DNA from: Comamonas terrae
GTDB taxonomy: Bacteria; Pseudomonadota; Gammaproteobacteria; Burkholderiales; Burkholderiaceae_C
Assembly: GCF_001544075.1 (NCBI RefSeq)
Contig: NZ_BCNT01000011.1
Location: 1-64,000, forward strand
Reading direction: 5' to 3'
DNA: 64,000 nt
Of this stretch, positions 1 to 64,000 are shown one piece after another. The position numbers and the translations under genes are program-made. The stretch's first letter is position 1, and each line of letters starts with the position of its first letter. Under the pieces are notes generated by a model that saw only the letters and a program-made list of their open reading frames with translations, was not told the DNA's origin and searched no databases.

Positions 1-45
1 GGCCCGGCAGACGCGGTACTTTCGTGTTCGCGCACGAAAGCAACC
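1..45 (+). repeat. degenerate hairpin resembling the family-2 repeat end
   Basis: The left edge holds an 8-bp stem, CTTTCGTG pairing with CACGAAAG, preceded by CCCGGCAGACGCGGTACTTT. This resembles the terminal hairpins of the repeats at 25262, 25886 and 46343 (CCCCGGCAGGCGAGGTACTTT). A second echo, GCGAATCCCGGCCTCCG at about 111-127, matches the outer edge of the copy ending near 46343. It may be a decayed or miniature copy. The rest of 1-252 upstream of flhB shows no gene. Confidence 0.35.
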
Positions 46-252
46 CGGGAACGCGCCCCTGCTCCCTACCGTGCTGGTGCGAGCCAGAAGAGCCAATGGC
101 GCTGCAGGAGCGAATCCCGGCCTCCGTTGCCCGCAGGAAAAACACAGGCAAAACCACTCAGCCCTAGATAAGCAGCCCTGCAGCGCCGCTTATCCACGCA
201 TTGCCCGCGCCGCCAGTTCGCACAATGACGCCATCCAATCCGTCATTGCGCC

Positions 253-1446
253 ATGGCCGACTCCCAAGACAAAAACCTGCCCGCAACCGCACGCAAATTG
301 CAGAAAACGCGTGCGGACGGCCAGGGTGCGCGCTCGCGTGATCTGTCGCACCTGGCCATCCTGGGTACGGGCGCGGCACTGATGTTCATCGGTGCGCAGC
401 CACTGGTGCAGCATCTGCGCCTGGCCATGGCCCAGCAACTGGTCTTTGACGGCATCATTGCCAGGAACCCCGCACAGATGCTCGAGCGCCTGCAGTCCAT
501 GCTGGGCCTGGGCCTGGTCATCGCGCTGATCTTCGCCATCGTGACCACCGGCGCCTCCGTGCTGGCGGGTGTGGCCGCGGGCGGCTGGATCTTCAGTTTC
601 AAGCCCATACAGCCCCAGTTCAGCCGGCTCAATCCCCTCAAAGGCTTGGCCAATCTGTTTTCCAAGCAGCAGCTCGTCACCGTGAGCAAGATGGTGCTGA
701 TGACGGCCATTCTGGGCTTTGTCGCCTGGAAGTTCATGGGCAGCCGCATTGCCGAGGTCACGGCCGTTTCCACCCAGCCTTCGCCCATGGCCCTGTCCAT
801 GGTGGGCTCATGGCTGACCAGCGGCGTGGCGCTGCTGCTCGTCGTGGTGCTGCTGGTGGCCGTGATCGACGTGCCGCTGCAGGCCTTTCTGTTCAAGTCG
901 CGCCTGAAGATGAGCCACGAGGAAGTCAAGCAGGAGCACAAGGAATCCGAAGGCAACCCGCAGATCAAGGGCAAGATCCGCCAGAAGCAGCGCGAGATCG
1001 CCGACCGCGCCAGCGTCTCGGCCGTGCCGCGCGCCGACTTCGTGGTCACCAACCCCACGCACTACGCCGTGGCCCTGCGCTACGACGAGCACACCATGGC
1101 CGCACCCCAGGTGATCGCCAAGGGCACCGACCTGGTAGCCCTCAAGATCCGCGAAGTGGCGGGGGCACACAAGATCCCGGTCCTCGAATCGCCCATGCTG
1201 GCGCGTGCGCTGTACGCCCATGCCGAACTGGACCAGGCCATTCCTGCGGCGCTCTACACCGCCGTCGCCCAGGTGCTGGCTTATGTCTACCGCCTCAAGG
1301 CCGCGCTGCGCGGCGAAGGCCCCATGCCCGGCGACCTGGGCCAGCCCGCCGTGCCGGTGGAGCTGGACCCCCATCGCGGACGGAGCCAGACCGCCATGCA
1401 ACCGACTACACAGCCGCCGGCCGGCCCCCCCGAAGGTAAAGCCTGA
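253..1446 (+). CDS. flhB: flagellar type III export switch protein FlhB
   Basis: Inner-membrane component of the flagellar type III export gate that switches substrate specificity from rod/hook to filament subunits. The protein has 397 residues, with four hydrophobic stretches in roughly the first 215 residues and then a soluble domain. The self-cleaving NPTH motif is at residues 267-270, followed by the usual HYAVAL stretch. The N-terminus (KLQKTRADGQGARSRDL) has the usual FlhB charge pattern. The C-terminal tail past residue 360 is proline-rich and not conserved in the family. The stop codon overlaps the flhA start by one base (TGATG), so the two are probably translationally coupled. It is the first gene of the flhB-flhA-flhF-flhG-fliA run. 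Confidence 0.96.
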   Translation: MADSQDKNLPATARKLQKTRADGQGARSRDLSHLAILGTGAALMFIGAQPLVQHLRLAMAQQLVFDGIIARNPAQMLERLQSMLGLGLVIALIFAIVTTGASVLAGVAAGGWIFSFKPIQPQFSRLNPLKGLANLFSKQQLVTVSKMVLMTAILGFVAWKFMGSRIAEVTAVSTQPSPMALSMVGSWLTSGVALLLVVVLLVAVIDVPLQAFLFKSRLKMSHEEVKQEHKESEGNPQIKGKIRQKQREIADRASVSAVPRADFVVTNPTHYAVALRYDEHTMAAPQVIAKGTDLVALKIREVAGAHKIPVLESPMLARALYAHAELDQAIPAALYTAVAQVLAYVYRLKAALRGEGPMPGDLGQPAVPVELDPHRGRSQTAMQPTTQPPAGPPEGKA

Positions 1447-3542
1447 TGACAACGAATCCGCTTCAATCCCTGCAACAGTGGACGGGCTCCAACAGCAAGG
1501 CCCTGCAGGGCCTGACCGCACCGCTGCTGGTGGTGGCCATCCTGGCACTGATGGTGCTGCCGATTCCGCCGTGGATGCTGGACACCTTCTTCACCCTCAA
1601 CATCGCCGTGGCGCTGATGGTGATGATGGTGGCCGCCTACATGATCAAGCCGCTGGATTTCGCGGCCTTTCCCTCGGTGCTGCTGCTGACCACGCTGATG
1701 CGCCTGTCACTGAACGTGGCCTCCACCCGCGTGGTGCTGCTCGAAGGCCACACGGGCCCGGGCGCGGCCGGCGCGGTGATCGAGGCCTTCGGCCACTTCC
1801 TGATCGGGGGCAACTTCGCCGTGGGCCTGATCGTGTTCGCCATTCTCGTGGTCATCAACTTCGTGGTGATCACCAAGGGCGCCGAGCGCATTGCCGAAGT
1901 GTCGGCCCGCTTCACGCTGGACGCCATGCCCGGCAAGCAGATGGCCGTGGACGCCGATCTGAACGCCGGGCTGATCGACGAGACCGAGGCCAAGCGCCGC
2001 CGTGCCGAAGTGCAGGAGGAAGCCAACTTCTTCGGCTCCATGGACGGCGCCAGCAAGTTCGTGCGCGGCGACGCCATTGCGGGCATTCTGATCCTGGTCA
2101 TCAACATCATCGGCGGCTTTGCCATCGGCATGGCCCAGCACGGCCTGTCGGCGGGCCAGGCCGCCGACAGCTACATCCTGCTGGCCGTGGGCGACGCGCT
2201 GGTGGCGCAGATACCGGGCCTGCTGATCTCGGTGGCCTCGGCCATGGTGATCTCGCGCGTGGGCAAGGATACCGACATGGGCCGCCAGATCGTGCAGCAG
2301 CTGTTCATGTCGCCCAAGGTGCTGGGCATTGCCGCCGCCATCCTGGTGCTGCTGGGACTGATTCCCGGCATGCCCCACCTGGCCTTCCTGACCATGGGCG
2401 GCCTGCTGGGCTGGCTGGCCTGGGCACTGGACAGGCAGCAGAAGGCCCGCGCCGCCATACCCGCCCCCGCCCCGGCGGCCCAGGCCAGCCAGTCCGACGG
2501 CGAAGCCACCTGGGACGACCTGCAGCCCGTGGACCTGCTGGGCCTGGAGCTGGGCTACCGCCTGATCACGCTGGTGGACAAGAACCGCCAGGGCGACCTG
2601 CTGACCCGCATCAAGGGCGTGCGCCGCAAGTTCGCGCAGGAAGTGGGTTTTCTGCCGCCGGCCGTCCATGTGCGCGACAACCTGGAGCTCAAGCCCAGCG
2701 CCTACCGCATCACGCTGCGCGGCGTGATGGTGGGCGAGGGCGAGGCCTTTCCGGGCATGTTCCTGGCCATCAACCCCGGCGGCATCACCACGCCGCTGAT
2801 CGGCACCGCCACGACCGACCCGGCCTTCGGCCTGCCTGCCCACTGGATCGATGAACGCCAGAAGGAAGCGGCACAAATGGCCGGTTTTACCGTCGTTGAT
2901 TCGGAAACCGTGATGGCCACCCATTTGTCACACTTGATGCAAGTGCATGCAGCCAAGCTGCTGTCGCGCACGGAAACCCAGCAATTGGTCGACCACGTCG
3001 CCAAGCTGGCTCCCAAGCTGATCGAAGAAGTCATTCCGAAAATGGTGCCCATCACGACGTTCCAGAAAGTGCTCCAGCTGCTGCTGGAGGACTCTGTGCA
3101 CATCCGCGATATCCGCACCATCATCGAAACCCTGGCCGAGAACGCTGCCGCCACCAACGACCCGGTGGAACTGGCGCGGCGCGTGCGCATCGCGCTGTCT
3201 CCGGCCATCGTGCAGCAGATCTACGGCCCCACGCGCGAGCTCAATGTCATCGCCATCGAGCCCGGCCTGGAGCGCCTGCTGGTGCAAGCCCTGTCCAACC
3301 CCGGCGCGCCCTCGCTGGATCCCGGCGTCGCCGAGATCCTCACGCAAAAGGCCGTCGACGTGGCCAATCAACAGGAAGAGCTGGGCCTGCCCGCCTGCCT
3401 GCTGGTGCCCGACTCCATCCGCAACTCCATTGCCAAGCTGCTGCGCCGCGTGGCGCCGCGTCTGCAGGTACTCGCCCACAGCGAGATCCCCGAGACGCAC
3501 ACCATCCGCATCGGCCCGATTCTTAAAGGTGCATCCGCATGA
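1446..3542 (+). CDS. flhA: flagellar export gate protein FlhA
   Basis: Large subunit of the flagellar type III export gate; its cytoplasmic ring docks chaperone-substrate complexes and FlhA uses proton motive force. It has 698 residues, the usual family length. The N-terminal half (about residues 25-330) holds the hydrophobic segments, with the family signature RLSLNVASTRVVLLEGH at about 86-102. The cytoplasmic domain runs from about 360 to the end. A linker rich in alanine and proline (about residues 338-350) separates the halves. It overlaps flhF by four bases (ATGA), so the genes form one operon. Confidence 0.97.
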   Translation: MTTNPLQSLQQWTGSNSKALQGLTAPLLVVAILALMVLPIPPWMLDTFFTLNIAVALMVMMVAAYMIKPLDFAAFPSVLLLTTLMRLSLNVASTRVVLLEGHTGPGAAGAVIEAFGHFLIGGNFAVGLIVFAILVVINFVVITKGAERIAEVSARFTLDAMPGKQMAVDADLNAGLIDETEAKRRRAEVQEEANFFGSMDGASKFVRGDAIAGILILVINIIGGFAIGMAQHGLSAGQAADSYILLAVGDALVAQIPGLLISVASAMVISRVGKDTDMGRQIVQQLFMSPKVLGIAAAILVLLGLIPGMPHLAFLTMGGLLGWLAWALDRQQKARAAIPAPAPAAQASQSDGEATWDDLQPVDLLGLELGYRLITLVDKNRQGDLLTRIKGVRRKFAQEVGFLPPAVHVRDNLELKPSAYRITLRGVMVGEGEAFPGMFLAINPGGITTPLIGTATTDPAFGLPAHWIDERQKEAAQMAGFTVVDSETVMATHLSHLMQVHAAKLLSRTETQQLVDHVAKLAPKLIEEVIPKMVPITTFQKVLQLLLEDSVHIRDIRTIIETLAENAAATNDPVELARRVRIALSPAIVQQIYGPTRELNVIAIEPGLERLLVQALSNPGAPSLDPGVAEILTQKAVDVANQQEELGLPACLLVPDSIRNSIAKLLRRVAPRLQVLAHSEIPETHTIRIGPILKGASA

Positions 3543-5119
3543 ACATCAAACGCTTTTACGCCCCCACCTCCCGCGAGGCCCTGGCCAAGGCGCGCATGGC
3601 TTTCGGCGAAGGCACGCTCATCCTCTCCAACCGCCAGACGCCCGAAGGCGTGGAAGTCATGGCCACGGCCGAGGACACGCTGCAGAACATGGAGTCCGGC
3701 AAGCCAGGCTCTCCGCTGCAGGCCGCCATCGAACGCCGCGCAGTCGAGGATTCCGCGGACATGCGCGAGCGCACTGCACTGTTTGCGCGCCAGGCCGCCA
3801 AGCCGCGGGCCGGCATGAGCACGCTGGACCATGTGCAGGAGCGCCAGGCCAAGCAGGCCAAGGCATCGCAGGCGCCATCCCAGTCTGTGCAGGAAGATGT
3901 GGAGCAGCTGTCCATGAGCACGCTATCCTTCCAGGACTATGTGCGTGAACGCATGCTGCGCCGCCGCCACGAATCGGCGCTGGAAACCGAAGAGGTCCTG
4001 CCCACCTTTGCCCAGCGCGCGCGCCAGCACAATGACGCCGTGCGCCCTGCCGCGCCGGCGGGCCAGCCGTCCGGTCCCAGCCTGAACGTGAGCCGCCACA
4101 ACCCGCTGCGCGGCGAACCCATCGTGGTCAGGGATGCATCAACCGCCAGGCCGGCCGCTGCCGCAGCGCCCATGAGCCAGCAGCACTTCATGCAGGAGCT
4201 GCAGTCCATGAAGGATCTGATCGAGGACCGCTTCAATACCCTGACCTGGCTGGGCCAGACGCGCCAGAACCCCATCCAGTCCAGCCTGATGCACAAGCTG
4301 ATCCGCGCCGGCTACTCGCCCGTGCTGTCGCGTGCGCTGATCGAACATCTGCCCGAAAGCCTGTCGGCTGGCGACGCCGTGCGCTGGCTCATGGAAGTGC
4401 TGGAGCGCAATCTGCGTACCGACAAGGCCCAGGCCCCCATTTACGAACAGGGCGGCGTTTTTGCCCTGGTCGGCGCCACCGGCGTGGGCAAGACCACGAC
4501 CACGGCCAAGCTGGCCGCGCTGTGCGCCGCCGAGCATGGCCCCTCCTCGGTGGGCCTGATCACGCTGGACACCTACCGCATCGGCGGCCATGAGCAGCTG
4601 CGCGCCTATGCCCGCATGCTGGGCATGGTGGCCCACCAGGCTCACGACAAGGCCGCGTTGCAGGACCTGCTGGGCCTTCTCGAAGGCAAGAAGATGGTGC
4701 TGATCGACACCACGGGCGTGGCCCCGCGCGATCCGCGCAAGGACGAGATCATGGACGTGCTGGACCTGCCCGGCGTGCAGCAGTTGCTGGCCGTCAACGC
4801 AGCCGCCCAGGGCGATGCGCTGGACGACGTGATGCAGGCCTTCAAGGCCCGCGGCTCGCACCAGGCCGTGCTGACCAAGGTGGATGAGGCCGTCAAGCTC
4901 GGTCCCTCCATCGACACGCTGATCCGCCACCAGATCCAGCTGCGCGGCGTGACCAACGGCCAGCGCGTGCCCGAGGACTGGGAACGCGCCAGCGCCCAGG
5001 CCCTGGTCTCGACCTCCATGCGCGCCAGCGTAAAGTCGGCCTTCGACCCCAAGACCCTGGATCTGGACTTCTTCTTCACGCCGTCCGCATCGCACGCCGC
5101 CGAGGCCGCCCATGCTTGA
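3539..5119 (+). CDS. flhF: flagellar biosynthesis GTPase FlhF
   Basis: SRP-type GTPase that sets the site and number of polar flagella. It has 526 residues. A basic N-terminal region and a long low-complexity middle (about 75-215) precede the NG domain. The P-loop GATGVGKT lies at residues 312-319, followed by TTTAKLA. LDTYRIG (G2-like) and IDTTGVAPRD (G3) follow, and VLTKVDEA (G4) appears near residue 440. It overlaps flhA by four bases at its start and the next gene by eight bases at its end. FlhF usually works with the MinD-like ATPase FlhG, but the gene that follows here lacks ATPase motifs. Confidence 0.95.
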   Translation: MNIKRFYAPTSREALAKARMAFGEGTLILSNRQTPEGVEVMATAEDTLQNMESGKPGSPLQAAIERRAVEDSADMRERTALFARQAAKPRAGMSTLDHVQERQAKQAKASQAPSQSVQEDVEQLSMSTLSFQDYVRERMLRRRHESALETEEVLPTFAQRARQHNDAVRPAAPAGQPSGPSLNVSRHNPLRGEPIVVRDASTARPAAAAAPMSQQHFMQELQSMKDLIEDRFNTLTWLGQTRQNPIQSSLMHKLIRAGYSPVLSRALIEHLPESLSAGDAVRWLMEVLERNLRTDKAQAPIYEQGGVFALVGATGVGKTTTTAKLAALCAAEHGPSSVGLITLDTYRIGGHEQLRAYARMLGMVAHQAHDKAALQDLLGLLEGKKMVLIDTTGVAPRDPRKDEIMDVLDLPGVQQLLAVNAAAQGDALDDVMQAFKARGSHQAVLTKVDEAVKLGPSIDTLIRHQIQLRGVTNGQRVPEDWERASAQALVSTSMRASVKSAFDPKTLDLDFFFTPSASHAAEAAHA

Positions 5120-5990
5120 GCACTACTCGCCACCCCACCAGGGCATGGGCCTGCACCTGCAGGCCGACAGCGCCGGCACGGCGGGGCTGCGCGTGCTGGC
5201 CATGGTGCACAGCGCCGACAGCGCCGCTGCCGAGCAGGCCGTGCTCTGGCCTCTGTGCGCCCAGTTGCAGCGCCTGGGCCAGACCGTATTGGTGCTGGAC
5301 GGCAGCCAGAGCGAATCCTTCCAGACGCCGGGCATGGCCCAGCTGCTGGAGCGCTCGGCCTGGCATGCCCAGATGGGCCTGCGCAGCATGGCCGAGGCAG
5401 CCGAAACCCGTTCCATCGCCACCCTGCCCGCCCGCCAGGGACTGGCACGCCTGCGCGCGACGGCGCAGGAGCTGGGCATGGAGCCGCTGGCCGCCCTGCA
5501 GCGCTACGTGCGCGGCTACACCACGGTGCTGATCTATGCCGACGCCAAGGCTCTCACGCCACTGCTGCAGGGCCAGAACCTGCAGCCGCTGCTGGTCGTT
5601 CCGCCCGATGCCGAACAGCTCGTCGACAGCTACCGCCAGCTCAAGACCCTGGCCGTCTACGCCGGCGTGGAGTGCACGCTGGCCGCGCTGGAAGCGCCGG
5701 CCGCCGCCGACGGTCCGGCGCGCTACGACTGGAGCCGCAAGCAAAGCAGCGTGCTCACCGATGCGCAGAAATCCCAGATCCGCCTGCAGCGCCTGAACGC
5801 GCTGCTGCAGTGCTCGCAGCGCCACCTGGGCGATGCGCCCGTGCTCATGCGCCTGCGCTGGCGCCAGACGCGCGACCTGCATCAGCTCACGCTGCACATG
5901 CTCAAGACCGCCTGCATCCTGCCTTTGCACGAGCATTCCGTGCCAAGGCTGGGTACGGGCGCCTGTGCCCCTCTTGCCTGGAGCCATTGA
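5112..5990 (+). CDS. FlhG-like protein lacking the P-loop (flagellar number regulator position)
   Basis: An intact 292-residue protein sits exactly where flhG/fleN normally lies, between flhF and fliA. The fold pattern recalls a MinD/ParA ATPase: a first strand LRVLAMVHSADS where the Walker motif should be, then TVLVLDGSQS matching the usual LxDxD strand, and LLVVPPDAEQLVDSYRQLKTL matching the late strand and helix of FlhG. No GKGGVGKT-type motif is present, so ATP binding and hydrolysis look lost. The start overlaps flhF by eight bases and the stop is five bases before fliA, so it is part of the operon. Assignment as a degenerate FlhG is inference from position and strand pattern; an unrelated protein cannot be excluded. 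Confidence 0.6.
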   Translation: MLEHYSPPHQGMGLHLQADSAGTAGLRVLAMVHSADSAAAEQAVLWPLCAQLQRLGQTVLVLDGSQSESFQTPGMAQLLERSAWHAQMGLRSMAEAAETRSIATLPARQGLARLRATAQELGMEPLAALQRYVRGYTTVLIYADAKALTPLLQGQNLQPLLVVPPDAEQLVDSYRQLKTLAVYAGVECTLAALEAPAAADGPARYDWSRKQSSVLTDAQKSQIRLQRLNALLQCSQRHLGDAPVLMRLRWRQTRDLHQLTLHMLKTACILPLHEHSVPRLGTGACAPLAWSH

Positions 5991-5995
5991 ACCCC

Positions 5996-6712
5996 ATGTA
6001 CACCGCCAAAGGCCAACTCGACCGAGACGCACTGATCCGTCAGCACGCGCCGCTCGTGCGTCGGATTGCCCTGCACATGATTGCCAAGCTGCCTCCCAAT
6101 GTGGAAGTGGATGATCTGATCCAGGTCGGCATGATTGGTCTGGCCGAAGCGCTGTCGCGCTTCGAAAGCGAGCAAGGCGTGCAATTCGAAACCTTCGCGA
6201 GCCAGCGCATCCGCGGTGCCATGCTGGACGAACTGCGCGAGGGCGACTGGATGAGCCGCAGCTCGCGCAAGAGCCAGAAGGAGATCGAGCAGGCGCTCAA
6301 CCGGCTGGAACAGCGCCTGTGCCGGCCGCCACTGGAATCCGAGATCGCGGCCGAACTCAAGATGAGCCTGGACGAATACCAGTCCCTGCTGGGCAAGGTG
6401 CGCGGCACCCAGCTCGTGTACCTGGAGGACATGGCGCCCAGCGGCGAGGACGGCGACGACTATCTGGAGCGCCATGTGGCCGACAGCGGTGCCGATCCGT
6501 TCTCGCAGCTGCGCGACCAGCGCCTGCGCTCGGCCCTGGTGGATGCCATCAAGGCCCTGCCCGAGCGCGAGCAGTATGTGATGGGCATGTACTACGAGCA
6601 CGACATGAACCTCAAGGAGATCGCCGCCGTCCTCGGCGTCACCGAGTCCCGCGTCTGCCAGCTGCACAGCCAGGCGATTGCGCGGCTGCGCACCAAGATG
6701 CGCGCGCATTGA
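5996..6712 (+). CDS. fliA: flagellar sigma factor sigma-28 (FliA)
   Basis: RNA polymerase sigma factor for late flagellar genes, held inactive by FlgM (encoded at 20275). It has 238 residues, close to the E. coli length. Region 2 contains VDDLIQVGMIGLAEAL and the strongly conserved FETFASQRIRGAMLDELR. Region 4 contains the helix-turn-helix LKEIAAVLGVTESRVCQLH near the C-terminus. The ATG at 5996 gives MYTAKGQLDRDALI, matching FliA N-termini, and lies five bases after the previous stop. Longer upstream readings in this frame belong to a shadow of the preceding gene. A strong terminator follows within 16 bases. Confidence 0.96.
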   Translation: MYTAKGQLDRDALIRQHAPLVRRIALHMIAKLPPNVEVDDLIQVGMIGLAEALSRFESEQGVQFETFASQRIRGAMLDELREGDWMSRSSRKSQKEIEQALNRLEQRLCRPPLESEIAAELKMSLDEYQSLLGKVRGTQLVYLEDMAPSGEDGDDYLERHVADSGADPFSQLRDQRLRSALVDAIKALPEREQYVMGMYYEHDMNLKEIAAVLGVTESRVCQLHSQAIARLRTKMRAH

Positions 6713-6727
6713 CATGGCTGGCAGCAG

Positions 6728-6759
6728 AAAGAAAAGGCACCCTCGGGTGCCTTTTCTTT
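6728..6759. terminator. bidirectional intrinsic terminator after fliA
   Basis: A 15-bp perfect stem (AAAGAAAAGGCACCC with its complement) surrounds a two-base loop. Its A/T-rich outer arms put a T-rich tract on both strands. It lies 16 bp after fliA and also faces the minus-strand gene ending at 6948. The remaining bases to 6947 show nothing recognisable. Confidence 0.9.
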
Positions 6760-6947
6760 GGGCGAGCCAGGTGGCGCGCCTTGTATCCGAATCTGTTGAG
6801 CGCTTGTTTTCAGACAGGCCGGGGCGGCCAACTGCGCCGGCTCTCGCACCCGGCTTCAGAGAAAGAATCTCCGCAGGCTTGAAAGAGAGCCATGGCCCCA
6901 GCATAGCAATCGCTCAAGGCCATTTCCAGCCAGAAACATGCAGGCAG

Positions 6948-8216
6948 TCAGGCCGCCTTGGCCGCAGCCGGCATGCCCAGGCGCAGATCGCCGAGCATGC
7001 GCAGCAGGATGCGGTTGAGGTCCTCGGTTTCCCACTCATGCTCCTCACGCAGCTGGCGGATGGGAGCCGCTTCGGGCGACTCCAGCGCCATGGCCATGGC
7101 CAGGGAGCCTGAGTAGGGGCCGGTGCGCGCAATGACGGCATCGAAGATGCGATCCGACAGCGGCATGCGGCGCAGCGTGGTGTTCAGGGGTTCGTGCAGC
7201 AGCAGGTCGAGCTGGGAGAACAGCGCGCACAGATACATCTCGCGCTGCAGCTCCAGGCCGACGCCGGCCTCGATCAAATGCTCGGCCAGGCGCGCACGCA
7301 GCACCATCTGGGTGCGCAGCGGCACCAGATCCTGTTCCGTGCAGGCGTGGGGCAGCTGGTCGGCCAGCCAGCGCTGCAGCGTGCCCAGGCCCAGCATGAC
7401 CAGGCCGCGGCGCAGCGAGTCCACGCCGCGGCGCAGGCCCAGGGCCGCGGAGTTGGTGTAGAGCATGAAGCGGTAGGCCAGCACCGGGTCCTCGGCAAGA
7501 AGGTGTTCCAGCGTGTCCATGGACTGCTCTTTGTCGATGGCCTGCATCAGCTTGAGCAGGTTGTCACGCGCAGGCTGGGGCTGTTGCAGCCGGAAGGTCT
7601 GCACGGTATCGGCCACGGGCCAGCCGGCCACGGCGCCGGCTTCCTGCACGTCCAGGCAGATGCGGGCCAGAGCCAGGCTCTTGAGGCCCTCGTACATCTG
7701 ACCGCCGAGCAGCTGCAGCGGGCGAACGGACAGTTGCGTGGGCTCCTGCTGCGCCATGAACTGGGCCACCTGCGCGGATGGCATGTTGGGCACGCCCTCG
7801 GCGCCCTGCAGCGGCAGGCTCAGGAGACTGCTGGCGAAAAGTCGGGCCGCATCGGGCTCGGGCACCGCGTCCAGCGAGCCTCCCCAGACCAGCATCAGGC
7901 CGCGAGCCCTGGCCTGCAGGACCAGCTCGTAAATGCCTTCGTCCTGCAGCAGCCAGTCGCCGCGCACCTCGATCCAGGGGCTGCCCTGAGGCGCATGGAC
8001 CAGCAGGTCGCACAGCGTCTGGCGGGACTGGGGCGACAGCAGCAGCGGTGGCGCCTGATCGCTCCACAGCTCCTGGAGGATGCGCAGCAGGTGCTGCATG
8101 TCGGCCGGCTCGCCCGGATCTTCGTGCAGATAGAGCTGTACGCCAGCCAGACGCCGCTGGCGGTTCCACAAGGGCCGATAGCCAAGGGTCAGGGCGGACA
8201 GTGCAGACTGGGTCAT
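6948..8216 (-). CDS. degenerate EAL plus HDOD signalling protein
   Basis: A 422-residue protein with the layout of the YuxH-like EAL-HDOD family. The N-terminal part begins LGYRPLWNRQRRLAGVQLYL, which resembles the first strand of EAL domains, but no EAL signature or metal ligands are visible, so it is unlikely to hydrolyse cyclic di-GMP. The second half (about 215-410) resembles an HDOD domain: LMQAIDKEQSMDTLEHLLAEDPVLAYRFMLY and a following helical bundle. The gene starts 35 bp after the flgL stop on the same strand, so it is probably transcribed with flgK-flgL. A role linking flagellar assembly to signalling is inference from this position. Confidence 0.7.
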   Translation of the reverse strand: MTQSALSALTLGYRPLWNRQRRLAGVQLYLHEDPGEPADMQHLLRILQELWSDQAPPLLLSPQSRQTLCDLLVHAPQGSPWIEVRGDWLLQDEGIYELVLQARARGLMLVWGGSLDAVPEPDAARLFASSLLSLPLQGAEGVPNMPSAQVAQFMAQQEPTQLSVRPLQLLGGQMYEGLKSLALARICLDVQEAGAVAGWPVADTVQTFRLQQPQPARDNLLKLMQAIDKEQSMDTLEHLLAEDPVLAYRFMLYTNSAALGLRRGVDSLRRGLVMLGLGTLQRWLADQLPHACTEQDLVPLRTQMVLRARLAEHLIEAGVGLELQREMYLCALFSQLDLLLHEPLNTTLRRMPLSDRIFDAVIARTGPYSGSLAMAMALESPEAAPIRQLREEHEWETEDLNRILLRMLGDLRLGMPAAAKAA

Positions 8217-8251
8217 GGAGATGCGGAAAAGACAGCTGGCTGATCGTAGCT

Positions 8252-9460
8252 TCAGCTGATGTAGTTGAACAGTGACAGCTTCTGGATGGAAGCGTAAGAC
8301 TGTAGCGCAGCCTGCAGACCTGCCTGCTGAACCTGCGCATCGGAAATCGCCTGCACCATATCCATATCCTCTGCCTGGGAGCGTAGCCCTTCCTGGGTCA
8401 GCGCCTGGTCCTTCATATCAGACTCCAGTCGGTCGGCACGGTTGAGCTGGTCACCGGCAAAGCTGCGCACCGCCTGCATGCGGCTCATGCCGGCGTCCAG
8501 TTCACTCAAGCCACGCTTCAGTCCACTTTGCAGACGGCCGGGGTCGGACCGTCCGGCTTTCACGTCGGCAATGACCTGGTCCAGTACGCTGAACAAGTCG
8601 GTGGGATCATTCTGGTTGGGCGCCAGAGTGAAGCTGTCGCCAGTGGCCGGCTCGCCCGATATGGCAACAGACATGCCGCCCACAGTGATTGCCGCACCAG
8701 ATGTATAGGGGCTGGGAGGGCTGGTGACGTTGGTGGCCATATTGGTGGTCGTATACGTCACGGCGCCAGTAACAGGATCTTTGGTGAAGGCAATGGTGTA
8801 GTTGTCCTTGACCAGACTGGGATCCGTGACCGAACCAATATCGGCGCTCACGGAGCCTGGCGCGGCATTGCGGGTAATGCTGAATACGCCATTGCCCTTG
8901 GGGACACTGAACCAGGCCGCATGGCCATCCAGTGCAGTGGGCAAGCCATTTTCGCCGCCACTGCTCTGGCCCGGCTGAAGTTGCTCGACGGACCCAGGGC
9001 TGCCATTGGCAATAGGCACGTCAAAACTGCCCAGGCCACGAAAGAGAGGAAGACCGCTGGCATCCTTCGTATTGGCATAACTGAAGACCTGATCGCGCAG
9101 GCTCGATAGCTGCTGCGCCAGTGCATTCAACGCATCCTGGTCGTATGAGCCATTGCCGGCCTGGATGATGCGCTCGCGGAAGTCTCCGAGCGTGTCATAG
9201 GCCTTGCCCAGAATGGATTCACCCTGGGCGATGATGTCGCGCTGTGCGCCAAGCATGCGCTGATCCGTCTCCGAGCGGGTGATACGAGTGCGCGCGCGCT
9301 CGGCCTGCGCGGCGCCCACGGGGTCATCGCTGGGGCGCAGAACGCGCTTGCCAGCCGTTGCCTTGTTGATCAGATCCGCCAAATCGCTCTGGCGTGCCCC
9401 AATGTTGCGCAGGGTGCCGTCATACATGTTGGCGGTACCCAGACGGGCAATGGTATTCAT
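8252..9460 (-). CDS. flgL: flagellar hook-filament junction protein FlgL
   Basis: Second hook-associated protein (HAP3), joining hook and filament; exported by the flagellar type III system. It has 402 residues from the ATG at 9460, preceded by AGGAGA with good spacing. The N-terminus (MNTIARLGTANMYDGTLRNI) and C-terminus (about 340-402, coiled heptads ending in SYASIQKLSLFNYIS) form the conserved flagellin-like D0/D1 pair. A variable central domain lies between. An in-frame start nine codons upstream lacks a ribosome site. It follows flgK by 80 bp. Confidence 0.94.
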   Translation of the reverse strand: MNTIARLGTANMYDGTLRNIGARQSDLADLINKATAGKRVLRPSDDPVGAAQAERARTRITRSETDQRMLGAQRDIIAQGESILGKAYDTLGDFRERIIQAGNGSYDQDALNALAQQLSSLRDQVFSYANTKDASGLPLFRGLGSFDVPIANGSPGSVEQLQPGQSSGGENGLPTALDGHAAWFSVPKGNGVFSITRNAAPGSVSADIGSVTDPSLVKDNYTIAFTKDPVTGAVTYTTTNMATNVTSPPSPYTSGAAITVGGMSVAISGEPATGDSFTLAPNQNDPTDLFSVLDQVIADVKAGRSDPGRLQSGLKRGLSELDAGMSRMQAVRSFAGDQLNRADRLESDMKDQALTQEGLRSQAEDMDMVQAISDAQVQQAGLQAALQSYASIQKLSLFNYIS

Positions 9461-9540
9461 ACGGAAATCTCCTGAAAAAAGCGCCACGCTTGGCTTAGCC
9501 AGATTGCGGCCGTTGCCCCCAAGAGGGCCGCTGGCATGCC

Positions 9541-11502
9541 TCAGCGGCCTACGGTTTGCAGCACGCTGTCGAAAATGCCCTGGGCGACTTGCAGCATCTT
9601 GGCGGAAGCTTGGTACGCCTGCTGGAACTGCAACAGCTTGGCAGCCTCTTCGTCCAGGTTGACTCCCGAAACGGCCGTGCGATCGGACTCCAGGTTCTTG
9701 GCGATGGTTTCCGAGAGCTGGGCCGTGTATTTGGCGCTCTGCGTACGCGTGCCGACCTGCGCCATGGCGATGGAGAAGCCATCGCTCAAAGTGGTGGAGC
9801 CATCGAACAGCTTGGCGTCACGCAAAGCCAGGAATGCGCCGGCATTACCCGTGTCGCGCTGCCAAGCCGTTCCGTACTGGGGATCGGTGGCCTTTCCCAG
9901 CGTGACCTTGTCGCTGCCTGTTCCATTCAGGTTTGGCGTGCCATTGAGGGTGACCATCAGCCCCGGGCCCACCTGGATAGGCTCGCCAGAGCGGAATTTG
10001 CCGGTAGCCGGTATGCCTGCGGGCGGCGGCGTGATGGTGTACTCCACCTCACCCGCAGCATTCTTGCCGAACGAAATCTCGGCCCCTGCAAAAGTGGAGA
10101 AGTCAAAGCCCGCACTGACCTGGATGCCTCCCATCTGCAAGGCAGCATCGCCCAAAGACGTGATGCGCGCCGCCACGGGATTGGCCGCGGCCAAGTCGTT
10201 GGGCGCAAACACGGCAGCCTGGATATCGTGGGCTGCCGCAGCCATGGGGCGAAACAGCACGGACTGGCCTGCATTGCCATCCGCCTGCAAATCGAACCGC
10301 AAGCCGTCGATGGTCTTGCTGGAGAGGTCGGCCAGATCGTTGAACGCCGTCGTCTGCCCGTCGGACAGCCGGATCACGCGGCCTTTGGGAGCATCATTGC
10401 CAAAAACGATCTGATAGTCCGATGCCTTGAGCTGGCTGGCGTCAGTCACCGTGACCTGCGGAGTATTCGGTGCTGTCCACTGCGGGCCGGTCGTGTATCC
10501 CTGGCTGGTCAACGGGAGCTTGAACAAATCGCTGCCTGGCTGGCCCGACATTGTCAGTCCCAGCCGGTTTTGCTCGTTCAGCGCGCCACCGATGGCTTGT
10601 GCCATGCGGCCCAGCAGATTGCGGCCTTCCGTCAGATCGCTGTTCTGGAACTGCATCAGTCCGGAAATCTCGCCGCCTCCGAGCATACTGGCGGTCAGCG
10701 CCACCGGTTGTCCGTTGGGCGATTGGAAGTACAGCCCCATCTTGCCGCTGCCCGGGAATTCGGGCGTCTCTTTGGCTGTCAGCTGACCCGCGTTGCTTCC
10801 CATCACAAGCGGCTGGCTATTGGCCACGAACAGGGAAATGCTCCCGTCCTCGGCGGAGATCTGCGTGGTCTGCACGAACTTGTTGATCTCACGAACCAGT
10901 TGGTCGCGCTGATCCAACAAATCGTTCGGTGTATTGCCTGTCGCCAAGGCCCGGCTGATCTGGCCGTTGAGTGCCGCGACTTGGCCCGCCAGGCTATTGA
11001 CCTGGGAGACATCGCTCAGCATCTGCTGCTTGGCGTTGTAGTCCAGTTCATCAAGCTGGCTGGATGCCGAACGGAAACGTGCCGCCACTTCGTTCATGCG
11101 GGTCAGAATGACCTGGCGCACCGAAATGTCGGTAGGCGTGTTCGCCACATCGCCAAAGGCGTTCATCATGTCGTTGATGGCGGCTCCCAGCCCGCTCTTT
11201 CCGCCCGTGAAAATGTCCTGCATCTGCGCCAGCGACTGGTAGCGGATGGCATCGCCTGCGCTGACCGAACCGGCCAAGGCAGCCTGGCGCGACAGCAGGT
11301 CGTTGTAGTTGCGAACGATGGTGGAGACATCCACGCCGTTGCCGATGTAGCCGGAGCCTCGGTCCTGGCCGTCCGAGGTCTTGAGGGCCACAGACTGGCG
11401 CGAGTAGCCGGCCGTGTTGACATTGGCGATGTTGTGGCCCGTGGTCTGCAGGGCAAGTTGGTTGGCCATCAGGGCGCGCGCGCCGACATTCAACAGGCTC
11501 AT
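9541..11502 (-). CDS. flgK: flagellar hook-associated protein FlgK (HAP1)
   Basis: First hook-filament junction protein, exported through the flagellar apparatus. It has 653 residues. The N-terminal rod/hook motif reads MSLLNVGARALMANQLALQ then TTGHNIANVNTAGYSRQ. The C-terminal end contains VNLDEEAAKLLQFQQAYQAS and ends in a coiled region, as in other FlgK proteins. The large middle is variable. The start overlaps the flgJ stop by four bases (ATGA), so it continues the flg operon. Confidence 0.96.
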   Translation of the reverse strand: MSLLNVGARALMANQLALQTTGHNIANVNTAGYSRQSVALKTSDGQDRGSGYIGNGVDVSTIVRNYNDLLSRQAALAGSVSAGDAIRYQSLAQMQDIFTGGKSGLGAAINDMMNAFGDVANTPTDISVRQVILTRMNEVAARFRSASSQLDELDYNAKQQMLSDVSQVNSLAGQVAALNGQISRALATGNTPNDLLDQRDQLVREINKFVQTTQISAEDGSISLFVANSQPLVMGSNAGQLTAKETPEFPGSGKMGLYFQSPNGQPVALTASMLGGGEISGLMQFQNSDLTEGRNLLGRMAQAIGGALNEQNRLGLTMSGQPGSDLFKLPLTSQGYTTGPQWTAPNTPQVTVTDASQLKASDYQIVFGNDAPKGRVIRLSDGQTTAFNDLADLSSKTIDGLRFDLQADGNAGQSVLFRPMAAAAHDIQAAVFAPNDLAAANPVAARITSLGDAALQMGGIQVSAGFDFSTFAGAEISFGKNAAGEVEYTITPPPAGIPATGKFRSGEPIQVGPGLMVTLNGTPNLNGTGSDKVTLGKATDPQYGTAWQRDTGNAGAFLALRDAKLFDGSTTLSDGFSIAMAQVGTRTQSAKYTAQLSETIAKNLESDRTAVSGVNLDEEAAKLLQFQQAYQASAKMLQVAQGIFDSVLQTVGR

Positions 11503-12530
11503 GATTGGTTCTCGTTGGGTTGGGACTTGGCCGCCAGGGCAGGCGACGTGGCGGTGGGAGCGGCCGGCGCCGGGACGCCGGCCTGCGCCACGCTCAGGAT
11601 GGCGCGGCTGAGCTTGCTGGCATAGGCCGGGTCGGTGGCGTAGCCGGCCTTTTGCAGCTCGCTGGCATAGGCCAGGGCCGAGCCCGTCTGGCCCATGGCC
11701 TTCTCGTAGCGCGGGTTGGTGCCGATCAGGCGCGCATAGTCGCGGAACGAGTCCTCGTAGGAGTCGTAGGCGCGGAACTTCGCCGTGACCTTGCGCGGCG
11801 TGCCGTTGATGTATTCGGTGGTGGTGACCTCGGCCACCTTGCCGGTCCAGCCTGCCCCGGCCTTGATGCCGAACAGATTGAAGGAATTGCTGCCGTCCTT
11901 GTTGCGGATCTCGCTCTTGCCCCAGCCGGTCTCGTGGCCGGCCTGGCCCAGCATGAAATGGGCGGGAATGCCGCTTTCCTTGGCCACGCGCGCGGCCGCC
12001 GGGGTGTGGTGGGCGACGAAGTTGTCGCGGCCCTTGGGCGCCGGCGCATAGGCATCGATGGACCGGGCTGTGCCGGGCCCGACGCCCGTGCGTGCGCCGC
12101 TGCGCACACCGCTGTAGACACCGTCGCCGTTGAAGCTGCGCCAGGCATTGCGGCTCAGGCTCAGCGTGGAAGGCACGGACAGCTCCGCGTCGTCGGCAGC
12201 CTCGGTGCCCATGGTGCGCGCCAGCTGCTTGGTGATGGCGTCGGTCAGTCCGCCGGGCTGGCCGGACATGGCCACCGACAGCTGCTGGTCCAGCAGGTCG
12301 GTGCTCAGGTTGCCCTGGGCGCTGTCGAGCAGGCCGGACTTCATGGTCGCCTCGCGCATGCTCTTGATCATCTCGCGCATGAACAGCGACTCGAGCTGCT
12401 TGGCTGTCTCGCGGGCGGCCTGCGGGCTGTTGTCGCCGGCGGCCGCCTTGAGCGCGTTGAGCGAACGCGCATCCGCCGCCAGCGCATTGCCGGCCGCCAG
12501 CGAGGATGTGTTGGGCAGGGCAATGCTCAT
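11499..12530 (-). CDS. flgJ: FlgJ: rod scaffold plus peptidoglycan glucosaminidase
   Basis: Bifunctional periplasmic protein: the N-terminal domain scaffolds rod assembly and the C-terminal domain opens peptidoglycan. It has 343 residues. The rod domain contains QLESLFMREMIKSMREA at about 45-61. The glucosaminidase-type domain runs from about 165 to 310 and contains ESGIPAHFMLGQAGHETGWG, with candidate catalytic glutamates at about 184 and 200. A proline/alanine-rich tail ends the protein. It overlaps flgI (upstream) and flgK (downstream) by four bases each. The ATG at 12530 gives MSIALPNTSS; the open frame extends upstream only as a shadow of flgI. Confidence 0.95.
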   Translation of the reverse strand: MSIALPNTSSLAAGNALAADARSLNALKAAAGDNSPQAARETAKQLESLFMREMIKSMREATMKSGLLDSAQGNLSTDLLDQQLSVAMSGQPGGLTDAITKQLARTMGTEAADDAELSVPSTLSLSRNAWRSFNGDGVYSGVRSGARTGVGPGTARSIDAYAPAPKGRDNFVAHHTPAAARVAKESGIPAHFMLGQAGHETGWGKSEIRNKDGSNSFNLFGIKAGAGWTGKVAEVTTTEYINGTPRKVTAKFRAYDSYEDSFRDYARLIGTNPRYEKAMGQTGSALAYASELQKAGYATDPAYASKLSRAILSVAQAGVPAPAAPTATSPALAAKSQPNENQS

Positions 12531-13705
12531 ATCACTTCCAGTTCGGCATTGAGGGCGCCTGCGGCCTTGATGGCCTGGAGGATGGCCAGCAGGTCCTGCG
12601 GCGTGGCGCCCAGGGTGTTGAGGGCACGCACCACGTCGGTGAGCTGCGGAGAGGACGGCATGTTGATGACCTTGCCGGGCTCCTGGCGCACCTGGATGTC
12701 GGATTTCTGCGCCACCACGGTCTGCCCCTGCGAGAAGGGCCCGGGCTGGCTGATGACGGGCGTGGTGCTGATGGTGATGGACAGGTTGCCGTGGGCGATG
12801 GCGCAGGGGCCCAGCGTCACGGCCTGGTTGAGCACGATGGAGCCGGTGCGCGCATTGATGACCACCTTGGCGCCGGGCTTGGAAGTCTCGATGGGCATCT
12901 CCTCGATCTCGGCGATCATGCGCACGCGGGCGCCCGTCTCCTGCGGTGCCAGCACGCGCACGGTGCGGCCGTCCATGGCCGTGGCGGTGCCGGCGCCCAT
13001 GCGCTGATTGATGGCGCGCACCACCCTGTCGGCGGTCTGGAAGTCGGTGGCATTGAGCCCCAGCGTGATGGTGTTGCCCTCGGCCAGCGGCGTGGGCACG
13101 GAGCGCTCGACCTGAGCGCCCTGGGGCACGCGGCCGGCGTTCAGATGGTTGACCTGGACCTTGGAGCCCCCGGCTGCAGCGCCGGCGCCGCCGACCACCA
13201 CGTTGCCCTGGGCCAGCGCATAGATCTCGCCGTCGGCGCCGCGCAGCGGCGTGGCCACCAGCGTGCCGCCCTTGAGCGACTTGGCATTGCCCATGGACGA
13301 GACGTTCACGTCGATGGCCTGGCCCGGCTGGGCAAAGGCCGGCAGCTCGGCCGTGACGATGACGGCAGCCACATTCTTGAGCTGCAGCTGGCCCGCATTG
13401 CCCGTGGCCGGCAGGGCAATGCCCATCTGCTCGAGGTAGTTGGACAGCGCCTGCTTGGTGTAGGGCATCTGCGTGGTCTGGTCGCCGGTGCCGTCCAGGC
13501 CCACGACCAGGCCGTAGCCGGTCAGCTGGTTGCTGCGCACGCCCTGGACGGCAGCGACTTCCTTGATGCGGGTGGCATGCACGGGCAGGGTCGGCATGCC
13601 GGCGCCCAGGGCGGCTGCGATCCACACGGCGGTGCGGGCCGCACCGGCAAGTTTGGGTGCCGGGCGCATTTTCAGGAGCATGGACAGTACTTTCATACCG
13701 TCCAT
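12527..13705 (-). CDS. flgI: flagellar P-ring protein FlgI
   Basis: Forms the periplasmic P ring around the rod. It has 392 residues from 13705, or 389 from the in-frame ATG at 13696, which has better-spaced purine-rich sequence. A signal peptide covers about residues 4-44, ending PVHA before TRIKEVAAVQGVRSNQL, the conserved mature start. GYGLVVGLDGTGDQ and VVINARTGSIVLN are typical FlgI motifs. It needs the Sec pathway, unlike the type III-exported axial proteins. It follows flgH by 11-20 bp and overlaps flgJ by four. Confidence 0.96.
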   Translation of the reverse strand: MDGMKVLSMLLKMRPAPKLAGAARTAVWIAAALGAGMPTLPVHATRIKEVAAVQGVRSNQLTGYGLVVGLDGTGDQTTQMPYTKQALSNYLEQMGIALPATGNAGQLQLKNVAAVIVTAELPAFAQPGQAIDVNVSSMGNAKSLKGGTLVATPLRGADGEIYALAQGNVVVGGAGAAAGGSKVQVNHLNAGRVPQGAQVERSVPTPLAEGNTITLGLNATDFQTADRVVRAINQRMGAGTATAMDGRTVRVLAPQETGARVRMIAEIEEMPIETSKPGAKVVINARTGSIVLNQAVTLGPCAIAHGNLSITISTTPVISQPGPFSQGQTVVAQKSDIQVRQEPGKVINMPSSPQLTDVVRALNTLGATPQDLLAILQAIKAAGALNAELEVI

Positions 13706-13716
13706 TCTCGGGAGAA

Positions 13717-14433
13717 TCAGAACGGCATAACGTTCAAAAAGAACCGTGACAACCAGCCAATTGACTGGGCTTCGCCGGCCTGTCCGCGGCCGCGCGATTC
13801 CACGCGCAGATTGGCCACCTGGGTCGACGCCACGGTGCTGCCGGGACGCAGCGAACGCGGGTCCACGGTGCCCGTGAAGCGCAGCACATCCACGTTGTGG
13901 TTCACGCCGATCTGCTTCTCGCCGGCAATGACCAGATGGCCGTTGGGCAGCACGTCGACCACGGTGGTGGCGATGGAGCCCGTGAAGTTGTTGTTGCTGG
14001 TGGTGGCGCCCGAGCCCTTGAAGTCGGTATCGCTCTTGACGCCCAGCGTCAGCGCATCCTTGATGGTGTTTTCGGCGCCGCCCTTGAACAGCGGCACGGC
14101 ACTGAGGCCGGTGCTCATGTCGTTGGTCCGGCCCACCTTGGAATCCGAGCTCTGGCTGGCCGAGACACGCTCCACGATCTGCACGGTCACCGTGTCGCCG
14201 ACCATGCGCGCGCGCTGGTCCTCGAAGATGGGACGGTAGCGGCTGGCATTGAACAGGCTGCCCGTGGGCGTATGCGCCACCTGCTCGCGCGGCTGCAGCA
14301 CGGGTGGCGCGGTGGATGGCATGTCCACGGGCGGCGGCGGATTGAGCGTGGCGCAGCCGGCGGTAACCAGCAAGGCACCGAGGGCTGCGGCGGTGCGCAG
14401 CGATGCCGGAAGCGAAGGGACGGAAAGGGTCAT
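13717..14433 (-). CDS. flgH: flagellar L-ring lipoprotein FlgH
   Basis: Outer-membrane L-ring subunit. The ATG at 14433 gives a 238-residue protein with a ribosome site (AAGGA) nine bases upstream. Upstream in-frame codons lack one and would place 49 odd residues before the signal peptide. The lipoprotein signal ends LLVTAGC, so lipidation at that cysteine is expected. The mature part carries FEDQRARMVGDTVTVQIVE and GSGATTSNNNFTGSIATTV, both FlgH hallmarks, and ends GWLSRFFLNVMPF. The 167-bp gap to flgG upstream shows no gene. Confidence 0.95.
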   Translation of the reverse strand: MTLSVPSLPASLRTAAALGALLVTAGCATLNPPPPVDMPSTAPPVLQPREQVAHTPTGSLFNASRYRPIFEDQRARMVGDTVTVQIVERVSASQSSDSKVGRTNDMSTGLSAVPLFKGGAENTIKDALTLGVKSDTDFKGSGATTSNNNFTGSIATTVVDVLPNGHLVIAGEKQIGVNHNVDVLRFTGTVDPRSLRPGSTVASTQVANLRVESRGRGQAGEAQSIGWLSRFFLNVMPF

Positions 14434-14600
14434 GGTGGCAAGTCCTTGGCAGCGGCAGGCCGCACCTGCCCGGGGATAGCGTGGATCGCTATCGATAAAA
14501 GAGCGTTCTGCGCCAGCAGCACGCCACTCCTGAAACCGAAACTTCTTGAAATGAAGAATCATTCGGCGCAGGCAACTCATGGTTTCATAGCACCCGGCGA

Positions 14601-15383
14601 TCAGAGCTGGGCCAGCTTGGCCAGCATCTGGTCACTGGTCTGGATGGCCTTGGAATTCATCTCGTAGGCGCGCTGGGTCTGGATCATGGTCACCAGCTCC
14701 TGCACCACGTTCACGTTCGAGGCTTCCAGGTAGCCCTGCTGGATGGTGCCCAGGCCGTTGAGGCCGGGCGTGCCCTGCTGGGGCTGGCCCGAGGCGGCAG
14801 TCTCCGTGTAGAGGTTCTGGCCGCGCGGCTCCAGGCCGGCCGGGTTGATGAACTGGCTCATGGCGATGTTGCCGACCTGCTGGGGCGCGGCCTGGCCCGG
14901 CATGGTCACGCTGACCACGCCGTCGGCGCTGATCGACACCTTGGTCGCGCCCTGGGGAATGGTGATGCCGTTGGCCACGGGATAGCCGCTCGATGTCACC
15001 AGCTGGCCCTGGGCGTTGACCTCGAACGAGCCGTCGCGCGTATAGGCGATGGTGCCGTCGGGCATGTTGACCTCGAAGAAGCCGTTGCCGTTGATGGCCA
15101 CGTCCAGCGCATTGTTGGACTGCTGCAGGCTGCCCTGCAGGAAGTTGCGCGAGGTGGCCACGGTGCGCACGCCCAGGCCCAGGTGCAGGCCGGTGGGCAG
15201 CTGGTTCTGCTCGGTGGCCTGGGCGCCGGACTGGCGCAGGTTCTGGTAGATCAGGTCCTCGAACACGGCGTTGGCACGCTTGTAGCCCGTGGTCGAGACG
15301 TTGGCCAGGTTGTGCGAGATGACGTCCAGCTGGGTCTGCTGGGCTTCCATGCCGGTCTTGGAGATGAACAGCGAATTGATCAT
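14601..15383 (-). CDS. flgG: distal rod protein FlgG
   Basis: Distal rod subunit of the flagellar basal body, exported by the type III system. It has 260 residues, the standard length. The N-terminal rod motif is [18 protein letters not shown]. The centre contains [14 protein letters not shown], and the C-terminal motif is [27 protein letters not shown], nearly identical to other FlgG proteins. The start at 15383 has an AAGGAAAG ribosome site. The 132-bp spacer to flgF holds a copy of the post-stop repeat. Confidence 0.97.
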
Positions 15384-15423
15384 GATTCTTTCCTTTCGGT
15401 GGGCCGAGGGCAGTCTGGTAACT

Positions 15424-15515
15424 GGGCGCTTTCCAAGCCGGAGACGCCGAGCAAGAGCCGCCTCGCGGCGAGGGCGTCGTTCCCCTTGGGGGAAGGCGCG
15501 CAGCGACTCAGGGGG
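15424..15515 (-). repeat. family-1 post-stop structured repeat, copy A (after flgF)
   Basis: In gene sense it begins CCCCCTGAGTCGCTGCGCGCC directly after the flgF stop codon. Two hairpins follow: TTCCCCC/GGGGAA, then an outer stem GACGCC (15473-15478 on the opposite strand) with GGCGTC (15433-15438), enclosing CGCC-GCGA-GGCG. The tail reads CTCTTGCTCGGCGTC. It shares this layout with copies at 28445, 45797, 56094 and 56974. Confidence 0.85.
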
Positions 15516-16256
15516 TCATCCATTCACGCTCAGCAGCTGGCTGGCGGTCTTGTCGTTGGTTTCGGCGGTCTGCATCAGCTTCATCTGCTGCTCGAACTGG
15601 CGCGAGGCGGCGATCATGCCGACCATGGTCTCCACGGAATTCACGTTGGAGCCTTCGATGGAGCCCGAGAGCAGGCGCGCGTTCTCGTCGTTGGGCAGTG
15701 CATCGCCCTGGGCCGCGCGGAACAGGCCGTCGTCGCCGCGGGTCAGCGGCGCATCCTCGGGCGGGGTGACCAGCTTGATGCGGCCCACGGCCACGGGCAG
15801 CTGGTTGCCGGTCTTGGCGGTGAGCGTGCCGTCCGAACCCAGGGAGATCGTGGACTCGGGCGGGATGTCGATGGGCGCACCGCCGTCCGACAGCACGGGC
15901 ATGCCGTTGCTGTTGACCAGCTGGCCCTCGGGCGAGATTTCGAACACGCCGTTGCGCGTATAGGCCTCCTGGCCGTCCAGTCCCTGCACCGCGAACCAGG
16001 CGCGCCCCATGGCCATGGCGTCCAGCGCGCGGCCGGTGCGCTGGGCGGGGCCGGGCGTGTCCACGTAGCCGGAGGTGGCCTCCAGCGCGAACACGCGCGT
16101 GCCCGAGCCGCTGCCCTGCAGGGGCACCGAGCGGAACGTGGACATCTCGGCCCGGAAGCCGTTGGTGCCGGCGTTGGCCAGATTGTGGGCCAGCACGGCC
16201 TGCCGCTGGGCCGCCGCGTTGGCGCCCGTCATCGACGTATAAATAATGCGGTCCAT
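15516..16256 (-). CDS. flgF: proximal rod protein FlgF
   Basis: Proximal rod subunit between FlgB/FlgC and FlgG. It has 246 residues. The N-terminus MDRIIYTSMTGANAAAQRQ leads into AHNLANAGTNGFRAE, the rod motif variant typical of FlgF. The C-terminal motif is LSGSIEGSNVNSVETMVGMI. The start at 16256 follows AAGGAGA. It lies 38 bp after flgE in the operon; the stop codon abuts repeat copy A. Confidence 0.95.
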   Translation of the reverse strand: MDRIIYTSMTGANAAAQRQAVLAHNLANAGTNGFRAEMSTFRSVPLQGSGSGTRVFALEATSGYVDTPGPAQRTGRALDAMAMGRAWFAVQGLDGQEAYTRNGVFEISPEGQLVNSNGMPVLSDGGAPIDIPPESTISLGSDGTLTAKTGNQLPVAVGRIKLVTPPEDAPLTRGDDGLFRAAQGDALPNDENARLLSGSIEGSNVNSVETMVGMIAASRQFEQQMKLMQTAETNDKTASQLLSVNG

Positions 16257-16294
16257 GCTGGATCTCCTTGCTCTGCTCGGTCAGCGGTTCAGTC

Positions 16295-17575
16295 TTAGCG
16301 CAAGTTCACCAGGGTGGAGAACACCTGGTCCTGCGTCTTGATGGTCTGGGCATTGGCCTGGTAGGAACGCTGGGCGGTCATCATGTTGACCAGCTCGGCG
16401 GTCAGGTCCACGTTGGACTCCTCCAGCGCGCCGGCCTGCAGCGAACCGAAGGTGCCGCTTTGCGCGGAGCCGTTGAGGGCCGGACCGGAATCGGCCGTGG
16501 CCACCCATTTGTTGTCGCCCACCGAGGCCAGGCCCTGGGTATTGGTGAAGGCTGCCAGGGCCAGCTGGGCCTCGGTGCGTGTCACGCCATTGGAATAGGT
16601 GGCCACGATGGAGCCGTCCTTGCTGACATTGACGCCGGTCATCACGCCCGCCGTGTAGCCGTCCTGCTTGAGGTTGCTGACCGCGAACTTGGTGCCGAAC
16701 TGGGTCATGCCGCCCAGGTCGAAAGCCACCGGGAAGGGCGTGCTGCTGCCGCCGCTGCCTGCGACATTGAACGTCAATGCGGTTCCGGCTGCCGTGGCAG
16801 GCGCGTTGCCCGTCACGCCGGTGAGCTTGCCGCTGGTGTCGAAAACGGCGGTGCCGATGGGCGTGGCCGTGACCGGAGGTGTGGCCGTGGGGTCGTCCAG
16901 CTGGTTGTAGATGGTCCAGGTATTGGTTGCCGCATCCTTTTCGAAATACAGGTGGACGGGGATCGCGGTACCCAGGGAGTCGTAGACGTTGAGCGAGGTG
17001 CCGTAGGTGGCGCGCGGCGTCGCCTCGATGGGCGGCGTCGCCGTGGGGTCACCGGCGGCAACCGTCGCGCGGGCATCCAGGTTCAGCTCCACATTCACCT
17101 TGCCGGTCTGCTTGGCCGGAATCGGCTGGCCGGTGGGGAAGCTCAGGGGCACGGGCGTGGCGCCGGCCATGGGCTTGCCCGTGGTCGGGTCCACCAGATA
17201 GCCCATGACGTTGTCGCCGGACACGGTCTTGAGGTTGCCGGCCTTGTCCAGGCCGAAGTTGCCGGCGCGCGTATAGGCCGTGCTGCCGTCGGGCTGCCTG
17301 ACGATGAAGAAGCCGTTGCCGTTGATCGCGATGTCCAGGCTGTTGCCCGTGGTGGAGATCGCGCCCTGGCGGAACTGCTGGGACACGCTGGCCACGTTCA
17401 CGCCGATGCCGCTGGTCTGGCCGCTGGCCGAGCCGATGGCACTGGCCACCATTTCGGCGAAGTCGGCGCGCGAGGACTTGAAGCCCGTGGTGTTGGCGTT
17501 GGCGATGTTGTGGCCGATGACGTCCAGGTTCTTGCTGGCGGCATTCAGGCCGGAGAGGCCTTGTTGGAAACCCAT
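16295..17575 (-). CDS. flgE: flagellar hook protein FlgE
   Basis: Main structural subunit of the flexible hook. It has 426 residues, in the usual range. The N-terminal rod/hook motif is LNAASKNLDVIGHNIANANT followed by TGFKSSR. A variable alanine/threonine/proline-rich middle (about 120-310) forms the exposed domains. The C-terminal motif is LEESNVDLTAELVNMMTAQR. The start at 17575 follows GGAGAACACC. Export needs FlgD as hook cap (encoded upstream) and the FlhB switch to stop. Confidence 0.96.
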   Translation of the reverse strand: MGFQQGLSGLNAASKNLDVIGHNIANANTTGFKSSRADFAEMVASAIGSASGQTSGIGVNVASVSQQFRQGAISTTGNSLDIAINGNGFFIVRQPDGSTAYTRAGNFGLDKAGNLKTVSGDNVMGYLVDPTTGKPMAGATPVPLSFPTGQPIPAKQTGKVNVELNLDARATVAAGDPTATPPIEATPRATYGTSLNVYDSLGTAIPVHLYFEKDAATNTWTIYNQLDDPTATPPVTATPIGTAVFDTSGKLTGVTGNAPATAAGTALTFNVAGSGGSSTPFPVAFDLGGMTQFGTKFAVSNLKQDGYTAGVMTGVNVSKDGSIVATYSNGVTRTEAQLALAAFTNTQGLASVGDNKWVATADSGPALNGSAQSGTFGSLQAGALEESNVDLTAELVNMMTAQRSYQANAQTIKTQDQVFSTLVNLR

Positions 17576-17606
17576 GGTGTTCTCCTGAGAACGATTGGTC
17601 GGTGGT

Positions 17607-18269
17607 TCAGTAGACGGCCTTGACGCCGGAATAGGCCACGCTCTGGCCGTTGTCCAGTTCCAGCGTCAGGCTGCCGTTGGTCGCGCCGGTGGCGATCACG
17701 GCATGCGGCGCCAGCGTGGTGGAGCCCACGGCAGTCGTGCCGTTGGTGGCCGTCACGCTGTAGCGCAGCTGCGAGGTATCGCCGCTGTACTTGCCTTCGG
17801 CCTTCCAGGTGAAATAGTTGCGGCCGGACTGGCCCTCGCCCAGGTCGATGGTGTCCACCAGTTCGCCGGTGGCCGTGGTGATCTGGACCTTGACGCTGGC
17901 GGCTGCGCCGTCCAGGTCGAAGGCCGCGGTGTGCGTGCCGTTGGCGGCCACGCCCAGCGTGTTGCCCTCGGTCAGCACGGTGCGGCCGATCATGGACGTG
18001 CCCTGCAGCACCTGCATGGCCGTGAACTGGCCGGCCATGGTCTGCATGGTCTGGTTCAGCTGCTGGATGCCGGTCACGGTGTTGATCTGCGCCATCTGCG
18101 AGGTCATCTGCGCGTTGTCCATGGGATTCATGGGGTCCTGATTGCTCAGCTGGGCCACCAGCAGCTTCAGGAAGCGGTCCTGCGCCTCGTTGGGGTCGGT
18201 GACCGCGGACTTGCTGTTGCCCGTCGTGCCGGTGGAGGTGGTATCCACGCTGCCTGCGCCGTAAATCAT
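17607..18269 (-). CDS. flgD: flagellar hook cap protein FlgD
   Basis: Hook-cap scaffold needed for FlgE polymerisation, later discarded. It has 220 residues. The conserved N-terminal segment QDRFLKLLVAQLSNQDPMNP sits at about 30-50, followed by MDNAQMTSQMAQINTVTGIQ. The C-terminal half is a FlgD Ig/tudor-like beta domain (AAASVKVQITTATGELVDT). The start at 18269 has a GGGAG site. It lies 16 bp from flgC and 31 bp from flgE. Confidence 0.95.
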   Translation of the reverse strand: MIYGAGSVDTTSTGTTGNSKSAVTDPNEAQDRFLKLLVAQLSNQDPMNPMDNAQMTSQMAQINTVTGIQQLNQTMQTMAGQFTAMQVLQGTSMIGRTVLTEGNTLGVAANGTHTAAFDLDGAAASVKVQITTATGELVDTIDLGEGQSGRNYFTWKAEGKYSGDTSQLRYSVTATNGTTAVGSTTLAPHAVIATGATNGSLTLELDNGQSVAYSGVKAVY

Positions 18270-18285
18270 GCTCTGGCTCCCGGGC

Positions 18286-18690
18286 TCACTGGCCCATCTG
18301 CAAAGTCTTGAGCAGCAGCGTCTTGGCCGTGTTCATGACTTCCACGTTGTTCTGATAGGAGCGCGAGGCCGAGATCATGTTGACCATCTCGTCCACGGCG
18401 CTCACGTTGGAATGGGTGACATAACCCTCGGCATCGGCCAGCGGATGGCTGGGGTCATGGATGCGGCGGCCGGGCGTGTTGTCCTCGCTGATGGCCTTGA
18501 CCTGCACGCCGGCCGAGCCGTCGGTGCCCATGGGCACGGTCTGGAACACCACCTGGCGCGCCTTGTAGGCATTGCCGTCCGGCCCGGCCACGGCGTCGAC
18601 GTTGGCCAGGTTGGAGGCCACCACGTTCAGGCGCTGGGACTGCGCGCTCACCGCGCTGCCGGAGATGTTGAAGATGGAGAACATGGACAT
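18286..18690 (-). CDS. flgC: proximal rod protein FlgC
   Basis: Proximal rod subunit. It has 134 residues, the family length. The N-terminal motif is SQRLNVVASNLANVDAVAGP, and the C-terminal motif is VSAVDEMVNMISASRSYQNN, which matches FlgC closely. The conserved stretch GYVTHSNVSAVDE is present. The start at 18690 has an AGGAG site seven bases upstream. It follows flgB by 27 bp. Confidence 0.96.
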   Translation of the reverse strand: MSMFSIFNISGSAVSAQSQRLNVVASNLANVDAVAGPDGNAYKARQVVFQTVPMGTDGSAGVQVKAISEDNTPGRRIHDPSHPLADAEGYVTHSNVSAVDEMVNMISASRSYQNNVEVMNTAKTLLLKTLQMGQ

Positions 18691-18717
18691 GGAAAAACTC
18701 CTGGTTCGGGCAGCGGC

Positions 18718-19131
18718 TTACTGGCCCTGGATGGCGCTGAGCATGGTCTTGGCCTGGCCGTTGATGAAGCGCAGCGTGGCCTCGTAGCGCACGGCGTTGT
18801 CCACGAAGTTGGCGCGTTCGCGGTCCAGGTCCACCGTGTTGTTGTCCATGCTGGGCTGGGACTGCACCGAGTAGCCCAGCTGGCTCTTGCCCAGCTCGCC
18901 CGTGGCGGCGGCCGGCAGCGGCATGTGGCCGGCGTGGGTCGCGCTGGCCAGGGTCAGCGGCGAAGGGCCGCTGGTGGCCGAAAGCAGGGCTTCGCGGAAA
19001 TTGAAGTCGCGCGCCACATAGCCGGGCGTGTCGGCATTGGCAATATTGCTGGCAATCGTGCGCTGGCGCTCGGCGCGCAGCAGCAGCGCCTTGCTCTGGA
19101 AATCCAGTCGTTCGGTCATTTTGTTCAGCAT
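18718..19131 (-). CDS. flgB: proximal rod protein FlgB
   Basis: First rod subunit and first gene of the minus-strand flg operon. The ATG at 19131 (MLNKMTERLDF) gives 137 residues, the normal length, and follows GAGG seven bases upstream. The rod motif is RQRTIASNIANADTPGYVAR. The C-terminal motif is DRERANFVDNAVRYEATLRF. The open frame extends 66 codons upstream into the divergent promoter region, but that part has no family resemblance. Confidence 0.95.
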   Translation of the reverse strand: MLNKMTERLDFQSKALLLRAERQRTIASNIANADTPGYVARDFNFREALLSATSGPSPLTLASATHAGHMPLPAAATGELGKSQLGYSVQSQPSMDNNTVDLDRERANFVDNAVRYEATLRFINGQAKTMLSAIQGQ

Positions 19132-19218
19132 GGTGGCCTCGCTTCGAAGTTCTGCATGCCAGGGCCCTGGTGTTGGCGCCTGCGCATGGTGGCAGCCCGC
19201 AGACTGCGGCATGCGTCG

Positions 19219-19247
19219 ATTATGGAAATCGGACCGCGGCGCTAAAG
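19219..19247 (-). promoter_or_regulatory. possible promoter of the flgB operon
   Basis: On the minus strand, TTTAGC and CATAAT are separated by 16 bases about 90 bp upstream of flgB, inside the 284-bp flgB/flgA divergent gap. The -35 box is weak, as expected if FlhDC activation is needed. No clear FlhDC box was identified. Confidence 0.3.
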
Positions 19248-19415
19248 CGCGAAGAAAGCGGTTTTGCTCGCCCACTTCCATCCATTGGCGCCGCGCCGCG
19301 CGCCTATATTTGCGGCACAGGCTGAGCAAGCTGCGCCTCTCCGGAAGCCCTGCCTGCCCGCCGACGAATTTGCCTGCCGTTTGCCTGCCGCAACCCGGCT
19401 ATCCAGGAGTGCCCG

Positions 19416-20177
19416 ATGCCCGTTCCCTGCCCGTCCATGCCCACCGCCGCCATGCAGCGCCTGCGCCGCATGGCCGTGGGCTGCGCGCTGGGCCTGCTGG
19501 CAGCGGCAGGCGCCTGGGCACAGCAGGACGGCATTACCCAGCTCAACCAGATCAGCCAGCGCTTCCTGGACGAAGCCCTGCACCAGGGACAGGAAACCCC
19601 GGTCGGCGGCGCCAGCATGCCGCTGCGCATGGAGGTGCAGCTGGGCCAGCTGGACTCGCGCCTGCGCCTGGCGGCCTGCGCCAGGGTGGAGCCCTATCTG
19701 CCGGCCGGCAGCCGCCTTTGGGGCCGGACCCGGCTGGGCCTGCGCTGCCTGCAGGGCGCCGTGCCCTGGAATGTGTTTTTGCCGATCACGGTCAAGGCCT
19801 GGGGCCCGGCCTGGGTGCTGCAGACGGCCGTGCCGGCCGGCAGGACCCTGACCGCCGAAGATGCCGTGCAGGGCGAGGTGGACTGGGCGGAAGACTCCGC
19901 GCCGGTCTTTGCCAATGCCCAGGACTGGGTGGGCATGGTGGCCGCGCGCCCCCTGGCCTCGGGCCAGGCGCTGCGCCAGAACATGCTGCGCCCGCCGCCG
20001 CTGTTTGCCGCCGGCGCACAGGTGCAGGTCATGGTCAACGGCGGCGGATTCGCCGTTTCCGCCTCGGGCAAGGCCATGGCCGCTGCCGGAGCAGGTCAGA
20101 CCGTGCGGGTTCGCATGGATAATGGGCGCCTTGTTTCGGGGACCGTAAGCCCCGAAGGCGTCGTCCTGGTCCAATAA
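19416..20177 (+). CDS. flgA: P-ring assembly chaperone FlgA
   Basis: Periplasmic chaperone for P-ring (FlgI) assembly. It has 253 residues from the ATG at 19416, which has AGGAG six bases upstream. A signal peptide covers about residues 13-36 (MQRLRRMAVGCALGLLAAAG, ending AWA). The C-terminal half carries the SAF-type domain: VLQTAVPAGRTLTAEDAV, LASGQALRQNMLRPPP and VRVRMDNGRLVSGTV. It is divergent from flgB and is followed by flgM after a short gap with its own promoter. Confidence 0.93.
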   Translation: MPVPCPSMPTAAMQRLRRMAVGCALGLLAAAGAWAQQDGITQLNQISQRFLDEALHQGQETPVGGASMPLRMEVQLGQLDSRLRLAACARVEPYLPAGSRLWGRTRLGLRCLQGAVPWNVFLPITVKAWGPAWVLQTAVPAGRTLTAEDAVQGEVDWAEDSAPVFANAQDWVGMVAARPLASGQALRQNMLRPPPLFAAGAQVQVMVNGGGFAVSASGKAMAAAGAGQTVRVRMDNGRLVSGTVSPEGVVLVQ

Positions 20178-20202
20178 AAGCCCTTGCCGTGCAAAAAAGT
20201 CC

Positions 20203-20229
20203 TCAAGTTTCACGCGACGTGGTCGAAAG
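20203..20229 (+). promoter_or_regulatory. sigma-28 (FliA) promoter of flgM
   Basis: TCAAGTTT (20203-20210), an 11-base spacer and GTCGAAAG (20222-20229) match the FliA consensus TAAAGTTT-N11-GCCGATAA closely in sequence and spacing. It lies 46 bp before flgM. In enteric bacteria flgM also has its own class 3 promoter, giving feedback between FlgM and FliA. Confidence 0.75.
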
Positions 20230-20274
20230 CAAGGCTACAGCGCCCTACGCCGCCAGGGCGATTGGAGAATCACC

Positions 20275-20589
20275 ATGAAAATAGGTAACCAGACGGATTT
20301 GCTGCAGGCTGCGCAGATCGCCAAGCAAGCCCCCAAGTCCGCGACCACCGTCGCCACCGAGGAATCGAGCAAAGCCCTGCCCGAGCGTGCCGCCGGCGTG
20401 CCCGTGTCGTTTTCCTCCTCGGCCCGCGCGCTGGACACCCAGACCCGCAGCAATGCAGACTTCGACGCCGACCGCGTGAAGGCCATGCGCGAAGCGATCG
20501 CCAATGGCACGTTCCGCGTCAATGCCGACGCCGTGGCCGACAAGCTGCTGGCCAATTCCGAGGAATTCCTCGTCCACGGCCGCGCCTGA
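20275..20589 (+). CDS. flgM: anti-sigma-28 factor FlgM
   Basis: Binds and inhibits FliA until the hook is complete, then leaves through the flagellar export channel. It has 104 residues. The C-terminal sigma-binding part (about 60-100) contains FDADRVKAMREAIANGTFRV and ADAVADKLLANSEEFL, both typical of FlgM. The N-terminal half is polar and probably disordered. The start has GGAGA about eight bases upstream. It follows a sigma-28 promoter and precedes flgN. Confidence 0.95.
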   Translation: MKIGNQTDLLQAAQIAKQAPKSATTVATEESSKALPERAAGVPVSFSSSARALDTQTRSNADFDADRVKAMREAIANGTFRVNADAVADKLLANSEEFLVHGRA

Positions 20590-20627
20590 GGCGCAGCCTC
20601 TTCTTGTTCACCAGGACAGACCAGACC

Positions 20628-20999
20628 ATGACCCTGCAAGAAATGCTCGACTCGCTGGACGCGGTGGTTCAGACGGCTTCGGCATCGCTGCAAGGCTCGG
20701 ACGCGGCGGTCCTGGAGCAGGCCAGCACCCGCCTGCGCGATGCCATGGTGGCCTTTTCCCAGCTGGCGCGCCGTTTTTCCGCCCAGGACTGGACGCCGGA
20801 GTTGCGCGAGCGCGCCCGGCGCGTGGGCGACGAGCTGACGCTGATGCGCGACCAGATGGCCCGCCTGTCGGTCCTGGCCCAGCGCCGCGCCCAGGCCCTG
20901 GTGCCCATGGCCGGCGATGACACCACCTACGAAAGCAGCCTGCGCGCCAGACCCCAGGCAGGCCCGGGCCGGGCGCGCATCTACCACGCGGCCAGCTGA
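20628..20999 (+). CDS. flgN: flagellar export chaperone FlgN
   Basis: Cytoplasmic chaperone for FlgK and FlgL. The ATG at 20628 gives 123 residues. A TTG codon eight codons earlier is also in frame but less likely. The protein is almost entirely helical by its heptad pattern (LQEMLDSLDAVVQTASASL, LARRFSAQDWTPELRERARR). Sequence conservation in this family is low, so the call rests on size, helical pattern and the flgM neighbour. A terminator follows within 25 bp. Confidence 0.8.
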   Translation: MTLQEMLDSLDAVVQTASASLQGSDAAVLEQASTRLRDAMVAFSQLARRFSAQDWTPELRERARRVGDELTLMRDQMARLSVLAQRRAQALVPMAGDDTTYESSLRARPQAGPGRARIYHAAS

Positions 21000-21023
21000 G
21001 CCGCCCGCGGCCTGACCCATGAG

Positions 21024-21053
21024 AAAGCCCTGCATTGCAGGGCTTTGTTTTTG
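21024..21053. terminator. bidirectional intrinsic terminator between flgN and the MocR gene
   Basis: AAAGCCCTGC pairs with GCAGGGCTTT across a short AT loop and is followed by TTTTT on the + strand. It closes flgN and, with its A-rich left arm, can also serve the minus-strand gene ending at 21141. A short repeated motif (21053-21070) begins right after it. Confidence 0.85.
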
Positions 21054-21070
21054 ATAGCTGCCAGCGCTTG
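21053..21070 (+). repeat. short GATAGCTG-type dispersed motif
   Basis: GATAGCTGCCAGCGCTTG. Related copies are at 32265-32281 and, reversed, at 46016-46033 and 51491-51508. All lie between genes near their 3' ends. Confidence 0.55.
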
Positions 21071-21140
21071 GCCTGCAAGGGATTGGGTCACTTTTTTACG
21101 CAACTCCTGCATACCATTCCCTCGTGTCCGGCGGCCACCC

Positions 21141-22607
21141 CTACTTGCCACCCGCAGCGCCCATGTCCGCCACCACGCGCGCGAACACGCGCCAGAACCC
21201 CGCTTCCTGCGTGGTGGCGAAGTTGATCCGCATGCAGGTGCTGGGGCTGCGGCTGGCGTGGAACATGGCGCCCGGCGCGATCAGGTAGCCCTCGTCGAGC
21301 AGGCGCTGGGCCAGCGCCTCGGTATCCACGCCCGTATCCACCCAGCCGAACAGCCCGGCCGGCTCGGCCACGAAGCGGCAGCCCGCCTGCTGGGCCAGCG
21401 CCACGCTGCGCGTGCGCGCCTGGGCCAGGCGGCGGCGCAGGCGCTCGGCATGGCGGCGCAGCTGGCCCTGCTCCATGCACAGCGCCAGCGCCTGTTCCAT
21501 GGGTGTGGGCGAGGACAGCGTGGACAGCAGCTTGGTGTCCAGCAGCCGCTCCACCAGCCCGGGCGGCGCGGCCAGATAGCCGATGCGCCAGTTGGGCACC
21601 AGCACCTTGGCGAAGCCGCCCACGTAGATGCTGTGCTGCAGGCGGTCGAGCACAGTCACGCGCGGCGCGTGCTCGGGGGCGATATGGCTGTAGGTATCGT
21701 CCTCGACCACGTAGAAACCGTGGCGCTGCGCCAGCTGCAGCACCTCGTGCGCGCTGGCCGCCGAGAGGCTGTAGCCCGTCGGGTTGTGCAGCACGCTCAC
21801 GCTCACATAGAGCTTGGGCGCCAGGGTCTCGCAATAGCGCTGCATCACGGCCAGGTCCGGCCCTTCGGGACCGCGCGGCACGGGCAGCACGCGCATGCCC
21901 ATGGCGGCCAGGCGCGCGTATTCCACGGCCCAGCCCGGCTCCTCCACCATGACCGGATCGCCGGGCTGCAGCAGGGCGCGGCTCACGATGTCCAGCGCCT
22001 GGGTGGCGCCCATGGTGGTCATGATCTGGGCCGGCGATGCGGCAATGCCCAGGTTCAGCAGGCGGCGCGCCAGCGCCTCGCGCAGGCTGCTGTCGCCCAT
22101 GGGCTCGCCATAGCGCACCAGGGAGCCGCGCAGGGCCTGGCCGCTGCTGACCTTGCGCATGGCCGCCGCCAGAAAGCCGGCGTCCAGCCATTCGGCCGGC
22201 AACACGCCGGCGCCCGGCTGGGGCTTGCCGTCCACACGCTCCACGAACATGCCGCGTATCAGCATGGAGGCGTTGATGCGCGTGCCCGGCGGTACGCCCA
22301 TGGGCATGGCCGTCTTCCTGTCGGCGGCAGCTGGCGCCGCCCCTGCCGGGCCCGCCTGAGGCTTTTGCGCAAGATCCCGCACGAAAAAGCCGCGCTGCGG
22401 GCGCGCCTCCACCAGCCCTTGCGCCTGCAACAGGTCGTAGGCGGCCACCACCGTATACGGGCTCACGCCCTGCTGGCGTGCGCTTTCGCGCACCGAGGGC
22501 AGGCGCGTGCCGGCCGGCAGCAGGTGCATGCGTATGCGCTCGGCCAGGCGCTCGGCCAGCTGCTGGGTCAGGGTCTGCGAGGACTGGCGGGACAGGGAGA
22601 CGGGCAT
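21141..22607 (-). CDS. MocR-type (GntR-aminotransferase fusion) transcription regulator
   Basis: PLP-dependent transcription regulator with an N-terminal GntR winged helix and a C-terminal class I aminotransferase-like domain. It has 488 residues from the ATG at 22607 (MPVSLSRQSSQTLTQQLAERL). The winged helix contains LPAGTRLPSVRESARQQGVS and YTVVAAYDLLQAQGLVEARP. The aminotransferase part includes VVEDDTYSHI and GGFAKVLVPNWRIGYLAAPP, whose lysine is the candidate PLP lysine. It is divergent from an aminotransferase gene, with an inverted repeat in the shared gap that may be its operator. Effector and target are unknown. Confidence 0.88.
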   Translation of the reverse strand: MPVSLSRQSSQTLTQQLAERLAERIRMHLLPAGTRLPSVRESARQQGVSPYTVVAAYDLLQAQGLVEARPQRGFFVRDLAQKPQAGPAGAAPAAADRKTAMPMGVPPGTRINASMLIRGMFVERVDGKPQPGAGVLPAEWLDAGFLAAAMRKVSSGQALRGSLVRYGEPMGDSSLREALARRLLNLGIAASPAQIMTTMGATQALDIVSRALLQPGDPVMVEEPGWAVEYARLAAMGMRVLPVPRGPEGPDLAVMQRYCETLAPKLYVSVSVLHNPTGYSLSAASAHEVLQLAQRHGFYVVEDDTYSHIAPEHAPRVTVLDRLQHSIYVGGFAKVLVPNWRIGYLAAPPGLVERLLDTKLLSTLSSPTPMEQALALCMEQGQLRRHAERLRRRLAQARTRSVALAQQAGCRFVAEPAGLFGWVDTGVDTEALAQRLLDEGYLIAPGAMFHASRSPSTCMRINFATTQEAGFWRVFARVVADMGAAGGK

Positions 22608-22737
22608 GGCGACAGACAGATGTGGAAAAGAGCCCCCATGCCTGCTCACTGCGTGGGCGGCTATTCCACGGGGGTATCGCTTCTTGCCGAGGGAGCGGCC
22701 GGGCGGCAACCGGCAGGAAACTGTACCGAAACAAATA

Positions 22738-22776
22738 CCAATACAGAAGGCATGATTGTGAACCTGTCTGTATTGG
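22738..22776. promoter_or_regulatory. inverted-repeat operator candidate in the MocR/aminotransferase gap
   Basis: CCAATACAG (22738-22746) and CTGTATTGG (22768-22776) are perfect 9-bp inverted repeats 21 bp apart, centred in the 390-bp divergent gap. Flanking CTGTACCG and ACTGTAATGG extend a CTGTA theme. It is a plausible MocR binding site by position. The rest of the gap (22608-22997) shows no gene. Confidence 0.5.
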
Positions 22777-22997
22777 AACTGTAATGGTCAAAGTTTTACA
22801 TTGATCCGGACAAGTTGGATGCCGATCGCGCCAACCGCCGCCCGCCATCCATCTATTGGCCTACAGCCCCACAAAGGCAAGCCGCAGGCGACACAATAAG
22901 CTCCCTGAGCCTGCGCAATGCGCAGGCATGCAACACATACCGGCCGGCCCTGCCACCTCTGGCGGCAGGATGGCCGCACCCAAGTAGACAACTGTTT

Positions 22998-24182
22998 ATG
23001 ACGACATGGACGCTGGCAGAACGTGCTGCCAAGATGAACTCCTCCGCAATCCGCGAGATCCTGAAGCTGACGGACCGCCCCGGCATCATCAGCATGGCCG
23101 GCGGCCTGCCCTCGCCCAAGGCCTTTCCGCTGGAAGCCTTCACCGCCGCCTGCCAGGCCGTGATGCAGCGCGACGGAGCCGCCGCCCTGCAGTACTCCAC
23201 CACCGAAGGCCTGCCGGCGCTGCGCCAGGCGATTGCCGACTTCCTGCCCTGGAACGTGGACCCCGAGCAGATCCTGATCACCACCGGCAGCCAGCAGGCG
23301 CTGGACCTGATCGGCAAGGTGTTCCTGGACAAGGGCAGCCGCATGCTGGTGGAAAAGCCCACCTACCTGGGCGCGCTGCAGGCCTTCACGCCCATGGAAC
23401 CCGTGGCCGTGGGCGTGGACAGCGATGACGAAGGCATGCTGATCGAGGACTTCGCCAAGCAGGTCGGCACGGGCGCCGGCAAGGCCCGCCTGGCCTATGT
23501 GCTGCCCAACTTCCAGAATCCCACGGGCCGCACCATGAGCGATGCGCGCCGCCAGGCCCTGGTCGAGAAGGCCCGCGAGCTGAACATTCCGCTGATCGAG
23601 GACAACCCCTACGGCGACCTCTGGTACGAAGAGCAGCCGCCGCTGCCCCTGGCCGCGCGCAACCCCGAGGGCGTGATCTACATGGGCTCGTTCTCCAAAG
23701 TGCTGGCCCCGGGCCTGCGCATCGGCTTCATCGTCGCGCCCAAGTCGGTCTACGGCAAGCTCACCCAGGCCAAGCAGGCCGCCGACCTGCACACTCCCAG
23801 CTTCAACCAGCGCGTGGTGGCCGAGGTCATCAAGGACGGCTTCCTGGACCGCCATGTGCCCACCATCCGCGCCATGTACAAGGTGCAGCGCGACGCCATG
23901 CTGGCCGCGCTGGAGCGCGAGATGAGCGGCCTGAACGTCAGCTGGACCCGCCCCGTGGGCGGCATGTTCCTGTGGGTGAGGCTGCCCCAGGGCATGGATG
24001 CGCAGACGCTGCTGGCCGCTGCCGTGGAACGCGGCATGGCCTTCGTGCCCGGCGCCCCCTTCTTCGCGGGCGACGCCCAGGGCAACACGCTGCGCCTGTC
24101 CTACGTGACCGTGACGCCCGAGCAGATCGACAAGGGCATTGCGGCGCTGGCTTCGGCCATTCGCAGCCAGCACGCCGCATAA
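22998..24182 (+). CDS. class I PLP-dependent aminotransferase (2-aminoadipate/LysN-like)
   Basis: Fold-type I PLP enzyme that probably transfers an amino group from an amino acid to a 2-oxoacid; the substrate is not evident. It has 394 residues. Key segments are ISMAGGLPSPKAFPLEAF, ITTGSQQALDLIGKVFLDKG, VLPNFQNPTGRTMS, LIEDNPYGDLWY and MGSFSKVLAPGLRIGF, with the PLP lysine in SFSK at about residue 236. This pattern matches 2-aminoadipate and related aminotransferases. The ATG at 22998 has no strong ribosome site; an open frame upstream lacks homology. A divergent MocR regulator and a downstream terminator suggest a single-gene unit. Confidence 0.85.
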   Translation: MTTWTLAERAAKMNSSAIREILKLTDRPGIISMAGGLPSPKAFPLEAFTAACQAVMQRDGAAALQYSTTEGLPALRQAIADFLPWNVDPEQILITTGSQQALDLIGKVFLDKGSRMLVEKPTYLGALQAFTPMEPVAVGVDSDDEGMLIEDFAKQVGTGAGKARLAYVLPNFQNPTGRTMSDARRQALVEKARELNIPLIEDNPYGDLWYEEQPPLPLAARNPEGVIYMGSFSKVLAPGLRIGFIVAPKSVYGKLTQAKQAADLHTPSFNQRVVAEVIKDGFLDRHVPTIRAMYKVQRDAMLAALEREMSGLNVSWTRPVGGMFLWVRLPQGMDAQTLLAAAVERGMAFVPGAPFFAGDAQGNTLRLSYVTVTPEQIDKGIAALASAIRSQHAA

Positions 24183-24205
24183 GATCCGGGCAACGCCTAT
24201 CCTGC

Positions 24206-24227
24206 AAGCCGGCTCTGCCGGCTTTTT
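24206..24227 (+). terminator. intrinsic terminator after the aminotransferase
   Basis: AAGCCGGC-TCT-GCCGGCTTTTT forms a compact GC stem followed by T residues, about 25 bp after the stop codon and 30 bp before the PhzF-like gene. Confidence 0.85.
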
Positions 24228-24256
24228 CGTATCCACCTTCCTACCGCTTGACGGCC

Positions 24257-25225
24257 ATGACCTCTGCCACCTCCCCTGCCCTGCGCCAGCGCCCCTTCAT
24301 GACCGTGGACGTGTTCACGGCCGTTCCCTACCGCGGCGCGCCGCTGGCCGTGGTGCTGGATGCCGAAGGCCTGAGCGATGCGCAGATGCAGGACTTCGCC
24401 AGCTGGACCCAGCTGTCGGAAACCACCTTCCTGCTGCCGCCCACGCCGGCCGGCCGCGCCCAGGGGGCCGACTATCGCGTGCGCATCTTCACGCCCATGG
24501 GCGAGCTGCCGTTTGCCGGCCACCCCACGCTGGGCAGCTGCCATGCCTGGCTCGCGCACGGCGGCACGCCGCAGTCGGAGGCGTTCATCGTGCAGGAATG
24601 CGCCAAGGGACTGATCGCCATCCGCCGCACCCACACGAGCACCCGCAGCGGCCTGGCCTTTGCCGCCCCCTCCCTGCAGGCCCTGCCCCTGCCCGCCAGC
24701 CTGCCCCACATCTACACCGCCCTGGGCCTGGAACCCGCGCAGGTGCTGGATGCCGCCCTGCTGGACAACGGCCCGCAGTGGCTGTGCCTGCTGCTGGACA
24801 GCACGGACACCGTGCTGTCGCTGCAGCCCGACATGGCCCGCCTGCATGCGCTGGGCTGCAAGATCGGCGTGGCTGCGCTGTACCGGGAGGACGACGCCAC
24901 CCCGCTGATCGGCCGCGCCTGCCGTGAGGCCGAGGCCTTTTCCACCGGCCTGCGCGCCGGCCTGGACAGCAGCCTGCCCCAGCAGGCCCAGCTGGAAGTG
25001 CGCGCCTTCATCCCGCCCAGCGTGGAAGACCCGGTGACGGGCAGCCTCAACGCCTGCCTGGGCCAGTGGCTGACGGCCCAGGGCCGGCTGCAGACGCCCT
25101 ACATGGCCAACCAGGGCGCCTGCCTGGGGCGCGACGGCTGGATTTCGGTGCAGCATGACGATGAAGGACAGCTGTGGGTGGGAGGGGATGTGGTGAGCTG
25201 TGTGCAGGGGAGTGTTCTGCTGTAG
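24257..25225 (+). CDS. PhzF-family isomerase/epimerase-like protein
   Basis: Member of the PhzF family, a diaminopimelate-epimerase-like fold. It has 322 residues. The N-terminal half contains FMTVDVFTAVPYRGAPLAVV, LSETTFLLPP (candidate acid/base glutamate near residue 55) and FTPMGELPFAGHPTLGSCHA. The C-terminal half contains RAFIPPSVEDPVTGSLNACL, the mirrored motif. Family members act on small acidic or aromatic substrates, but the reaction here cannot be named. A terminator lies between it and the aminotransferase, so a shared pathway is possible but not shown. A long non-coding repeat block follows. Confidence 0.85.
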   Translation: MTSATSPALRQRPFMTVDVFTAVPYRGAPLAVVLDAEGLSDAQMQDFASWTQLSETTFLLPPTPAGRAQGADYRVRIFTPMGELPFAGHPTLGSCHAWLAHGGTPQSEAFIVQECAKGLIAIRRTHTSTRSGLAFAAPSLQALPLPASLPHIYTALGLEPAQVLDAALLDNGPQWLCLLLDSTDTVLSLQPDMARLHALGCKIGVAALYREDDATPLIGRACREAEAFSTGLRAGLDSSLPQQAQLEVRAFIPPSVEDPVTGSLNACLGQWLTAQGRLQTPYMANQGACLGRDGWISVQHDDEGQLWVGGDVVSCVQGSVLL

Positions 25226-25261
25226 CCGGATTCACTGCTGGCGGCATGCCAATGTTTTGGA

Positions 25262-25522
25262 CAGGGGCCGGGTCTCGCCCCGGCAGGCGAGGTACTTTCT
25301 TGTCGCACGACAAGCAAGTACCCAAAGAAACGTGCCCCATTGCCTGCGACCCTGCGCTTCGCTCCGGGCAAACCTGCGTCACCCGATTCAGTCTGCGGTG
25401 CGCCCCAACTCACTGCGCGCTACGCGCTTCGTTCAGACAAACGGGCGCAAGCCAGATGACGATGCAACGCTGTCCTTCGGCAGCGTTGCCCGCAGCCTGA
25501 ACCGGGTGCCGCAGGCGCAGCC
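25262..25522 (+). repeat. family-2 structured repeat, copy R1
   Basis: It starts with GCCGGGTCTCGCCCCGGCAG and a hairpin around TACTTTCTTGTCG. Helix P1 pairs 25380-25398 with 25490-25508 (17 of 19). Helix P2 pairs TGCGCCC (25399-25405) with GGGCGCA (25443-25449). A hairpin AACGCTG/CAGCGTT follows. The conserved core reads CCCAACTCACTGCGCGC and TTCAGACAAACGG. No credible protein is encoded: open frames here are shadows of the repeat. Confidence 0.8.
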
Positions 25523-25616
25523 AAAGGGGAAATGCGAACGGCCTGCAAGAGCCGTGACGGCGAGGCGCGCAGCGGCAGCCAGGCCGAGCGCAGCGATGGC
25601 TCGCATGGATGTCCGC
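25523..25616. repeat. central linker between the two convergent family-2 copies
   Basis: About 95 bp between R1 and R2, beginning after a CAGCCAAA that is mirrored at the other side (TTTGGCTG). It contains imperfect short inverted repeats built on GGCCTGCAAGAGCC and GAGCGCAGCGATGGCTCGC. No gene was recognised in it. Confidence 0.5.
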
Positions 25617-25886
25617 CCTTTTTGGCTGCGCCTGTGGCGCCCGGTACTTGCTGCGGGTGGCTGTGCCGCAGGACACAGCCACTTCGTGCTCTGGCTTGCG
25701 GCCGCTTGTCTGAGTGGCGCGCCACAGGCGCAGAACGAGTTGGGCCGCACCGCAGCAAGTGCCGGGCGACACAGGTTGCCCGCAGGCGCAGCCGGAGGGT
25801 CGCAGACAGCAGGGCCGGTGCTTTGCCTACTTTCTCACAAGAAAGTAGGTCGCCCGCCGGGGCGAGTCCCGGCCTCTGTCTCTAAA
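25617..25886 (-). repeat. family-2 structured repeat, copy R2 (inverted)
   Basis: Minus-strand copy whose terminal hairpin (CTACTTTCTTGTGAGAAAGTAG in two arms) ends near 25886 with GGCCGGGACTCGCCCCGGCG. Helix P1 pairs 25750-25772 with 25634-25656 (21 of 23), with a different sequence from R1. Helix P2 is TGCGGCC (minus sense, 25743-25749) with GGCCGCA (25697-25703). The terminal hairpin GTGGCTGTG/CACAGCCAC replaces that of R1. R1 and R2 face each other, making 25262-25886 a large imperfect palindrome. Confidence 0.8.
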
Positions 25887-25924
25887 ACAGGCAAAAAGGG
25901 CTGATTTGGATGCGTTGGCCCTGC

Positions 25925-26581
25925 TCAATGCACCGGCGTCATCACGCAAATCTGGTCCGCCATCGCCTCGGCCTCCGCCGCATGGTGCGTCACCAGCACC
26001 GCCGTCTGCCCCGCAGCGCGCAGGATGTCGCGCACCTCCACGGTGAGGCGTTCGCGCGTGGCGGCGTCGAGGTTGGAAAACGGCTCGTCCAGCAGCAACA
26101 ATGCCGGCGACGGCGCCAGCGCGCGGGCCAGGGCGATGCGCTGCTGCTGGCCGCCGGAGAGCTCGTGCGGAAACTTGGCGCCCGACTGGGCCAGGCCCAC
26201 CACGGCCAGCAGCTCCTGAACGCGGGCGGACTGCGCGGCGCGGTCCAGGCGGCGCAGGCCGAAAGCCACGTTCTGCGCGGCCGTCAGGTGGGGGAACAGC
26301 CCGTACTCCTGGAACATCATGCCCACGCGGCGCCGCTCGGGCGGCAGGTGGATGCCGGGCCCGGACAGCAGCGCCTCGCCCAGCCGTATGCTGCCCGAGA
26401 CCACGGGCTCGAAGCCGGCGATGGCACGCAGCACCGAGGTCTTGCCGCAGCCCGAAGGGCCGAGCAGGCTGGCGATATGGCCGGCCGGCACATCCAGAGC
26501 GAAATCGCGCACCACGCTGTGCGGGCCCTGGGGCGTGGCATAGGCCAGGTGCAGCTGTTCGATATGCAGGGAGGCGTTCAT
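25925..26581 (-). CDS. ABC transporter ATPase, short FbpC-like (iron uptake)
   Basis: ATP-binding subunit of the iron-type ABC importer encoded with the permease and binding protein upstream. It has 218 residues from the ATG at 26581. Walker A is LGPSGCGKTSVLRAI, the signature is LSGGQQQRIALARAL, Walker B is LLLLDEPFSNLD and the switch histidine lies in VLVTHHAAEAEAMAD. FbpC proteins are usually about 350 residues, with a C-terminal regulatory (TOBE-like) domain; this one ends right after the nucleotide-binding core. No frameshifted remnant is visible downstream, where the repeat block begins. Substrate assignment rests on its partners. Confidence 0.85.
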   Translation of the reverse strand: MNASLHIEQLHLAYATPQGPHSVVRDFALDVPAGHIASLLGPSGCGKTSVLRAIAGFEPVVSGSIRLGEALLSGPGIHLPPERRRVGMMFQEYGLFPHLTAAQNVAFGLRRLDRAAQSARVQELLAVVGLAQSGAKFPHELSGGQQQRIALARALAPSPALLLLDEPFSNLDAATRERLTVEVRDILRAAGQTAVLVTHHAAEAEAMADQICVMTPVH

Positions 26582-26705
26582 GGAAAGTTCGGCAGTTTCA
26601 ACAAATGGATAGCAGGCAGCGCACGTCAAATAAAGATTTCCAGGTTGATTCGCAAAGAAACCATTGCTCTTCAGGCGCTCAAAGCTATCAAGAACAAAGC
26701 ATTCT

Positions 26706-28355
26706 CTACCGGCGCATGCGCAGCTGCGAACGCGCCAGCAGCACCACGGGCACAAGGCCCGCGACAACGATGCACAGCGCGGCAATCGCGCCTTCCTCAT
26801 AGGTGCCGCGCGCGGCCTCGGCGTACAGCCAGGTGGCCAGGGTATCGAAGTCGGCGGGGCGCAGCAGCAAGGTGGCCGGCAGTTCCTTCATCGCATCCAC
26901 GAAGACCAGCAGCGCACTGGTGGCGATGGCGGGGCGCAGCAGCGGCAGGTGCACGCGGCGCAGCGTGCCGGCGGTGTTTTCGCCCAGCAGGCGCGAGGCC
27001 TGCTCCAGCGTGGGCGGAATGCGCGCCAGGCCTGCCTCGATGCCGCCCACGGGCATGACCAGGAAGCGGATCACGCAGGCGGCCACCAGCACCATGCCCT
27101 GGCCCATGAGCGGCAGGCCGTCCATGCCGAACAGGCGGGCAAAGCCGGCATCGAGCGCCAGCGCGGGCGTCAGCAGCCCGATCGCCAGCACCGTGCCGGG
27201 CACGGCATAGCCCAGGGCCGCCACGCGCGCGGGCCAGCGCGCCGGCGAGCGCGTGCTGATGCCGGTGCGCGTGGCCCAGGCCACGACCAAGCCTGCGGCC
27301 ACCGACAGCAGCGTCACGCCTAGCGCCAAGCCCAGCGTGTTGCCCAGGCTGGCCCACAGGCCGGCGGAAATGCCCGCGCCCTGGCGCAGGCGCTTGAGGG
27401 TCTCCCAGGCCAGATAGGCCGCGGGCGCGGCAAAGCCGATCAGCACCGGCAGCGCGGCCGCGGCCGTGGCGCCCCAGGCCAGCGGCCCGTGCAGGCGGCG
27501 CGGCTGGATGGCGCGCATGCGCTGGGCCGAGGCAAAGCGCTGGCGGCTGCGGCCCTGGCGCTCCAGCCAGACCAGCAGCACCACGGCCAGCAGCATGGAA
27601 CAGGCGATCTGCGCGGCGCCGGCCAGGTCGGAACGCGTGATCCAGGTGGTGTAGACCGAGACCGTGAGCGTGTTCACGCCCAGGAATTCGGAGGCGCCGA
27701 TGTCGTTGAGCGTCTCCAGCAGCGCCAGGCTCAGGCCCACGGCCAGCGCGGGCCGCGCCATGGGCAAGGCCACGCGGCAAAACGCCCCCCAGCGCGTCTC
27801 GCCCAGCGAGCGCGCGGCCTCCATCAGATGGGCGGGCTGGGTCATGAACATGGCCCGCGCCGTCATGTACACATAGGGGTAGAGCACAAAGCCCAGCACG
27901 AAGATGGCGCCGCCCATGGAACGCAGGTCGGGCAGGCGCCACTGGCGCGGGCTGTCGTAGCCCAGCAGCCAGCGCAATGCACCCTGCACCGGTCCGATCG
28001 GATGCAGCAGGTCCAGATAGGCGAAGGCCACGATATAGGCCGGCATGGCCAGAGGCAGCAGCAGCGCCCAGTGCAGCAGGCCGCGCCCCGGGAAATCGCA
28101 GGCCGTGACCAGCCAGGCGCAGCCCGTGCCGACGATAAGCACCAGCAGCCCCACGCCGGCCAGCAGCAAGCCGGTGTTGAGCGCGGCATCGGGCAGCACA
28201 TGGCGGGCCAGGTGCTGCCAGTGCGCAAAATCGGCGCCCAGCGCCAGCCAGCCCAGCGAGACCATGGGCGCCAGCACGCCCAGGGCGATCAGCCAGGTGG
28301 CGCCCTGCCATACAGGCCCAACGGGCCTGAGCCCTGAACGAAGAAAAGAAACCAT
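26706..28355 (-). CDS. iron ABC transporter permease (FbpB-like, fused two-domain)
   Basis: Inner-membrane permease with two fused BPD-transport domains, as in FbpB/SfuB. It has 549 residues from the ATG at 28355; a TTG ten codons upstream is also in frame. It contains about 12 hydrophobic segments. The two EAA-loop regions are AARSLGETRWGAFCRVALPMARPA (about 190-215, in two halves) and ASRLLGENTAGTLRRVHLPL (about 455-475). It lies between the binding protein and the ATPase, separated from them by 190 and 124 bp. Repeat copy B lies in the upstream gap. Confidence 0.9.
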   Translation of the reverse strand: MVSFLRSGLRPVGPVWQGATWLIALGVLAPMVSLGWLALGADFAHWQHLARHVLPDAALNTGLLLAGVGLLVLIVGTGCAWLVTACDFPGRGLLHWALLLPLAMPAYIVAFAYLDLLHPIGPVQGALRWLLGYDSPRQWRLPDLRSMGGAIFVLGFVLYPYVYMTARAMFMTQPAHLMEAARSLGETRWGAFCRVALPMARPALAVGLSLALLETLNDIGASEFLGVNTLTVSVYTTWITRSDLAGAAQIACSMLLAVVLLVWLERQGRSRQRFASAQRMRAIQPRRLHGPLAWGATAAAALPVLIGFAAPAAYLAWETLKRLRQGAGISAGLWASLGNTLGLALGVTLLSVAAGLVVAWATRTGISTRSPARWPARVAALGYAVPGTVLAIGLLTPALALDAGFARLFGMDGLPLMGQGMVLVAACVIRFLVMPVGGIEAGLARIPPTLEQASRLLGENTAGTLRRVHLPLLRPAIATSALLVFVDAMKELPATLLLRPADFDTLATWLYAEAARGTYEEGAIAALCIVVAGLVPVVLLARSQLRMRR

Positions 28356-28444
28356 CAACTGCGAAAGAAAAACCGCCGCATCCAAAAAACCAAAAAGCTG
28401 CGCTCATACAGAACGCAGCACTCGACCAAGCACACCCCACATCA

Positions 28445-28546
28445 GGGACAGCGAGCAAGGGCCGCCCCGCAGCGAGGCTGTCGTCCCCCTCCCCTAGCGC
28501 AAAGCGCGTAGAGAGAGGGGGAAGGCGCACAGCGACTCAGGGGGAG
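28445..28546 (-). repeat. family-1 post-stop structured repeat, copy B (after the iron-binding protein)
   Basis: In gene sense CTCCCCCTGAGTCGCTGTGC follows the TAA directly. The first hairpin pairs CCCCCTC with GAGGGGG around an extra GCGC-TTT-GCGC stem. The second outer stem is GACAGC (28477-28482, opposite strand) with GCTGTC (28447-28452), a compensated change from copy A. Confidence 0.85.
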
Positions 28547-29584
28547 TTACTTGTCAAACCCGACCTTGTCGACCAGCGCGCTGGCCTGCTTGCGGTACCT
28601 GGCGATCTCGGGCAGCGGCAGCGCATCGACCTTCAGCTCGCCGATGTGCCGGGCCACGACGGGGTCCAGCGCCACGCCCTTGCGCACCGGGTGCTCGTAG
28701 TTGGCCTGGGCATAGAGGTTCTGCGCGGGCTCGGAGACCAGGAACTCCAGCAGCTTGACCGCGCTGTCCTTGTGCGGCGCATGCCGCGCGACCGAGGCGC
28801 CGCTGATGTTCACATGCGTGCCGCCGTCCTTGCTGCCCGCAAACGTGGGCTTGATGACCTTGATGGCATCGCCCCACTTGCGCGCGTCCGTGCCTTCCCT
28901 GGCCGCCTTCATATGGCCCACGTAGTAGGTATTGGCCAGGCCGATGTCGCAGATGCCGCCCAGGATGTCGCGCGCCACATCGCGGTCGCCGCCCGTGGCC
29001 TTGCGCGCCAGATTGGCCTTGACGCCGCGCAGCCACTGCTCGGTGCGGGCCTCGCCGTCATGCGCGATCATGGCCGCGATCAGGGCCGTGTTGTAGGGAT
29101 GCTGGCCCGCGCGGATGCAGACCTTGCCCTTCCACCGGGGATCGGCCAGGTCTTCGTAGCGGAAGCTGTTGAGCGGCAAGTCCTTTTCCGCATAGAGCAC
29201 GCGGGCGCGCATGGACAGCGCGAACCACTGGCCGTCGGCACCGCGCAGCTGGGCGGGGATGGCTGCCTCCAGCGCCCGGGAGCGAACGGGCTGGGTCACG
29301 CCGCCATCCACCAGGTCCAGCTGGTTGCCGATGTCCGCGGTCATCAGCACGTCGGCCGGGGAACGCTCGCCCTCGGCCTTCACGCGCTCGAGCAGGCCGT
29401 CCTTGACGAACACGGTCTTCACGCCGATCTGGGTCTTGGCCGTGAACGCGGCCAGCAGCGGCTGGACCAGTGCGGGCTCGCGCGTGGTGTAGAGCGTGAG
29501 CTCCTCCTGCGCGGCATGGGCGAAGGCCAGGGGCGCGCACAGGCCGGCAATGGCGGCCAGTGCAGACAGGGGTCGTCGGAACAT
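28547..29584 (-). CDS. periplasmic ferric-iron-binding protein (FbpA/FutA-like)
   Basis: Extracytoplasmic solute-binding protein delivering ferric iron to the permease. It has 345 residues from the ATG at 29584, with GGAGA seven bases upstream. A signal peptide covers residues 1-25 (ending AHA-AQ). The mature start EELTLYTTREPALVQPLLAAF is typical of this family. The tyrosine pair in LANTYYVGH at residues 220-221 matches the iron-coordinating tyrosines of FbpA-type proteins. It is the first gene of the iron operon; a Fur-box candidate lies about 140 bp upstream. Confidence 0.92.
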   Translation of the reverse strand: MFRRPLSALAAIAGLCAPLAFAHAAQEELTLYTTREPALVQPLLAAFTAKTQIGVKTVFVKDGLLERVKAEGERSPADVLMTADIGNQLDLVDGGVTQPVRSRALEAAIPAQLRGADGQWFALSMRARVLYAEKDLPLNSFRYEDLADPRWKGKVCIRAGQHPYNTALIAAMIAHDGEARTEQWLRGVKANLARKATGGDRDVARDILGGICDIGLANTYYVGHMKAAREGTDARKWGDAIKVIKPTFAGSKDGGTHVNISGASVARHAPHKDSAVKLLEFLVSEPAQNLYAQANYEHPVRKGVALDPVVARHIGELKVDALPLPEIARYRKQASALVDKVGFDK

Positions 29585-29721
29585 TCGGTTCTCCAGGAAA
29601 GCGCAAAGGTCAGCGCACAAGAAAGAACACGCCCCGCCTCGGACGGGCGCGGCAGCACGGGCTGCGGAGCAGCAGCCCATGCCGTGGCCGGTCGTGAAAG
29701 CGGAGCGTGTTGTTATGTTTT

Positions 29722-29736
29722 TGAGAATGGCTCTCA
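29722..29736. promoter_or_regulatory. Fur box candidate upstream of the iron-uptake operon
   Basis: TGAGAATGGCTCTCA, extended by TTTT before and GTTATC after, closely resembles the Fur consensus core TGAGAATGATTCTCA. It lies in the gap between the iron-binding protein (minus) and a phosphatase (plus), so it could repress either. The iron operon is the expected target. Confidence 0.7.
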
Positions 29737-29872
29737 GTTATCTTAACCTGTCGCCTGCCCCGGGCCCGGCATCCGGCCGGAAAACCCATGCGGGATAGCC
29801 CCTGTCGCCCGCGCGCCAGCCGGTCGCCCGCATGACAGCGCGGCCCACGGGCCGCGCAACACAATCCGCGCC

Positions 29873-30547
29873 ATGGGAACCCTCTATCTTGTGCGCCACG
29901 GCCAGGCCTCGTTTGGCGCCGATGACTACGATCAGCTCAGTGCGCGCGGCCGCGAGCAGTCCGTGCGGCTGGGCGAGTACTGGCGCGAACGGGGCCTGAC
30001 ATTCGACACCGTCTTCACGGGCACCCTCAAGCGCCACCGGCAGACGCTGGAGGGCATCGTCCAGGGTCTGGGCGGGCTGGACACCCCCGTGCAGGCCGTG
30101 CCGGGGCTCAACGAATACGACAGCGATGCGCTGCTCAAGGCCATCCATCCCATGCCCCTGCCCAAGGCCGATACGCCCGAGCTGTTCCGCCACCATTTCC
30201 GCCTGCTGTGCGATGCGCTGGCCCAGTGGATGGGCGGCACCATCAGCCCCCAGGGCATGCCCGACTGGGACACCTTCTCGGGCGGCGTGCACCAGGTGCT
30301 GGAGCAGGTGCGCCACCAGCATTCGGGCGGCAATGTGCTCATCGTCAGCAGCGGCGGCCCCATTTCCACGGCCGTGGGCCAGGTGCTGGGCACCTCGCCC
30401 GAGGTGACGATCGCGCTGAACATGCGCCTGCGCAACAGCGCCGTGACCGAATTCAGCACCAGCCCCAAGCGGCTGATGCTGCAGACCTTCAACACGCTCA
30501 ACCACCTGGATACCGCCGAGCACCGCAGCTGGGCCACGCATGCCTGA
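29873..30547 (+). CDS. histidine phosphatase family protein
   Basis: Phosphoglycerate-mutase-like phosphatase that uses a phospho-histidine intermediate. It has 224 residues. The catalytic motif LYLVRHGQASFG is at residues 4-15, and the second arginine motif is in FTGTLKRHRQT. A late histidine follows in NVLIVSSGGPIS (here serine replaces the usual GHG histidine pattern, so activity is uncertain). The substrate is unknown. It is divergent from the iron operon. Confidence 0.85.
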   Translation: MGTLYLVRHGQASFGADDYDQLSARGREQSVRLGEYWRERGLTFDTVFTGTLKRHRQTLEGIVQGLGGLDTPVQAVPGLNEYDSDALLKAIHPMPLPKADTPELFRHHFRLLCDALAQWMGGTISPQGMPDWDTFSGGVHQVLEQVRHQHSGGNVLIVSSGGPISTAVGQVLGTSPEVTIALNMRLRNSAVTEFSTSPKRLMLQTFNTLNHLDTAEHRSWATHA

Positions 30548-30644
30548 GCGCCGGGCCCCGTAAGCATGGCCTGGGAGCCCGCCCTGGCCGCCTGATTACC
30601 CACGCGCGGATTGTTGCCGCGCGCGTTGCGCTACAACGGACGGC

Positions 30645-31148
30645 ATGACCGCCGCCCTTGCCATCGATGCCGGACAGCCCTGCGTGGAGCTGGACCTGGG
30701 CGCGCTGCAGCTGCAGCTGCGCATACACCATGGGCGGGGCCGCAGCACCGAACAGCACGGCCTGCCCATAGGGCTGGAGACGCTGGCCCATGCCTTCGGC
30801 GACCGTATGCCCGACGCGCTGGCGCTGGAAAACGGGATTGCCGAGGTGGAGGACGCCATCATGCCCGCCGCCCAATGGCTGCCGGCCCAGGTGCAGACGC
30901 TGTGCACGGCCGATCCCCTGCTGCGCCAGCTGGTGCTGAGCGCCACGGGCGCTCCCGTGCATCCGGGCCCGCAACGGGCCGCGCGCGAAGCCATCGAGCA
31001 TCTGTTTGCCGTGCTGGCGGGCCAGGCCGAACAGGGCCTGCATGCCGGCCAGGCCCAGCCGCAGGACGTGCAGGCCGCCGCGGCGCTGCTGATCCTGCGC
31101 GAATGCCTGCACCACTGGGGCATGCTGCAGGTGCAGCTGCTGGACTAG
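30645..31148 (+). CDS. hypothetical protein, 167 residues
   Basis: Not recognised. The protein is soluble in appearance, with no signal peptide or membrane segment. The first half (ELDLGALQLQLRIHHGRGRS) is beta-like; the second (REAIEHLFAVLAGQAEQGLH then DVQAAAALLILRECLHHWGM) is helical. Codon use looks like that of its neighbours and the frame is open throughout, which supports a real gene. It lies 97 bp after the phosphatase on the same strand. Confidence 0.6.
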   Translation: MTAALAIDAGQPCVELDLGALQLQLRIHHGRGRSTEQHGLPIGLETLAHAFGDRMPDALALENGIAEVEDAIMPAAQWLPAQVQTLCTADPLLRQLVLSATGAPVHPGPQRAAREAIEHLFAVLAGQAEQGLHAGQAQPQDVQAAAALLILRECLHHWGMLQVQLLD

Positions 31149-31255
31149 CCTCGCGCTATCCGCTATCGGCATAGCAGCCAGAACGGGCGCGCACTGGGCC
31201 GGTGCGGCTTTTTGCGCCACACTGGCCGGATAAAGAGCCCTATGCAGAGACAAGC

Positions 31256-32254
31256 ATGAAACGACGTTCCTTCACCCGCACCCTGGCGCATGCCGCCGCC
31301 GGCGCCGCCCTGTTCTCCACGCTGGCCCTGTCGGCCGCAGGGGCCCAGGCCCAGCAGGGGCTGTCCAGCCGCCCCATCCGCATCGTCGTGCCCTTTGGCG
31401 CCGGCGGCGTGGCCGATGTGACGGCGCGCGTGGTGGCCCAGCAGCTGGCCACCCAGCTGGGCCAGCCCGTGGTGATCGACAACAAGCCCAGCGCCGGCGG
31501 CATCGTGGCCGCCGATACCGTGGCCAAGTCCGCGCCCGACGGGCATACCCTCTTTCTGATGTCCAACGGCAGCGCCGTGACGGTGAGCCTGTTCAACCAG
31601 CTGCCCTTCGACATGGTCAAGGACTTCACGCCGATCTCCACGCTGGGCTATTTCGACATCGGCGTGATCACCGATGCCAAGTCGCCCTTCCGCAATCTCG
31701 GCGAACTGGTGAGCTACGCCAAGGCCCACCCCGGCAAGCTCAACCTGGGCAGCATCAACGTGGGCAGCACCCAGCACCTGGCGGCCGAGCTGTTCAAGAC
31801 CACGGCCGGCATCGACGCGCAGATCGTGCCCTTCAACGGCACGCCCGCCGTGGTCACCGCGCTGCGCGGCAAGCAGATCGATGCGGCCGTGGAAATCCTC
31901 ACGCCCATCATGGGCCAGATCCACTCCAAGGCCGTGAACCTGCTGGCCGTCACGGGCGAAAAGCGCTCGCCCCTGCTGCCCGGCGTGCCCACGGCCCAGG
32001 AGTCCGGCGTGAAGGGCTTCGTGGCCTCGTCCTGGAATGCGCTGGCCGCGCCGTCCAAGACGCCGCCGGCCGTGATCGAGCGCCTGAACAAGGAAATCCA
32101 CGCCGCCGTGAACCACCCCGAAGTCGCCAAAAAGCTGCGCGAACTCAACGTCCAGGCCCAGGCCAGCACGCCCGAGCAGACGGCCAGGCTGCTGCAGTCC
32201 GAAATCAAGCGCTGGGGCGATGTGATCGTCCAGGCCCGAATCCCCAGGCAGTGA
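31256..32254 (+). CDS. Bug-family (TctC-like) tripartite tricarboxylate binding protein
   Basis: Periplasmic binding protein of the Bug superfamily, greatly expanded in Burkholderiales. It has 332 residues. The signal peptide covers about 1-33 (MKRRSFTRTLAHAAAGAA, ending AQA). Conserved Bug motifs are IRIVVPFGAGGVADVTARVV, GQPVVIDNKPSAGGIVAADT and ALRGKQIDAAVE. No TctA/TctB membrane genes are nearby, so it is an orphan. The ligand cannot be predicted. The ATG at 31256 directly precedes the signal peptide. A bidirectional terminator follows. Confidence 0.9.
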   Translation: MKRRSFTRTLAHAAAGAALFSTLALSAAGAQAQQGLSSRPIRIVVPFGAGGVADVTARVVAQQLATQLGQPVVIDNKPSAGGIVAADTVAKSAPDGHTLFLMSNGSAVTVSLFNQLPFDMVKDFTPISTLGYFDIGVITDAKSPFRNLGELVSYAKAHPGKLNLGSINVGSTQHLAAELFKTTAGIDAQIVPFNGTPAVVTALRGKQIDAAVEILTPIMGQIHSKAVNLLAVTGEKRSPLLPGVPTAQESGVKGFVASSWNALAAPSKTPPAVIERLNKEIHAAVNHPEVAKKLRELNVQAQASTPEQTARLLQSEIKRWGDVIVQARIPRQ

Positions 32255-32264
32255 CTATGCTTTT

Positions 32265-32281
32265 CGTAGCTGCTAGCGCCT
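32265..32281 (+). repeat. short GATAGCTG-type dispersed motif, diverged
   Basis: CGTAGCTGCTAGCGCCTG just after the Bug gene, similar to GATAGCTGCCAGCGCTTG at 21053. It precedes the terminator at 32302. Confidence 0.45.
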
Positions 32282-32301
32282 GATAGTTCTTGATTTCCAA
32301 T

Positions 32302-32331
32302 AAAAACAGCCTGCAATTGCAGGCTGTTTTT
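32302..32331. terminator. bidirectional intrinsic terminator
   Basis: A perfect 30-bp palindrome: AAAAACAGCCTGCAA and its complement, with A and T tracts at the ends. It serves the Bug gene (+) and the creatininase-family gene (-). Confidence 0.92.
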
Positions 32332-32371
32332 GCGAAAGAAGCTCCCGAAAAAGAGCGATACCGATACCGCG

Positions 32372-33250
32372 CTATGCCTTGTCCGCGGGCAGCGCCAGCG
32401 GCGTGGGCGTCTGCCCCCAGGCCTGCGGCGGCAGCGCATGGATCTCGCCCAGCAGCTTGGCCAGGCCCCGGGCCGAGGACGCGACCATGGCCGCGCCGCG
32501 CTCGGCCGTGGCGGCCGCGGCATTGCCGACGGCGCCGGCCGGGTTGTAGTCCTCGATGGCCCAGCCCATCTTGGCGCTTTTGCCGTTGCCGATCAGCTCG
32601 TAGTGGCGCGAGCGGTGTTCCGAGGTGGAGGCGAAGTTCTGCGCCCGCTCCATGTGCACGGCCTGCGGCGCCAGGTGCAGCATCATCGAGCTCTCGACCT
32701 CGCCGCCGTGGATGCCGAAGCGGTGCTCGTGCGCGCAGAACTGCGCGTTGGCCGCATCGTCCGCCAGCGAGAACCAGCTGCTGCTGTAGACCAGCATGCC
32801 GTGGCGCTGGCGCAGCTCGCGCGCCACCACGTCCATCACGCTGACCTGGCCGCCATGGCCATTGAGCAGCAGCAGCTTCCTCACCCCGGCGCGCGCCACG
32901 CAGGCGCCCAGCTCGGTCCACAGCGCGATCAGCGTGGCCGGCGTGAGCGTGAGCGTGCCCGCATAGGACTGGTGCTCCACGCTGAAGCCGATGTTCTGCG
33001 GCGGCAGGAAGAGCACGGGTAGCTCGGCGGGCAGCAGCGGCAGCGCCGCGTCGATCACGCCCTGCAGCAGGCGCGCGTCGACGGAGAGCGGCAGATGCGG
33101 ACCGTGCTGCTCGACCGCTGCCACCGGCAGCACGGCCACGGTGTCGGCGGCCAGGCCGCTGGTCTGCGCCAGCGCGAAATCGTAGGCCGAGACCTCGGCC
33201 CACCAGCGGGCAGGCCATCGGGTCGAGGCGGGTGAGGCGGATGCGTTCAT
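32372..33250 (-). CDS. creatininase-family amidohydrolase
   Basis: Metal-dependent amidohydrolase of the creatininase family. It has 292 residues from the ATG at 33250. Metal-site motifs are VAAVEQHGPHLPLSVDARLL (about 42-61), LLLNGHGGQVSVMD, and FGIHGGEVESSMML. The family includes creatininase and formamidopyrimidine-type hydrolases of flavin or guanine pathways; nothing here picks one. The longer open frame upstream is a shadow of the MATE gene. It is divergent from the MATE exporter, 94 bp away. Confidence 0.88.
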   Translation of the reverse strand: MNASASPASTRWPARWWAEVSAYDFALAQTSGLAADTVAVLPVAAVEQHGPHLPLSVDARLLQGVIDAALPLLPAELPVLFLPPQNIGFSVEHQSYAGTLTLTPATLIALWTELGACVARAGVRKLLLLNGHGGQVSVMDVVARELRQRHGMLVYSSSWFSLADDAANAQFCAHEHRFGIHGGEVESSMMLHLAPQAVHMERAQNFASTSEHRSRHYELIGNGKSAKMGWAIEDYNPAGAVGNAAAATAERGAAMVASSARGLAKLLGEIHALPPQAWGQTPTPLALPADKA

Positions 33251-33344
33251 GCCGCCATCGTAGCGGGCTGCGGCGGCCTGCGACTGCAAACACATGCGCC
33301 CCGCTCCGGCAAGGCGCGGCCGCCCCCTCCCGCACAATGCAGGC

Positions 33345-35000
33345 ATGAGTTCCAGCACGAAAAGCACTGCCCCGCCCGGCACGCCCTCTTCCGGCGCGCC
33401 CACCCGGGACCTCACCCGGGGGCCCATCGCCCGCACGCTGCTGGTGTTCTCGCTGCCCATCCTGGCGGGCAATGTGCTGCAGTCGCTCAACGGCTCGGTC
33501 AACGCCGTCTGGGTCGGCGGCCACCTGGGCGAGGCCGCGCTGACGGCCACGGCCAATGCCAACAACGTGATGTTCGCGCTGATCGGCGCCATCTTCGGCA
33601 TCAGCATGGCCACCAACATCCTGGTGGCCCAGGCCATGGGCGCCAGGCGGCTGGGGCAGGCCAAGCGCGTGCTGGGTTCCAGCGCCACCTTCTTCGGTGC
33701 CGTCTCGCTGCTGATCGCGAGCCTGGGCGTGCCGTTGTCGCGCACGCTCATGCAATGGATGAACACGCCCGAGGAGGCCCTGCACCTGGCCGAGGCCTAT
33801 CTGCAGATCATCTTCCTGGCCATTCCGCTGCTGTTCATGTTCACCTTCGTCACCGCCGTGCTGCGCGGCGCGGGCGACACGCGCACGCCGTTCTGGTTCC
33901 TGCTCGTGGTGGTGGTGCTGGACATGTCGCTCAATCCGCTGTTCATCTTCGGCCTGGGGCCGGTGCCGGCGCTGGGCATCAAGGGCTCGGCCCTGGCCAC
34001 GCTGATCGCCAATGCACTGAGTTTCGCTGCCCTGCTCACCTGGCTGCGCAAGCGCCGCCATCCTCTGTGGATAGGACGGCGCCAGCTGGGCCTGTTCAAG
34101 CCCGACCTGCGCATCGTGCGCACCCTGATCACCAAGGGCCTGCCCATGGGCGTGCAGCTGGTGATGATCTCCCTGGCCATGATCGCCATGATCTCCCTGG
34201 TCAACGCCTACGGCGTGGTCACCTCCTCGGCCTATAGTGCCGCGCTGCAGCTGTGGACCTATGTGCAGATGCCGGCCATGGCCATAGGCGCGGCCTGCTC
34301 CACCATGGCCGCGCAGAACGTGGGCGCCGGCCTGTGGCCGCGCGTGAACGCCACGGCCCGCGCCGGCATGCTGGCCAACATCGTGATGACGGGCGGGCTG
34401 ATCGCGCTCATCGTGCTGCTGGACCGCATCGTGCTCGGCTGGTTCCTGCCCACGGGCAGCCCTTCGCTGGAGGTGGCGCGCCACCTCAACCACATCGCCA
34501 TCGGCTCCTTTCTGTTCTTCGGCGTGACCTTCGTGCTGGCCGGCGTGGTGCGCTCCACGGGCGCCGTGATGCCCCCGCTCGTCATCCTGGCCATTGCCAT
34601 GTGGGGCATCCGCGTGCCCGTGGCCAAGTGGCTGCAGGGCAGCCTGGGCGTGGACGCCATCTGGTGGAGCTTTCCGGTCAGCGCGTTCTGTTCCATGGCC
34701 ATGATGCTGGCCTACTACCGCTGGGGCCACTGGCGCCGGGCGCGCATGCTGCCAGCCGGCGCCCAGGCTCCGGCAGCTGCCGCGCCCGGCCGGGACCAGG
34801 AGCCGGTCCAGGAGGATGCGGACGCCATGGTCCCCGTGGACAGCGACGCGCTGCTGGACCAGTCCGGCCCTTGCGAGCGCATTGCCATACCGGCCGAAGT
34901 GGCGGGCCTGCCGCCCAGCCCCGTGGCCACCCAGGCCACGGATCTGGAGCGGACCGCCCGGATGGGGGAGGCGGCTTCGGGCAGGCCTAGCCCAGGGTGA
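33345..35000 (+). CDS. MATE-family efflux transporter with long C-terminal tail
   Basis: Cation-coupled multidrug/toxin exporter of the inner membrane. It has 551 residues, whereas MATE proteins are usually about 450. About 12 hydrophobic segments lie between residues 25 and 460. Two similar halves start LLVFSLPILAGNVLQSLNGS and ITKGLPMGVQLVMISLAMIA. Residues from about 465 are hydrophilic and proline/alanine-rich, with no recognised domain. The gene runs 14 bp into the convergent Bug gene, so the tail is partly encoded opposite its 3' end. The ATG at 33345 is the first in frame after the divergent gap. Confidence 0.9.
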   Translation: MSSSTKSTAPPGTPSSGAPTRDLTRGPIARTLLVFSLPILAGNVLQSLNGSVNAVWVGGHLGEAALTATANANNVMFALIGAIFGISMATNILVAQAMGARRLGQAKRVLGSSATFFGAVSLLIASLGVPLSRTLMQWMNTPEEALHLAEAYLQIIFLAIPLLFMFTFVTAVLRGAGDTRTPFWFLLVVVVLDMSLNPLFIFGLGPVPALGIKGSALATLIANALSFAALLTWLRKRRHPLWIGRRQLGLFKPDLRIVRTLITKGLPMGVQLVMISLAMIAMISLVNAYGVVTSSAYSAALQLWTYVQMPAMAIGAACSTMAAQNVGAGLWPRVNATARAGMLANIVMTGGLIALIVLLDRIVLGWFLPTGSPSLEVARHLNHIAIGSFLFFGVTFVLAGVVRSTGAVMPPLVILAIAMWGIRVPVAKWLQGSLGVDAIWWSFPVSAFCSMAMMLAYYRWGHWRRARMLPAGAQAPAAAAPGRDQEPVQEDADAMVPVDSDALLDQSGPCERIAIPAEVAGLPPSPVATQATDLERTARMGEAASGRPSPG

Positions 35001-35964
35001 TGCCCGTTTCCTTGACGATGCGCTTCCAGCGCTCGTGGTCGGCGGCGATGAGCCGCCCGAACTCCTGGGGCGTGCTGCGCCGCGGCACATAGTTGTAGCC
35101 GGCCAGCTTGGCCAGGACGTCGGGCATCTGCATGATCCTGTCCATCTGCTGGGCCAGGTAGTTCACGATTTCCTGCGGCGTGCCCTTGGGCGCGAGCAGC
35201 CCCGACCAGGAGCTGAAATCCATGCCCGGGACGCCCAGCTCCCCCACCGTCGGCACCTGGGGAAAGGCAGGTGCGCGCTGAGGCAGCAGCACGGCCAGGG
35301 CCTTGACCTTGCCCGAGCGGATCATCTCGACCGAGGTGAAGGAGTCGAACGAGAAATCCACCTCGCCCGCGACCACGGCCTGCATCTGCGGGCCCGTGCC
35401 CTTGTACTGGGCATTGACGATGCCGGGCGCCTCGACCACCTGCTTGAACTGCTCGGTGATCAGCGAAATCATGCTGCTGCCCGAGGACGCGCTCAGCGGC
35501 TTGCCCTGCCGGGCCATGGCGATCAGCTCCTGCAGGCTGCCGGCCGGCAGGTCCTTGCGCGCAATCACCACGAATCTCACGTCGCACAGGTGGCTGACGG
35601 GCTCGAAGCTGCCCAGCGCCTCGTAGCTGGTCTTGTAGAGCACGGGGCTCAGCGTCTGGGCGCCGGCCGTGTTCATCAGCAGGGTGTAGCCGTCGGGCGC
35701 GGCGCGGGCCGCCAGTTCGGTGCCGATGACGCCGTTGGCGCCGCCCTTGTTGTCCACCACGAAGGACTGGCCCGTGAGCTCGCCGAGCTTTTGCATGGCC
35801 AGCCGCGCCACCACGTCCGTGGTGCCTCCGGCCGGGAAGGGCACGATGACGCGCACCGGCTTGTCCGGATAGCTGGGCGCTGCCGCGGCATGCAAGGGCA
35901 GTTCGCAGGCGGCTGCAGCGGCCGCGGCCGCCAGGAAGCGGCGGCGGCAAGGGTTCACCATCAT
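34987..35964 (-). CDS. Bug-family (TctC-like) tripartite tricarboxylate binding protein
   Basis: A second orphan Bug periplasmic binding protein. It has 325 residues from 35964, after AGGAGA. The signal peptide is short and alanine-rich (RRRFLAAAAAAAACELPLHA). Mature motifs are VRVIVPFPAGGTTDVVARLA, GQSFVVDNKGGANGVIGTEL and AVVAGEVDFSFDSFTSVEMI. No membrane partners are present. It shares only family-level similarity with the protein at 31256. It ends 14 bp inside the MATE gene. Confidence 0.9.
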   Translation of the reverse strand: MMVNPCRRRFLAAAAAAAACELPLHAAAAPSYPDKPVRVIVPFPAGGTTDVVARLAMQKLGELTGQSFVVDNKGGANGVIGTELAARAAPDGYTLLMNTAGAQTLSPVLYKTSYEALGSFEPVSHLCDVRFVVIARKDLPAGSLQELIAMARQGKPLSASSGSSMISLITEQFKQVVEAPGIVNAQYKGTGPQMQAVVAGEVDFSFDSFTSVEMIRSGKVKALAVLLPQRAPAFPQVPTVGELGVPGMDFSSWSGLLAPKGTPQEIVNYLAQQMDRIMQMPDVLAKLAGYNYVPRRSTPQEFGRLIAADHERWKRIVKETGITLG

Positions 35965-36269
35965 GCTTGTCTCCTGTGGTACCCGGCCGGAGCTCCCTTG
36001 CGGGCATGCTGCAGGCCTATTCAGGCCTACCGGGGCTTATGAAGGCCCTCTTGGCGGGCTTGTTGCTTTGCCGGGCCATGATGGCGTTCGGCCATGCGCG
36101 TTGTCCAATACCATGCGCCTATCCAAGCATAGGTTTTGCCAATCGTCGCCCGCCTGCAGCCGGGGAACCAAAATACCGCCACCGACTCCCACAGTCCGCC
36201 ATGCCTTCTCAACCGTTCTTCCGTTTCTCCGGACTGCCGCCTCGCCAATCGCCTTTTCACTCGCGCTTC
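35965..36269. other. intergenic region between Bug and ScsB-like genes
   Basis: About 305 bp of divergent spacer, with CAGGCCTATTCAGGCCTA and scattered ATG codons but no credible gene. TTGTCCAATACC and CCTATCCAAGCATAGG (CCTAT/ATAGG inverted) may be regulatory. The ScsB-like gene may start as early as 36201. Confidence 0.4.
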
Positions 36270-38525
36270 ATGGAACGCTTTGCGCTCTGGCTCGCGCTGG
36301 CCTTTGCGCTGGCCGCCTGCGCGTTCTCCGGCAGCGCCCATGCGCAGATCGTGCTCAAGGGCATGGCGGCCCAGGGAGCCGTGGCGCAGACGCCGCGCGT
36401 GCGCGCCGAACTGGTGGCGCAGGCGCCCGACGGCATCGTGGCGGGCCAGACCTTCTGGCTGGGCCTGCGGCTGGAGCACCAGAGCGGCTGGCATACCTAC
36501 TGGAAGAATGCGGGCGACTCCGGCCTGCCCACGGAATTCAGCTGGCAGCTGCCCGCCGGCCTTTCGGCCGGCTCCATCGCCTGGCCCGCACCCCATGCGC
36601 TGCGCGTTGGCCCGCTGGTCAACTACGGCTACGAGGACACGGTGCTGCTGCCGGTTCCGGTCCGGGTGGCAACCGACTTCAAGGCCCCGGCATCGGGCCA
36701 GGTCAATGTGCACCTGTCGGCCAACTGGCTGATCTGCCGCGTCGAATGCATTCCCGAGAGCGGTGAATTCCAGCTGCAGATTCCCGTGCAGGGCACGACG
36801 GCCAGCCACAGCCAGGATTTTGCCCAGGCGCAGGCCCTGCAGCCGGCCGCGCTGGCCGCAGCCGGCCAGGCCACGGTCATGCCCGGCGCGCAGCCCAGCG
36901 AAGCCAAGCTCGTGGACGACCGCATCCGCCTGCGGATACCGGGCCTGCCCGCTGCCGTGCGCGGCAAGCCGCTGGATTTCTACCCCGAGAACGCCGAGAC
37001 CTTCCACCACGCCGCCGAGCCGGGCAAGGACTGGCAGCAGCGCTGGGAAGGCGATACCTGGATCGGTGAAAGCCTGCCGCTGTCCGATCTGCGCGGCCAG
37101 ACACCGGGACAGCTGGCCGTGGTGCTGGCCCTGCCGCAGCAGGAGCGCGCCGCCGCGCTGGCCCAGGGACGGCCCGTGGCCTGGCGCAGCGAACTGGCCG
37201 TTCAGGGCCAGTGGACGCCGGCCACGCTGGCCAGCGTCTCCCCGGCCCTGGCTGCGGCGCTGGAAGCCAACCGGGCGGCGGCCGACTCCCCGGCGCCTGC
37301 GGGCAGCGGCGCCACCGGTTCTGCCAGCCTGTGGGCGGCCCTGCTGGGCGGACTGGTCGGCGGCCTGATCCTGAACCTCATGCCCTGCGTGTTCCCGGTG
37401 CTGGCCATCAAGGTGATCGGCTTTGCCCGCCACGGGAGCAACGGCCGCGCCCAGCGCCTGGGCGGGCTGGCCTATGCGGCCGGCGTCATCCTGTCCTTCC
37501 TGGCCCTGGGCGCGCTGCTGCTGGCGCTGCGCGCTGCGGGCCAGCAGCTGGGCTGGGGCTTTCAGCTGCAATCCCCGGCCGTCGTGGCGCTGCTGGCCGC
37601 GCTGTTCACGCTGCTGGGCTTGAATCTGGCAGGCCTGTTCGAGTTCGGCAATCTGCTGCCGGGGCGCCTGGCCTCGGTGCAGGCGCGCCATCCGGTCGCC
37701 GACTCCTTTCTTTCGGGCGTGCTGGCCGTGGCCGTGGCCTCGCCCTGCACGGCGCCATTCATGGGCGCCTCCCTGGGCTTCGCGATCGACATGCCGGCCC
37801 TGCAGGCGCTGACGGTGTTTGCCGCCCTGGGCGTGGGCATGGCCCTGCCCTATCTGCTGGCCTGCTTCGTGCCTGCCGTGGTGCGCTGGCTGCCCCGGCC
37901 CGGCGCCTGGATGCAGACCTTCCGCCATGCCATGGCCTTTCCCATGTTCGCCACCGTGGTCTGGCTGGTGTGGGTGCTGGGCCAGCAAAGCGGCGTGGAC
38001 GGCGCGGCGGCCCTGCTGGCCCTGCTGCTGGCCTTGAGCGCGCTGATCTGGGCGCTGCACCTGCAGGGCCGCACGCGCTGGGTACTGTCCGCCGCCGTGC
38101 TGCTGCTGTCGGCCGGCCTGCTGTGGCATGCGGTACCGCTGATCGCCGCCGAAGCGCCCGCTGCCAGCGCCCGGACCGATGACAAATCACTCTGGCAGCC
38201 CTGGTCGGCCGAGCGCGTGCAGGCCGCCCGGTCCCAGGGCCGGCCGGTGTTCGTGGATTTCACCGCGGCATGGTGCGTGACCTGCCAGGTCAACAAGCGC
38301 ACCACGCTCAGCCATCCCGACGTGATGGCCGCCTTCGAGAAGAACCAGGTGCAGTTGCTGCGCGCCGACTGGACGCGCCAGGACCCGGCCATCACCCAGG
38401 CGCTGCATGCGCTGGGCCGCAGCGGCGTGCCGGTGTACGTGCTCTATGCACCGGGCCGGCAGCCCGTGGTGATGACCGAGCTGCTGACGCGCGGCGAAGT
38501 CATGGAGGCACTGGGCACGTTATAG
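36270..38525 (+). CDS. ScsB/DsbD-like membrane thiol:disulfide interchange protein
   Basis: Moves reducing equivalents across the inner membrane to periplasmic thiol proteins. From 36270 it has 751 residues; the alternative ATG at 36201 adds 23. The signal peptide is MERFALWLALAFALAACAFS ending AHA. The N-terminal periplasmic domain has the cysteine pair ICRVECIPE. The membrane part (about 350-620) has the paired cysteines in LMPCVFPVLAIKV and VASPCTAPFMG. The C-terminal thioredoxin-like domain has FTAAWCVTCQVNKRT. This three-part layout with a CxxxC N-domain fits ScsB better than classical DsbD. Confidence 0.88.
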   Translation: MERFALWLALAFALAACAFSGSAHAQIVLKGMAAQGAVAQTPRVRAELVAQAPDGIVAGQTFWLGLRLEHQSGWHTYWKNAGDSGLPTEFSWQLPAGLSAGSIAWPAPHALRVGPLVNYGYEDTVLLPVPVRVATDFKAPASGQVNVHLSANWLICRVECIPESGEFQLQIPVQGTTASHSQDFAQAQALQPAALAAAGQATVMPGAQPSEAKLVDDRIRLRIPGLPAAVRGKPLDFYPENAETFHHAAEPGKDWQQRWEGDTWIGESLPLSDLRGQTPGQLAVVLALPQQERAAALAQGRPVAWRSELAVQGQWTPATLASVSPALAAALEANRAAADSPAPAGSGATGSASLWAALLGGLVGGLILNLMPCVFPVLAIKVIGFARHGSNGRAQRLGGLAYAAGVILSFLALGALLLALRAAGQQLGWGFQLQSPAVVALLAALFTLLGLNLAGLFEFGNLLPGRLASVQARHPVADSFLSGVLAVAVASPCTAPFMGASLGFAIDMPALQALTVFAALGVGMALPYLLACFVPAVVRWLPRPGAWMQTFRHAMAFPMFATVVWLVWVLGQQSGVDGAAALLALLLALSALIWALHLQGRTRWVLSAAVLLLSAGLLWHAVPLIAAEAPAASARTDDKSLWQPWSAERVQAARSQGRPVFVDFTAAWCVTCQVNKRTTLSHPDVMAAFEKNQVQLLRADWTRQDPAITQALHALGRSGVPVYVLYAPGRQPVVMTELLTRGEVMEALGTL

Positions 38526-38765
38526 GCTGCGGGCGCCGGCCGCTGTGCATTTTGATACCGTGCTGACGGCAGCTTGACGATCGACAATCCGCCTACGACG
38601 GCCCAGGCTTGCGCCCTATGTCGCCCCCGGAGCAAAAGGACTAGACTGGGCTCGTCCGGGGGATCTGCATTCCAGACACCAGGCGCCGCAGCGGCCGCGC
38701 CTTCGGACACCGCCCTTTCCATGCATGCGGCCACTGCCAGTCCTGCACCGCACAGGAGGTGGGCC

Positions 38766-39278
38766 ATGCATGTACTTCACTCCCTTTCTCATCCCTCCAG
38801 GCGCAGCAAGAACCTGTTGCGTGCACTGGCGCTGGCCAGCCTGGCGGTCGCCGGCTTTGCACTGCCCTTCGTCTGGGACGTGCTGGCCGCCATCAACGAG
38901 CTGCCCAAGATGGCCTGGCTGCAGTCGCTGCTGGCCCAGGTGCCGTTGCTGAGCTGGCTGATGATGTTCGTCTGGGGCGCCGCAATCCCCGTGGTACTGA
39001 TCATGTGCATGCAGGTCTCGCCCGCCCACCGGCTGCGCAATGCCGCCATGGTGCTGGCGCTGATGCTGGTCGCCGTGACCTGGTATGTGCACATGCCGGC
39101 CTCCAGCCGCTGCATGGCCATCTACCCCCACACCACCTGGGCCTGCGACGTTCTGCAGTGGGGCTACAGCCTGAGCCTGGGCATTGCCACGGCCACCTAT
39201 GTGTTCACCATGCTGGCCATGGGGTTCTCGGCCCTGGGACTGCTGGCCGAAAACCTCGGCGATCCGGTGCAAGCCTGA
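38766..39278 (+). CDS. hypothetical four-helix membrane protein
   Basis: Not recognised. It has 170 residues from the ATG at 38766, with a strong AGGAGG ribosome site six bases upstream. Four hydrophobic segments are visible: about 20-45, 60-80, 90-108 and 135-160. Three cysteines are present, in MCMQV, SRCMAIY and ACDVLQ. It follows the ScsB-like gene by 240 bp on the same strand and converges on the OlsB-like gene. Function is unknown. Confidence 0.7.
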   Translation: MHVLHSLSHPSRRSKNLLRALALASLAVAGFALPFVWDVLAAINELPKMAWLQSLLAQVPLLSWLMMFVWGAAIPVVLIMCMQVSPAHRLRNAAMVLALMLVAVTWYVHMPASSRCMAIYPHTTWACDVLQWGYSLSLGIATATYVFTMLAMGFSALGLLAENLGDPVQA

Positions 39279-39332
39279 GCCTGAACGGCGGGGACTTTGC
39301 TTGAGCTGTAGGGGCCGCCTGCAGCAGGCCGC

Positions 39333-40193
39333 TCAGCCCCTGCGTCCGAACAGGCGGCGGTAGCGCGCCGGCAGGTCCTGCATGCGCATCATGATGGGCA
39401 GGTCGGCCGTATTGAAGTCGCTGTCCCATGCCGGTGCGCCCAGCACCTTGGCGCCGGCGCGCAGATAACCCTGGATGAGCGCCGGCGGCTCCACCGGTGC
39501 GGCGCTGGTGCCCACGTGGGCCAGCTGCTCGGGCAGTGCCACGCGGGGACGGACCTGCAGCGCGGGCTCGGCCAGATGGCTGCAGCGCAGCTGCTGCCAC
39601 ACGCGCGCCGGGCCCTCTCCGTGGGCCAGGCCCGGGTATTGCATGGGAATGCTGGCGCATCCCACCATGGCTTCGAGCCGGTTGCGCTGCATGAACTCGG
39701 CCAGTGCGCCCCACAGCGCCAGGATCACGCCCCCCTGGCGATACCCGGCATGCACGCAGCTGCGGCCCAGCTCCACCATGTGCGGACGCCAGGCATGGAG
39801 GGGAGAAAGGTCGAATTCCTGATCGCTGTACAGGCCGCCCGCGCGCTGCGCCTGGGCGGGCGTGAGCAGCCGATAGGTGCCGATCGCGGCTTCGTGCTCG
39901 GTGTCGTAAACCACCAGGTGTTCGCAGAAATCGTCGAAGGCGTCGATGTCGTGGCCGGCCAGCGGCGTCTGCAGCAGTGCTCCCATTTCCTCGGCAAAGA
40001 CCTGGTAACGCAGCCGCTGGGCCTGGCGGACCTCGTCGAGATGGCGGGCCCAGCGCACCTCCAGCTTCGGCGCCGCTGCCTTGGCCGGAGCGTAGGAAAC
40101 CAGAGGGTTGAGCGAGGAAAGCGGAACGAATGGCGACTGGGGCGAGGTGTTCGGCTGGGTGTCCAGCACATCAAGAACGTCGGGGTGCCTCAT
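39333..40193 (-). CDS. OlsB-like N-acyltransferase (GNAT fold)
   Basis: Resembles ornithine-acyl-ACP N-acyltransferase (OlsB), the first enzyme of ornithine-lipid synthesis. It has 286 residues from the ATG at 40193, preceded by AGAGGAAA. Motifs are RLRYQVFAEEMGALL, DAFDDFCEHLVVYD, EFDLSPLHAWRPHMVELGRS and the C-terminal FNTADLPIMMRMQDLPARYR, close to the OlsB end motif. No olsA-type acyltransferase is adjacent. It could act on another amino acid or an acyl-ACP-dependent pathway. It is divergent from hemE. Confidence 0.75.
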   Translation of the reverse strand: MRHPDVLDVLDTQPNTSPQSPFVPLSSLNPLVSYAPAKAAAPKLEVRWARHLDEVRQAQRLRYQVFAEEMGALLQTPLAGHDIDAFDDFCEHLVVYDTEHEAAIGTYRLLTPAQAQRAGGLYSDQEFDLSPLHAWRPHMVELGRSCVHAGYRQGGVILALWGALAEFMQRNRLEAMVGCASIPMQYPGLAHGEGPARVWQQLRCSHLAEPALQVRPRVALPEQLAHVGTSAAPVEPPALIQGYLRAGAKVLGAPAWDSDFNTADLPIMMRMQDLPARYRRLFGRRG

Positions 40194-40428
40194 ATCTGCT
40201 TTCCTCTGATGTTGGACGCAGTTGGCGGCCTGCCTGTGCCACACGGTATGCCTGCGTGCCGCCATTGTTGAAAACGCGCGTGAAGCCTGCACGACAGTTG
40301 CATGACGGTTGCATGACAGGCTTTCCGTCGTCTCACCGGGCGGCCGCCGGACTGCTGCAGATTTGTGGGAACTGCCCTGCTCGGGAATGCACGCAATGGC
40401 TGCGCCGGAGTGGGCGACAATCACGGCC

Positions 40429-41529
40429 ATGAGTTTCGCCCCCCTGACCAATGACACCTTCCTGCGCGCCTGCCGGCGCCAGGCGACCGAGTACACGCCG
40501 CTGTGGCTGATGCGCCAGGCGGGCCGCTACCTGCCCGAATACAAGGCCACGCGCGCCAAGGCGGGCAGCTTCATGGGACTGGCGACGAACGTGGATTACG
40601 CCACCGAGGTCACGCTGCAGCCGCTGGAGCGCTTTCCGCTGGATGCGGCCATCCTGTTCTCCGACATCCTGACCGTGCCCGACGCCATGGGCCTGGGCCT
40701 GTCGTTCGCCGAGGGCGAAGGCCCGCGCTTTGCCAAGGTGGTGCGCGACGAAGCCGCCGTGGCACAGCTGGCCGTGCCCGACATGGACAAGCTGCGCTAT
40801 GTGTTCGATGCCGTCACCAGCATCCGCCAGGCCCTGAACGGCCGCGTGCCGCTGATCGGCTTCTCGGGCAGCCCCTGGACCCTGGCCTGCTATATGGTCG
40901 AGGGCAAGGGCAGCGACGACTACCGACTCGTCAAGAGCCTGATGTACAGCCGTCCGGACCTGATGCACCGCATCCTGGCCGTCAATGCCGACAGCGTGGC
41001 CGCCTATCTGAATGCCCAGATCGACGCAGGCGCCCAGGCCGTGATGGTGTTCGACAGCTGGGGCGGCGTGCTGGCCGATGGCGCCTTCCAGGAATTCAGC
41101 CTCGCCTACACCCGGCGCGTGCTGGCCCAGCTCAAGCGCACCGGCGTGGACGGCACCGACGTGCCGCGCATCGTCTTCACCAAGGGCGGCGGCATCTGGC
41201 TGCCCGACATGAAGGACATGGACTGCGAGGTGCTGGGCCTGGACTGGACGGCCAACCTGGGCCATGCGCGCGCCATCGTGGGCGACACCAAGGCACTGCA
41301 GGGCAATATCGACCCGAACGTGCTGTTCGCACCGCCCGTGCGCATCGCCGAGCAGGTCCGCGCCGTGCTCGACAGCTTCGGTACGCCACACACGGACTAC
41401 ACCACCTCCGGCCCGACCCATATCTTCAACCTGGGCCACGGCATCAGCCAGTTCACCCCGCCCGAGCATGTGGCGGCGCTGGTCGAGGCCGTGCATGGCT
41501 ACTCGCGCCAGCAGCGCGCCGGCCGCTGA
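40429..41529 (+). CDS. hemE: uroporphyrinogen decarboxylase HemE
   Basis: Decarboxylates uroporphyrinogen III to coproporphyrinogen III in haem biosynthesis; cytoplasmic. It has 366 residues. Signature motifs are [15 protein letters not shown] near the N-terminus, [17 protein letters not shown] and [33 protein letters not shown] and [16 protein letters not shown] complete the active-site regions. The ATG at 40429 matches other HemE starts. A terminator lies 40 bp downstream. Confidence 0.97.
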
Positions 41530-41569
41530 GAGCGCGATCCACAGGACCAGCGCGTTTCATATCTGCAAC

Positions 41570-41590
41570 AAGGACCTTCGGGTCCTTTTT
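41570..41590 (+). terminator. intrinsic terminator after hemE
   Basis: AAGGACC-TTC-GGGTCCTTTTT: a seven-base stem with a TTC loop and five T residues, 40 bp after the hemE stop codon. Confidence 0.9.
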
Positions 41591-42293
41591 GCTTGCCGCA
41601 CCGGTCCCAATGTCGGAAATCCTACTGTTTCAAATGGTTATAGGGCGACTATCGCGGGGCCGCGACAGCCTTGATCCGGTCCGCAAGTCATTGATCCGTA
41701 AGTAGAAAATTCCGCACTTCCCCCATTCGGCCCGCCGCTTCGCGCACCGCGCGGCTTCTGCAGGAAACCGCAAGCAGGGCGTGTAGGAAAAAGTTATCCA
41801 CACCCCTGTATTCCACAGCGCCCGGACCGCGCAGCCTCCATGCATTCATGCTATTTTTTTAGCGACTTTTGCGCTTTGCTGGCGGATTTACCGGCATTTT
41901 GGTCTAGGGAAGAGCGCGCTTGACAGCCCGCCCATGGCTGATTTATGCACAGATGTGCACAAGCGGCGAATGCGCTTCCAAAGGCTCAGGCACGACGGAG
42001 CGCGGCGTTTTCATTTCATATAAGTTGTTGTTTCATATAAATTTAAACTTCTTCCAATGGACCTTGGCGGTAGCGATAGAAAGTATTGAAGATCCGTTGG
42101 CCGGACCCGCAGCCGGTTTTTCCTCACAAAGTTATCCACAAGCCCGGAAGCCATGCAGGGCCTCAAAACCTGCTATAGAGCCTGCCGAAAGGGTTCACGC
42201 GTATGCTCTGAGCCCTGCCCGCCGGGCGGCCTTTGCATCCCGGATGCACCTTTTTCGCGGGGCCTTTGCTCGCCGCCCACTGTTTCTGCCCCC
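41591..42293. promoter_or_regulatory. AT-rich gap upstream of priA with three DnaA-box-like sites
   Basis: About 700 bp without a credible gene. TTATCCACA occurs at 41794-41802 and 42132-42140, and TTATGCACA at 41943-41951, all on the + strand and all fitting the DnaA box TTATNCACA. An AT-rich stretch at about 42008-42055 holds a direct repeat TTTCATATAA twice. TTGACA at 41920 may be a -35 box. Base composition differs sharply from the GC-rich flanks. The small open frame on the minus strand at 41630-41845 shows no family resemblance. Confidence 0.55.
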
Positions 42294-44462
42294 ATGCCCC
42301 ATATCGCCCATATCGCCGTTCAAACCCCCGCGCACAGCGCCGTGGGAGAACTGCTCAGCTACGCCAGCGAGGAAGTCCTGCCTCCCGGCACGCTGGTGCG
42401 GGTTCCGCTGGGCAGGCGCGAACTGCTGGGCGTGGTGTGGGAGCCGCCGGCCGCGCCGGCCCCGCTGCCCGAAGGGCTGGAACTGCGCAGCGTGGCCTGC
42501 GTGCTGCCGGGCCTTGCGCCCCTGGACGCGGGCTGGCGCCGGCTCGTGGCCTTTGCCGCGCATTACTACCAGCGCAGCGTGGGCGAGATTGCCGTCACCG
42601 CCCTGCCGCCGCAGCTGCGCGACATGACGGCCGAGCAGCTGGCGCGCCGGCTCGCCCCGCCGAAACCGGCCAGGAAGTCCCGCAAGAGCAAGGCGGAGAC
42701 GGAAACCGAGCCGCAAGCCTGCGAACCGGTCCGGCCGCAGCAGCCAGCCGCTATCCCATCCATAGCGCTGAGCGCAGAACAGGCCAGCGTTTTTGCGCAA
42801 ATCGAGCAAAGCCCCGGCCCCTTCCTGCTCTACGGCAGCACGGGTAGCGGCAAGACCGAGGTCTATCTGCGCGCCGTGCAGGCCGTGCTGGAGGCGAATC
42901 CGCAGGCCCAGGCGCTGGTGATGGTGCCCGAGATCAATCTCACGCCCCAGCTCGAAGAGCGCTTCACGGCGCGCTTTGCGCCACTATACGGCGCGGAGGC
43001 TGTGGTCAGCATGCACAGCGGCATGACCAACCCGCAACGCCTCAAAAGCTGGCTGGCCGGCCACACGGGCCGCGCGCGCATCGTGCTGGGCACGCGCATG
43101 GCCATCTTCGCCAGCCTGCCGCGGCTGGCGCTGATCGTGGTCGACGAGGAGCACGACGCCAGCTACAAGCAGCAGGAAGGCGCGCGCTACTCGGCCCGCG
43201 ACCTGGCCGTCTGGCGCGGGCGCGACGCGGGCGCCAAGGTCATCCTGGGCAGCGCCACGCCTTCGCTGGAAAGCTGGCATGCCAGCAGCCCCACTGCACA
43301 GGGAGGCCCGGGCCGCTACCTGCGCCTCGCCATGCCCGGCCGTATCGGGGCCGCCGCCCTGCCCCGGGTGCGACTGGTGGACATGACCCAGCAGCCGCGC
43401 AAGGCCGTGTTCTCGCCCCCGCTGCTCGAAGCCATCACCGCGCGCGTGCAGCGCGGCGAACAAAGCCTGGTCCTGCTCAACCGCCGCGGCTTCGCGCCCG
43501 TCCTGTTCTGCGCCGACTGCGGCTGGAAGAGCGACTGCCCGCACTGCAGCGCGCACCAGGTCTTCCACAAGGGCGACCGCACGCTGCGCTGCCACCACTG
43601 CGGCTTCACCCAGCGCGTACCTTTTGCCTGCCCCTCCTGTGGCAACCCCGACATCCTGCCGCTGGGCAAGGGCACGGAGCAGCTGGAGGAAGAGCTGGAG
43701 CGCGTGCTGCGCAATGTGCAGCGCCCCGACGGCAATCCGGCGCGCGTGGCGCGCATCGACGCCGACACCACGCGCGCCAAGGGGGCGCTGCAGGAGCAGC
43801 TGGCCGCCATGCATGCGGGCGACATCGACGTGCTGGTCGGCACGCAGATGGTCGCCAAGGGCCATGATTTCCGGCGCATCACCCTGGTGGCCGCCGTGCA
43901 GCCCGACAGTGCGCTGTATTCGAGCGACTACCGCGCCCCCGAGCGCCTGTTCTGCCTGCTCATGCAGGCCGCGGGCCGCGCCGGGCGCGATGCCGGCTAC
44001 GTGGCTGCCCAGGGCAGCCGGGCCGAGATGTGGATACAGACCCACGACCCCGCCAACCCGGTCTATGCGGCGCTGCAAAAGCACGACTACGAAGCCTTTG
44101 CCGCGCGCCAGCTCCAGGAGCGCCAGGATGCCGGCATGCCGCCCTATGCCTTCCAGGCCATCGTGCGCGCCGACGCCAGGACCCAGGAAGCCGCCCAGGC
44201 CTTCCTGAACGCGGCCACGCAGGCCGCGCGCGACGCACAGCTGCCCTGGCTGGACGAAGTCTTCATCTATCCGCCGATTCCCATGGCCGTGCAGCGCGTG
44301 GCCAATGTGGAACGGGCGCAGATGCTGCTGGAAGCCACCAGCCGCGGCGCGCTGCTGCGTTTTCTGAACCACTGGCAGCCCTGGCTGCACTGGCTGCGCG
44401 GCCAGGGCGAGCACCGCACCATCGTGCGCTGGCTGGTGGATGTGGACCCGCTTTCCATCTGA
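42294..44462 (+). CDS. priA: primosomal replication-restart helicase PriA
   Basis: DNA helicase that reloads the replisome at stalled forks. It has 722 residues from the ATG at 42294. The N-terminal DNA-binding domain (about 1-105) begins HIAVQTPAHSAVGELLSYAS. The helicase core has Walker A YGSTGSGKTEVYLRA (about 178-192) and the DEEH box VVDEEHDASYKQQEG. The zinc-binding cluster has eight cysteines: CADCGW, CPHCS, CHHCGF and CPSCGN. The AGRAGR motif is present near residue 560. A lysine/serine-rich linker lies at about 125-150. Its promoter region contains DnaA-box-like sites. Confidence 0.95.
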   Translation: MPHIAHIAVQTPAHSAVGELLSYASEEVLPPGTLVRVPLGRRELLGVVWEPPAAPAPLPEGLELRSVACVLPGLAPLDAGWRRLVAFAAHYYQRSVGEIAVTALPPQLRDMTAEQLARRLAPPKPARKSRKSKAETETEPQACEPVRPQQPAAIPSIALSAEQASVFAQIEQSPGPFLLYGSTGSGKTEVYLRAVQAVLEANPQAQALVMVPEINLTPQLEERFTARFAPLYGAEAVVSMHSGMTNPQRLKSWLAGHTGRARIVLGTRMAIFASLPRLALIVVDEEHDASYKQQEGARYSARDLAVWRGRDAGAKVILGSATPSLESWHASSPTAQGGPGRYLRLAMPGRIGAAALPRVRLVDMTQQPRKAVFSPPLLEAITARVQRGEQSLVLLNRRGFAPVLFCADCGWKSDCPHCSAHQVFHKGDRTLRCHHCGFTQRVPFACPSCGNPDILPLGKGTEQLEEELERVLRNVQRPDGNPARVARIDADTTRAKGALQEQLAAMHAGDIDVLVGTQMVAKGHDFRRITLVAAVQPDSALYSSDYRAPERLFCLLMQAAGRAGRDAGYVAAQGSRAEMWIQTHDPANPVYAALQKHDYEAFAARQLQERQDAGMPPYAFQAIVRADARTQEAAQAFLNAATQAARDAQLPWLDEVFIYPPIPMAVQRVANVERAQMLLEATSRGALLRFLNHWQPWLHWLRGQGEHRTIVRWLVDVDPLSI

Positions 44463-44561
44463 AGGCCGATTGCGCATGACCCCATGCGGACCACAGCATA
44501 AATTGCACTGAAAGCACCTGCAGTCATACGCATGCCGCTTTCTTTTCGATAGCACTTTTAG

Positions 44562-45794
<1,233 letters not shown>

Positions 45795-45796
45795 CC

Positions 45797-45889
45797 ACTC
45801 CCCCTGAGGCGCCGGCGCGCCTTCCCCCTCTCTGCTTCGCGGAGGGGGGACGACGCCTTCGCCGCGAGGCGGCTCTTGCTCGGCATTCC
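45797..45889 (+). repeat. family-1 post-stop structured repeat, copy C (after asparaginase)
   Basis: The TGA is followed within two bases by ACTCCCCCTGAG. The first hairpin pairs CCCCCTC with GAGGGGG. The second outer stem GACGCC (45852-45857) faces GGCATT (45882-45887) and pairs at four or five positions. This is the weakest stem of the five copies. Confidence 0.8.
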
Positions 45890-46001
45890 TTGCGAAAGAG
45901 GCGATGCGAGCGGCAGGGTGGGTGAGGTATTGAAAACGCCTTGCGCGGGTCTTGCCTGTGCAGGGTAATCTCATCCAATAAGTTGCGCTGCAATCGGCTT
46001 C

Positions 46002-46033
46002 CAACGCTTACCCAGCAAGCGTTGACAGCTATC
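46002..46033 (-). repeat. short GATAGCTG motif with attached hairpin
   Basis: In minus sense GATAGCTGTCAACGCTTG (46033-46016) runs into a hairpin whose arms CAACGCTT and AAGCGTTG enclose CTGGGT-like loop bases. Related motifs are at 21053, 32265 and 51491. Confidence 0.5.
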
Positions 46034-46073
46034 AGATCCGAGAGAAGCTATCCCGTATCCGGTATTGCCCCTT

Positions 46074-46343
46074 GTGACCACGCCTGCGACGGCGGCCTCT
46101 TGGGGCGCGCGGCTGCACCGCAGAGTGCAGACGCTTCGTGCTCTGACTTGCGGCCGTTTGTCTGAACGTAGCGCCACAGGCGCGCAGTGAGTTGGGGGCC
46201 GCACAGCCCCAAGAGGTTGACGGCGCAGGTTGCCCCGTACCGCAGCGAAGGCGTGGGCAGTAAGGGCTGTGCTCTTTGCCTACTTTCTTGCACAAGAAAG
46301 TAGATCGCCTGCCGGGGCGAAATCCCGGCCTCTGTACGCCAAT
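46074..46343 (-). repeat. family-2 structured repeat, copy R3
   Basis: A single minus-strand copy. The terminal hairpin (CTACTTTCTTGTGCAAGAAAG in two arms) lies at about 46280-46303, next to GGCCGGGATTTCGCCCCGGC. Helix P1 is CCTCTTGGGGC (46206-46216, minus sense) with GCCCCAAGAGG (46096-46106), 11 of 11 and unlike R1 or R2. Helix P2 is TGCGGCC with GGCCGCA. The core CCCAACTCACTGCGCGCCTG and TTCAGACAAACGGCCGCAAG is shared. Confidence 0.8.
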
Positions 46344-46364
46344 CAGGCATGCCGCCAAATTGGG

Positions 46365-47315
46365 TCAGATCATCAGCGCCACGGCGGCCGAAAAGCTCAG
46401 GAAGGCCAGGGCCGTACTCACCAGGATGATGCGGGCCACGCGGCCGCTGTGGGCGCCGAAGCGCTCGGTCAGCAGCGAGACATTGCTGGCCGAGGGCAGC
46501 GCAGCCAGCAGCACCAGGGTGACGAAGGCCTCGCGGCCCAGGGGCAGACCCATGGCCATGGCGCCGCTGCCCACGGCCCAGACCAGCAGCGGATGGATGG
46601 CGAGCTTGGCCAGCGCGATCGGCACATACTCGCGCGCGGCCACGCGCTCGTGGCTGTTCATCTGCGAGCGCGCCAGCACCGCGCCTATGGTGAACAGCGC
46701 CACGGGCGAGGCCGCTGCGGCCAGCATGGCCACGGTCTTGTCCAGCGGGGCGGGCAGCGTCCAGCCCCTGGCGGAGGCCACGCCGCCCAGGACGATGGAC
46801 CAGGGCATGGGGTTGGACGCCATGCCCCTGAACGCGCCCCGAAGCGCCACGGCCACGCCGTGGCCGCCCGACAGGTCCAGCCGCGACAGCGCAATGCACA
46901 GCGAGGTGGTGATCACCATGTCGACGGCCATGGTCACGATGACCGTGCCCGCGCTCTGCGCCCCCAGCAGCGCCACCAGCATGGGCACGCCCATGAAGCC
47001 GGTATTGGGAAAGGCCGCCACCAGCGCGCCGAAGGCCGCGTCGTTCCAGCCCAGGCGCCGGCGCGTGAGCGCCACCGTCGCACCCACCATGAGCAGCGCG
47101 CACAGCAGGTAGACGGTCGTCACGTTGGCGTCGAGCAGCTGGGCTATCGGCGTCTGCGCGCCGAAGCGAAACAGCATGCAGGGCAGCGCGAAATACAGCA
47201 CGAAGGCATTGAGCCCCGGTATCGCCGCCTGGGGCAGCACGCCGCGCCAGGTGGCCGCAAAGCCGCAGGCCACGAGCGCGAAGAAGGGAAAGGTGATGAG
47301 GAGGACGGACAGCAC
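46365..47315 (-). CDS. AEC-family (auxin efflux carrier) permease
   Basis: Inner-membrane transporter of the AEC family. It has about 316 residues if it starts at the GTG at 47315 (VLSVLLITFPFFALVACGFA), which resembles AEC N-termini and has GAGA upstream. An ATG at 47378 would add 21 odd residues. About ten hydrophobic segments are visible in two halves. Motifs are AAFPNTGFMGVPMLVALLG and LLAALPSASNVSLLTERFG. The substrate is probably an organic acid or similar, but cannot be named. It is divergent from the helicase gene. Confidence 0.85.
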   Translation of the reverse strand: MLSVLLITFPFFALVACGFAATWRGVLPQAAIPGLNAFVLYFALPCMLFRFGAQTPIAQLLDANVTTVYLLCALLMVGATVALTRRRLGWNDAAFGALVAAFPNTGFMGVPMLVALLGAQSAGTVIVTMAVDMVITTSLCIALSRLDLSGGHGVAVALRGAFRGMASNPMPWSIVLGGVASARGWTLPAPLDKTVAMLAAAASPVALFTIGAVLARSQMNSHERVAAREYVPIALAKLAIHPLLVWAVGSGAMAMGLPLGREAFVTLVLLAALPSASNVSLLTERFGAHSGRVARIILVSTALAFLSFSAAVALMI

Positions 47316-47494
47316 CGGCAGATTCTCACCGCATTGCGGCCATGCCGGCGGAGCGTGCCTGCGTGAAATTTCTTCCATGCATGCCACCCTGCTATTCCCG
47401 CGCCTGTCGTCAGTTGTCACAGTCCTGCGAAAGCAGGATCACGGCAAAGCGGTATGCTCCCTGCTCTCCCCTTCCGATCGAATTTCTCCGCTTC

Positions 47495-49561
47495 ATGTCC
47501 GCAGGTCTCAATCTCGCCCAGCTCCAAGCCGTGCATTACACCGAAGGGCCATGCCTTGTGCTGGCCGGCGCGGGCTCGGGCAAGACGCGCGTGATCACGC
47601 ACAAGATCGGGCGGCTGATCGAGAACGGACTGGCGCCGCGGCGCATCGCGGCCATCACCTTCACCAACAAGGCCGCCGCCGAGATGCGCGAGCGCGCCGC
47701 CGGCCTCATCGGTCGCCAGGCCAAGGACGTGCTGGTCTGCACCTTCCATGCCCTGGGCGTGCGCATGGTGCGCGAGGACGGCCATGTGCTGGGCCTCAAG
47801 CCCCAGTTCAGCATCCTCGACCAGGACGACGTGACCGGCATCCTCAAGGACTGCGCGGGCGGCACCACCGACGTGGCCACGGCACGCCAGTGGCAGTGGA
47901 CCATCAGCAACTGGAAGAACCAGGGCTGGGACAGCCGCAAGGCCCTGGCCATGGCCCAGGACGACAACGAGCGCACCATCGCGCTCATCATGCAGCGCTA
48001 CGAAGAGCGCCTGACCGCCTACCAGAGCGTGGACTTCGATGACCTGATCGGCATGCCCATGCGCCTGCTCCGCGGCCATGCCGAGGTGCGCGAGAAATGG
48101 CAGCGCCTGCTGGGCCACGTGCTGGTGGACGAATACCAGGACACCAACGCCACCCAGTACGAGCTGCTCAAGCTGCTGGTGGGCAGCCGGGCCCATTTCA
48201 CGGCCGTGGGCGACGACGACCAGAGCATCTACGGCTGGCGCGGCGCGACGCTGGACAACCTCAAGAAGCTGCCCCTCGATTTTCCGCAGCTCAAGATCAT
48301 CAAGCTGGAGCAGAACTACCGCTCCACCAGCGCCATCCTGCGCGCGGCCAACAATGTCATCGGCCCCAACCCCAAGCTGTTTCCCAAGACGCTGTTCTCG
48401 GAGCTGGGCGAGGGCGACCCCGTGCGCATCGTGGACTGCGACACCGAGGAACACGAGGCCGAGCGCGCCGTGGCGCGCATCCAGAGCCTGCGTGCCAGCA
48501 TGAACCCGCAGCCGGCCTGGAAGGATTTCGCCATCCTCTACCGCGCCAACCACCAGGCCAAGCCCTTCGAGAAGGCGCTGCGCAAGGCCAGCATTCCCTA
48601 CAAGGTCTCGGGCGGCACCAGCTTCTTCGACCGCGCGGAGATCAAGGACCTGTGCGCCTGGTTCCGCCTCTGGATCAACAACGACGACGACCCGGCCTTT
48701 CTGCGCGCCATCACCACGCCGCGCCGCGGCATAGGCCACACCACCCTGGCCAAGCTGGGCGAATTCTCGGCGGCCCACAAGACCAGCATGTTCGGCGCGC
48801 TGTTCAATGCCATGCTGGAAGACGCCCTGCCCCGCAAGGCGCATGACGGCCTGCTGGAGTTCGGCCGCGCCGTCAACGAGCTCGAATACCGGGCGCGCCA
48901 CACGCTGGGCTTCGAGGCCGCGCGCGGCTTCCTGGTCGACTGGCTCAAGGAGATCGGCTACGAGCAGCATCTCTACGACAGCGAGGACAGCGAATCCGTG
49001 GCCGCCGCGCGCTGGAGCAATGTGCTGGAGTTCTGCGACTGGATGGCGCAGCGCGCGGGCGGCAAGATCGAGGATGCGGCCGGCACCACCACGCAGACCG
49101 AAATCAAGAGCCTGCTCGAGGTGGCGCAGAACGTGGCCCTGCTGTCCACCATCAGCGAGCGCGAGCAGGAACAGGACATGGTGGTGCTCTCCACCCTGCA
49201 CGCCTCCAAGGGCCTGGAGTGGCCGCATGTGATGCTGGTCGGCGCCACCGAGGGCATGCTGCCCTTCAAGCTCGACGACGACAACGGCCGCCAGCAGCAG
49301 GTCAGCGACGAGACCGCCGCCCGCCTGCAGGAAGAGCGCCGCCTGATGTACGTGGGCATCACGCGCGCCCAGCGCACGCTGGCCGTGAGCTGGACCAAGC
49401 GCCGCAAGAAAGGCCGCGAGATGGTGGCCTGCCAGCCCAGCCGCTTCATCAAGGAGATGGGGCTGGATGCCGCCACCGCCAAGGAAGATCCGCGCGAGAA
49501 GCTGCGCCAGCTGCGCGCCGAATTCGCCGCGCGCAAGGCTCAGCCCGGCGCCGCCCCCTGA
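47495..49561 (+). CDS. rep: ATP-dependent DNA helicase Rep (UvrD/Rep family)
   Basis: Superfamily 1A 3'-5' DNA helicase that helps replication forks pass obstacles. It has 688 residues. Motif I is LAGAGSGKTRVITHKI, Ia ITFTNKAAAEMRER, II VLVDEYQDTNATQYEL, III VGDDDQSIYGWRGA, IV LEQNYRSTSAIL, V VVLSTLHASKGLEW and VI EERRLMYVGITRAQ. Length and the short C-terminal tail favour Rep over UvrD. The ATG at 47495 gives MSAGLNLAQLQAVHY, which matches family starts. A lipoprotein gene follows after 10 bp. Confidence 0.93.
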   Translation: MSAGLNLAQLQAVHYTEGPCLVLAGAGSGKTRVITHKIGRLIENGLAPRRIAAITFTNKAAAEMRERAAGLIGRQAKDVLVCTFHALGVRMVREDGHVLGLKPQFSILDQDDVTGILKDCAGGTTDVATARQWQWTISNWKNQGWDSRKALAMAQDDNERTIALIMQRYEERLTAYQSVDFDDLIGMPMRLLRGHAEVREKWQRLLGHVLVDEYQDTNATQYELLKLLVGSRAHFTAVGDDDQSIYGWRGATLDNLKKLPLDFPQLKIIKLEQNYRSTSAILRAANNVIGPNPKLFPKTLFSELGEGDPVRIVDCDTEEHEAERAVARIQSLRASMNPQPAWKDFAILYRANHQAKPFEKALRKASIPYKVSGGTSFFDRAEIKDLCAWFRLWINNDDDPAFLRAITTPRRGIGHTTLAKLGEFSAAHKTSMFGALFNAMLEDALPRKAHDGLLEFGRAVNELEYRARHTLGFEAARGFLVDWLKEIGYEQHLYDSEDSESVAAARWSNVLEFCDWMAQRAGGKIEDAAGTTTQTEIKSLLEVAQNVALLSTISEREQEQDMVVLSTLHASKGLEWPHVMLVGATEGMLPFKLDDDNGRQQQVSDETAARLQEERRLMYVGITRAQRTLAVSWTKRRKKGREMVACQPSRFIKEMGLDAATAKEDPREKLRQLRAEFAARKAQPGAAP

Positions 49562-49571
49562 ACGATTGCCT

Positions 49572-50093
49572 ATGACAGTTTCCGCCTTGTTCCGTGCGCG
49601 CGCTCCGATGCTTTCGCGCACCCTGATCTGCGCAGCCGGCATCGCCCTGCTGGCCAGCGCCTGTGCCCAGAATTCCCCACCGGCCACGCCGCAGCCCGCC
49701 GGAGCCTGCCCTGCGGACAGCGACATGTCCGACACCCAGCTGCTGGGCCAGTGGTCGGGCAGCATCGAAGGCCAGCCCGGCAGCGTGCGCATAGAGCTCG
49801 GCCCGCACCCTGAGTGGAAGGGTACGGCCAAGGGCCATGTGCTGCGCGGCGATGCGCGCCTGCCCATGGTCGGCGATGTGGACAATGGCAGCGTCACGCT
49901 GGAGGAAAGCGCCGACGGCGTGCACATCACCGGCACCTGGCTGGGCCAGGTGGTCGCCGGCAGCTGCGGCCGTGAGATACGCGGCGACTACCTGCCGGGC
50001 GAAGAAGCCCGGCCCCAGCCCTTCGTGCTGCGCAAGCTGGCACCGGCCCTCTATTCCAGCCCAGCGCCGGCCACCGCCCCCATCCGCCACTGA
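49572..50093 (+). CDS. hypothetical lipoprotein
   Basis: Not recognised. It has 173 residues from 49572; an internal ATG at 49605 would start directly at the signal peptide. The lipobox LLASAC gives a predicted lipidated cysteine at about residue 31. The mature part contains LLGQWSGSIEGQPGSVRIEL and NGSVTLEESADGVHITGTWL, a beta-rich pattern like small lipocalin-type or quality-control lipoproteins. It lies between rep and pldA, 10 and 6 bp away, so the three may share a transcript. Confidence 0.75.
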   Translation: MTVSALFRARAPMLSRTLICAAGIALLASACAQNSPPATPQPAGACPADSDMSDTQLLGQWSGSIEGQPGSVRIELGPHPEWKGTAKGHVLRGDARLPMVGDVDNGSVTLEESADGVHITGTWLGQVVAGSCGREIRGDYLPGEEARPQPFVLRKLAPALYSSPAPATAPIRH

Positions 50094-50099
50094 AGCACC

Positions 50100-51299
50100 A
50101 TGCAACGAACTTTTCTCACCCCCGCCGTGGCATTGGCAACCCTGGCCTGCGGCGCCTGGACACTGCCGGCGCAAGCCCAGGCGTCGGCCCCCGGCATCCT
50201 GGATCCCGAGGCCTGGCGCCAGTGCGCGGCCACCACCGACAACTCGGCGCGCCTGGCCTGCTTCGATGCCTGGGCCCGGAGCCAGCAGCCGCTCACCGCA
50301 CCGCCCGCCACCGGCTGGAGCGCCCCGGCCGCACTTGCCAGCAGCGCCAGCACTCCGGCACAGGCCTCCGAAGCGGCGGCCGTGGTCACGGCCGCAGGCG
50401 ACGCCGGCCAGGGACTGGCCCTGCCCGTCACTCCGACCAACGGCGGCTGCCGCGATCCGCGCTACAGCGAAATCTCGCGCTTTTACGAGCTGGAGCCCGG
50501 CTCGGACTGCGGCACCTTCAGCTTCCGCGGCTACCGGCCCATGTCGGTGTCCGCCGTGCTGGGCAGCCGCGTCGACGACCAGCCCCACTCGCCCAGCCGC
50601 GGTTCGCCCGACTCCGAGGCCTACCAGAAGCACGAGATGCGCATCCAGCTGTCGGCGCGCACCAAGATCGCCTCGGGCCTGCTGACCGGGCCGGCCTCCG
50701 GCGGCAAGGACTCGCTGTGGTTCGGCTATACCCAGCAGTCGTACTGGCAGCTGTTCAACGGCGCCATCTCGCGCCCCTTCCGCACCACGGACCACGAGCC
50801 CGAGGTGTTCTACGTCTATCCCACCGATGCGCAGCTGCCCTTCGGCTGGCGCTGGCGCTATTCGGGCGTGGGCCTGGTGCACCAGTCCAACGGCCAGAGC
50901 AACCCGCTGTCGCGCAGCTGGAATCGCTGGTATCTGATGACCGGCGCCGAACTCGGCAACCGCTGGCAGCTGCACCTCAAGGCCTGGAAGCGCATCCACG
51001 AAAGCACGCTGGAAGACGACAATCCGCACATCCAGGACTACATAGGCCGCGGCGAAATCAAGCTGGGCTGGAACGTCAACGACCAGAACTACCTGGGCTT
51101 CACGGCCCGCGGCTCGCTGGGCCAGGGCAGGGGCTCGGGCCGCATCGAATGGCTGCGCACCCTGGGCGAAGGCTGGAACGGCGGCAAGAGCAATCTGCGC
51201 CTGCATGTGCAGCTGTTCAGCGGCTATGGCGACAGCCTGGTGGACTACAACTACAAGCGCACGGTGCTGAGCGTGGGCCTGAGCCTGCTGGACTTCTAG
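50100..51299 (+). CDS. pldA: outer-membrane phospholipase A (PldA)
   Basis: Outer-membrane beta-barrel phospholipase that removes misplaced phospholipids from the outer leaflet. It has 399 residues, longer than the E. coli enzyme because of an extra N-terminal domain (about 30-140, DPEAWRQCAATTDNSARLAC). A signal peptide ends AQA near residue 26. The active site is GLVHQSNGQSNPLSRSWNRW, with H261 and S263 matching the catalytic His-Ser of PldA. KRIHESTLEDDNPHIQDYIG and the C-terminal aromatic-ended strand are typical. It converges on the RidA-like gene. Confidence 0.93.
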   Translation: MQRTFLTPAVALATLACGAWTLPAQAQASAPGILDPEAWRQCAATTDNSARLACFDAWARSQQPLTAPPATGWSAPAALASSASTPAQASEAAAVVTAAGDAGQGLALPVTPTNGGCRDPRYSEISRFYELEPGSDCGTFSFRGYRPMSVSAVLGSRVDDQPHSPSRGSPDSEAYQKHEMRIQLSARTKIASGLLTGPASGGKDSLWFGYTQQSYWQLFNGAISRPFRTTDHEPEVFYVYPTDAQLPFGWRWRYSGVGLVHQSNGQSNPLSRSWNRWYLMTGAELGNRWQLHLKAWKRIHESTLEDDNPHIQDYIGRGEIKLGWNVNDQNYLGFTARGSLGQGRGSGRIEWLRTLGEGWNGGKSNLRLHVQLFSGYGDSLVDYNYKRTVLSVGLSLLDF

Positions 51300-51427
51300 G
51301 CGCCTTCCATCCCGGCGGACGGCACCGCCGCCGCGGCGTATCCGGCCCACGCCCTTGCCCGCAGCCGCCGGCCTGGACACTCCTGTCTTGCGGACCGCGG
51401 CCATCTCCTGCCGCGCACTCATATTCC

Positions 51428-51507
51428 ATAGCTGGCAACACTTGCTCCTTATTGATTTCAAGCCTTTCGAGCATTGAAATCCAATGGATACAAGCGCTGC
51501 CAGCTAT
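51428..51507. repeat. imperfect 80-bp cruciform with GATAGCTG-type ends
   Basis: ATAGCTGGCAACACTTG (51428-51444) pairs with CAAGCGCTGCCAGCTAT (51491-51507) at 15 of 17 positions. Inside, ATTTCAA and TTGAAAT form a second stem. It sits in the convergent gap between pldA and the RidA-like gene and may act as a terminator, although T tracts are lacking. Confidence 0.6.
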
Positions 51508-51517
51508 CAAAATGAAA

Positions 51518-51910
51518 TCACTCCGGCACCACGGCCGTGACCTCGATCTCCACCTTGGCACGGTCCTCGATCAGCGCCGCCACCTGCACGGCCGTCATGG
51601 CCACGCTGAACGAGCCTATGAGTTCGCGGTAGGCCTGGCCGATCTCGGCTTGGCGCGCCAGGTACTCCTTCTTGTCGGTGATGTACCAGGTCATGCGCAC
51701 GATGTGCTCGGGCCCGGCGCCGCCTTCCTTGAGCACGTCCACCACGTTCTGCAGCGCCTGGCGCACCTGGCCGGCCAGATCGTCGGTGTGGAAGCGGCCC
51801 TGACCGTCCCAGCCGATCATGCCGGCCACATAGATCTGGCGGCCGCTCACGGCCACGCCGTTGGCATAGCCTTTGGGGCGGGGCCAGCCCGCAGGCAGCA
51901 ATACTTGCAT
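51518..51910 (-). CDS. RidA-family protein of the aminobenzoate operon
   Basis: Member of the RidA/YjgF family, 130 residues from the ATG at 51910, where AAGGA lies six bases upstream. The ATG at 51916 overlaps the preceding stop by four bases and is also possible. RidA proteins hydrolyse enamine/imine intermediates. In RidA the key arginine lies in a PARSxVEV-type stretch; the matching position here reads VAMTAVQVAAL, so the arginine appears replaced by methionine. The C-terminal VEIEVTAVVPE fits the family. It is the last gene of the operon and may handle an amino-enone intermediate or have a different role. Confidence 0.8.
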   Translation of the reverse strand: MQVLLPAGWPRPKGYANGVAVSGRQIYVAGMIGWDGQGRFHTDDLAGQVRQALQNVVDVLKEGGAGPEHIVRMTWYITDKKEYLARQAEIGQAYRELIGSFSVAMTAVQVAALIEDRAKVEIEVTAVVPE

Positions 51911-51912
51911 GG

Positions 51913-52365
51913 TCATTCCTTTTCTTGTGACGGGATGGCGAGCCACTGCGCAATCGCCGCGCGGATGTGGTCGGGAACGGCAATGGCCTGATGGGTCTGC
52001 AGATCGGTGAACACCAGCACCTTGGTGGCGGCCACGCGCAGTCCGCCGTCGGGCCCCGTGCAGTCCACGGCCAGCGTCAGCGAACGGTTGCCCAGCCTGG
52101 CCACGCGCAGGCCGAAATCCACGGTCTCGCCCATGCGCGTGATGGCGCGGAAGTCGCACTCCAGGTGCACGATGGGCAGGCCGGTGCGGTCCTGCGCCAC
52201 CATGTCGGCATAGGGCACGCCCAGGGCGCGGTTGAACCAGTCCTCGACCAGGCCGTTGAACAGCACCAGGTACTGCGGAAAGAAGATGATGCCCGCGGGA
52301 TCGCAGTGCGCGAAGCGTATGGGCACCTGGCTGACGAAGCGCGGCGCGGCGGATGTCTGTGTCAT
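51913..52365 (-). CDS. 4HBT-type acyl-CoA thioesterase
   Basis: Hot-dog-fold thioesterase, 150 residues from the ATG at 52365, with a GAAGGGG-type ribosome site. The motif RFAHCDPAGIIFFPQYLVLF carries the aspartate (residue 22) used by 4-hydroxybenzoyl-CoA thioesterase-like enzymes. In aromatic-CoA pathways such enzymes probably free CoA from stalled intermediates; that role here is inference. It starts 11 bp after the CoA ligase gene and its stop overlaps a possible start of the RidA-like gene. Confidence 0.85.
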   Translation of the reverse strand: MTQTSAAPRFVSQVPIRFAHCDPAGIIFFPQYLVLFNGLVEDWFNRALGVPYADMVAQDRTGLPIVHLECDFRAITRMGETVDFGLRVARLGNRSLTLAVDCTGPDGGLRVAATKVLVFTDLQTHQAIAVPDHIRAAIAQWLAIPSQEKE

Positions 52366-52375
52366 GGCCGCCCCT

Positions 52376-53992
52376 TCACTGCCCGTGCAGCCTGAAGCGC
52401 TGCAGCTTGCCCGTGGGCGTGCGCGGCAGCTGGTCGACAAAGGCCACGGCGCGCGGATATTTGTAGGGCGCCACGGTGCTTTTCACGAAATCCTGCAGCT
52501 CCCTGGCCATGGCATCGCCTGCCGCATGCCCGGCACGCAGCACGACAAAGGCCTTGACGATCTGGCCGCGCTCCGCGTCGGCCACGCCGATCACCGCGCA
52601 CTCGGCCACGGCCGGGTGCTGCATCAGGGCCTCCTCCACCTCGGGCGCCGCGATGTTGTAGCCGGCCGAAATGATCATGTCGTCGATGCGCGCCTGGTAG
52701 ACGAAGTAGCCGTCGGCATCCATCAGGTAGGCGTCGCCCGTGAGGTTCCAGCCATGCTGCACGTAGTTGCGCTGGCGCGCGTCGTTCAGGTAGCGGCAGC
52801 CCGTGGGGCCCTGCACGGCCAGTTTGCCCACCGTGCCCGGCGGCAGCTCGTTGCCGTCGTCATCCACCACGCGCGCGCGGTAGCCGGGCACGGCCTTGCC
52901 GGTGGCGCCGGGGCGGGCTTCGTCCTCGCGGTGCGAGATGAAGATGTGCAGCATCTCGGTGGAGCCTATGCCGTCGATGATCTCGATGCCGGTGGCGTCC
53001 TTCCACAGCGCGCGCGTGGAGGCCGTGAGCGCCTCGCCGGCCGACACGCATTTGCGCAGCCGCGTGCGGCGTATGCGCTCGCCCTGCTGGGCCATGACGC
53101 GATACGACGTGGGCGCCGTGAACACCACGGTGGCGCCGAAGCGCTCCATGCCGTCCACCAGCTGGTTGGGTCCGGCCTTTTCCAGCAGCGCCATGGAGGC
53201 GCCTATGGACATGGGAAACAGCACCTGCCCGCCCAGGCCGAAGGTGAAGGCCAGGGGAGGGCTGCCGATGAACACGTCATCGGCATGGGCGCGCAGCACG
53301 CTCTGCGGCCAGCAGGCGCAGACGGCCATCACGTCGCGGTGGAAATGCATGGTGGCCTTGGGCACGCCCGTGGTGCCAGACGTAAAGCCCAGCAGGCAGG
53401 TATCGGTGGCGGCCGTGTCCACGGCATCAAAGTGCGGCGAGGCCTGTGCCATGAGGGCTTCGAGCGTGCCGGCATCCTCGGCGCGCGCATTGAAAAAGCG
53501 CACGGATTTCAGCACCTGGCTTTTCTGCTGCGCGCCCAGCACTTCGGCGCGCAGCGCGTCGTCGCACAGCGCATGGCTGACCCGGGCGATGTCGACGATG
53601 GTGGACAGCTCCTTGGCGCGCAGCAGCGGCATGGCCGCCACGGCAATGCCGCCGGCCTTGACCACGCCGAACCAGCTGGCCACCAGCATGGGGTTGTTGG
53701 GGCCGCACAGCAGCACGCGGTTGCCCGGCACCAGCCCCATGTCCCGCGTCAGCACATGGGCGATGCGGTTGGCCTTTTCCTGCAGCTCGGCATAGGTCCA
53801 GCGCACGCCGTCGGCCTGCACGCACAGCCGGTCGCCGCGCCCTTCCTGCACATGGCGGTCCAGCAGCTCGGCCGCGCAGTTCAGCCGCTCGGGAAACTGC
53901 AGCTCGGGCAGCTCGAACAGGTAGTCGGGCTGCAGCTCGGCGGGCGGCAGGTTGTCGGCAGCAAAGGTGTCGATATGAGCGGTATAGGTCAT
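52376..53992 (-). CDS. 2-aminobenzoate/benzoate-type CoA ligase
   Basis: AMP-forming aryl-CoA ligase that activates an aromatic acid. It has 538 residues. The P-loop GFTSGTTGVPKATMHFHRD is at about 202-220, and ISAGYNIAAPEVEE and RTPTGKLQRF (catalytic lysine about 529) follow. LAFTFGLGGQVLFPMSIGAS resembles benzoate/2-aminobenzoate CoA ligases. Operon context with a 2-aminobenzoyl-CoA monooxygenase/reductase favours 2-aminobenzoate (anthranilate), but specificity is not proven by the sequence. It lies 15 bp after the acyl-CoA dehydrogenase and 11 bp before the thioesterase. Confidence 0.85.
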   Translation of the reverse strand: MTYTAHIDTFAADNLPPAELQPDYLFELPELQFPERLNCAAELLDRHVQEGRGDRLCVQADGVRWTYAELQEKANRIAHVLTRDMGLVPGNRVLLCGPNNPMLVASWFGVVKAGGIAVAAMPLLRAKELSTIVDIARVSHALCDDALRAEVLGAQQKSQVLKSVRFFNARAEDAGTLEALMAQASPHFDAVDTAATDTCLLGFTSGTTGVPKATMHFHRDVMAVCACWPQSVLRAHADDVFIGSPPLAFTFGLGGQVLFPMSIGASMALLEKAGPNQLVDGMERFGATVVFTAPTSYRVMAQQGERIRRTRLRKCVSAGEALTASTRALWKDATGIEIIDGIGSTEMLHIFISHREDEARPGATGKAVPGYRARVVDDDGNELPPGTVGKLAVQGPTGCRYLNDARQRNYVQHGWNLTGDAYLMDADGYFVYQARIDDMIISAGYNIAAPEVEEALMQHPAVAECAVIGVADAERGQIVKAFVVLRAGHAAGDAMARELQDFVKSTVAPYKYPRAVAFVDQLPRTPTGKLQRFRLHGQ

Positions 53993-54007
53993 GGTCAGCC
54001 TCGCTAT

Positions 54008-55174
<1,167 letters not shown>

Positions 55175-55175
55175 G

Positions 55176-56030
55176 TCAGTTCCCTTCAAATACCGGCTTT
55201 TGCTTGGCCACGAACGCGTGGTAGGCGCGCGCGAAGTCTTCGGTCAGCATGCAGATGGCCTGGGCCTGGGCCTCGGCCTCGATGGCCTGCTCCACGGTCA
55301 TGGCCCATTCCTGGTGCAGCATGGTCTTGGTGATGCCGTTGGCGAACGTCGGGCCGGCGGCCAGGTCGGCCGCGAGCCGCTGCGCCTGCTCCAGCAGGGC
55401 CTCGGGCTCGCACAGGCGGTTGAAGAAGCCCCAGCGCTCGCCCTCCTCGCCGCCCAGGCTGCGGCCGGTGTACAGCAGCTCGCTGGCGCGGCCCTGGCCG
55501 ATGATGCGCGGCAGGATGGCGCAGGCGCCCATGTCGCAGCCCGCCAGGCCCACGCGGTTGAACAGAAAGGCCGTCTTGCTGCGCGCCGTGCCCAGGCGCA
55601 TGTCCGAGGCCATGGCCATGATGGCGCCGGCACCGGCGCAGACGCCGTCGACGGCCGCGATGATGGGCTGGGGGCAGGCGCGCATGGTCTTGACCAGCTC
55701 GCCCGTCATGCGAGTGAACATCAGCAGCTCGGGCGCCTTGAGCTGCACCAGCGGGCCGATGATCTCGTGCACGTCGCCGCCCGAGCAGAAGTTGCCGCCC
55801 GCGCCCACCAGCACCACGGCCTTCACGTCCTGCGCCCACTTGAGCTTGTGGAACAGGTCGCGCAGCTCGGCGTAGGAGTCGAAGGTCAGCGGGTTCTTGC
55901 GTTCGGCGCGGTTGAGCGTGACCGTGGCCACGCCGCCGTCGACCTGCCACAGGAAGTGCCGTGCCTGGTAGCCGGCCAGCTGCTGGTGGTTGCCCGCCAC
56001 CAGGGCGGGATCGATTGCGTATTCACTCAT
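55176..56030 (-). CDS. enoyl-CoA hydratase/isomerase family protein
   Basis: Crotonase-fold enzyme, 284 residues from the ATG at 56030. [20 protein letters not shown], the oxyanion-hole segment [20 protein letters not shown] and [20 protein letters not shown] are present. The second conserved catalytic region reads [20 protein letters not shown]. It probably hydrates or opens an unsaturated CoA intermediate after ring reduction. The gene is separated from the SDR gene by 149 bp holding repeat copy D, and is one base from the dehydrogenase gene. Confidence 0.9.
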
Positions 56031-56093
56031 CTTGGTCTCGCTCTCCATTGAATAAGTCATCCAAGGCACTGTCTCTCAAGCCACCCCAGCCCA

Positions 56094-56175
56094 AGCCAGT
56101 GGCGCCGAGCAAGAGCCGCCCCGCTGCGAAGGCGCCGTCCCCCTTCCAGGGGGAAGCCGCGTAGCGGCTCAGGGG
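56094..56175 (-). repeat. family-1 post-stop structured repeat, copy D (after the SDR gene)
   Basis: In gene sense the TGA is followed after four bases by CCCTGAGCCGCTACGCGG. The first hairpin pairs CCCCCT with AGGGGG around GGA. The second outer stem is GGCGCC (56131-56136, opposite strand) with GGCGCC (56101-56106), another compensated version. Confidence 0.85.
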
Positions 56176-56179
56176 TGCA

Positions 56180-56947
56180 TCACACTTCGCCGCCGGCCAC
56201 CGCAATGGCCTGGCCGGTAACGGCGCCGGCGCCCGGGCCGCACAGCCAGAGCACGGCATCGGCCACCTCCTGCGGCTGCACCAGCCGGCCCTGGGGGTTG
56301 CCCTTGACGAATTCGGCCATGGCCTGCTCGGGCGTGCGGCCGGTCTTTTCGACCACGCGCGCAATGCTCTCGCGCACGATCTCGGTTTCGGTATAGCCGG
56401 GGCAGACGGCATTGATGGTGACGCCCTTCTTCGCAAACTCCAGCGCCAGCGAGCGGGTCAATCCCACCACGCCATGCTTGGCCGCCACATAGGCGGCGAC
56501 ATAGGCATAGCCCTTGAGCCCCGCGGTGCTGGCCACGTTGACGATGCGCCCGTAGCCCGCCGCCGCCATCGCGGGCAGCACCTGCTGCATGCACAGCATG
56601 GTGCCGGTGAGGTTGACGGCCAGCATGTTCTGCCACTGCGCCGCGTCCATCTTGAGGAACGGCGCGCTCTGCGCCTGGCCGGCGTTGTTGACCAGAATAC
56701 TGATAGCGCCTTGCGCTTGCTGTGCCTGGTCAAAGGCCGTTTTTACCTCTGATTCGCTCGCCACATCGGCCAGTTCCATGCGGCATTGGCCAGCAAACTC
56801 GTCCACCAGCTTGCGCAGCGGCTCGGCCCTGCGCCCCAGCACCGTGACCCTGGCGCCGTGCGCCAGCAGCTGGCGCGCAATGGCCTCGCCTATGCCCTGG
56901 CCCGCGCCGGTCACCAACGCATGTTGGTTATTCAAATCGCGCGTCAT
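56180..56947 (-). CDS. short-chain dehydrogenase/reductase (3-hydroxyacyl-CoA dehydrogenase-like)
   Basis: NAD(P)-dependent SDR, 255 residues from the ATG at 56947, preceded by GGAGAA. The cofactor motif is VTGAGQGIGEAIARQL, followed by LVNNAGQAQSAPF and the catalytic YVAAYVAAKHG with serine upstream in NVASTAGLKGY. The C-terminal part VCPGYTETEIVRESI is usual for 3-hydroxyacyl-CoA or related alcohol dehydrogenases. In the operon it would oxidise a hydroxyl group made by the hydratase. It is flanked by repeat copies D and E. Confidence 0.9.
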   Translation of the reverse strand: MTRDLNNQHALVTGAGQGIGEAIARQLLAHGARVTVLGRRAEPLRKLVDEFAGQCRMELADVASESEVKTAFDQAQQAQGAISILVNNAGQAQSAPFLKMDAAQWQNMLAVNLTGTMLCMQQVLPAMAAAGYGRIVNVASTAGLKGYAYVAAYVAAKHGVVGLTRSLALEFAKKGVTINAVCPGYTETEIVRESIARVVEKTGRTPEQAMAEFVKGNPQGRLVQPQEVADAVLWLCGPGAGAVTGQAIAVAGGEV

Positions 56948-56973
56948 CGAGTTCTCCATAGCGCATGAAACTG

Positions 56974-57078
56974 GCGCGCTCCAAGCCAGAGATACCGAGC
57001 AAGAGCCGCCTCGCAGCGAAGGTATCGTCCCCCTCCCGCGAAGCGAGAGAGGGGGAAGGCGCGCAGCGACTCAGGGAG
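56974..57078 (-). repeat. family-1 post-stop structured repeat, copy E (after the monooxygenase/reductase)
   Basis: In gene sense the TGA is followed after a few bases by ACTCCCTGAGTCGCTGCGC. The first hairpin pairs CCCCCTC with GAGGGGG around TCTCGCTTCGCGG. The second outer stem is GATACC (57021-57026, opposite strand) with GGTATC (56991-56996). Confidence 0.85.
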
Positions 57079-57082
57079 TGTT

Positions 57083-59404
57083 TCATTTCACGGCCTGTTG
57101 AGCTTTTTCACGCTCGAACAGGGTTTCCATCTGGCGCTTGCCCTGGAACAGCTGCTTGGGCCAGGCGATGGGCGTATAGCCGATCTTGGCGGCTTCGGCC
57201 AGCGTCCAGTTCGGGTTGGCCAGATGCGGGCGCGCCACGGCGCACAGGTCGGCGCGGCCGGCCGCGATGATGGAGTTGGCATGGTCGGCCTCGCTGATCG
57301 CGCCCACGGCCATGGTGGCGATGCCGGCCTCCTGGCGTATGCGGTCGGCAAACGGTGTCTGGAACATGCGGCCGTAGACCGGCTTTTCCCGCTTGCTGAC
57401 CTGGCCCGACGAGCAGTCGATCAGGTCGGCGCCCGCGGCCTTGAAGGCCCTGGCGATCTGCACCGCGTCTTCCGGCGTGATGCCGCCCGGCACCCAGTCG
57501 TGGGCCGAGATACGCACGGACATGGGCTTGTCCTCGGGCCAGGCGGCGCGCACGGCCCGGAACACTTCCAGCGGGTAGCGCAGGCGGTTTTCCAGGCTGC
57601 CGCCGTATTCGTCGTCGCGGTGGTTGGTCAGCGGCGAGATGAAGCCCGACAGCAGATAGCCGTGGGCGCAATGCAGCTCCAGCCAGTCGGCGCCGATGTC
57701 GGCAGCCATCCGCGCGCCATGCACGAACTGGGCCAAGACCAGGTCCATGTCGGCGCGCGTCATCTGCCTGGAGATCTGGCTCACGCCCTCCAGGTATTGC
57801 TGGGGCGAGGCCGAGATGATGGGCCAGTTGCCCTCCTCTAGCGGCAGGTCGGTGCCCTCCCAGGCCACGCGCGTCGAGGCCTTGGCGCCCGCATGGCCGA
57901 TCTGCATGGCGAACTTGGCGTCAGTGTGGGCGTGGATCCAGTCGGCGATGCGCTTCCAGGCCACCTTCTGCGCCTCGCTGTAGGTACCCGGGCAGCCGGG
58001 AGTGATGCGGCCCTCGGGGCTGACGCAAGCCATCTCGGCGAACACCAGGCCCGCGCCGCCCAGGGCGCGGGCACCCAGGTGCACCAGGTGGTAGTCGCCG
58101 GGCACGCCGTCCACGGCCGAGTACTGGGCCATGGGCGAGACCACGATGCGGTTCTTGAGCGTGAGGCCGCGCAGCCGGTAGGGCAGGAACATGGGCGGCG
58201 GCGCCTTGCCCTCGACCTGCATGCCGTTCCTCTCGGCCAGCCAGCGCTCGTAGCCACCCAGCCAGGCCGCGTCGCGCAGGCGCAGGTTCTCGTGGCTGAT
58301 GCGCTGGCTGCGCGTGAGCATGGAGTACATGAACTGCTCGGGCTCGAACTGGTCGCAATAGCGCCGGCCGCAGGCCTCGAACCATTCCATGGCGTTCCAG
58401 GCCGCGTTCTGGATGCGCAGCGTCTCCACGCGGCGCGCCTCCTGGTAGGCGGCCAACACCTCGGGAATGTGTTCCTGGCTGTCGCCCAGAAGCTTGAACT
58501 GGCGGGTCAGCTCGATAGCATCCTCGATAGCCAGCTTGGTGCCCGAGCCAATCGCGAAATGCGCGGTGTGCACGGCGTCGCCCATCAGCACCACATGGCT
58601 GCCCTTGGCGTTCTTCAGCCACCACTGGTCGCAGACCACGCGCTGGAAGTTGATCCAGGCCGAGCCGCGCAGGTGGCGCGCATTGGTCATGAGCTTCTCG
58701 CCCTGCAGGTTGCCCGCGAAGAGCTTTTCGCAGAAGTCTATGGACTGCTGCTGGTCGGCCGTGTCCAGGCCGCTGGCCTTCCAGGTGTCCTCGGTGGTCT
58801 CGACGATGAAGGTCGAGGTCTTGTCGTCGAACTTGTAGATGTGGGCCTGGAACCAGCCGTGCTCGGTGCGCACGAAGTCGAAGGTGAAAGCGTCGTAGAC
58901 CTTGTTCGTGCCCAGCCAGATGAAGCGGTTGGGGCGCGTGACGATGTCGGGCCTGAAGGTGTCGGCGTACTTGGTGCGGATGCGAGAGTTCACGCCGTCG
59001 CTGGCGATGACGAGGTCGGCGTCGGGATAGTCCTCGTCGGACTGCACCTCGGTCTCGAACACCAGCTTCACACCCAGCTGCTCGCAGCGCGCCTGCAGGA
59101 TGTTGAGCAGGTGCTTGCGGCCTATGCCCACGAAGCCGTGGCCGCCGGAGCGGATCCTGCGGCCCTTGAACAGCAGCTCGATGTCGTCCCAGTGGTTGAA
59201 GGCCTCCTCGATCTGCGCGGCCGTCACCGGATCCCATTCGCGCATGTTGTCCATGGTCGCGTCGGAGAACACCACGCCCCAGCCGAAGGTGTCGTAGGGC
59301 TTGTTGCGCTCGACGACGGTGACATCGTGCGCCGCGTTCAGCTGCTTCATCAGCAGCGCGAAATACAGACCGGCGGGGCCGCCACCTATGCAGACGATTT
59401 TCAT
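57083..59404 (-). CDS. bifunctional salicylyl/2-aminobenzoyl-CoA monooxygenase-reductase
   Basis: Fusion of a flavin monooxygenase and an Old Yellow Enzyme-type reductase, 773 residues. The monooxygenase half (about 1-395) has the FAD motif [14 protein letters not shown], the second motif [10 protein letters not shown] (about 134-143) and [20 protein letters not shown] at about 274-293. The reductase half (about 404-770) has [40 protein letters not shown] and the C-terminal [10 protein letters not shown]. This matches 2-aminobenzoyl-CoA monooxygenase/reductase of aerobic Azoarcus anthranilate degradation. The family is also named salicylyl-CoA 5-hydroxylase/oxidoreductase, so salicylate remains possible. 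It is the operon's first gene. Confidence 0.9.
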
Positions 59405-59443
59405 GGCCAGGATCCGTCCTGAAAATTACTTTATGTCTAAATT

Positions 59444-59457
59444 ATTAATGCATGAAT
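59444..59457. promoter_or_regulatory. palindromic MarR operator candidate
   Basis: ATTAATGCATGAAT is a 14-bp near-perfect palindrome (one mismatch pair) in the short AT-rich gap between the monooxygenase/reductase and MarR genes. MarR proteins typically bind such sites between divergent genes. Flanking TTATGTCTAAATTATT may extend it. Confidence 0.5.
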
Positions 59458-59521
59458 TTTTCACTAGAATCGGAACTAACCCTGAACCCATGTCCGCCGT
59501 GCGCCTGCACGATGCACACCT

Positions 59522-60097
59522 ATGGCAGCCAAAGACAACACTCCCGCCACCGCAGCCACGGACCTGCCCGGCCGCGAAGCCGGCCTGTCGCATGACGACC
59601 ACCAGGCCGTGCGCCTGTGGCTGCGCCTGCTGACCTGCAGCACCCAGATCGAGCAGGTCATACGCACCCAGCTGCGCACCCAGTTCGGCACCACGCTGCC
59701 GCGTTTCGACTACCTGGCCCAGCTCAGCCGCTTTCCGCAGGGGCTGCGCATGAAGACGCTGTCCGAGTACCTGATGGTGACGGGCGGCAATGTGACGGGC
59801 CTGACCGACCAGCTCGTGGCCGAAGGCTGGGTGGAGCGCATCGTGGACGACGAGGACCGCCGCTCCATGATCGTGCGCCTGACGCGCAGCGGCAAAAAAC
59901 AGTTCGGCACCATGGCCGAGGCACACGAGCAATGGCTGGAGCAGCTGCTGGCCCCCCTGGGGATCAAGCAGTCGCGCGAGCTGTATGACCGGCTGGGACT
60001 GCTGCGCCAGGTTCTCTCGGACGCAAATGGCAAAATGCCCCGGGAAAGCGGCGCATATAGGCCGATCGAGGCCGAACCGCGCCAGCGCTTTTCATAG
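59522..60097 (+). CDS. MarR-family transcription regulator of the aminobenzoate operon
   Basis: Winged-helix dimeric repressor, 191 residues. The DNA-binding part contains LPRFDYLAQLSRFPQGLRMK, TLSEYLMVTGGNVTGLTDQL and the wing VDDEDRRSMIVRLTRSGKK. The ligand is presumably an aromatic CoA thioester or acid, as in other MarR proteins next to such operons; this is inference. The start used is the ATG at 59522; no strong ribosome site is seen, and the N-terminal 15 residues are not conserved. It is divergent from the operon it probably controls. Confidence 0.88.
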   Translation: MAAKDNTPATAATDLPGREAGLSHDDHQAVRLWLRLLTCSTQIEQVIRTQLRTQFGTTLPRFDYLAQLSRFPQGLRMKTLSEYLMVTGGNVTGLTDQLVAEGWVERIVDDEDRRSMIVRLTRSGKKQFGTMAEAHEQWLEQLLAPLGIKQSRELYDRLGLLRQVLSDANGKMPRESGAYRPIEAEPRQRFS

Positions 60098-60162
60098 AGA
60101 ATCCTCCAACATCGTCCTGTGCGGCGGGAAGAGGTCGCAGGCATGCGCCAGGGAGCACACTC

Positions 60163-60594
60163 ATGGATTCACAACATCTGCGGTATCAGCTCAGGGCCGG
60201 GCACTACTACCTCTATGACATGCGGGACGAGCCTAGCGCCATCACGGGGGAGCGGCGCTTTCGCCTGAAGACGGAGCTGGTCGCCATTGCCTTCGACCTC
60301 GCCACGGGCCAGGTCTGCCAGCACGGCCATCCCACACGCATCCATGCCTGGGCGCTGGGCGTGCGGCGCAAGCTGCGCACGGCCGGCGACTGGGAAGCCG
60401 CCGACAGCCTGATCGTGGTCTCCGGCCCCCTGCCCGAGGACGAGATCAACAAGTGCCTGCGCATACGCGGCTACTGCCGCTGGATGTTCCAGCGCCTGGC
60501 CACGCTGCCCCACGGCAAGCTCCACGCGCATCAGGGGCGTTCCGCCTGGCAGCGCGCCCATGGCGATGCGGCCCGCCAGCGCCGGGCTGCCTGA
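60163..60594 (+). CDS. hypothetical protein, 143 residues
   Basis: Not recognised. It has an intact frame from the ATG at 60163. No signal peptide or membrane segment is visible. ITGERRFRLKTELVAIAFDL and WALGVRRKLRTAGDWEAADS suggest a compact soluble fold. The C-terminal 30 residues are basic and rich in histidine and arginine (GKLHAHQGRSAWQRAHG). It follows the MarR gene by 65 bp on the same strand and converges on uspA. Confidence 0.55.
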   Translation: MDSQHLRYQLRAGHYYLYDMRDEPSAITGERRFRLKTELVAIAFDLATGQVCQHGHPTRIHAWALGVRRKLRTAGDWEAADSLIVVSGPLPEDEINKCLRIRGYCRWMFQRLATLPHGKLHAHQGRSAWQRAHGDAARQRRAA

Positions 60595-60649
60595 AAAACG
60601 CCAGAACGGCCGCCTGCGCTTTCACCGCCTGCGCCGGCCGCCGTCAAAA

Positions 60650-61162
60650 CTAGGCCAGGGTCTCCGTGCTGTCGGGGTCTTCCGCTGCGCTGTCCTTTTC
60701 CGGAGCTTCATCGGGATCGGCCATCTCGGGCATGTCCGGCAGCTTGACGATGGTGACCGGCAGGCGGCTGTGCCGCGCCACCTCGCGCGAGACGGAGCCG
60801 ATCAGGATGCTGCCCAGCGCGCTCTGGCCCGTGGCGCCGATCAGGATGTGGTCGCACTCCGTGCTTTCCGCGATGTCGATCAGTGTGCTCGATGCCTCTC
60901 CCAGGCTGATCTCCACCTCATAGGTCAGGTTCGCCGCCTTGAGCAGTTCCTGCGCCGCCGCCACCAGATCCATGCCGGCCTCGATGCTGGCATTGGCGAT
61001 CAGGTCCGAATCCTGTGTCGCCAGCTCCAGCAGCGTGGCTTCTTTCTGCACATGGGCGATGACGAAGTGCGCCTTCAGTCCATGCTCCACCAACCGGATG
61101 CCGTGCCGCACCGCTTCCAGGGATGCCTGGGATCCATCCACGGCGATCATGATCTTGAGCAT
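60650..61162 (-). CDS. universal stress protein UspA-family
   Basis: Usp-domain protein, 170 residues from the ATG at 61162, with AAGGAGG six bases upstream. The domain starts KIMIAVDGSQASLEAVRHG. The nucleotide-binding motif is GATGQSALGSILIGSVSREV, which fits the ATP-binding G-x2-G-x9-G-S pattern. A C-terminal acidic tail of about 25 residues (PDMPEMADPDEAPEKDSAAE) is unusual for the family. It is divergent from tgt, and no regulator is visible. Its specific role is unknown. Confidence 0.88.
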   Translation of the reverse strand: MLKIMIAVDGSQASLEAVRHGIRLVEHGLKAHFVIAHVQKEATLLELATQDSDLIANASIEAGMDLVAAAQELLKAANLTYEVEISLGEASSTLIDIAESTECDHILIGATGQSALGSILIGSVSREVARHSRLPVTIVKLPDMPEMADPDEAPEKDSAAEDPDSTETLA

Positions 61163-61166
61163 TTGA

Positions 61167-62456
<1,290 letters not shown>

Positions 62457-62463
62457 GGCGGGA

Positions 62464-63414
62464 TCAGACAGCCAGGTCGCCCAGCGACCATGACACCCCG
62501 GTGTCGAAGCGCGCCTTGAGCTCGTCCGCCGCACGCTCCAGTTCCGCCAGGAACATCTCCATGGCTGCAGCCATGGCATAGCCCGTGCGCTGGTAGGCGC
62601 AGCTGTGCAGCTGCGCGCCCGCGTCGTGCAGCGCGCGCCAGACCAGGCGGCCGGCCGCCACATCCTCGGCCACGTTGTCGGGCACCATGAAGCCCAGCGC
62701 CCCGCTGCGCGCCACCAGCCGGCGCGCCATGGGCACGGAGCTGGTCTCCACCAGCGGCCGCGTCTGCCCCAGCGCACCGCCGTCCAGGCGCTCCAGCATG
62801 CTGCGCAGCTCCATGTCGGGCGCCATCAGGATCAGCGGGTAGGCCAGGCAGTCGCGCAGGCGCAACAGGCGCGGCCGCGTGCGCAGCGGATGGTCCGGCG
62901 CCATCACCACGCCCAGCGGCAGCGGCCAGGAGCGCATCTCCTCCACGCCCGCCGGCGGCGTGCGCCGCAGGCAGTAGGCCACGTCGATCTCGCCCTGGGC
63001 CACGCCGCGCAGCAGTTCCTCGCCTATGCCCGCGCGCACGCTGAAGCTGATGTCCGGATAGCGGCCGTGCATGGCCGCGATCACCTGGGGTACGAGGTAT
63101 TCGGCCGTGGCATGCGAGACGCCCACGCTTACATGGCCGCGGCGCAGGGCCTGTAGGTCCTCGACCTGGGCCAGCGCATTGTCGAAGTCACGCTGGCTGC
63201 GGCGCACGGCCGCCAGCACGATCTCGCCCGCCGCCGTCAGCTGCATGCCCCGCGGCAGGCGGTCGAACAGCGGCAGGCCCACCTGGGCCTCGAGGTTGAG
63301 GATCTGCTGGTTGACGGCCGCCGCCGTCAGATGCAGCGTGGCCGAGGCCTTGCGCACCGAGCCGCGGCGCGCCACCTCGTCAAAGCACCGAAAGGCCTGG
63401 GAAATTGCGGGCAT
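62464..63414 (-). CDS. LysR-family transcription regulator
   Basis: LysR-type regulator, 316 residues from the ATG at 63414. A TTG at 63456 would add 14 basic residues. The N-terminal helix-turn-helix reads AFRCFDEVARRGSVRKASAT then LHLTAAAVNQQILNLEAQVG. The effector domain (about 90-300) contains the usual alternating strands. It converges on tgt with seven bases between stops and is divergent from the arylsulfotransferase-like gene, which is its likely target. The inducer is unknown. Confidence 0.88.
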   Translation of the reverse strand: MPAISQAFRCFDEVARRGSVRKASATLHLTAAAVNQQILNLEAQVGLPLFDRLPRGMQLTAAGEIVLAAVRRSQRDFDNALAQVEDLQALRRGHVSVGVSHATAEYLVPQVIAAMHGRYPDISFSVRAGIGEELLRGVAQGEIDVAYCLRRTPPAGVEEMRSWPLPLGVVMAPDHPLRTRPRLLRLRDCLAYPLILMAPDMELRSMLERLDGGALGQTRPLVETSSVPMARRLVARSGALGFMVPDNVAEDVAAGRLVWRALHDAGAQLHSCAYQRTGYAMAAAMEMFLAELERAADELKARFDTGVSWSLGDLAV

Positions 63415-63527
63415 GGGCCGAGTGTAAATTTTTTCTTTACGCCTCTTCAAAAACAAACAGCTATTCCTGACGCTAGCGAACTTCTAGAGTGGCGCCTGTC
63501 ACCGTTTCCTGTCCCTGAAAGAACTGC

Positions 63528-64000
63528 ATGGCCACCACTGTCGACCAAGTCACCCAGCGCCGCCGCGGCACGGGTCTCATCGCCCACGATCCCGCCCTCA
63601 GCGCCGGTGGCTATACGCTGATCGCCCCCCAGACCGCCAACGGCCGTGTCTACCTGATCGACATCGAGGGCCGCGTGGCCCATGAATGGCAGCTGCCCGT
63701 GCGCGCTGGCCGCCATGCGGTCATCCTGCCCAACGGCAATCTGGGCTACAACGGAAACCATCCCGACTCTCCCGATCTCTATGCGCCCTGGTCCATGTGG
63801 CATGGCGGCGATTTCTACGAGGTCACGCCCGGCGGCGAAGTGGTCTGGCGCTACCAGGACCCGGCCCACCACCACGATGCGCAGTGGCTGCCCAACGGCC
63901 ATCTGCTGTACGCGGCCTGCGCGCCCGTGCCGCCCGGCTTTGCCGAGCGCGTGCCCGGGGGCACGGCCCACGGCCCCGATGAAGTGATGTATGCGGACGT
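63528..64000 (+). CDS. arylsulfotransferase-like (ASST) beta-propeller protein, 5' part only
   Basis: The frame opens at the ATG at 63528 and is still open at the window end, so 157 residues are seen. It reads MATTVDQVTQRRRGTGLIAH and has repeated propeller blades such as AGGYTLIAPQTANGRVYLID, GRHAVILPNGNLGYNGNH, HGGDFYEVTPGGEVVWRY and DAQWLPNGHLLYAACA. These resemble arylsulfate sulfotransferase/PQQ-like propellers. No signal peptide is visible at this start. The substrate is unknown. Its divergent LysR neighbour suggests inducible control. Confidence 0.7.
   Translation, partial: MATTVDQVTQRRRGTGLIAHDPALSAGGYTLIAPQTANGRVYLIDIEGRVAHEWQLPVRAGRHAVILPNGNLGYNGNHPDSPDLYAPWSMWHGGDFYEVTPGGEVVWRYQDPAHHHDAQWLPNGHLLYAACAPVPPGFAERVPGGTAHGPDEVMYAD

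Follow-up and report, generated by a model that had tools for sequence, protein, structure and literature searches.

A stop-anchored four-hairpin repeat, probably a movable tail for mRNAs, in Comamonas terrae and related bacteria

The 64,000-nucleotide stretch of the Comamonas terrae genome analyzed here (the window) contains five copies of a repeat that is anchored to stop codons and is probably a movable tail for mRNAs, not DNA dispersed at random. All five are homologous, share the orientation of the preceding gene, and place a CCCTGAG motif 2–7 nt past its same-sense stop (Table 1). This confirms the preliminary description, which had reported five same-orientation copies directly behind the stops of unrelated genes. 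Pfam domains support its naming of four hosts, as flgF (FlgE/F/G), asparaginase, short-chain dehydrogenase, and monooxygenase-reductase (FAD_binding_3 and Oxidored_FMN); the gene it called iron-binding is backed as a solute-binding protein (SBP_bac_6). No tandem arrangement was seen among the five. The first model base of copy 1 overlaps the flgF-type stop codon. Copy 3 faces a convergent gene and departs from the family consensus in its 3′ part, and the 3′ tail of copy 5 extends to the start of the dehydrogenase gene. In a second Comamonas genome (G128), the orthologous gene ends of copies 2, 3, and 4 are likewise filled; copy 5 is missing, and the monooxygenase-reductase and dehydrogenase genes overlap there at ATGA.

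Table 1. Window copies of the repeat and hairpins of copy 5
Feature	Coordinates	Strand	Details
Copy 1	15405..15516	-	Model R2, 99.3 bits; CCCTGAG 2 nt past stop; behind flgF-type gene (15516-16256), ahead of flgG-type gene (14601-15383)
Copy 2	28410..28545	-	R2, 99.5 bits; 4 nt from stop (28547-28549) of solute-binding protein gene
Copy 3	45799..45935	+	R2, 86.2 bits; 7 nt from stop of asparaginase gene (44694-45794)
Copy 4	56063..56177	-	R2, 102.7 bits; 5 nt behind short-chain dehydrogenase gene (56180-56959)
Copy 5	56953..57079	-	R2, 130.1 bits, top window score; 6 nt behind monooxygenase-reductase gene (57083-59404)
Copy 5, hairpin H0	57057..57071	-	Columns 9-24 of alignment A4; positions by hand
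Copy 5, hairpin H1	57028..57056	-	Columns 25-69 of A4; by hand; apex length varies among copies
Copy 5, hairpin H2	56991..57026	-	Columns 71-124 of A4; by hand; strongest covariation
Copy 5, hairpin H3, then TTTC	56971..56989	-	Columns 127-147 of A4; by hand; weakly kept

The element is a polar unit of roughly 110–140 nt, in which the CCCTGAG tag is followed by four hairpins (H0, H1, H2, and H3) and the terminal ~10 nt are weakly conserved. It had been described as running from CCCTGAG to a point near CTCTTGCTCG; the start holds, but conservation continues for ~30 nt beyond that point, to the fourth hairpin and a T run, and the model coordinates are therefore longer (112–137 nt in the window). 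Pairing is supported by covariation: alignment A4 contains 104 double-change cells, against 37.3 ± 7.2 after shuffling and 16–34 with slid partners, and the signal is strong in H0 and H2. Taken singly, the window copies have only a moderate folding advantage over their shuffles (z from −0.76 to −2.98, n = 5). A mismatch test for the strand on which pairing is maintained, run on alignments that had been fitted to the model, found an excess of G.U over A.C in H1 (193 versus 79) and H3 (170 versus 79), and no sense-strand bias in H0 (24 versus 28) or H2 (64 versus 60). The absence of bias in these two hairpins is expected if their pairing is maintained at the DNA level.

Placement behind stops extends well beyond the window. 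At least 146 copies are present in this genome, and of the 114 with a known 5′ neighbor in the 1.65 Mb examined, 109 turn their 5′ end toward a same-sense stop, and in 103 that stop is no more than 15 nt away. Scoring a covariance model against stop codons, as the preliminary description had proposed, thus returned a strong same-sense excess (binomial p about 5e-107), given a random expectation of 6.7% of intergenic 125-mers for this genome and 6.7–9.6% across sets. On contiguous contigs not picked around single matches (C4, C5, and C7; 1.04 Mb), 59 of 63 copies fall within this distance. The strict sense placement that had been noted in the window recurs in G128 (78/87) and at named loci elsewhere in the Comamonadaceae and in the Alcaligenaceae (84/93), which include Bordetella petrii, Achromobacter, Delftia acidovorans, and Paracidovorax citrulli; the remaining genomes give 70/119, with many of these copies in tandem arrays. 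Where genes converge, it is the 5′ end of the element that lies within 15 nt of a stop (63 of 65 copies, versus 17 for the 3′ end). Strictness is independent of model score, at 51/57 for high-scoring and 52/57 for low-scoring copies. Searches with one query copy matched two plasmid records and no phages.

A fixed stop-codon sequence as the target was rejected; TGA, TAA, and TAG all serve as host stops. Among 105 hosts in C. terrae, 55 end in TGA, 22 in TAA, 9 in TAG, and 19 in the TGA of the element itself, close to usage across all genes (TGA 1035, TAA 246, TAG 201). TAA is somewhat over-represented at hosts in G128 (37/77 versus 253/696).

Occupancy differs between species. Across 384 orthologous gene ends of C. 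terrae and G128, 25 were filled in both (about 4.5 expected from the margins), 10 and 24 were one-sided, and 325 were filled in neither; the element occupies the flgF–flgG gap in three of the ten genomes looked at. Where the element is lacking, the 3′ regions of orthologs resemble each other (0.549) hardly more than random pairs do (0.481), and native DNA becomes alignable again behind the element at 13 of the 34 one-sided sites. The repeat had been called unlike a random mobile one on account of its strict placement. The placement stands, but the contrast with mobile repeats holds only in part: variable presence, together with native DNA resuming behind the element, makes it insertion-like as well as strictly placed, and the one-sided sites would represent insertions rather than losses. 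Copies at shared sites resemble each other just slightly more than random copies do (0.829 versus 0.785), and their compensated and broken H2 pairs (40/20) resemble those of random copies (49.4/20.7), which leaves conservation in place unproved; re-insertion or gene conversion at these sites is possible.

We tentatively prefer to explain the element as an old dispersed insertion-type repeat that, as the start of a 3′ untranslated region, shields the upstream message and separates cistrons without terminating transcription efficiently. Lying directly behind the stop in gene sense, it would be co-transcribed as the beginning of the gene's 3′ untranslated RNA, and this RNA would fold in cells into a chain of GC-rich hairpins that begins at or within ~20 nt of the stop. 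The element would act after transcription, with the upstream message shielded from 3′ decay and neighboring cistrons kept apart; copy 5, for instance, would do so by splitting the ATGA overlap of G128 (57083/56959). Stabilizing mRNA or separating cistrons appears to be its most likely role, and control of translation is possible.

The main rival is a selfish element confined behind stops, whose location is set by its mode of insertion or by purging elsewhere rather than by benefit, and whose hairpins function in its own propagation, for instance in single-stranded DNA. We regard this as somewhat unlikely. The differences in presence between species, the insertion-like appearance of filled and empty pairs, the unbiased mismatches of H0 and H2, a strictness that is the same at high and low model scores, and tandem arrays in two genomes (G147 and G245) all speak for it, but the variety of host stops and the scarcity of the usual marks of mobility speak against it. 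Target-site duplication shows no clear general excess, since at least 7 nt are shared across the element in 12 of 260 copies and 8.9 were expected from permuted pairs; the suggestive cases measure 12, 9, 8, and 7 nt, the longest at L048:6689. Candidate terminal inverted repeats (ATGAAAC/GTTTCAT) are too few to convince, with ATGAA[AG]C and GTTTCAT each found in 9 of 105 C. terrae copies, and in this respect the element differs from MITEs. Near-identical copies (≥90%, among pairs of similar length) are rare, with two pairs among 109 copies in C. terrae and one among 83 in G128. Mobilization by a RAYT was rejected as well: the sole Y1_Tnp transposase gene in the genome is not flanked by the element, and the nearest model match, a weak one of 25.5 bits, lies ~2 kb from that gene.

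It is improbable, in our estimation, that the element is a weak terminator or attenuator, in which H3 and the T run would release part of the transcripts and lower downstream expression. TTTT directly follows H3 in 24/114 copies in C. terrae and 31/87 in G128, at least five T occur in the next 8 nt in 16/114 and 19/87, the G245 copies carry a T run too, and H3 has the G.U excess given above, but the H3 stem is weak, being paired in just 67.8% of cells. A same-strand gene follows about three quarters of copies (82/107 and 60/79), which counts against efficient termination; density peaks in same-strand gaps of 1–30 nt (29/223 and 23/101), and convergent ends are not favored (25/440 and 19/188). 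Native hairpin-T structures also remain behind some copies (L379 and L368). A terminator scan scored 3/107 and 9/79 copies, and says little because it is blind to stems of 5 pairs that close a 9-nt loop, such as H3, and because only 7–9% of element-free ends score.

Less probable again is insertion guided by the stop as a functional landmark, where translation ends or an mRNA has its border, and not by a DNA sequence. Spread would then be coupled to translation termination or an RNA intermediate, and such guidance would account for the mix of TGA, TAA, and TAG stops, the constant sense orientation, and equal strictness across scores. We doubt most a REP-like translational brake, in which, as reported for E. 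coli REPs, a hairpin no farther than 15 nt from the stop would stall terminating ribosomes and trigger mRNA cleavage: the 103 of 114 copies within that distance match the <16 nt that the accessible part of the E. coli REP study gives as needed (PMC12306157), but core genes such as flgF are often occupied, so many genes would be braked.

Matched by description and not by sequence, the element is probably BRE, the beta-proteobacterial repeat element. As far as the accessible text of Hot et al. 2011 (PMC3110155) describes it, BRE is of similar size (~90 bp) and likewise GC-rich (mean 69%), mostly intergenic, and present in tandem copies, and it occurs in Bordetella, Delftia acidovorans, and Acidovorax citrulli. 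Our element shares these groups, Alcaligenaceae and Comamonadaceae, and the tandem habit (G245 and G147). By our count, none of the 23 locus entries in Table 3 of that paper lies between divergent genes. The same text reports differences, in that some BRE copies lie within coding sequences, a genome holds at most 29 (versus at least 146 here), and the type transcript, bprJ, is on the strand opposite to both neighbors; in these parts of the paper we found no description of stop anchoring, fold, or function. In B. pertussis, a BRE sequence lies at 3605317-3605401, and BRE copies adjoin lexA in Bordetella. Beside lexA in six genomes of the genus of G245, which may not be the published one, there were no matches at E ≤ 0.01.

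Copies of the Yersinia repeat YPAL/RU-2 lie close to stop codons. From what its source (PMC2229807) offers in part, this ~170-bp repeat resembles ours by description, its name and hosts being unrelated: it lacks terminal inverted repeats, has filled and empty sites between species, and is proposed there to work within the transcript of the preceding gene, as we propose here, but it makes target duplications of 3–26 bp, which are not general in our element. With 34 one-sided sites among 384, the element has the filled/empty-site trait of small mobile repeats of the YPAL/ERIC kind. E. coli REP/BIME sequences are also extragenic hairpin repeats downstream of genes; in the available portions of two sources (PMC12306157, PMC3733652), 260 of 496 REPs, about half, are cited as no farther than 15 nt from a stop, and GTAG REPs often contribute the stop codon themselves, which CCCTGAG also does in our element. 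REPs are, however, palindromes of 20–40 bp with a GTAG or CGTC tag, whereas our element has four hairpins, its own tag, about 90% of copies within 15 nt, a single orientation, and no linked RAYT; its size, its tag, and the unflanked Y1_Tnp gene set it apart from the REP/RAYT family. None of 4227 Rfam models matched the window at its gathering score, and none matched 56900-57150 at E ≤ 1. Integron attC sites have GTTRRRY/RYYYAAC ends. Judged by eye, the element does not look like attC: its 3′ end is GTTTCAT-like, and the copies are scattered over contigs and not in the cassette arrays expected of attC.

On the stretches examined, which were partly chosen for holding copies, the 3′ untranslated region opens with the element for ~7% of predicted genes in C. 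terrae and 11% in G128, and post-transcriptional control in Comamonadaceae could therefore include a large, so far uncharacterised layer based on it. Such near-absolute anchoring to stops also makes an old general question testable: whether REP- and MITE-like repeats are found behind stop codons because that position tolerates them, because they are of use in it, or because they are directed to it.

The five window copies are mutual homologues, all co-oriented with the preceding gene and lying 2, 4, 7, 5, and 6 nt behind its stop codon, which confirms the same-sense placement directly after five stops claimed in the preliminary description. Pfam assigned the host gene products as an FlgE/F/G-type rod protein, a solute-binding protein, an asparaginase, a short-chain dehydrogenase, and a fusion of a FAD monooxygenase with an FMN oxidoreductase. 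Rfam gave no match in the window at the gathering score and none for copy 5 (56953..57079, minus strand) at E ≤ 1. Searching the Comamonas terrae genome with R1, a sequence-only model built from the five copies, yielded at least 146 places at E ≤ 0.01, a lower bound because only 150 of 2565 first-look candidates were scored. Judged from flank conservation across 79 copies, the element begins at ACC-CCCTGAG and ends approximately 25–30 nt past GGCGTC, farther out than proposed earlier.

An alignment of 49 copies picked from these 79 (A4; long-insert and some low-scoring copies omitted) contains four hairpins. The outer stem of H2 occurs as GACGCC/GGCGTC, GACAGC/GCTGTC, and GATACC/GGTATC. Double changes affect 15 of 32 pairs (shuffles, 10.8 ± 1.8; value reached in 11 of 500), and double-change cells number 104 versus 37.3 ± 7.2 in shuffles and 16–34 with slid partners; kinship among the copies inflates scores of this kind. 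H3 is weakly conserved (67.8% paired), with TTTT immediately 3′ of it in 24 of 114 C. terrae copies and 31 of 87 from C. testosteroni NFYY023 (CP044131.1), and at least five T within 8 nt in 16 of 114 and 19 of 87, respectively. Folded singly, the window copies were only moderately better than shuffles.

Hairpins of the element in the A4 alignment
Hairpin	Order	Stem
H0	first	AGNNGC/GCNNCT
H1	second	CCCCC/GGGGG, variable-length apex
H2	third	long stem; outer and inner parts both covary
H3	last	CTGGC/GCCAG, then T run

Matches were found in at least 44 of 150 genomes of the host family (E ≤ 1e-5; 23 candidates scored per genome), at least 8 of 300 of the host order (E ≤ 1e-4; 11 candidates), and at least 15 of 121 of family f4 (E ≤ 0.01; 29 candidates); at these few candidates per genome, most genomes gave no match. 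Organisms among the matches listed include Acidovorax, Paracidovorax, Comamonas, Delftia, Diaphorobacter, Hylemonella, Ramlibacter, Inhella, Achromobacter, and Bordetella petrii. Copies in genome G245 keep the architecture in different letters (CCCCCGAAGCGC, GCGCTTC, GACGCC...GGCGTC, TGTTTTCATG). Tandem arrays occur at G245:C1:4301529-4302154, where match scores are weak, and G147:C1:3628255-3628686, with periods of ~129 and 147 nt.

Scoring a covariance model against stop codons, as proposed earlier, bore out the placement. Built from A4 plus structure, this model (R2) gave 115 matches in 1.65 Mb of the C. terrae genome, one copy being divided between two stretches. With genes called by a codon-based finder made for this analysis, 109 of 114 copies have a same-sense stop as 5′ neighbor, 103 of them within 15 nt, and five face a gene start. 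TGA, TAA, and TAG all serve as host stops, and in 19 copies the stop is the TGA within CCCTGAG. The contiguous part alone (contigs C4, C5, and C7) gave 59 of 63 within 15 nt; the remaining stretches were selected for holding matches. In NFYY023 stretches, likewise selected, 82 of 87 copies follow a same-sense stop (78 of them by no more than 15 nt), four face a gene start, and one was called intragenic. Among the matches listed for named loci, a sample drawn with an H0 pattern, 95 fall in 80 of 119 stretches; of the 93 with a known neighbor, 90 follow a same-sense stop and 84 do so at 15 nt or less (82 of 91 once two loci from the NFYY023 record are set aside). In other genomes, mainly Alcaligenaceae whose tandem arrays allow only the first copy to touch a stop, 107 of 119 copies follow a same-sense stop, 70 of them at 15 nt or less, and 12 face a gene start. 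Random intergenic 125-mers gave 6.7–9.6%. Among 65 copies in convergent gaps, the 5′ end lies within 15 nt of its stop in 63 and the 3′ end in 17. At L089:9043, L087:8495, L133:3240, and L380:3647 the element abuts a stop with its 3′ end instead of its 5′ end; these exceptions are possibly inversions or miscalled genes.

YPAL elements also prefer sites behind stops. No description of stop anchoring for the present family was found in the literature searched, most subscription journals lying outside its coverage. REP, ERIC, and YPAL offer parallels to the element, and its nearest published family is BRE, whose authors left the function open (PMC3110155).

Comparison of 399 reciprocal best proteins between C. 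terrae and the NFYY023 stretches provided 384 usable gene ends, with the element at both in 25, C. terrae only in 10, NFYY023 only in 24, and neither in 325. Behind the element, 13 of the 34 one-sided sites align with the downstream DNA of the empty site, the match beginning at or ahead of the stop codon in four; 21 do not align. At L379 and L368, a hairpin-T structure seen at the empty site is found downstream of the element at the filled site. Between flgF and flgG, the element is present in C. terrae, G554, and G280, a short spacer in NFYY023, G564, G555, G567, and G568, and unrelated DNA in G562; G566 (L421) has, by eye, an apparently decayed, 5′-truncated copy without an R2 match.

The copies are old: two C. 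terrae pairs and one NFYY023 pair reach ≥90% identity. Copies at shared sites are 82.9% identical versus 78.5% for random pairs (7 of 25 above the random 95th percentile), with 40 compensated and 20 broken H2 pairs, similar to random copies (49.4 and 20.7). In 130 pairs of orthologous 3′ regions that lack the element, identity is hardly above the random level (0.549 versus 0.481), and it is somewhat higher in the 40 nt behind shared elements (0.577 versus 0.469); fourfold sites are 0.641 identical (150 of the 399 gene pairs). Intact elements at shared sites would therefore reflect constraint, re-seeding, or conversion.

Other repeats were also observed. The short repeat GATAGCTGCCAGCGCTTG (21039-21070 and 51491-51522) resembles DNA at gene ends in C. 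terrae and NFYY023, and at one orthologous site similar DNA has been kept downstream of the element. Regions 25265-25744 and 46067-46330 are related and contain repeats in both direct and inverted orientation (arms of 113 nt with 73% complementarity; 74% likeness over 130 nt), and by eye bear no relation to the element.

We tentatively favor a role in the 3′ UTR. H0 and H2 show no sense-RNA preference in pair mismatches, which weakens a purely RNA reading. A selfish element restricted in place seems rather unlikely; the one Y1/RAYT-like transposase gene of C. terrae (G000:C3:564363-564653) lacks the element in its near flanks. Occupancy peaks in same-strand gaps of 1–30 nt (29/223 in C. terrae, 23/101 in NFYY023) and is lower at convergent ends (25/440 and 19/188), arguing against a terminator at transcript ends, though not against partial termination; a weak terminator is improbable. 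A REP-like translational brake is more doubtful still. At 57083/56959, genes that overlap at ATGA in NFYY023 are parted in the window by a 123-nt gap with the element, and translational coupling may therefore be lost at 56180-59404.
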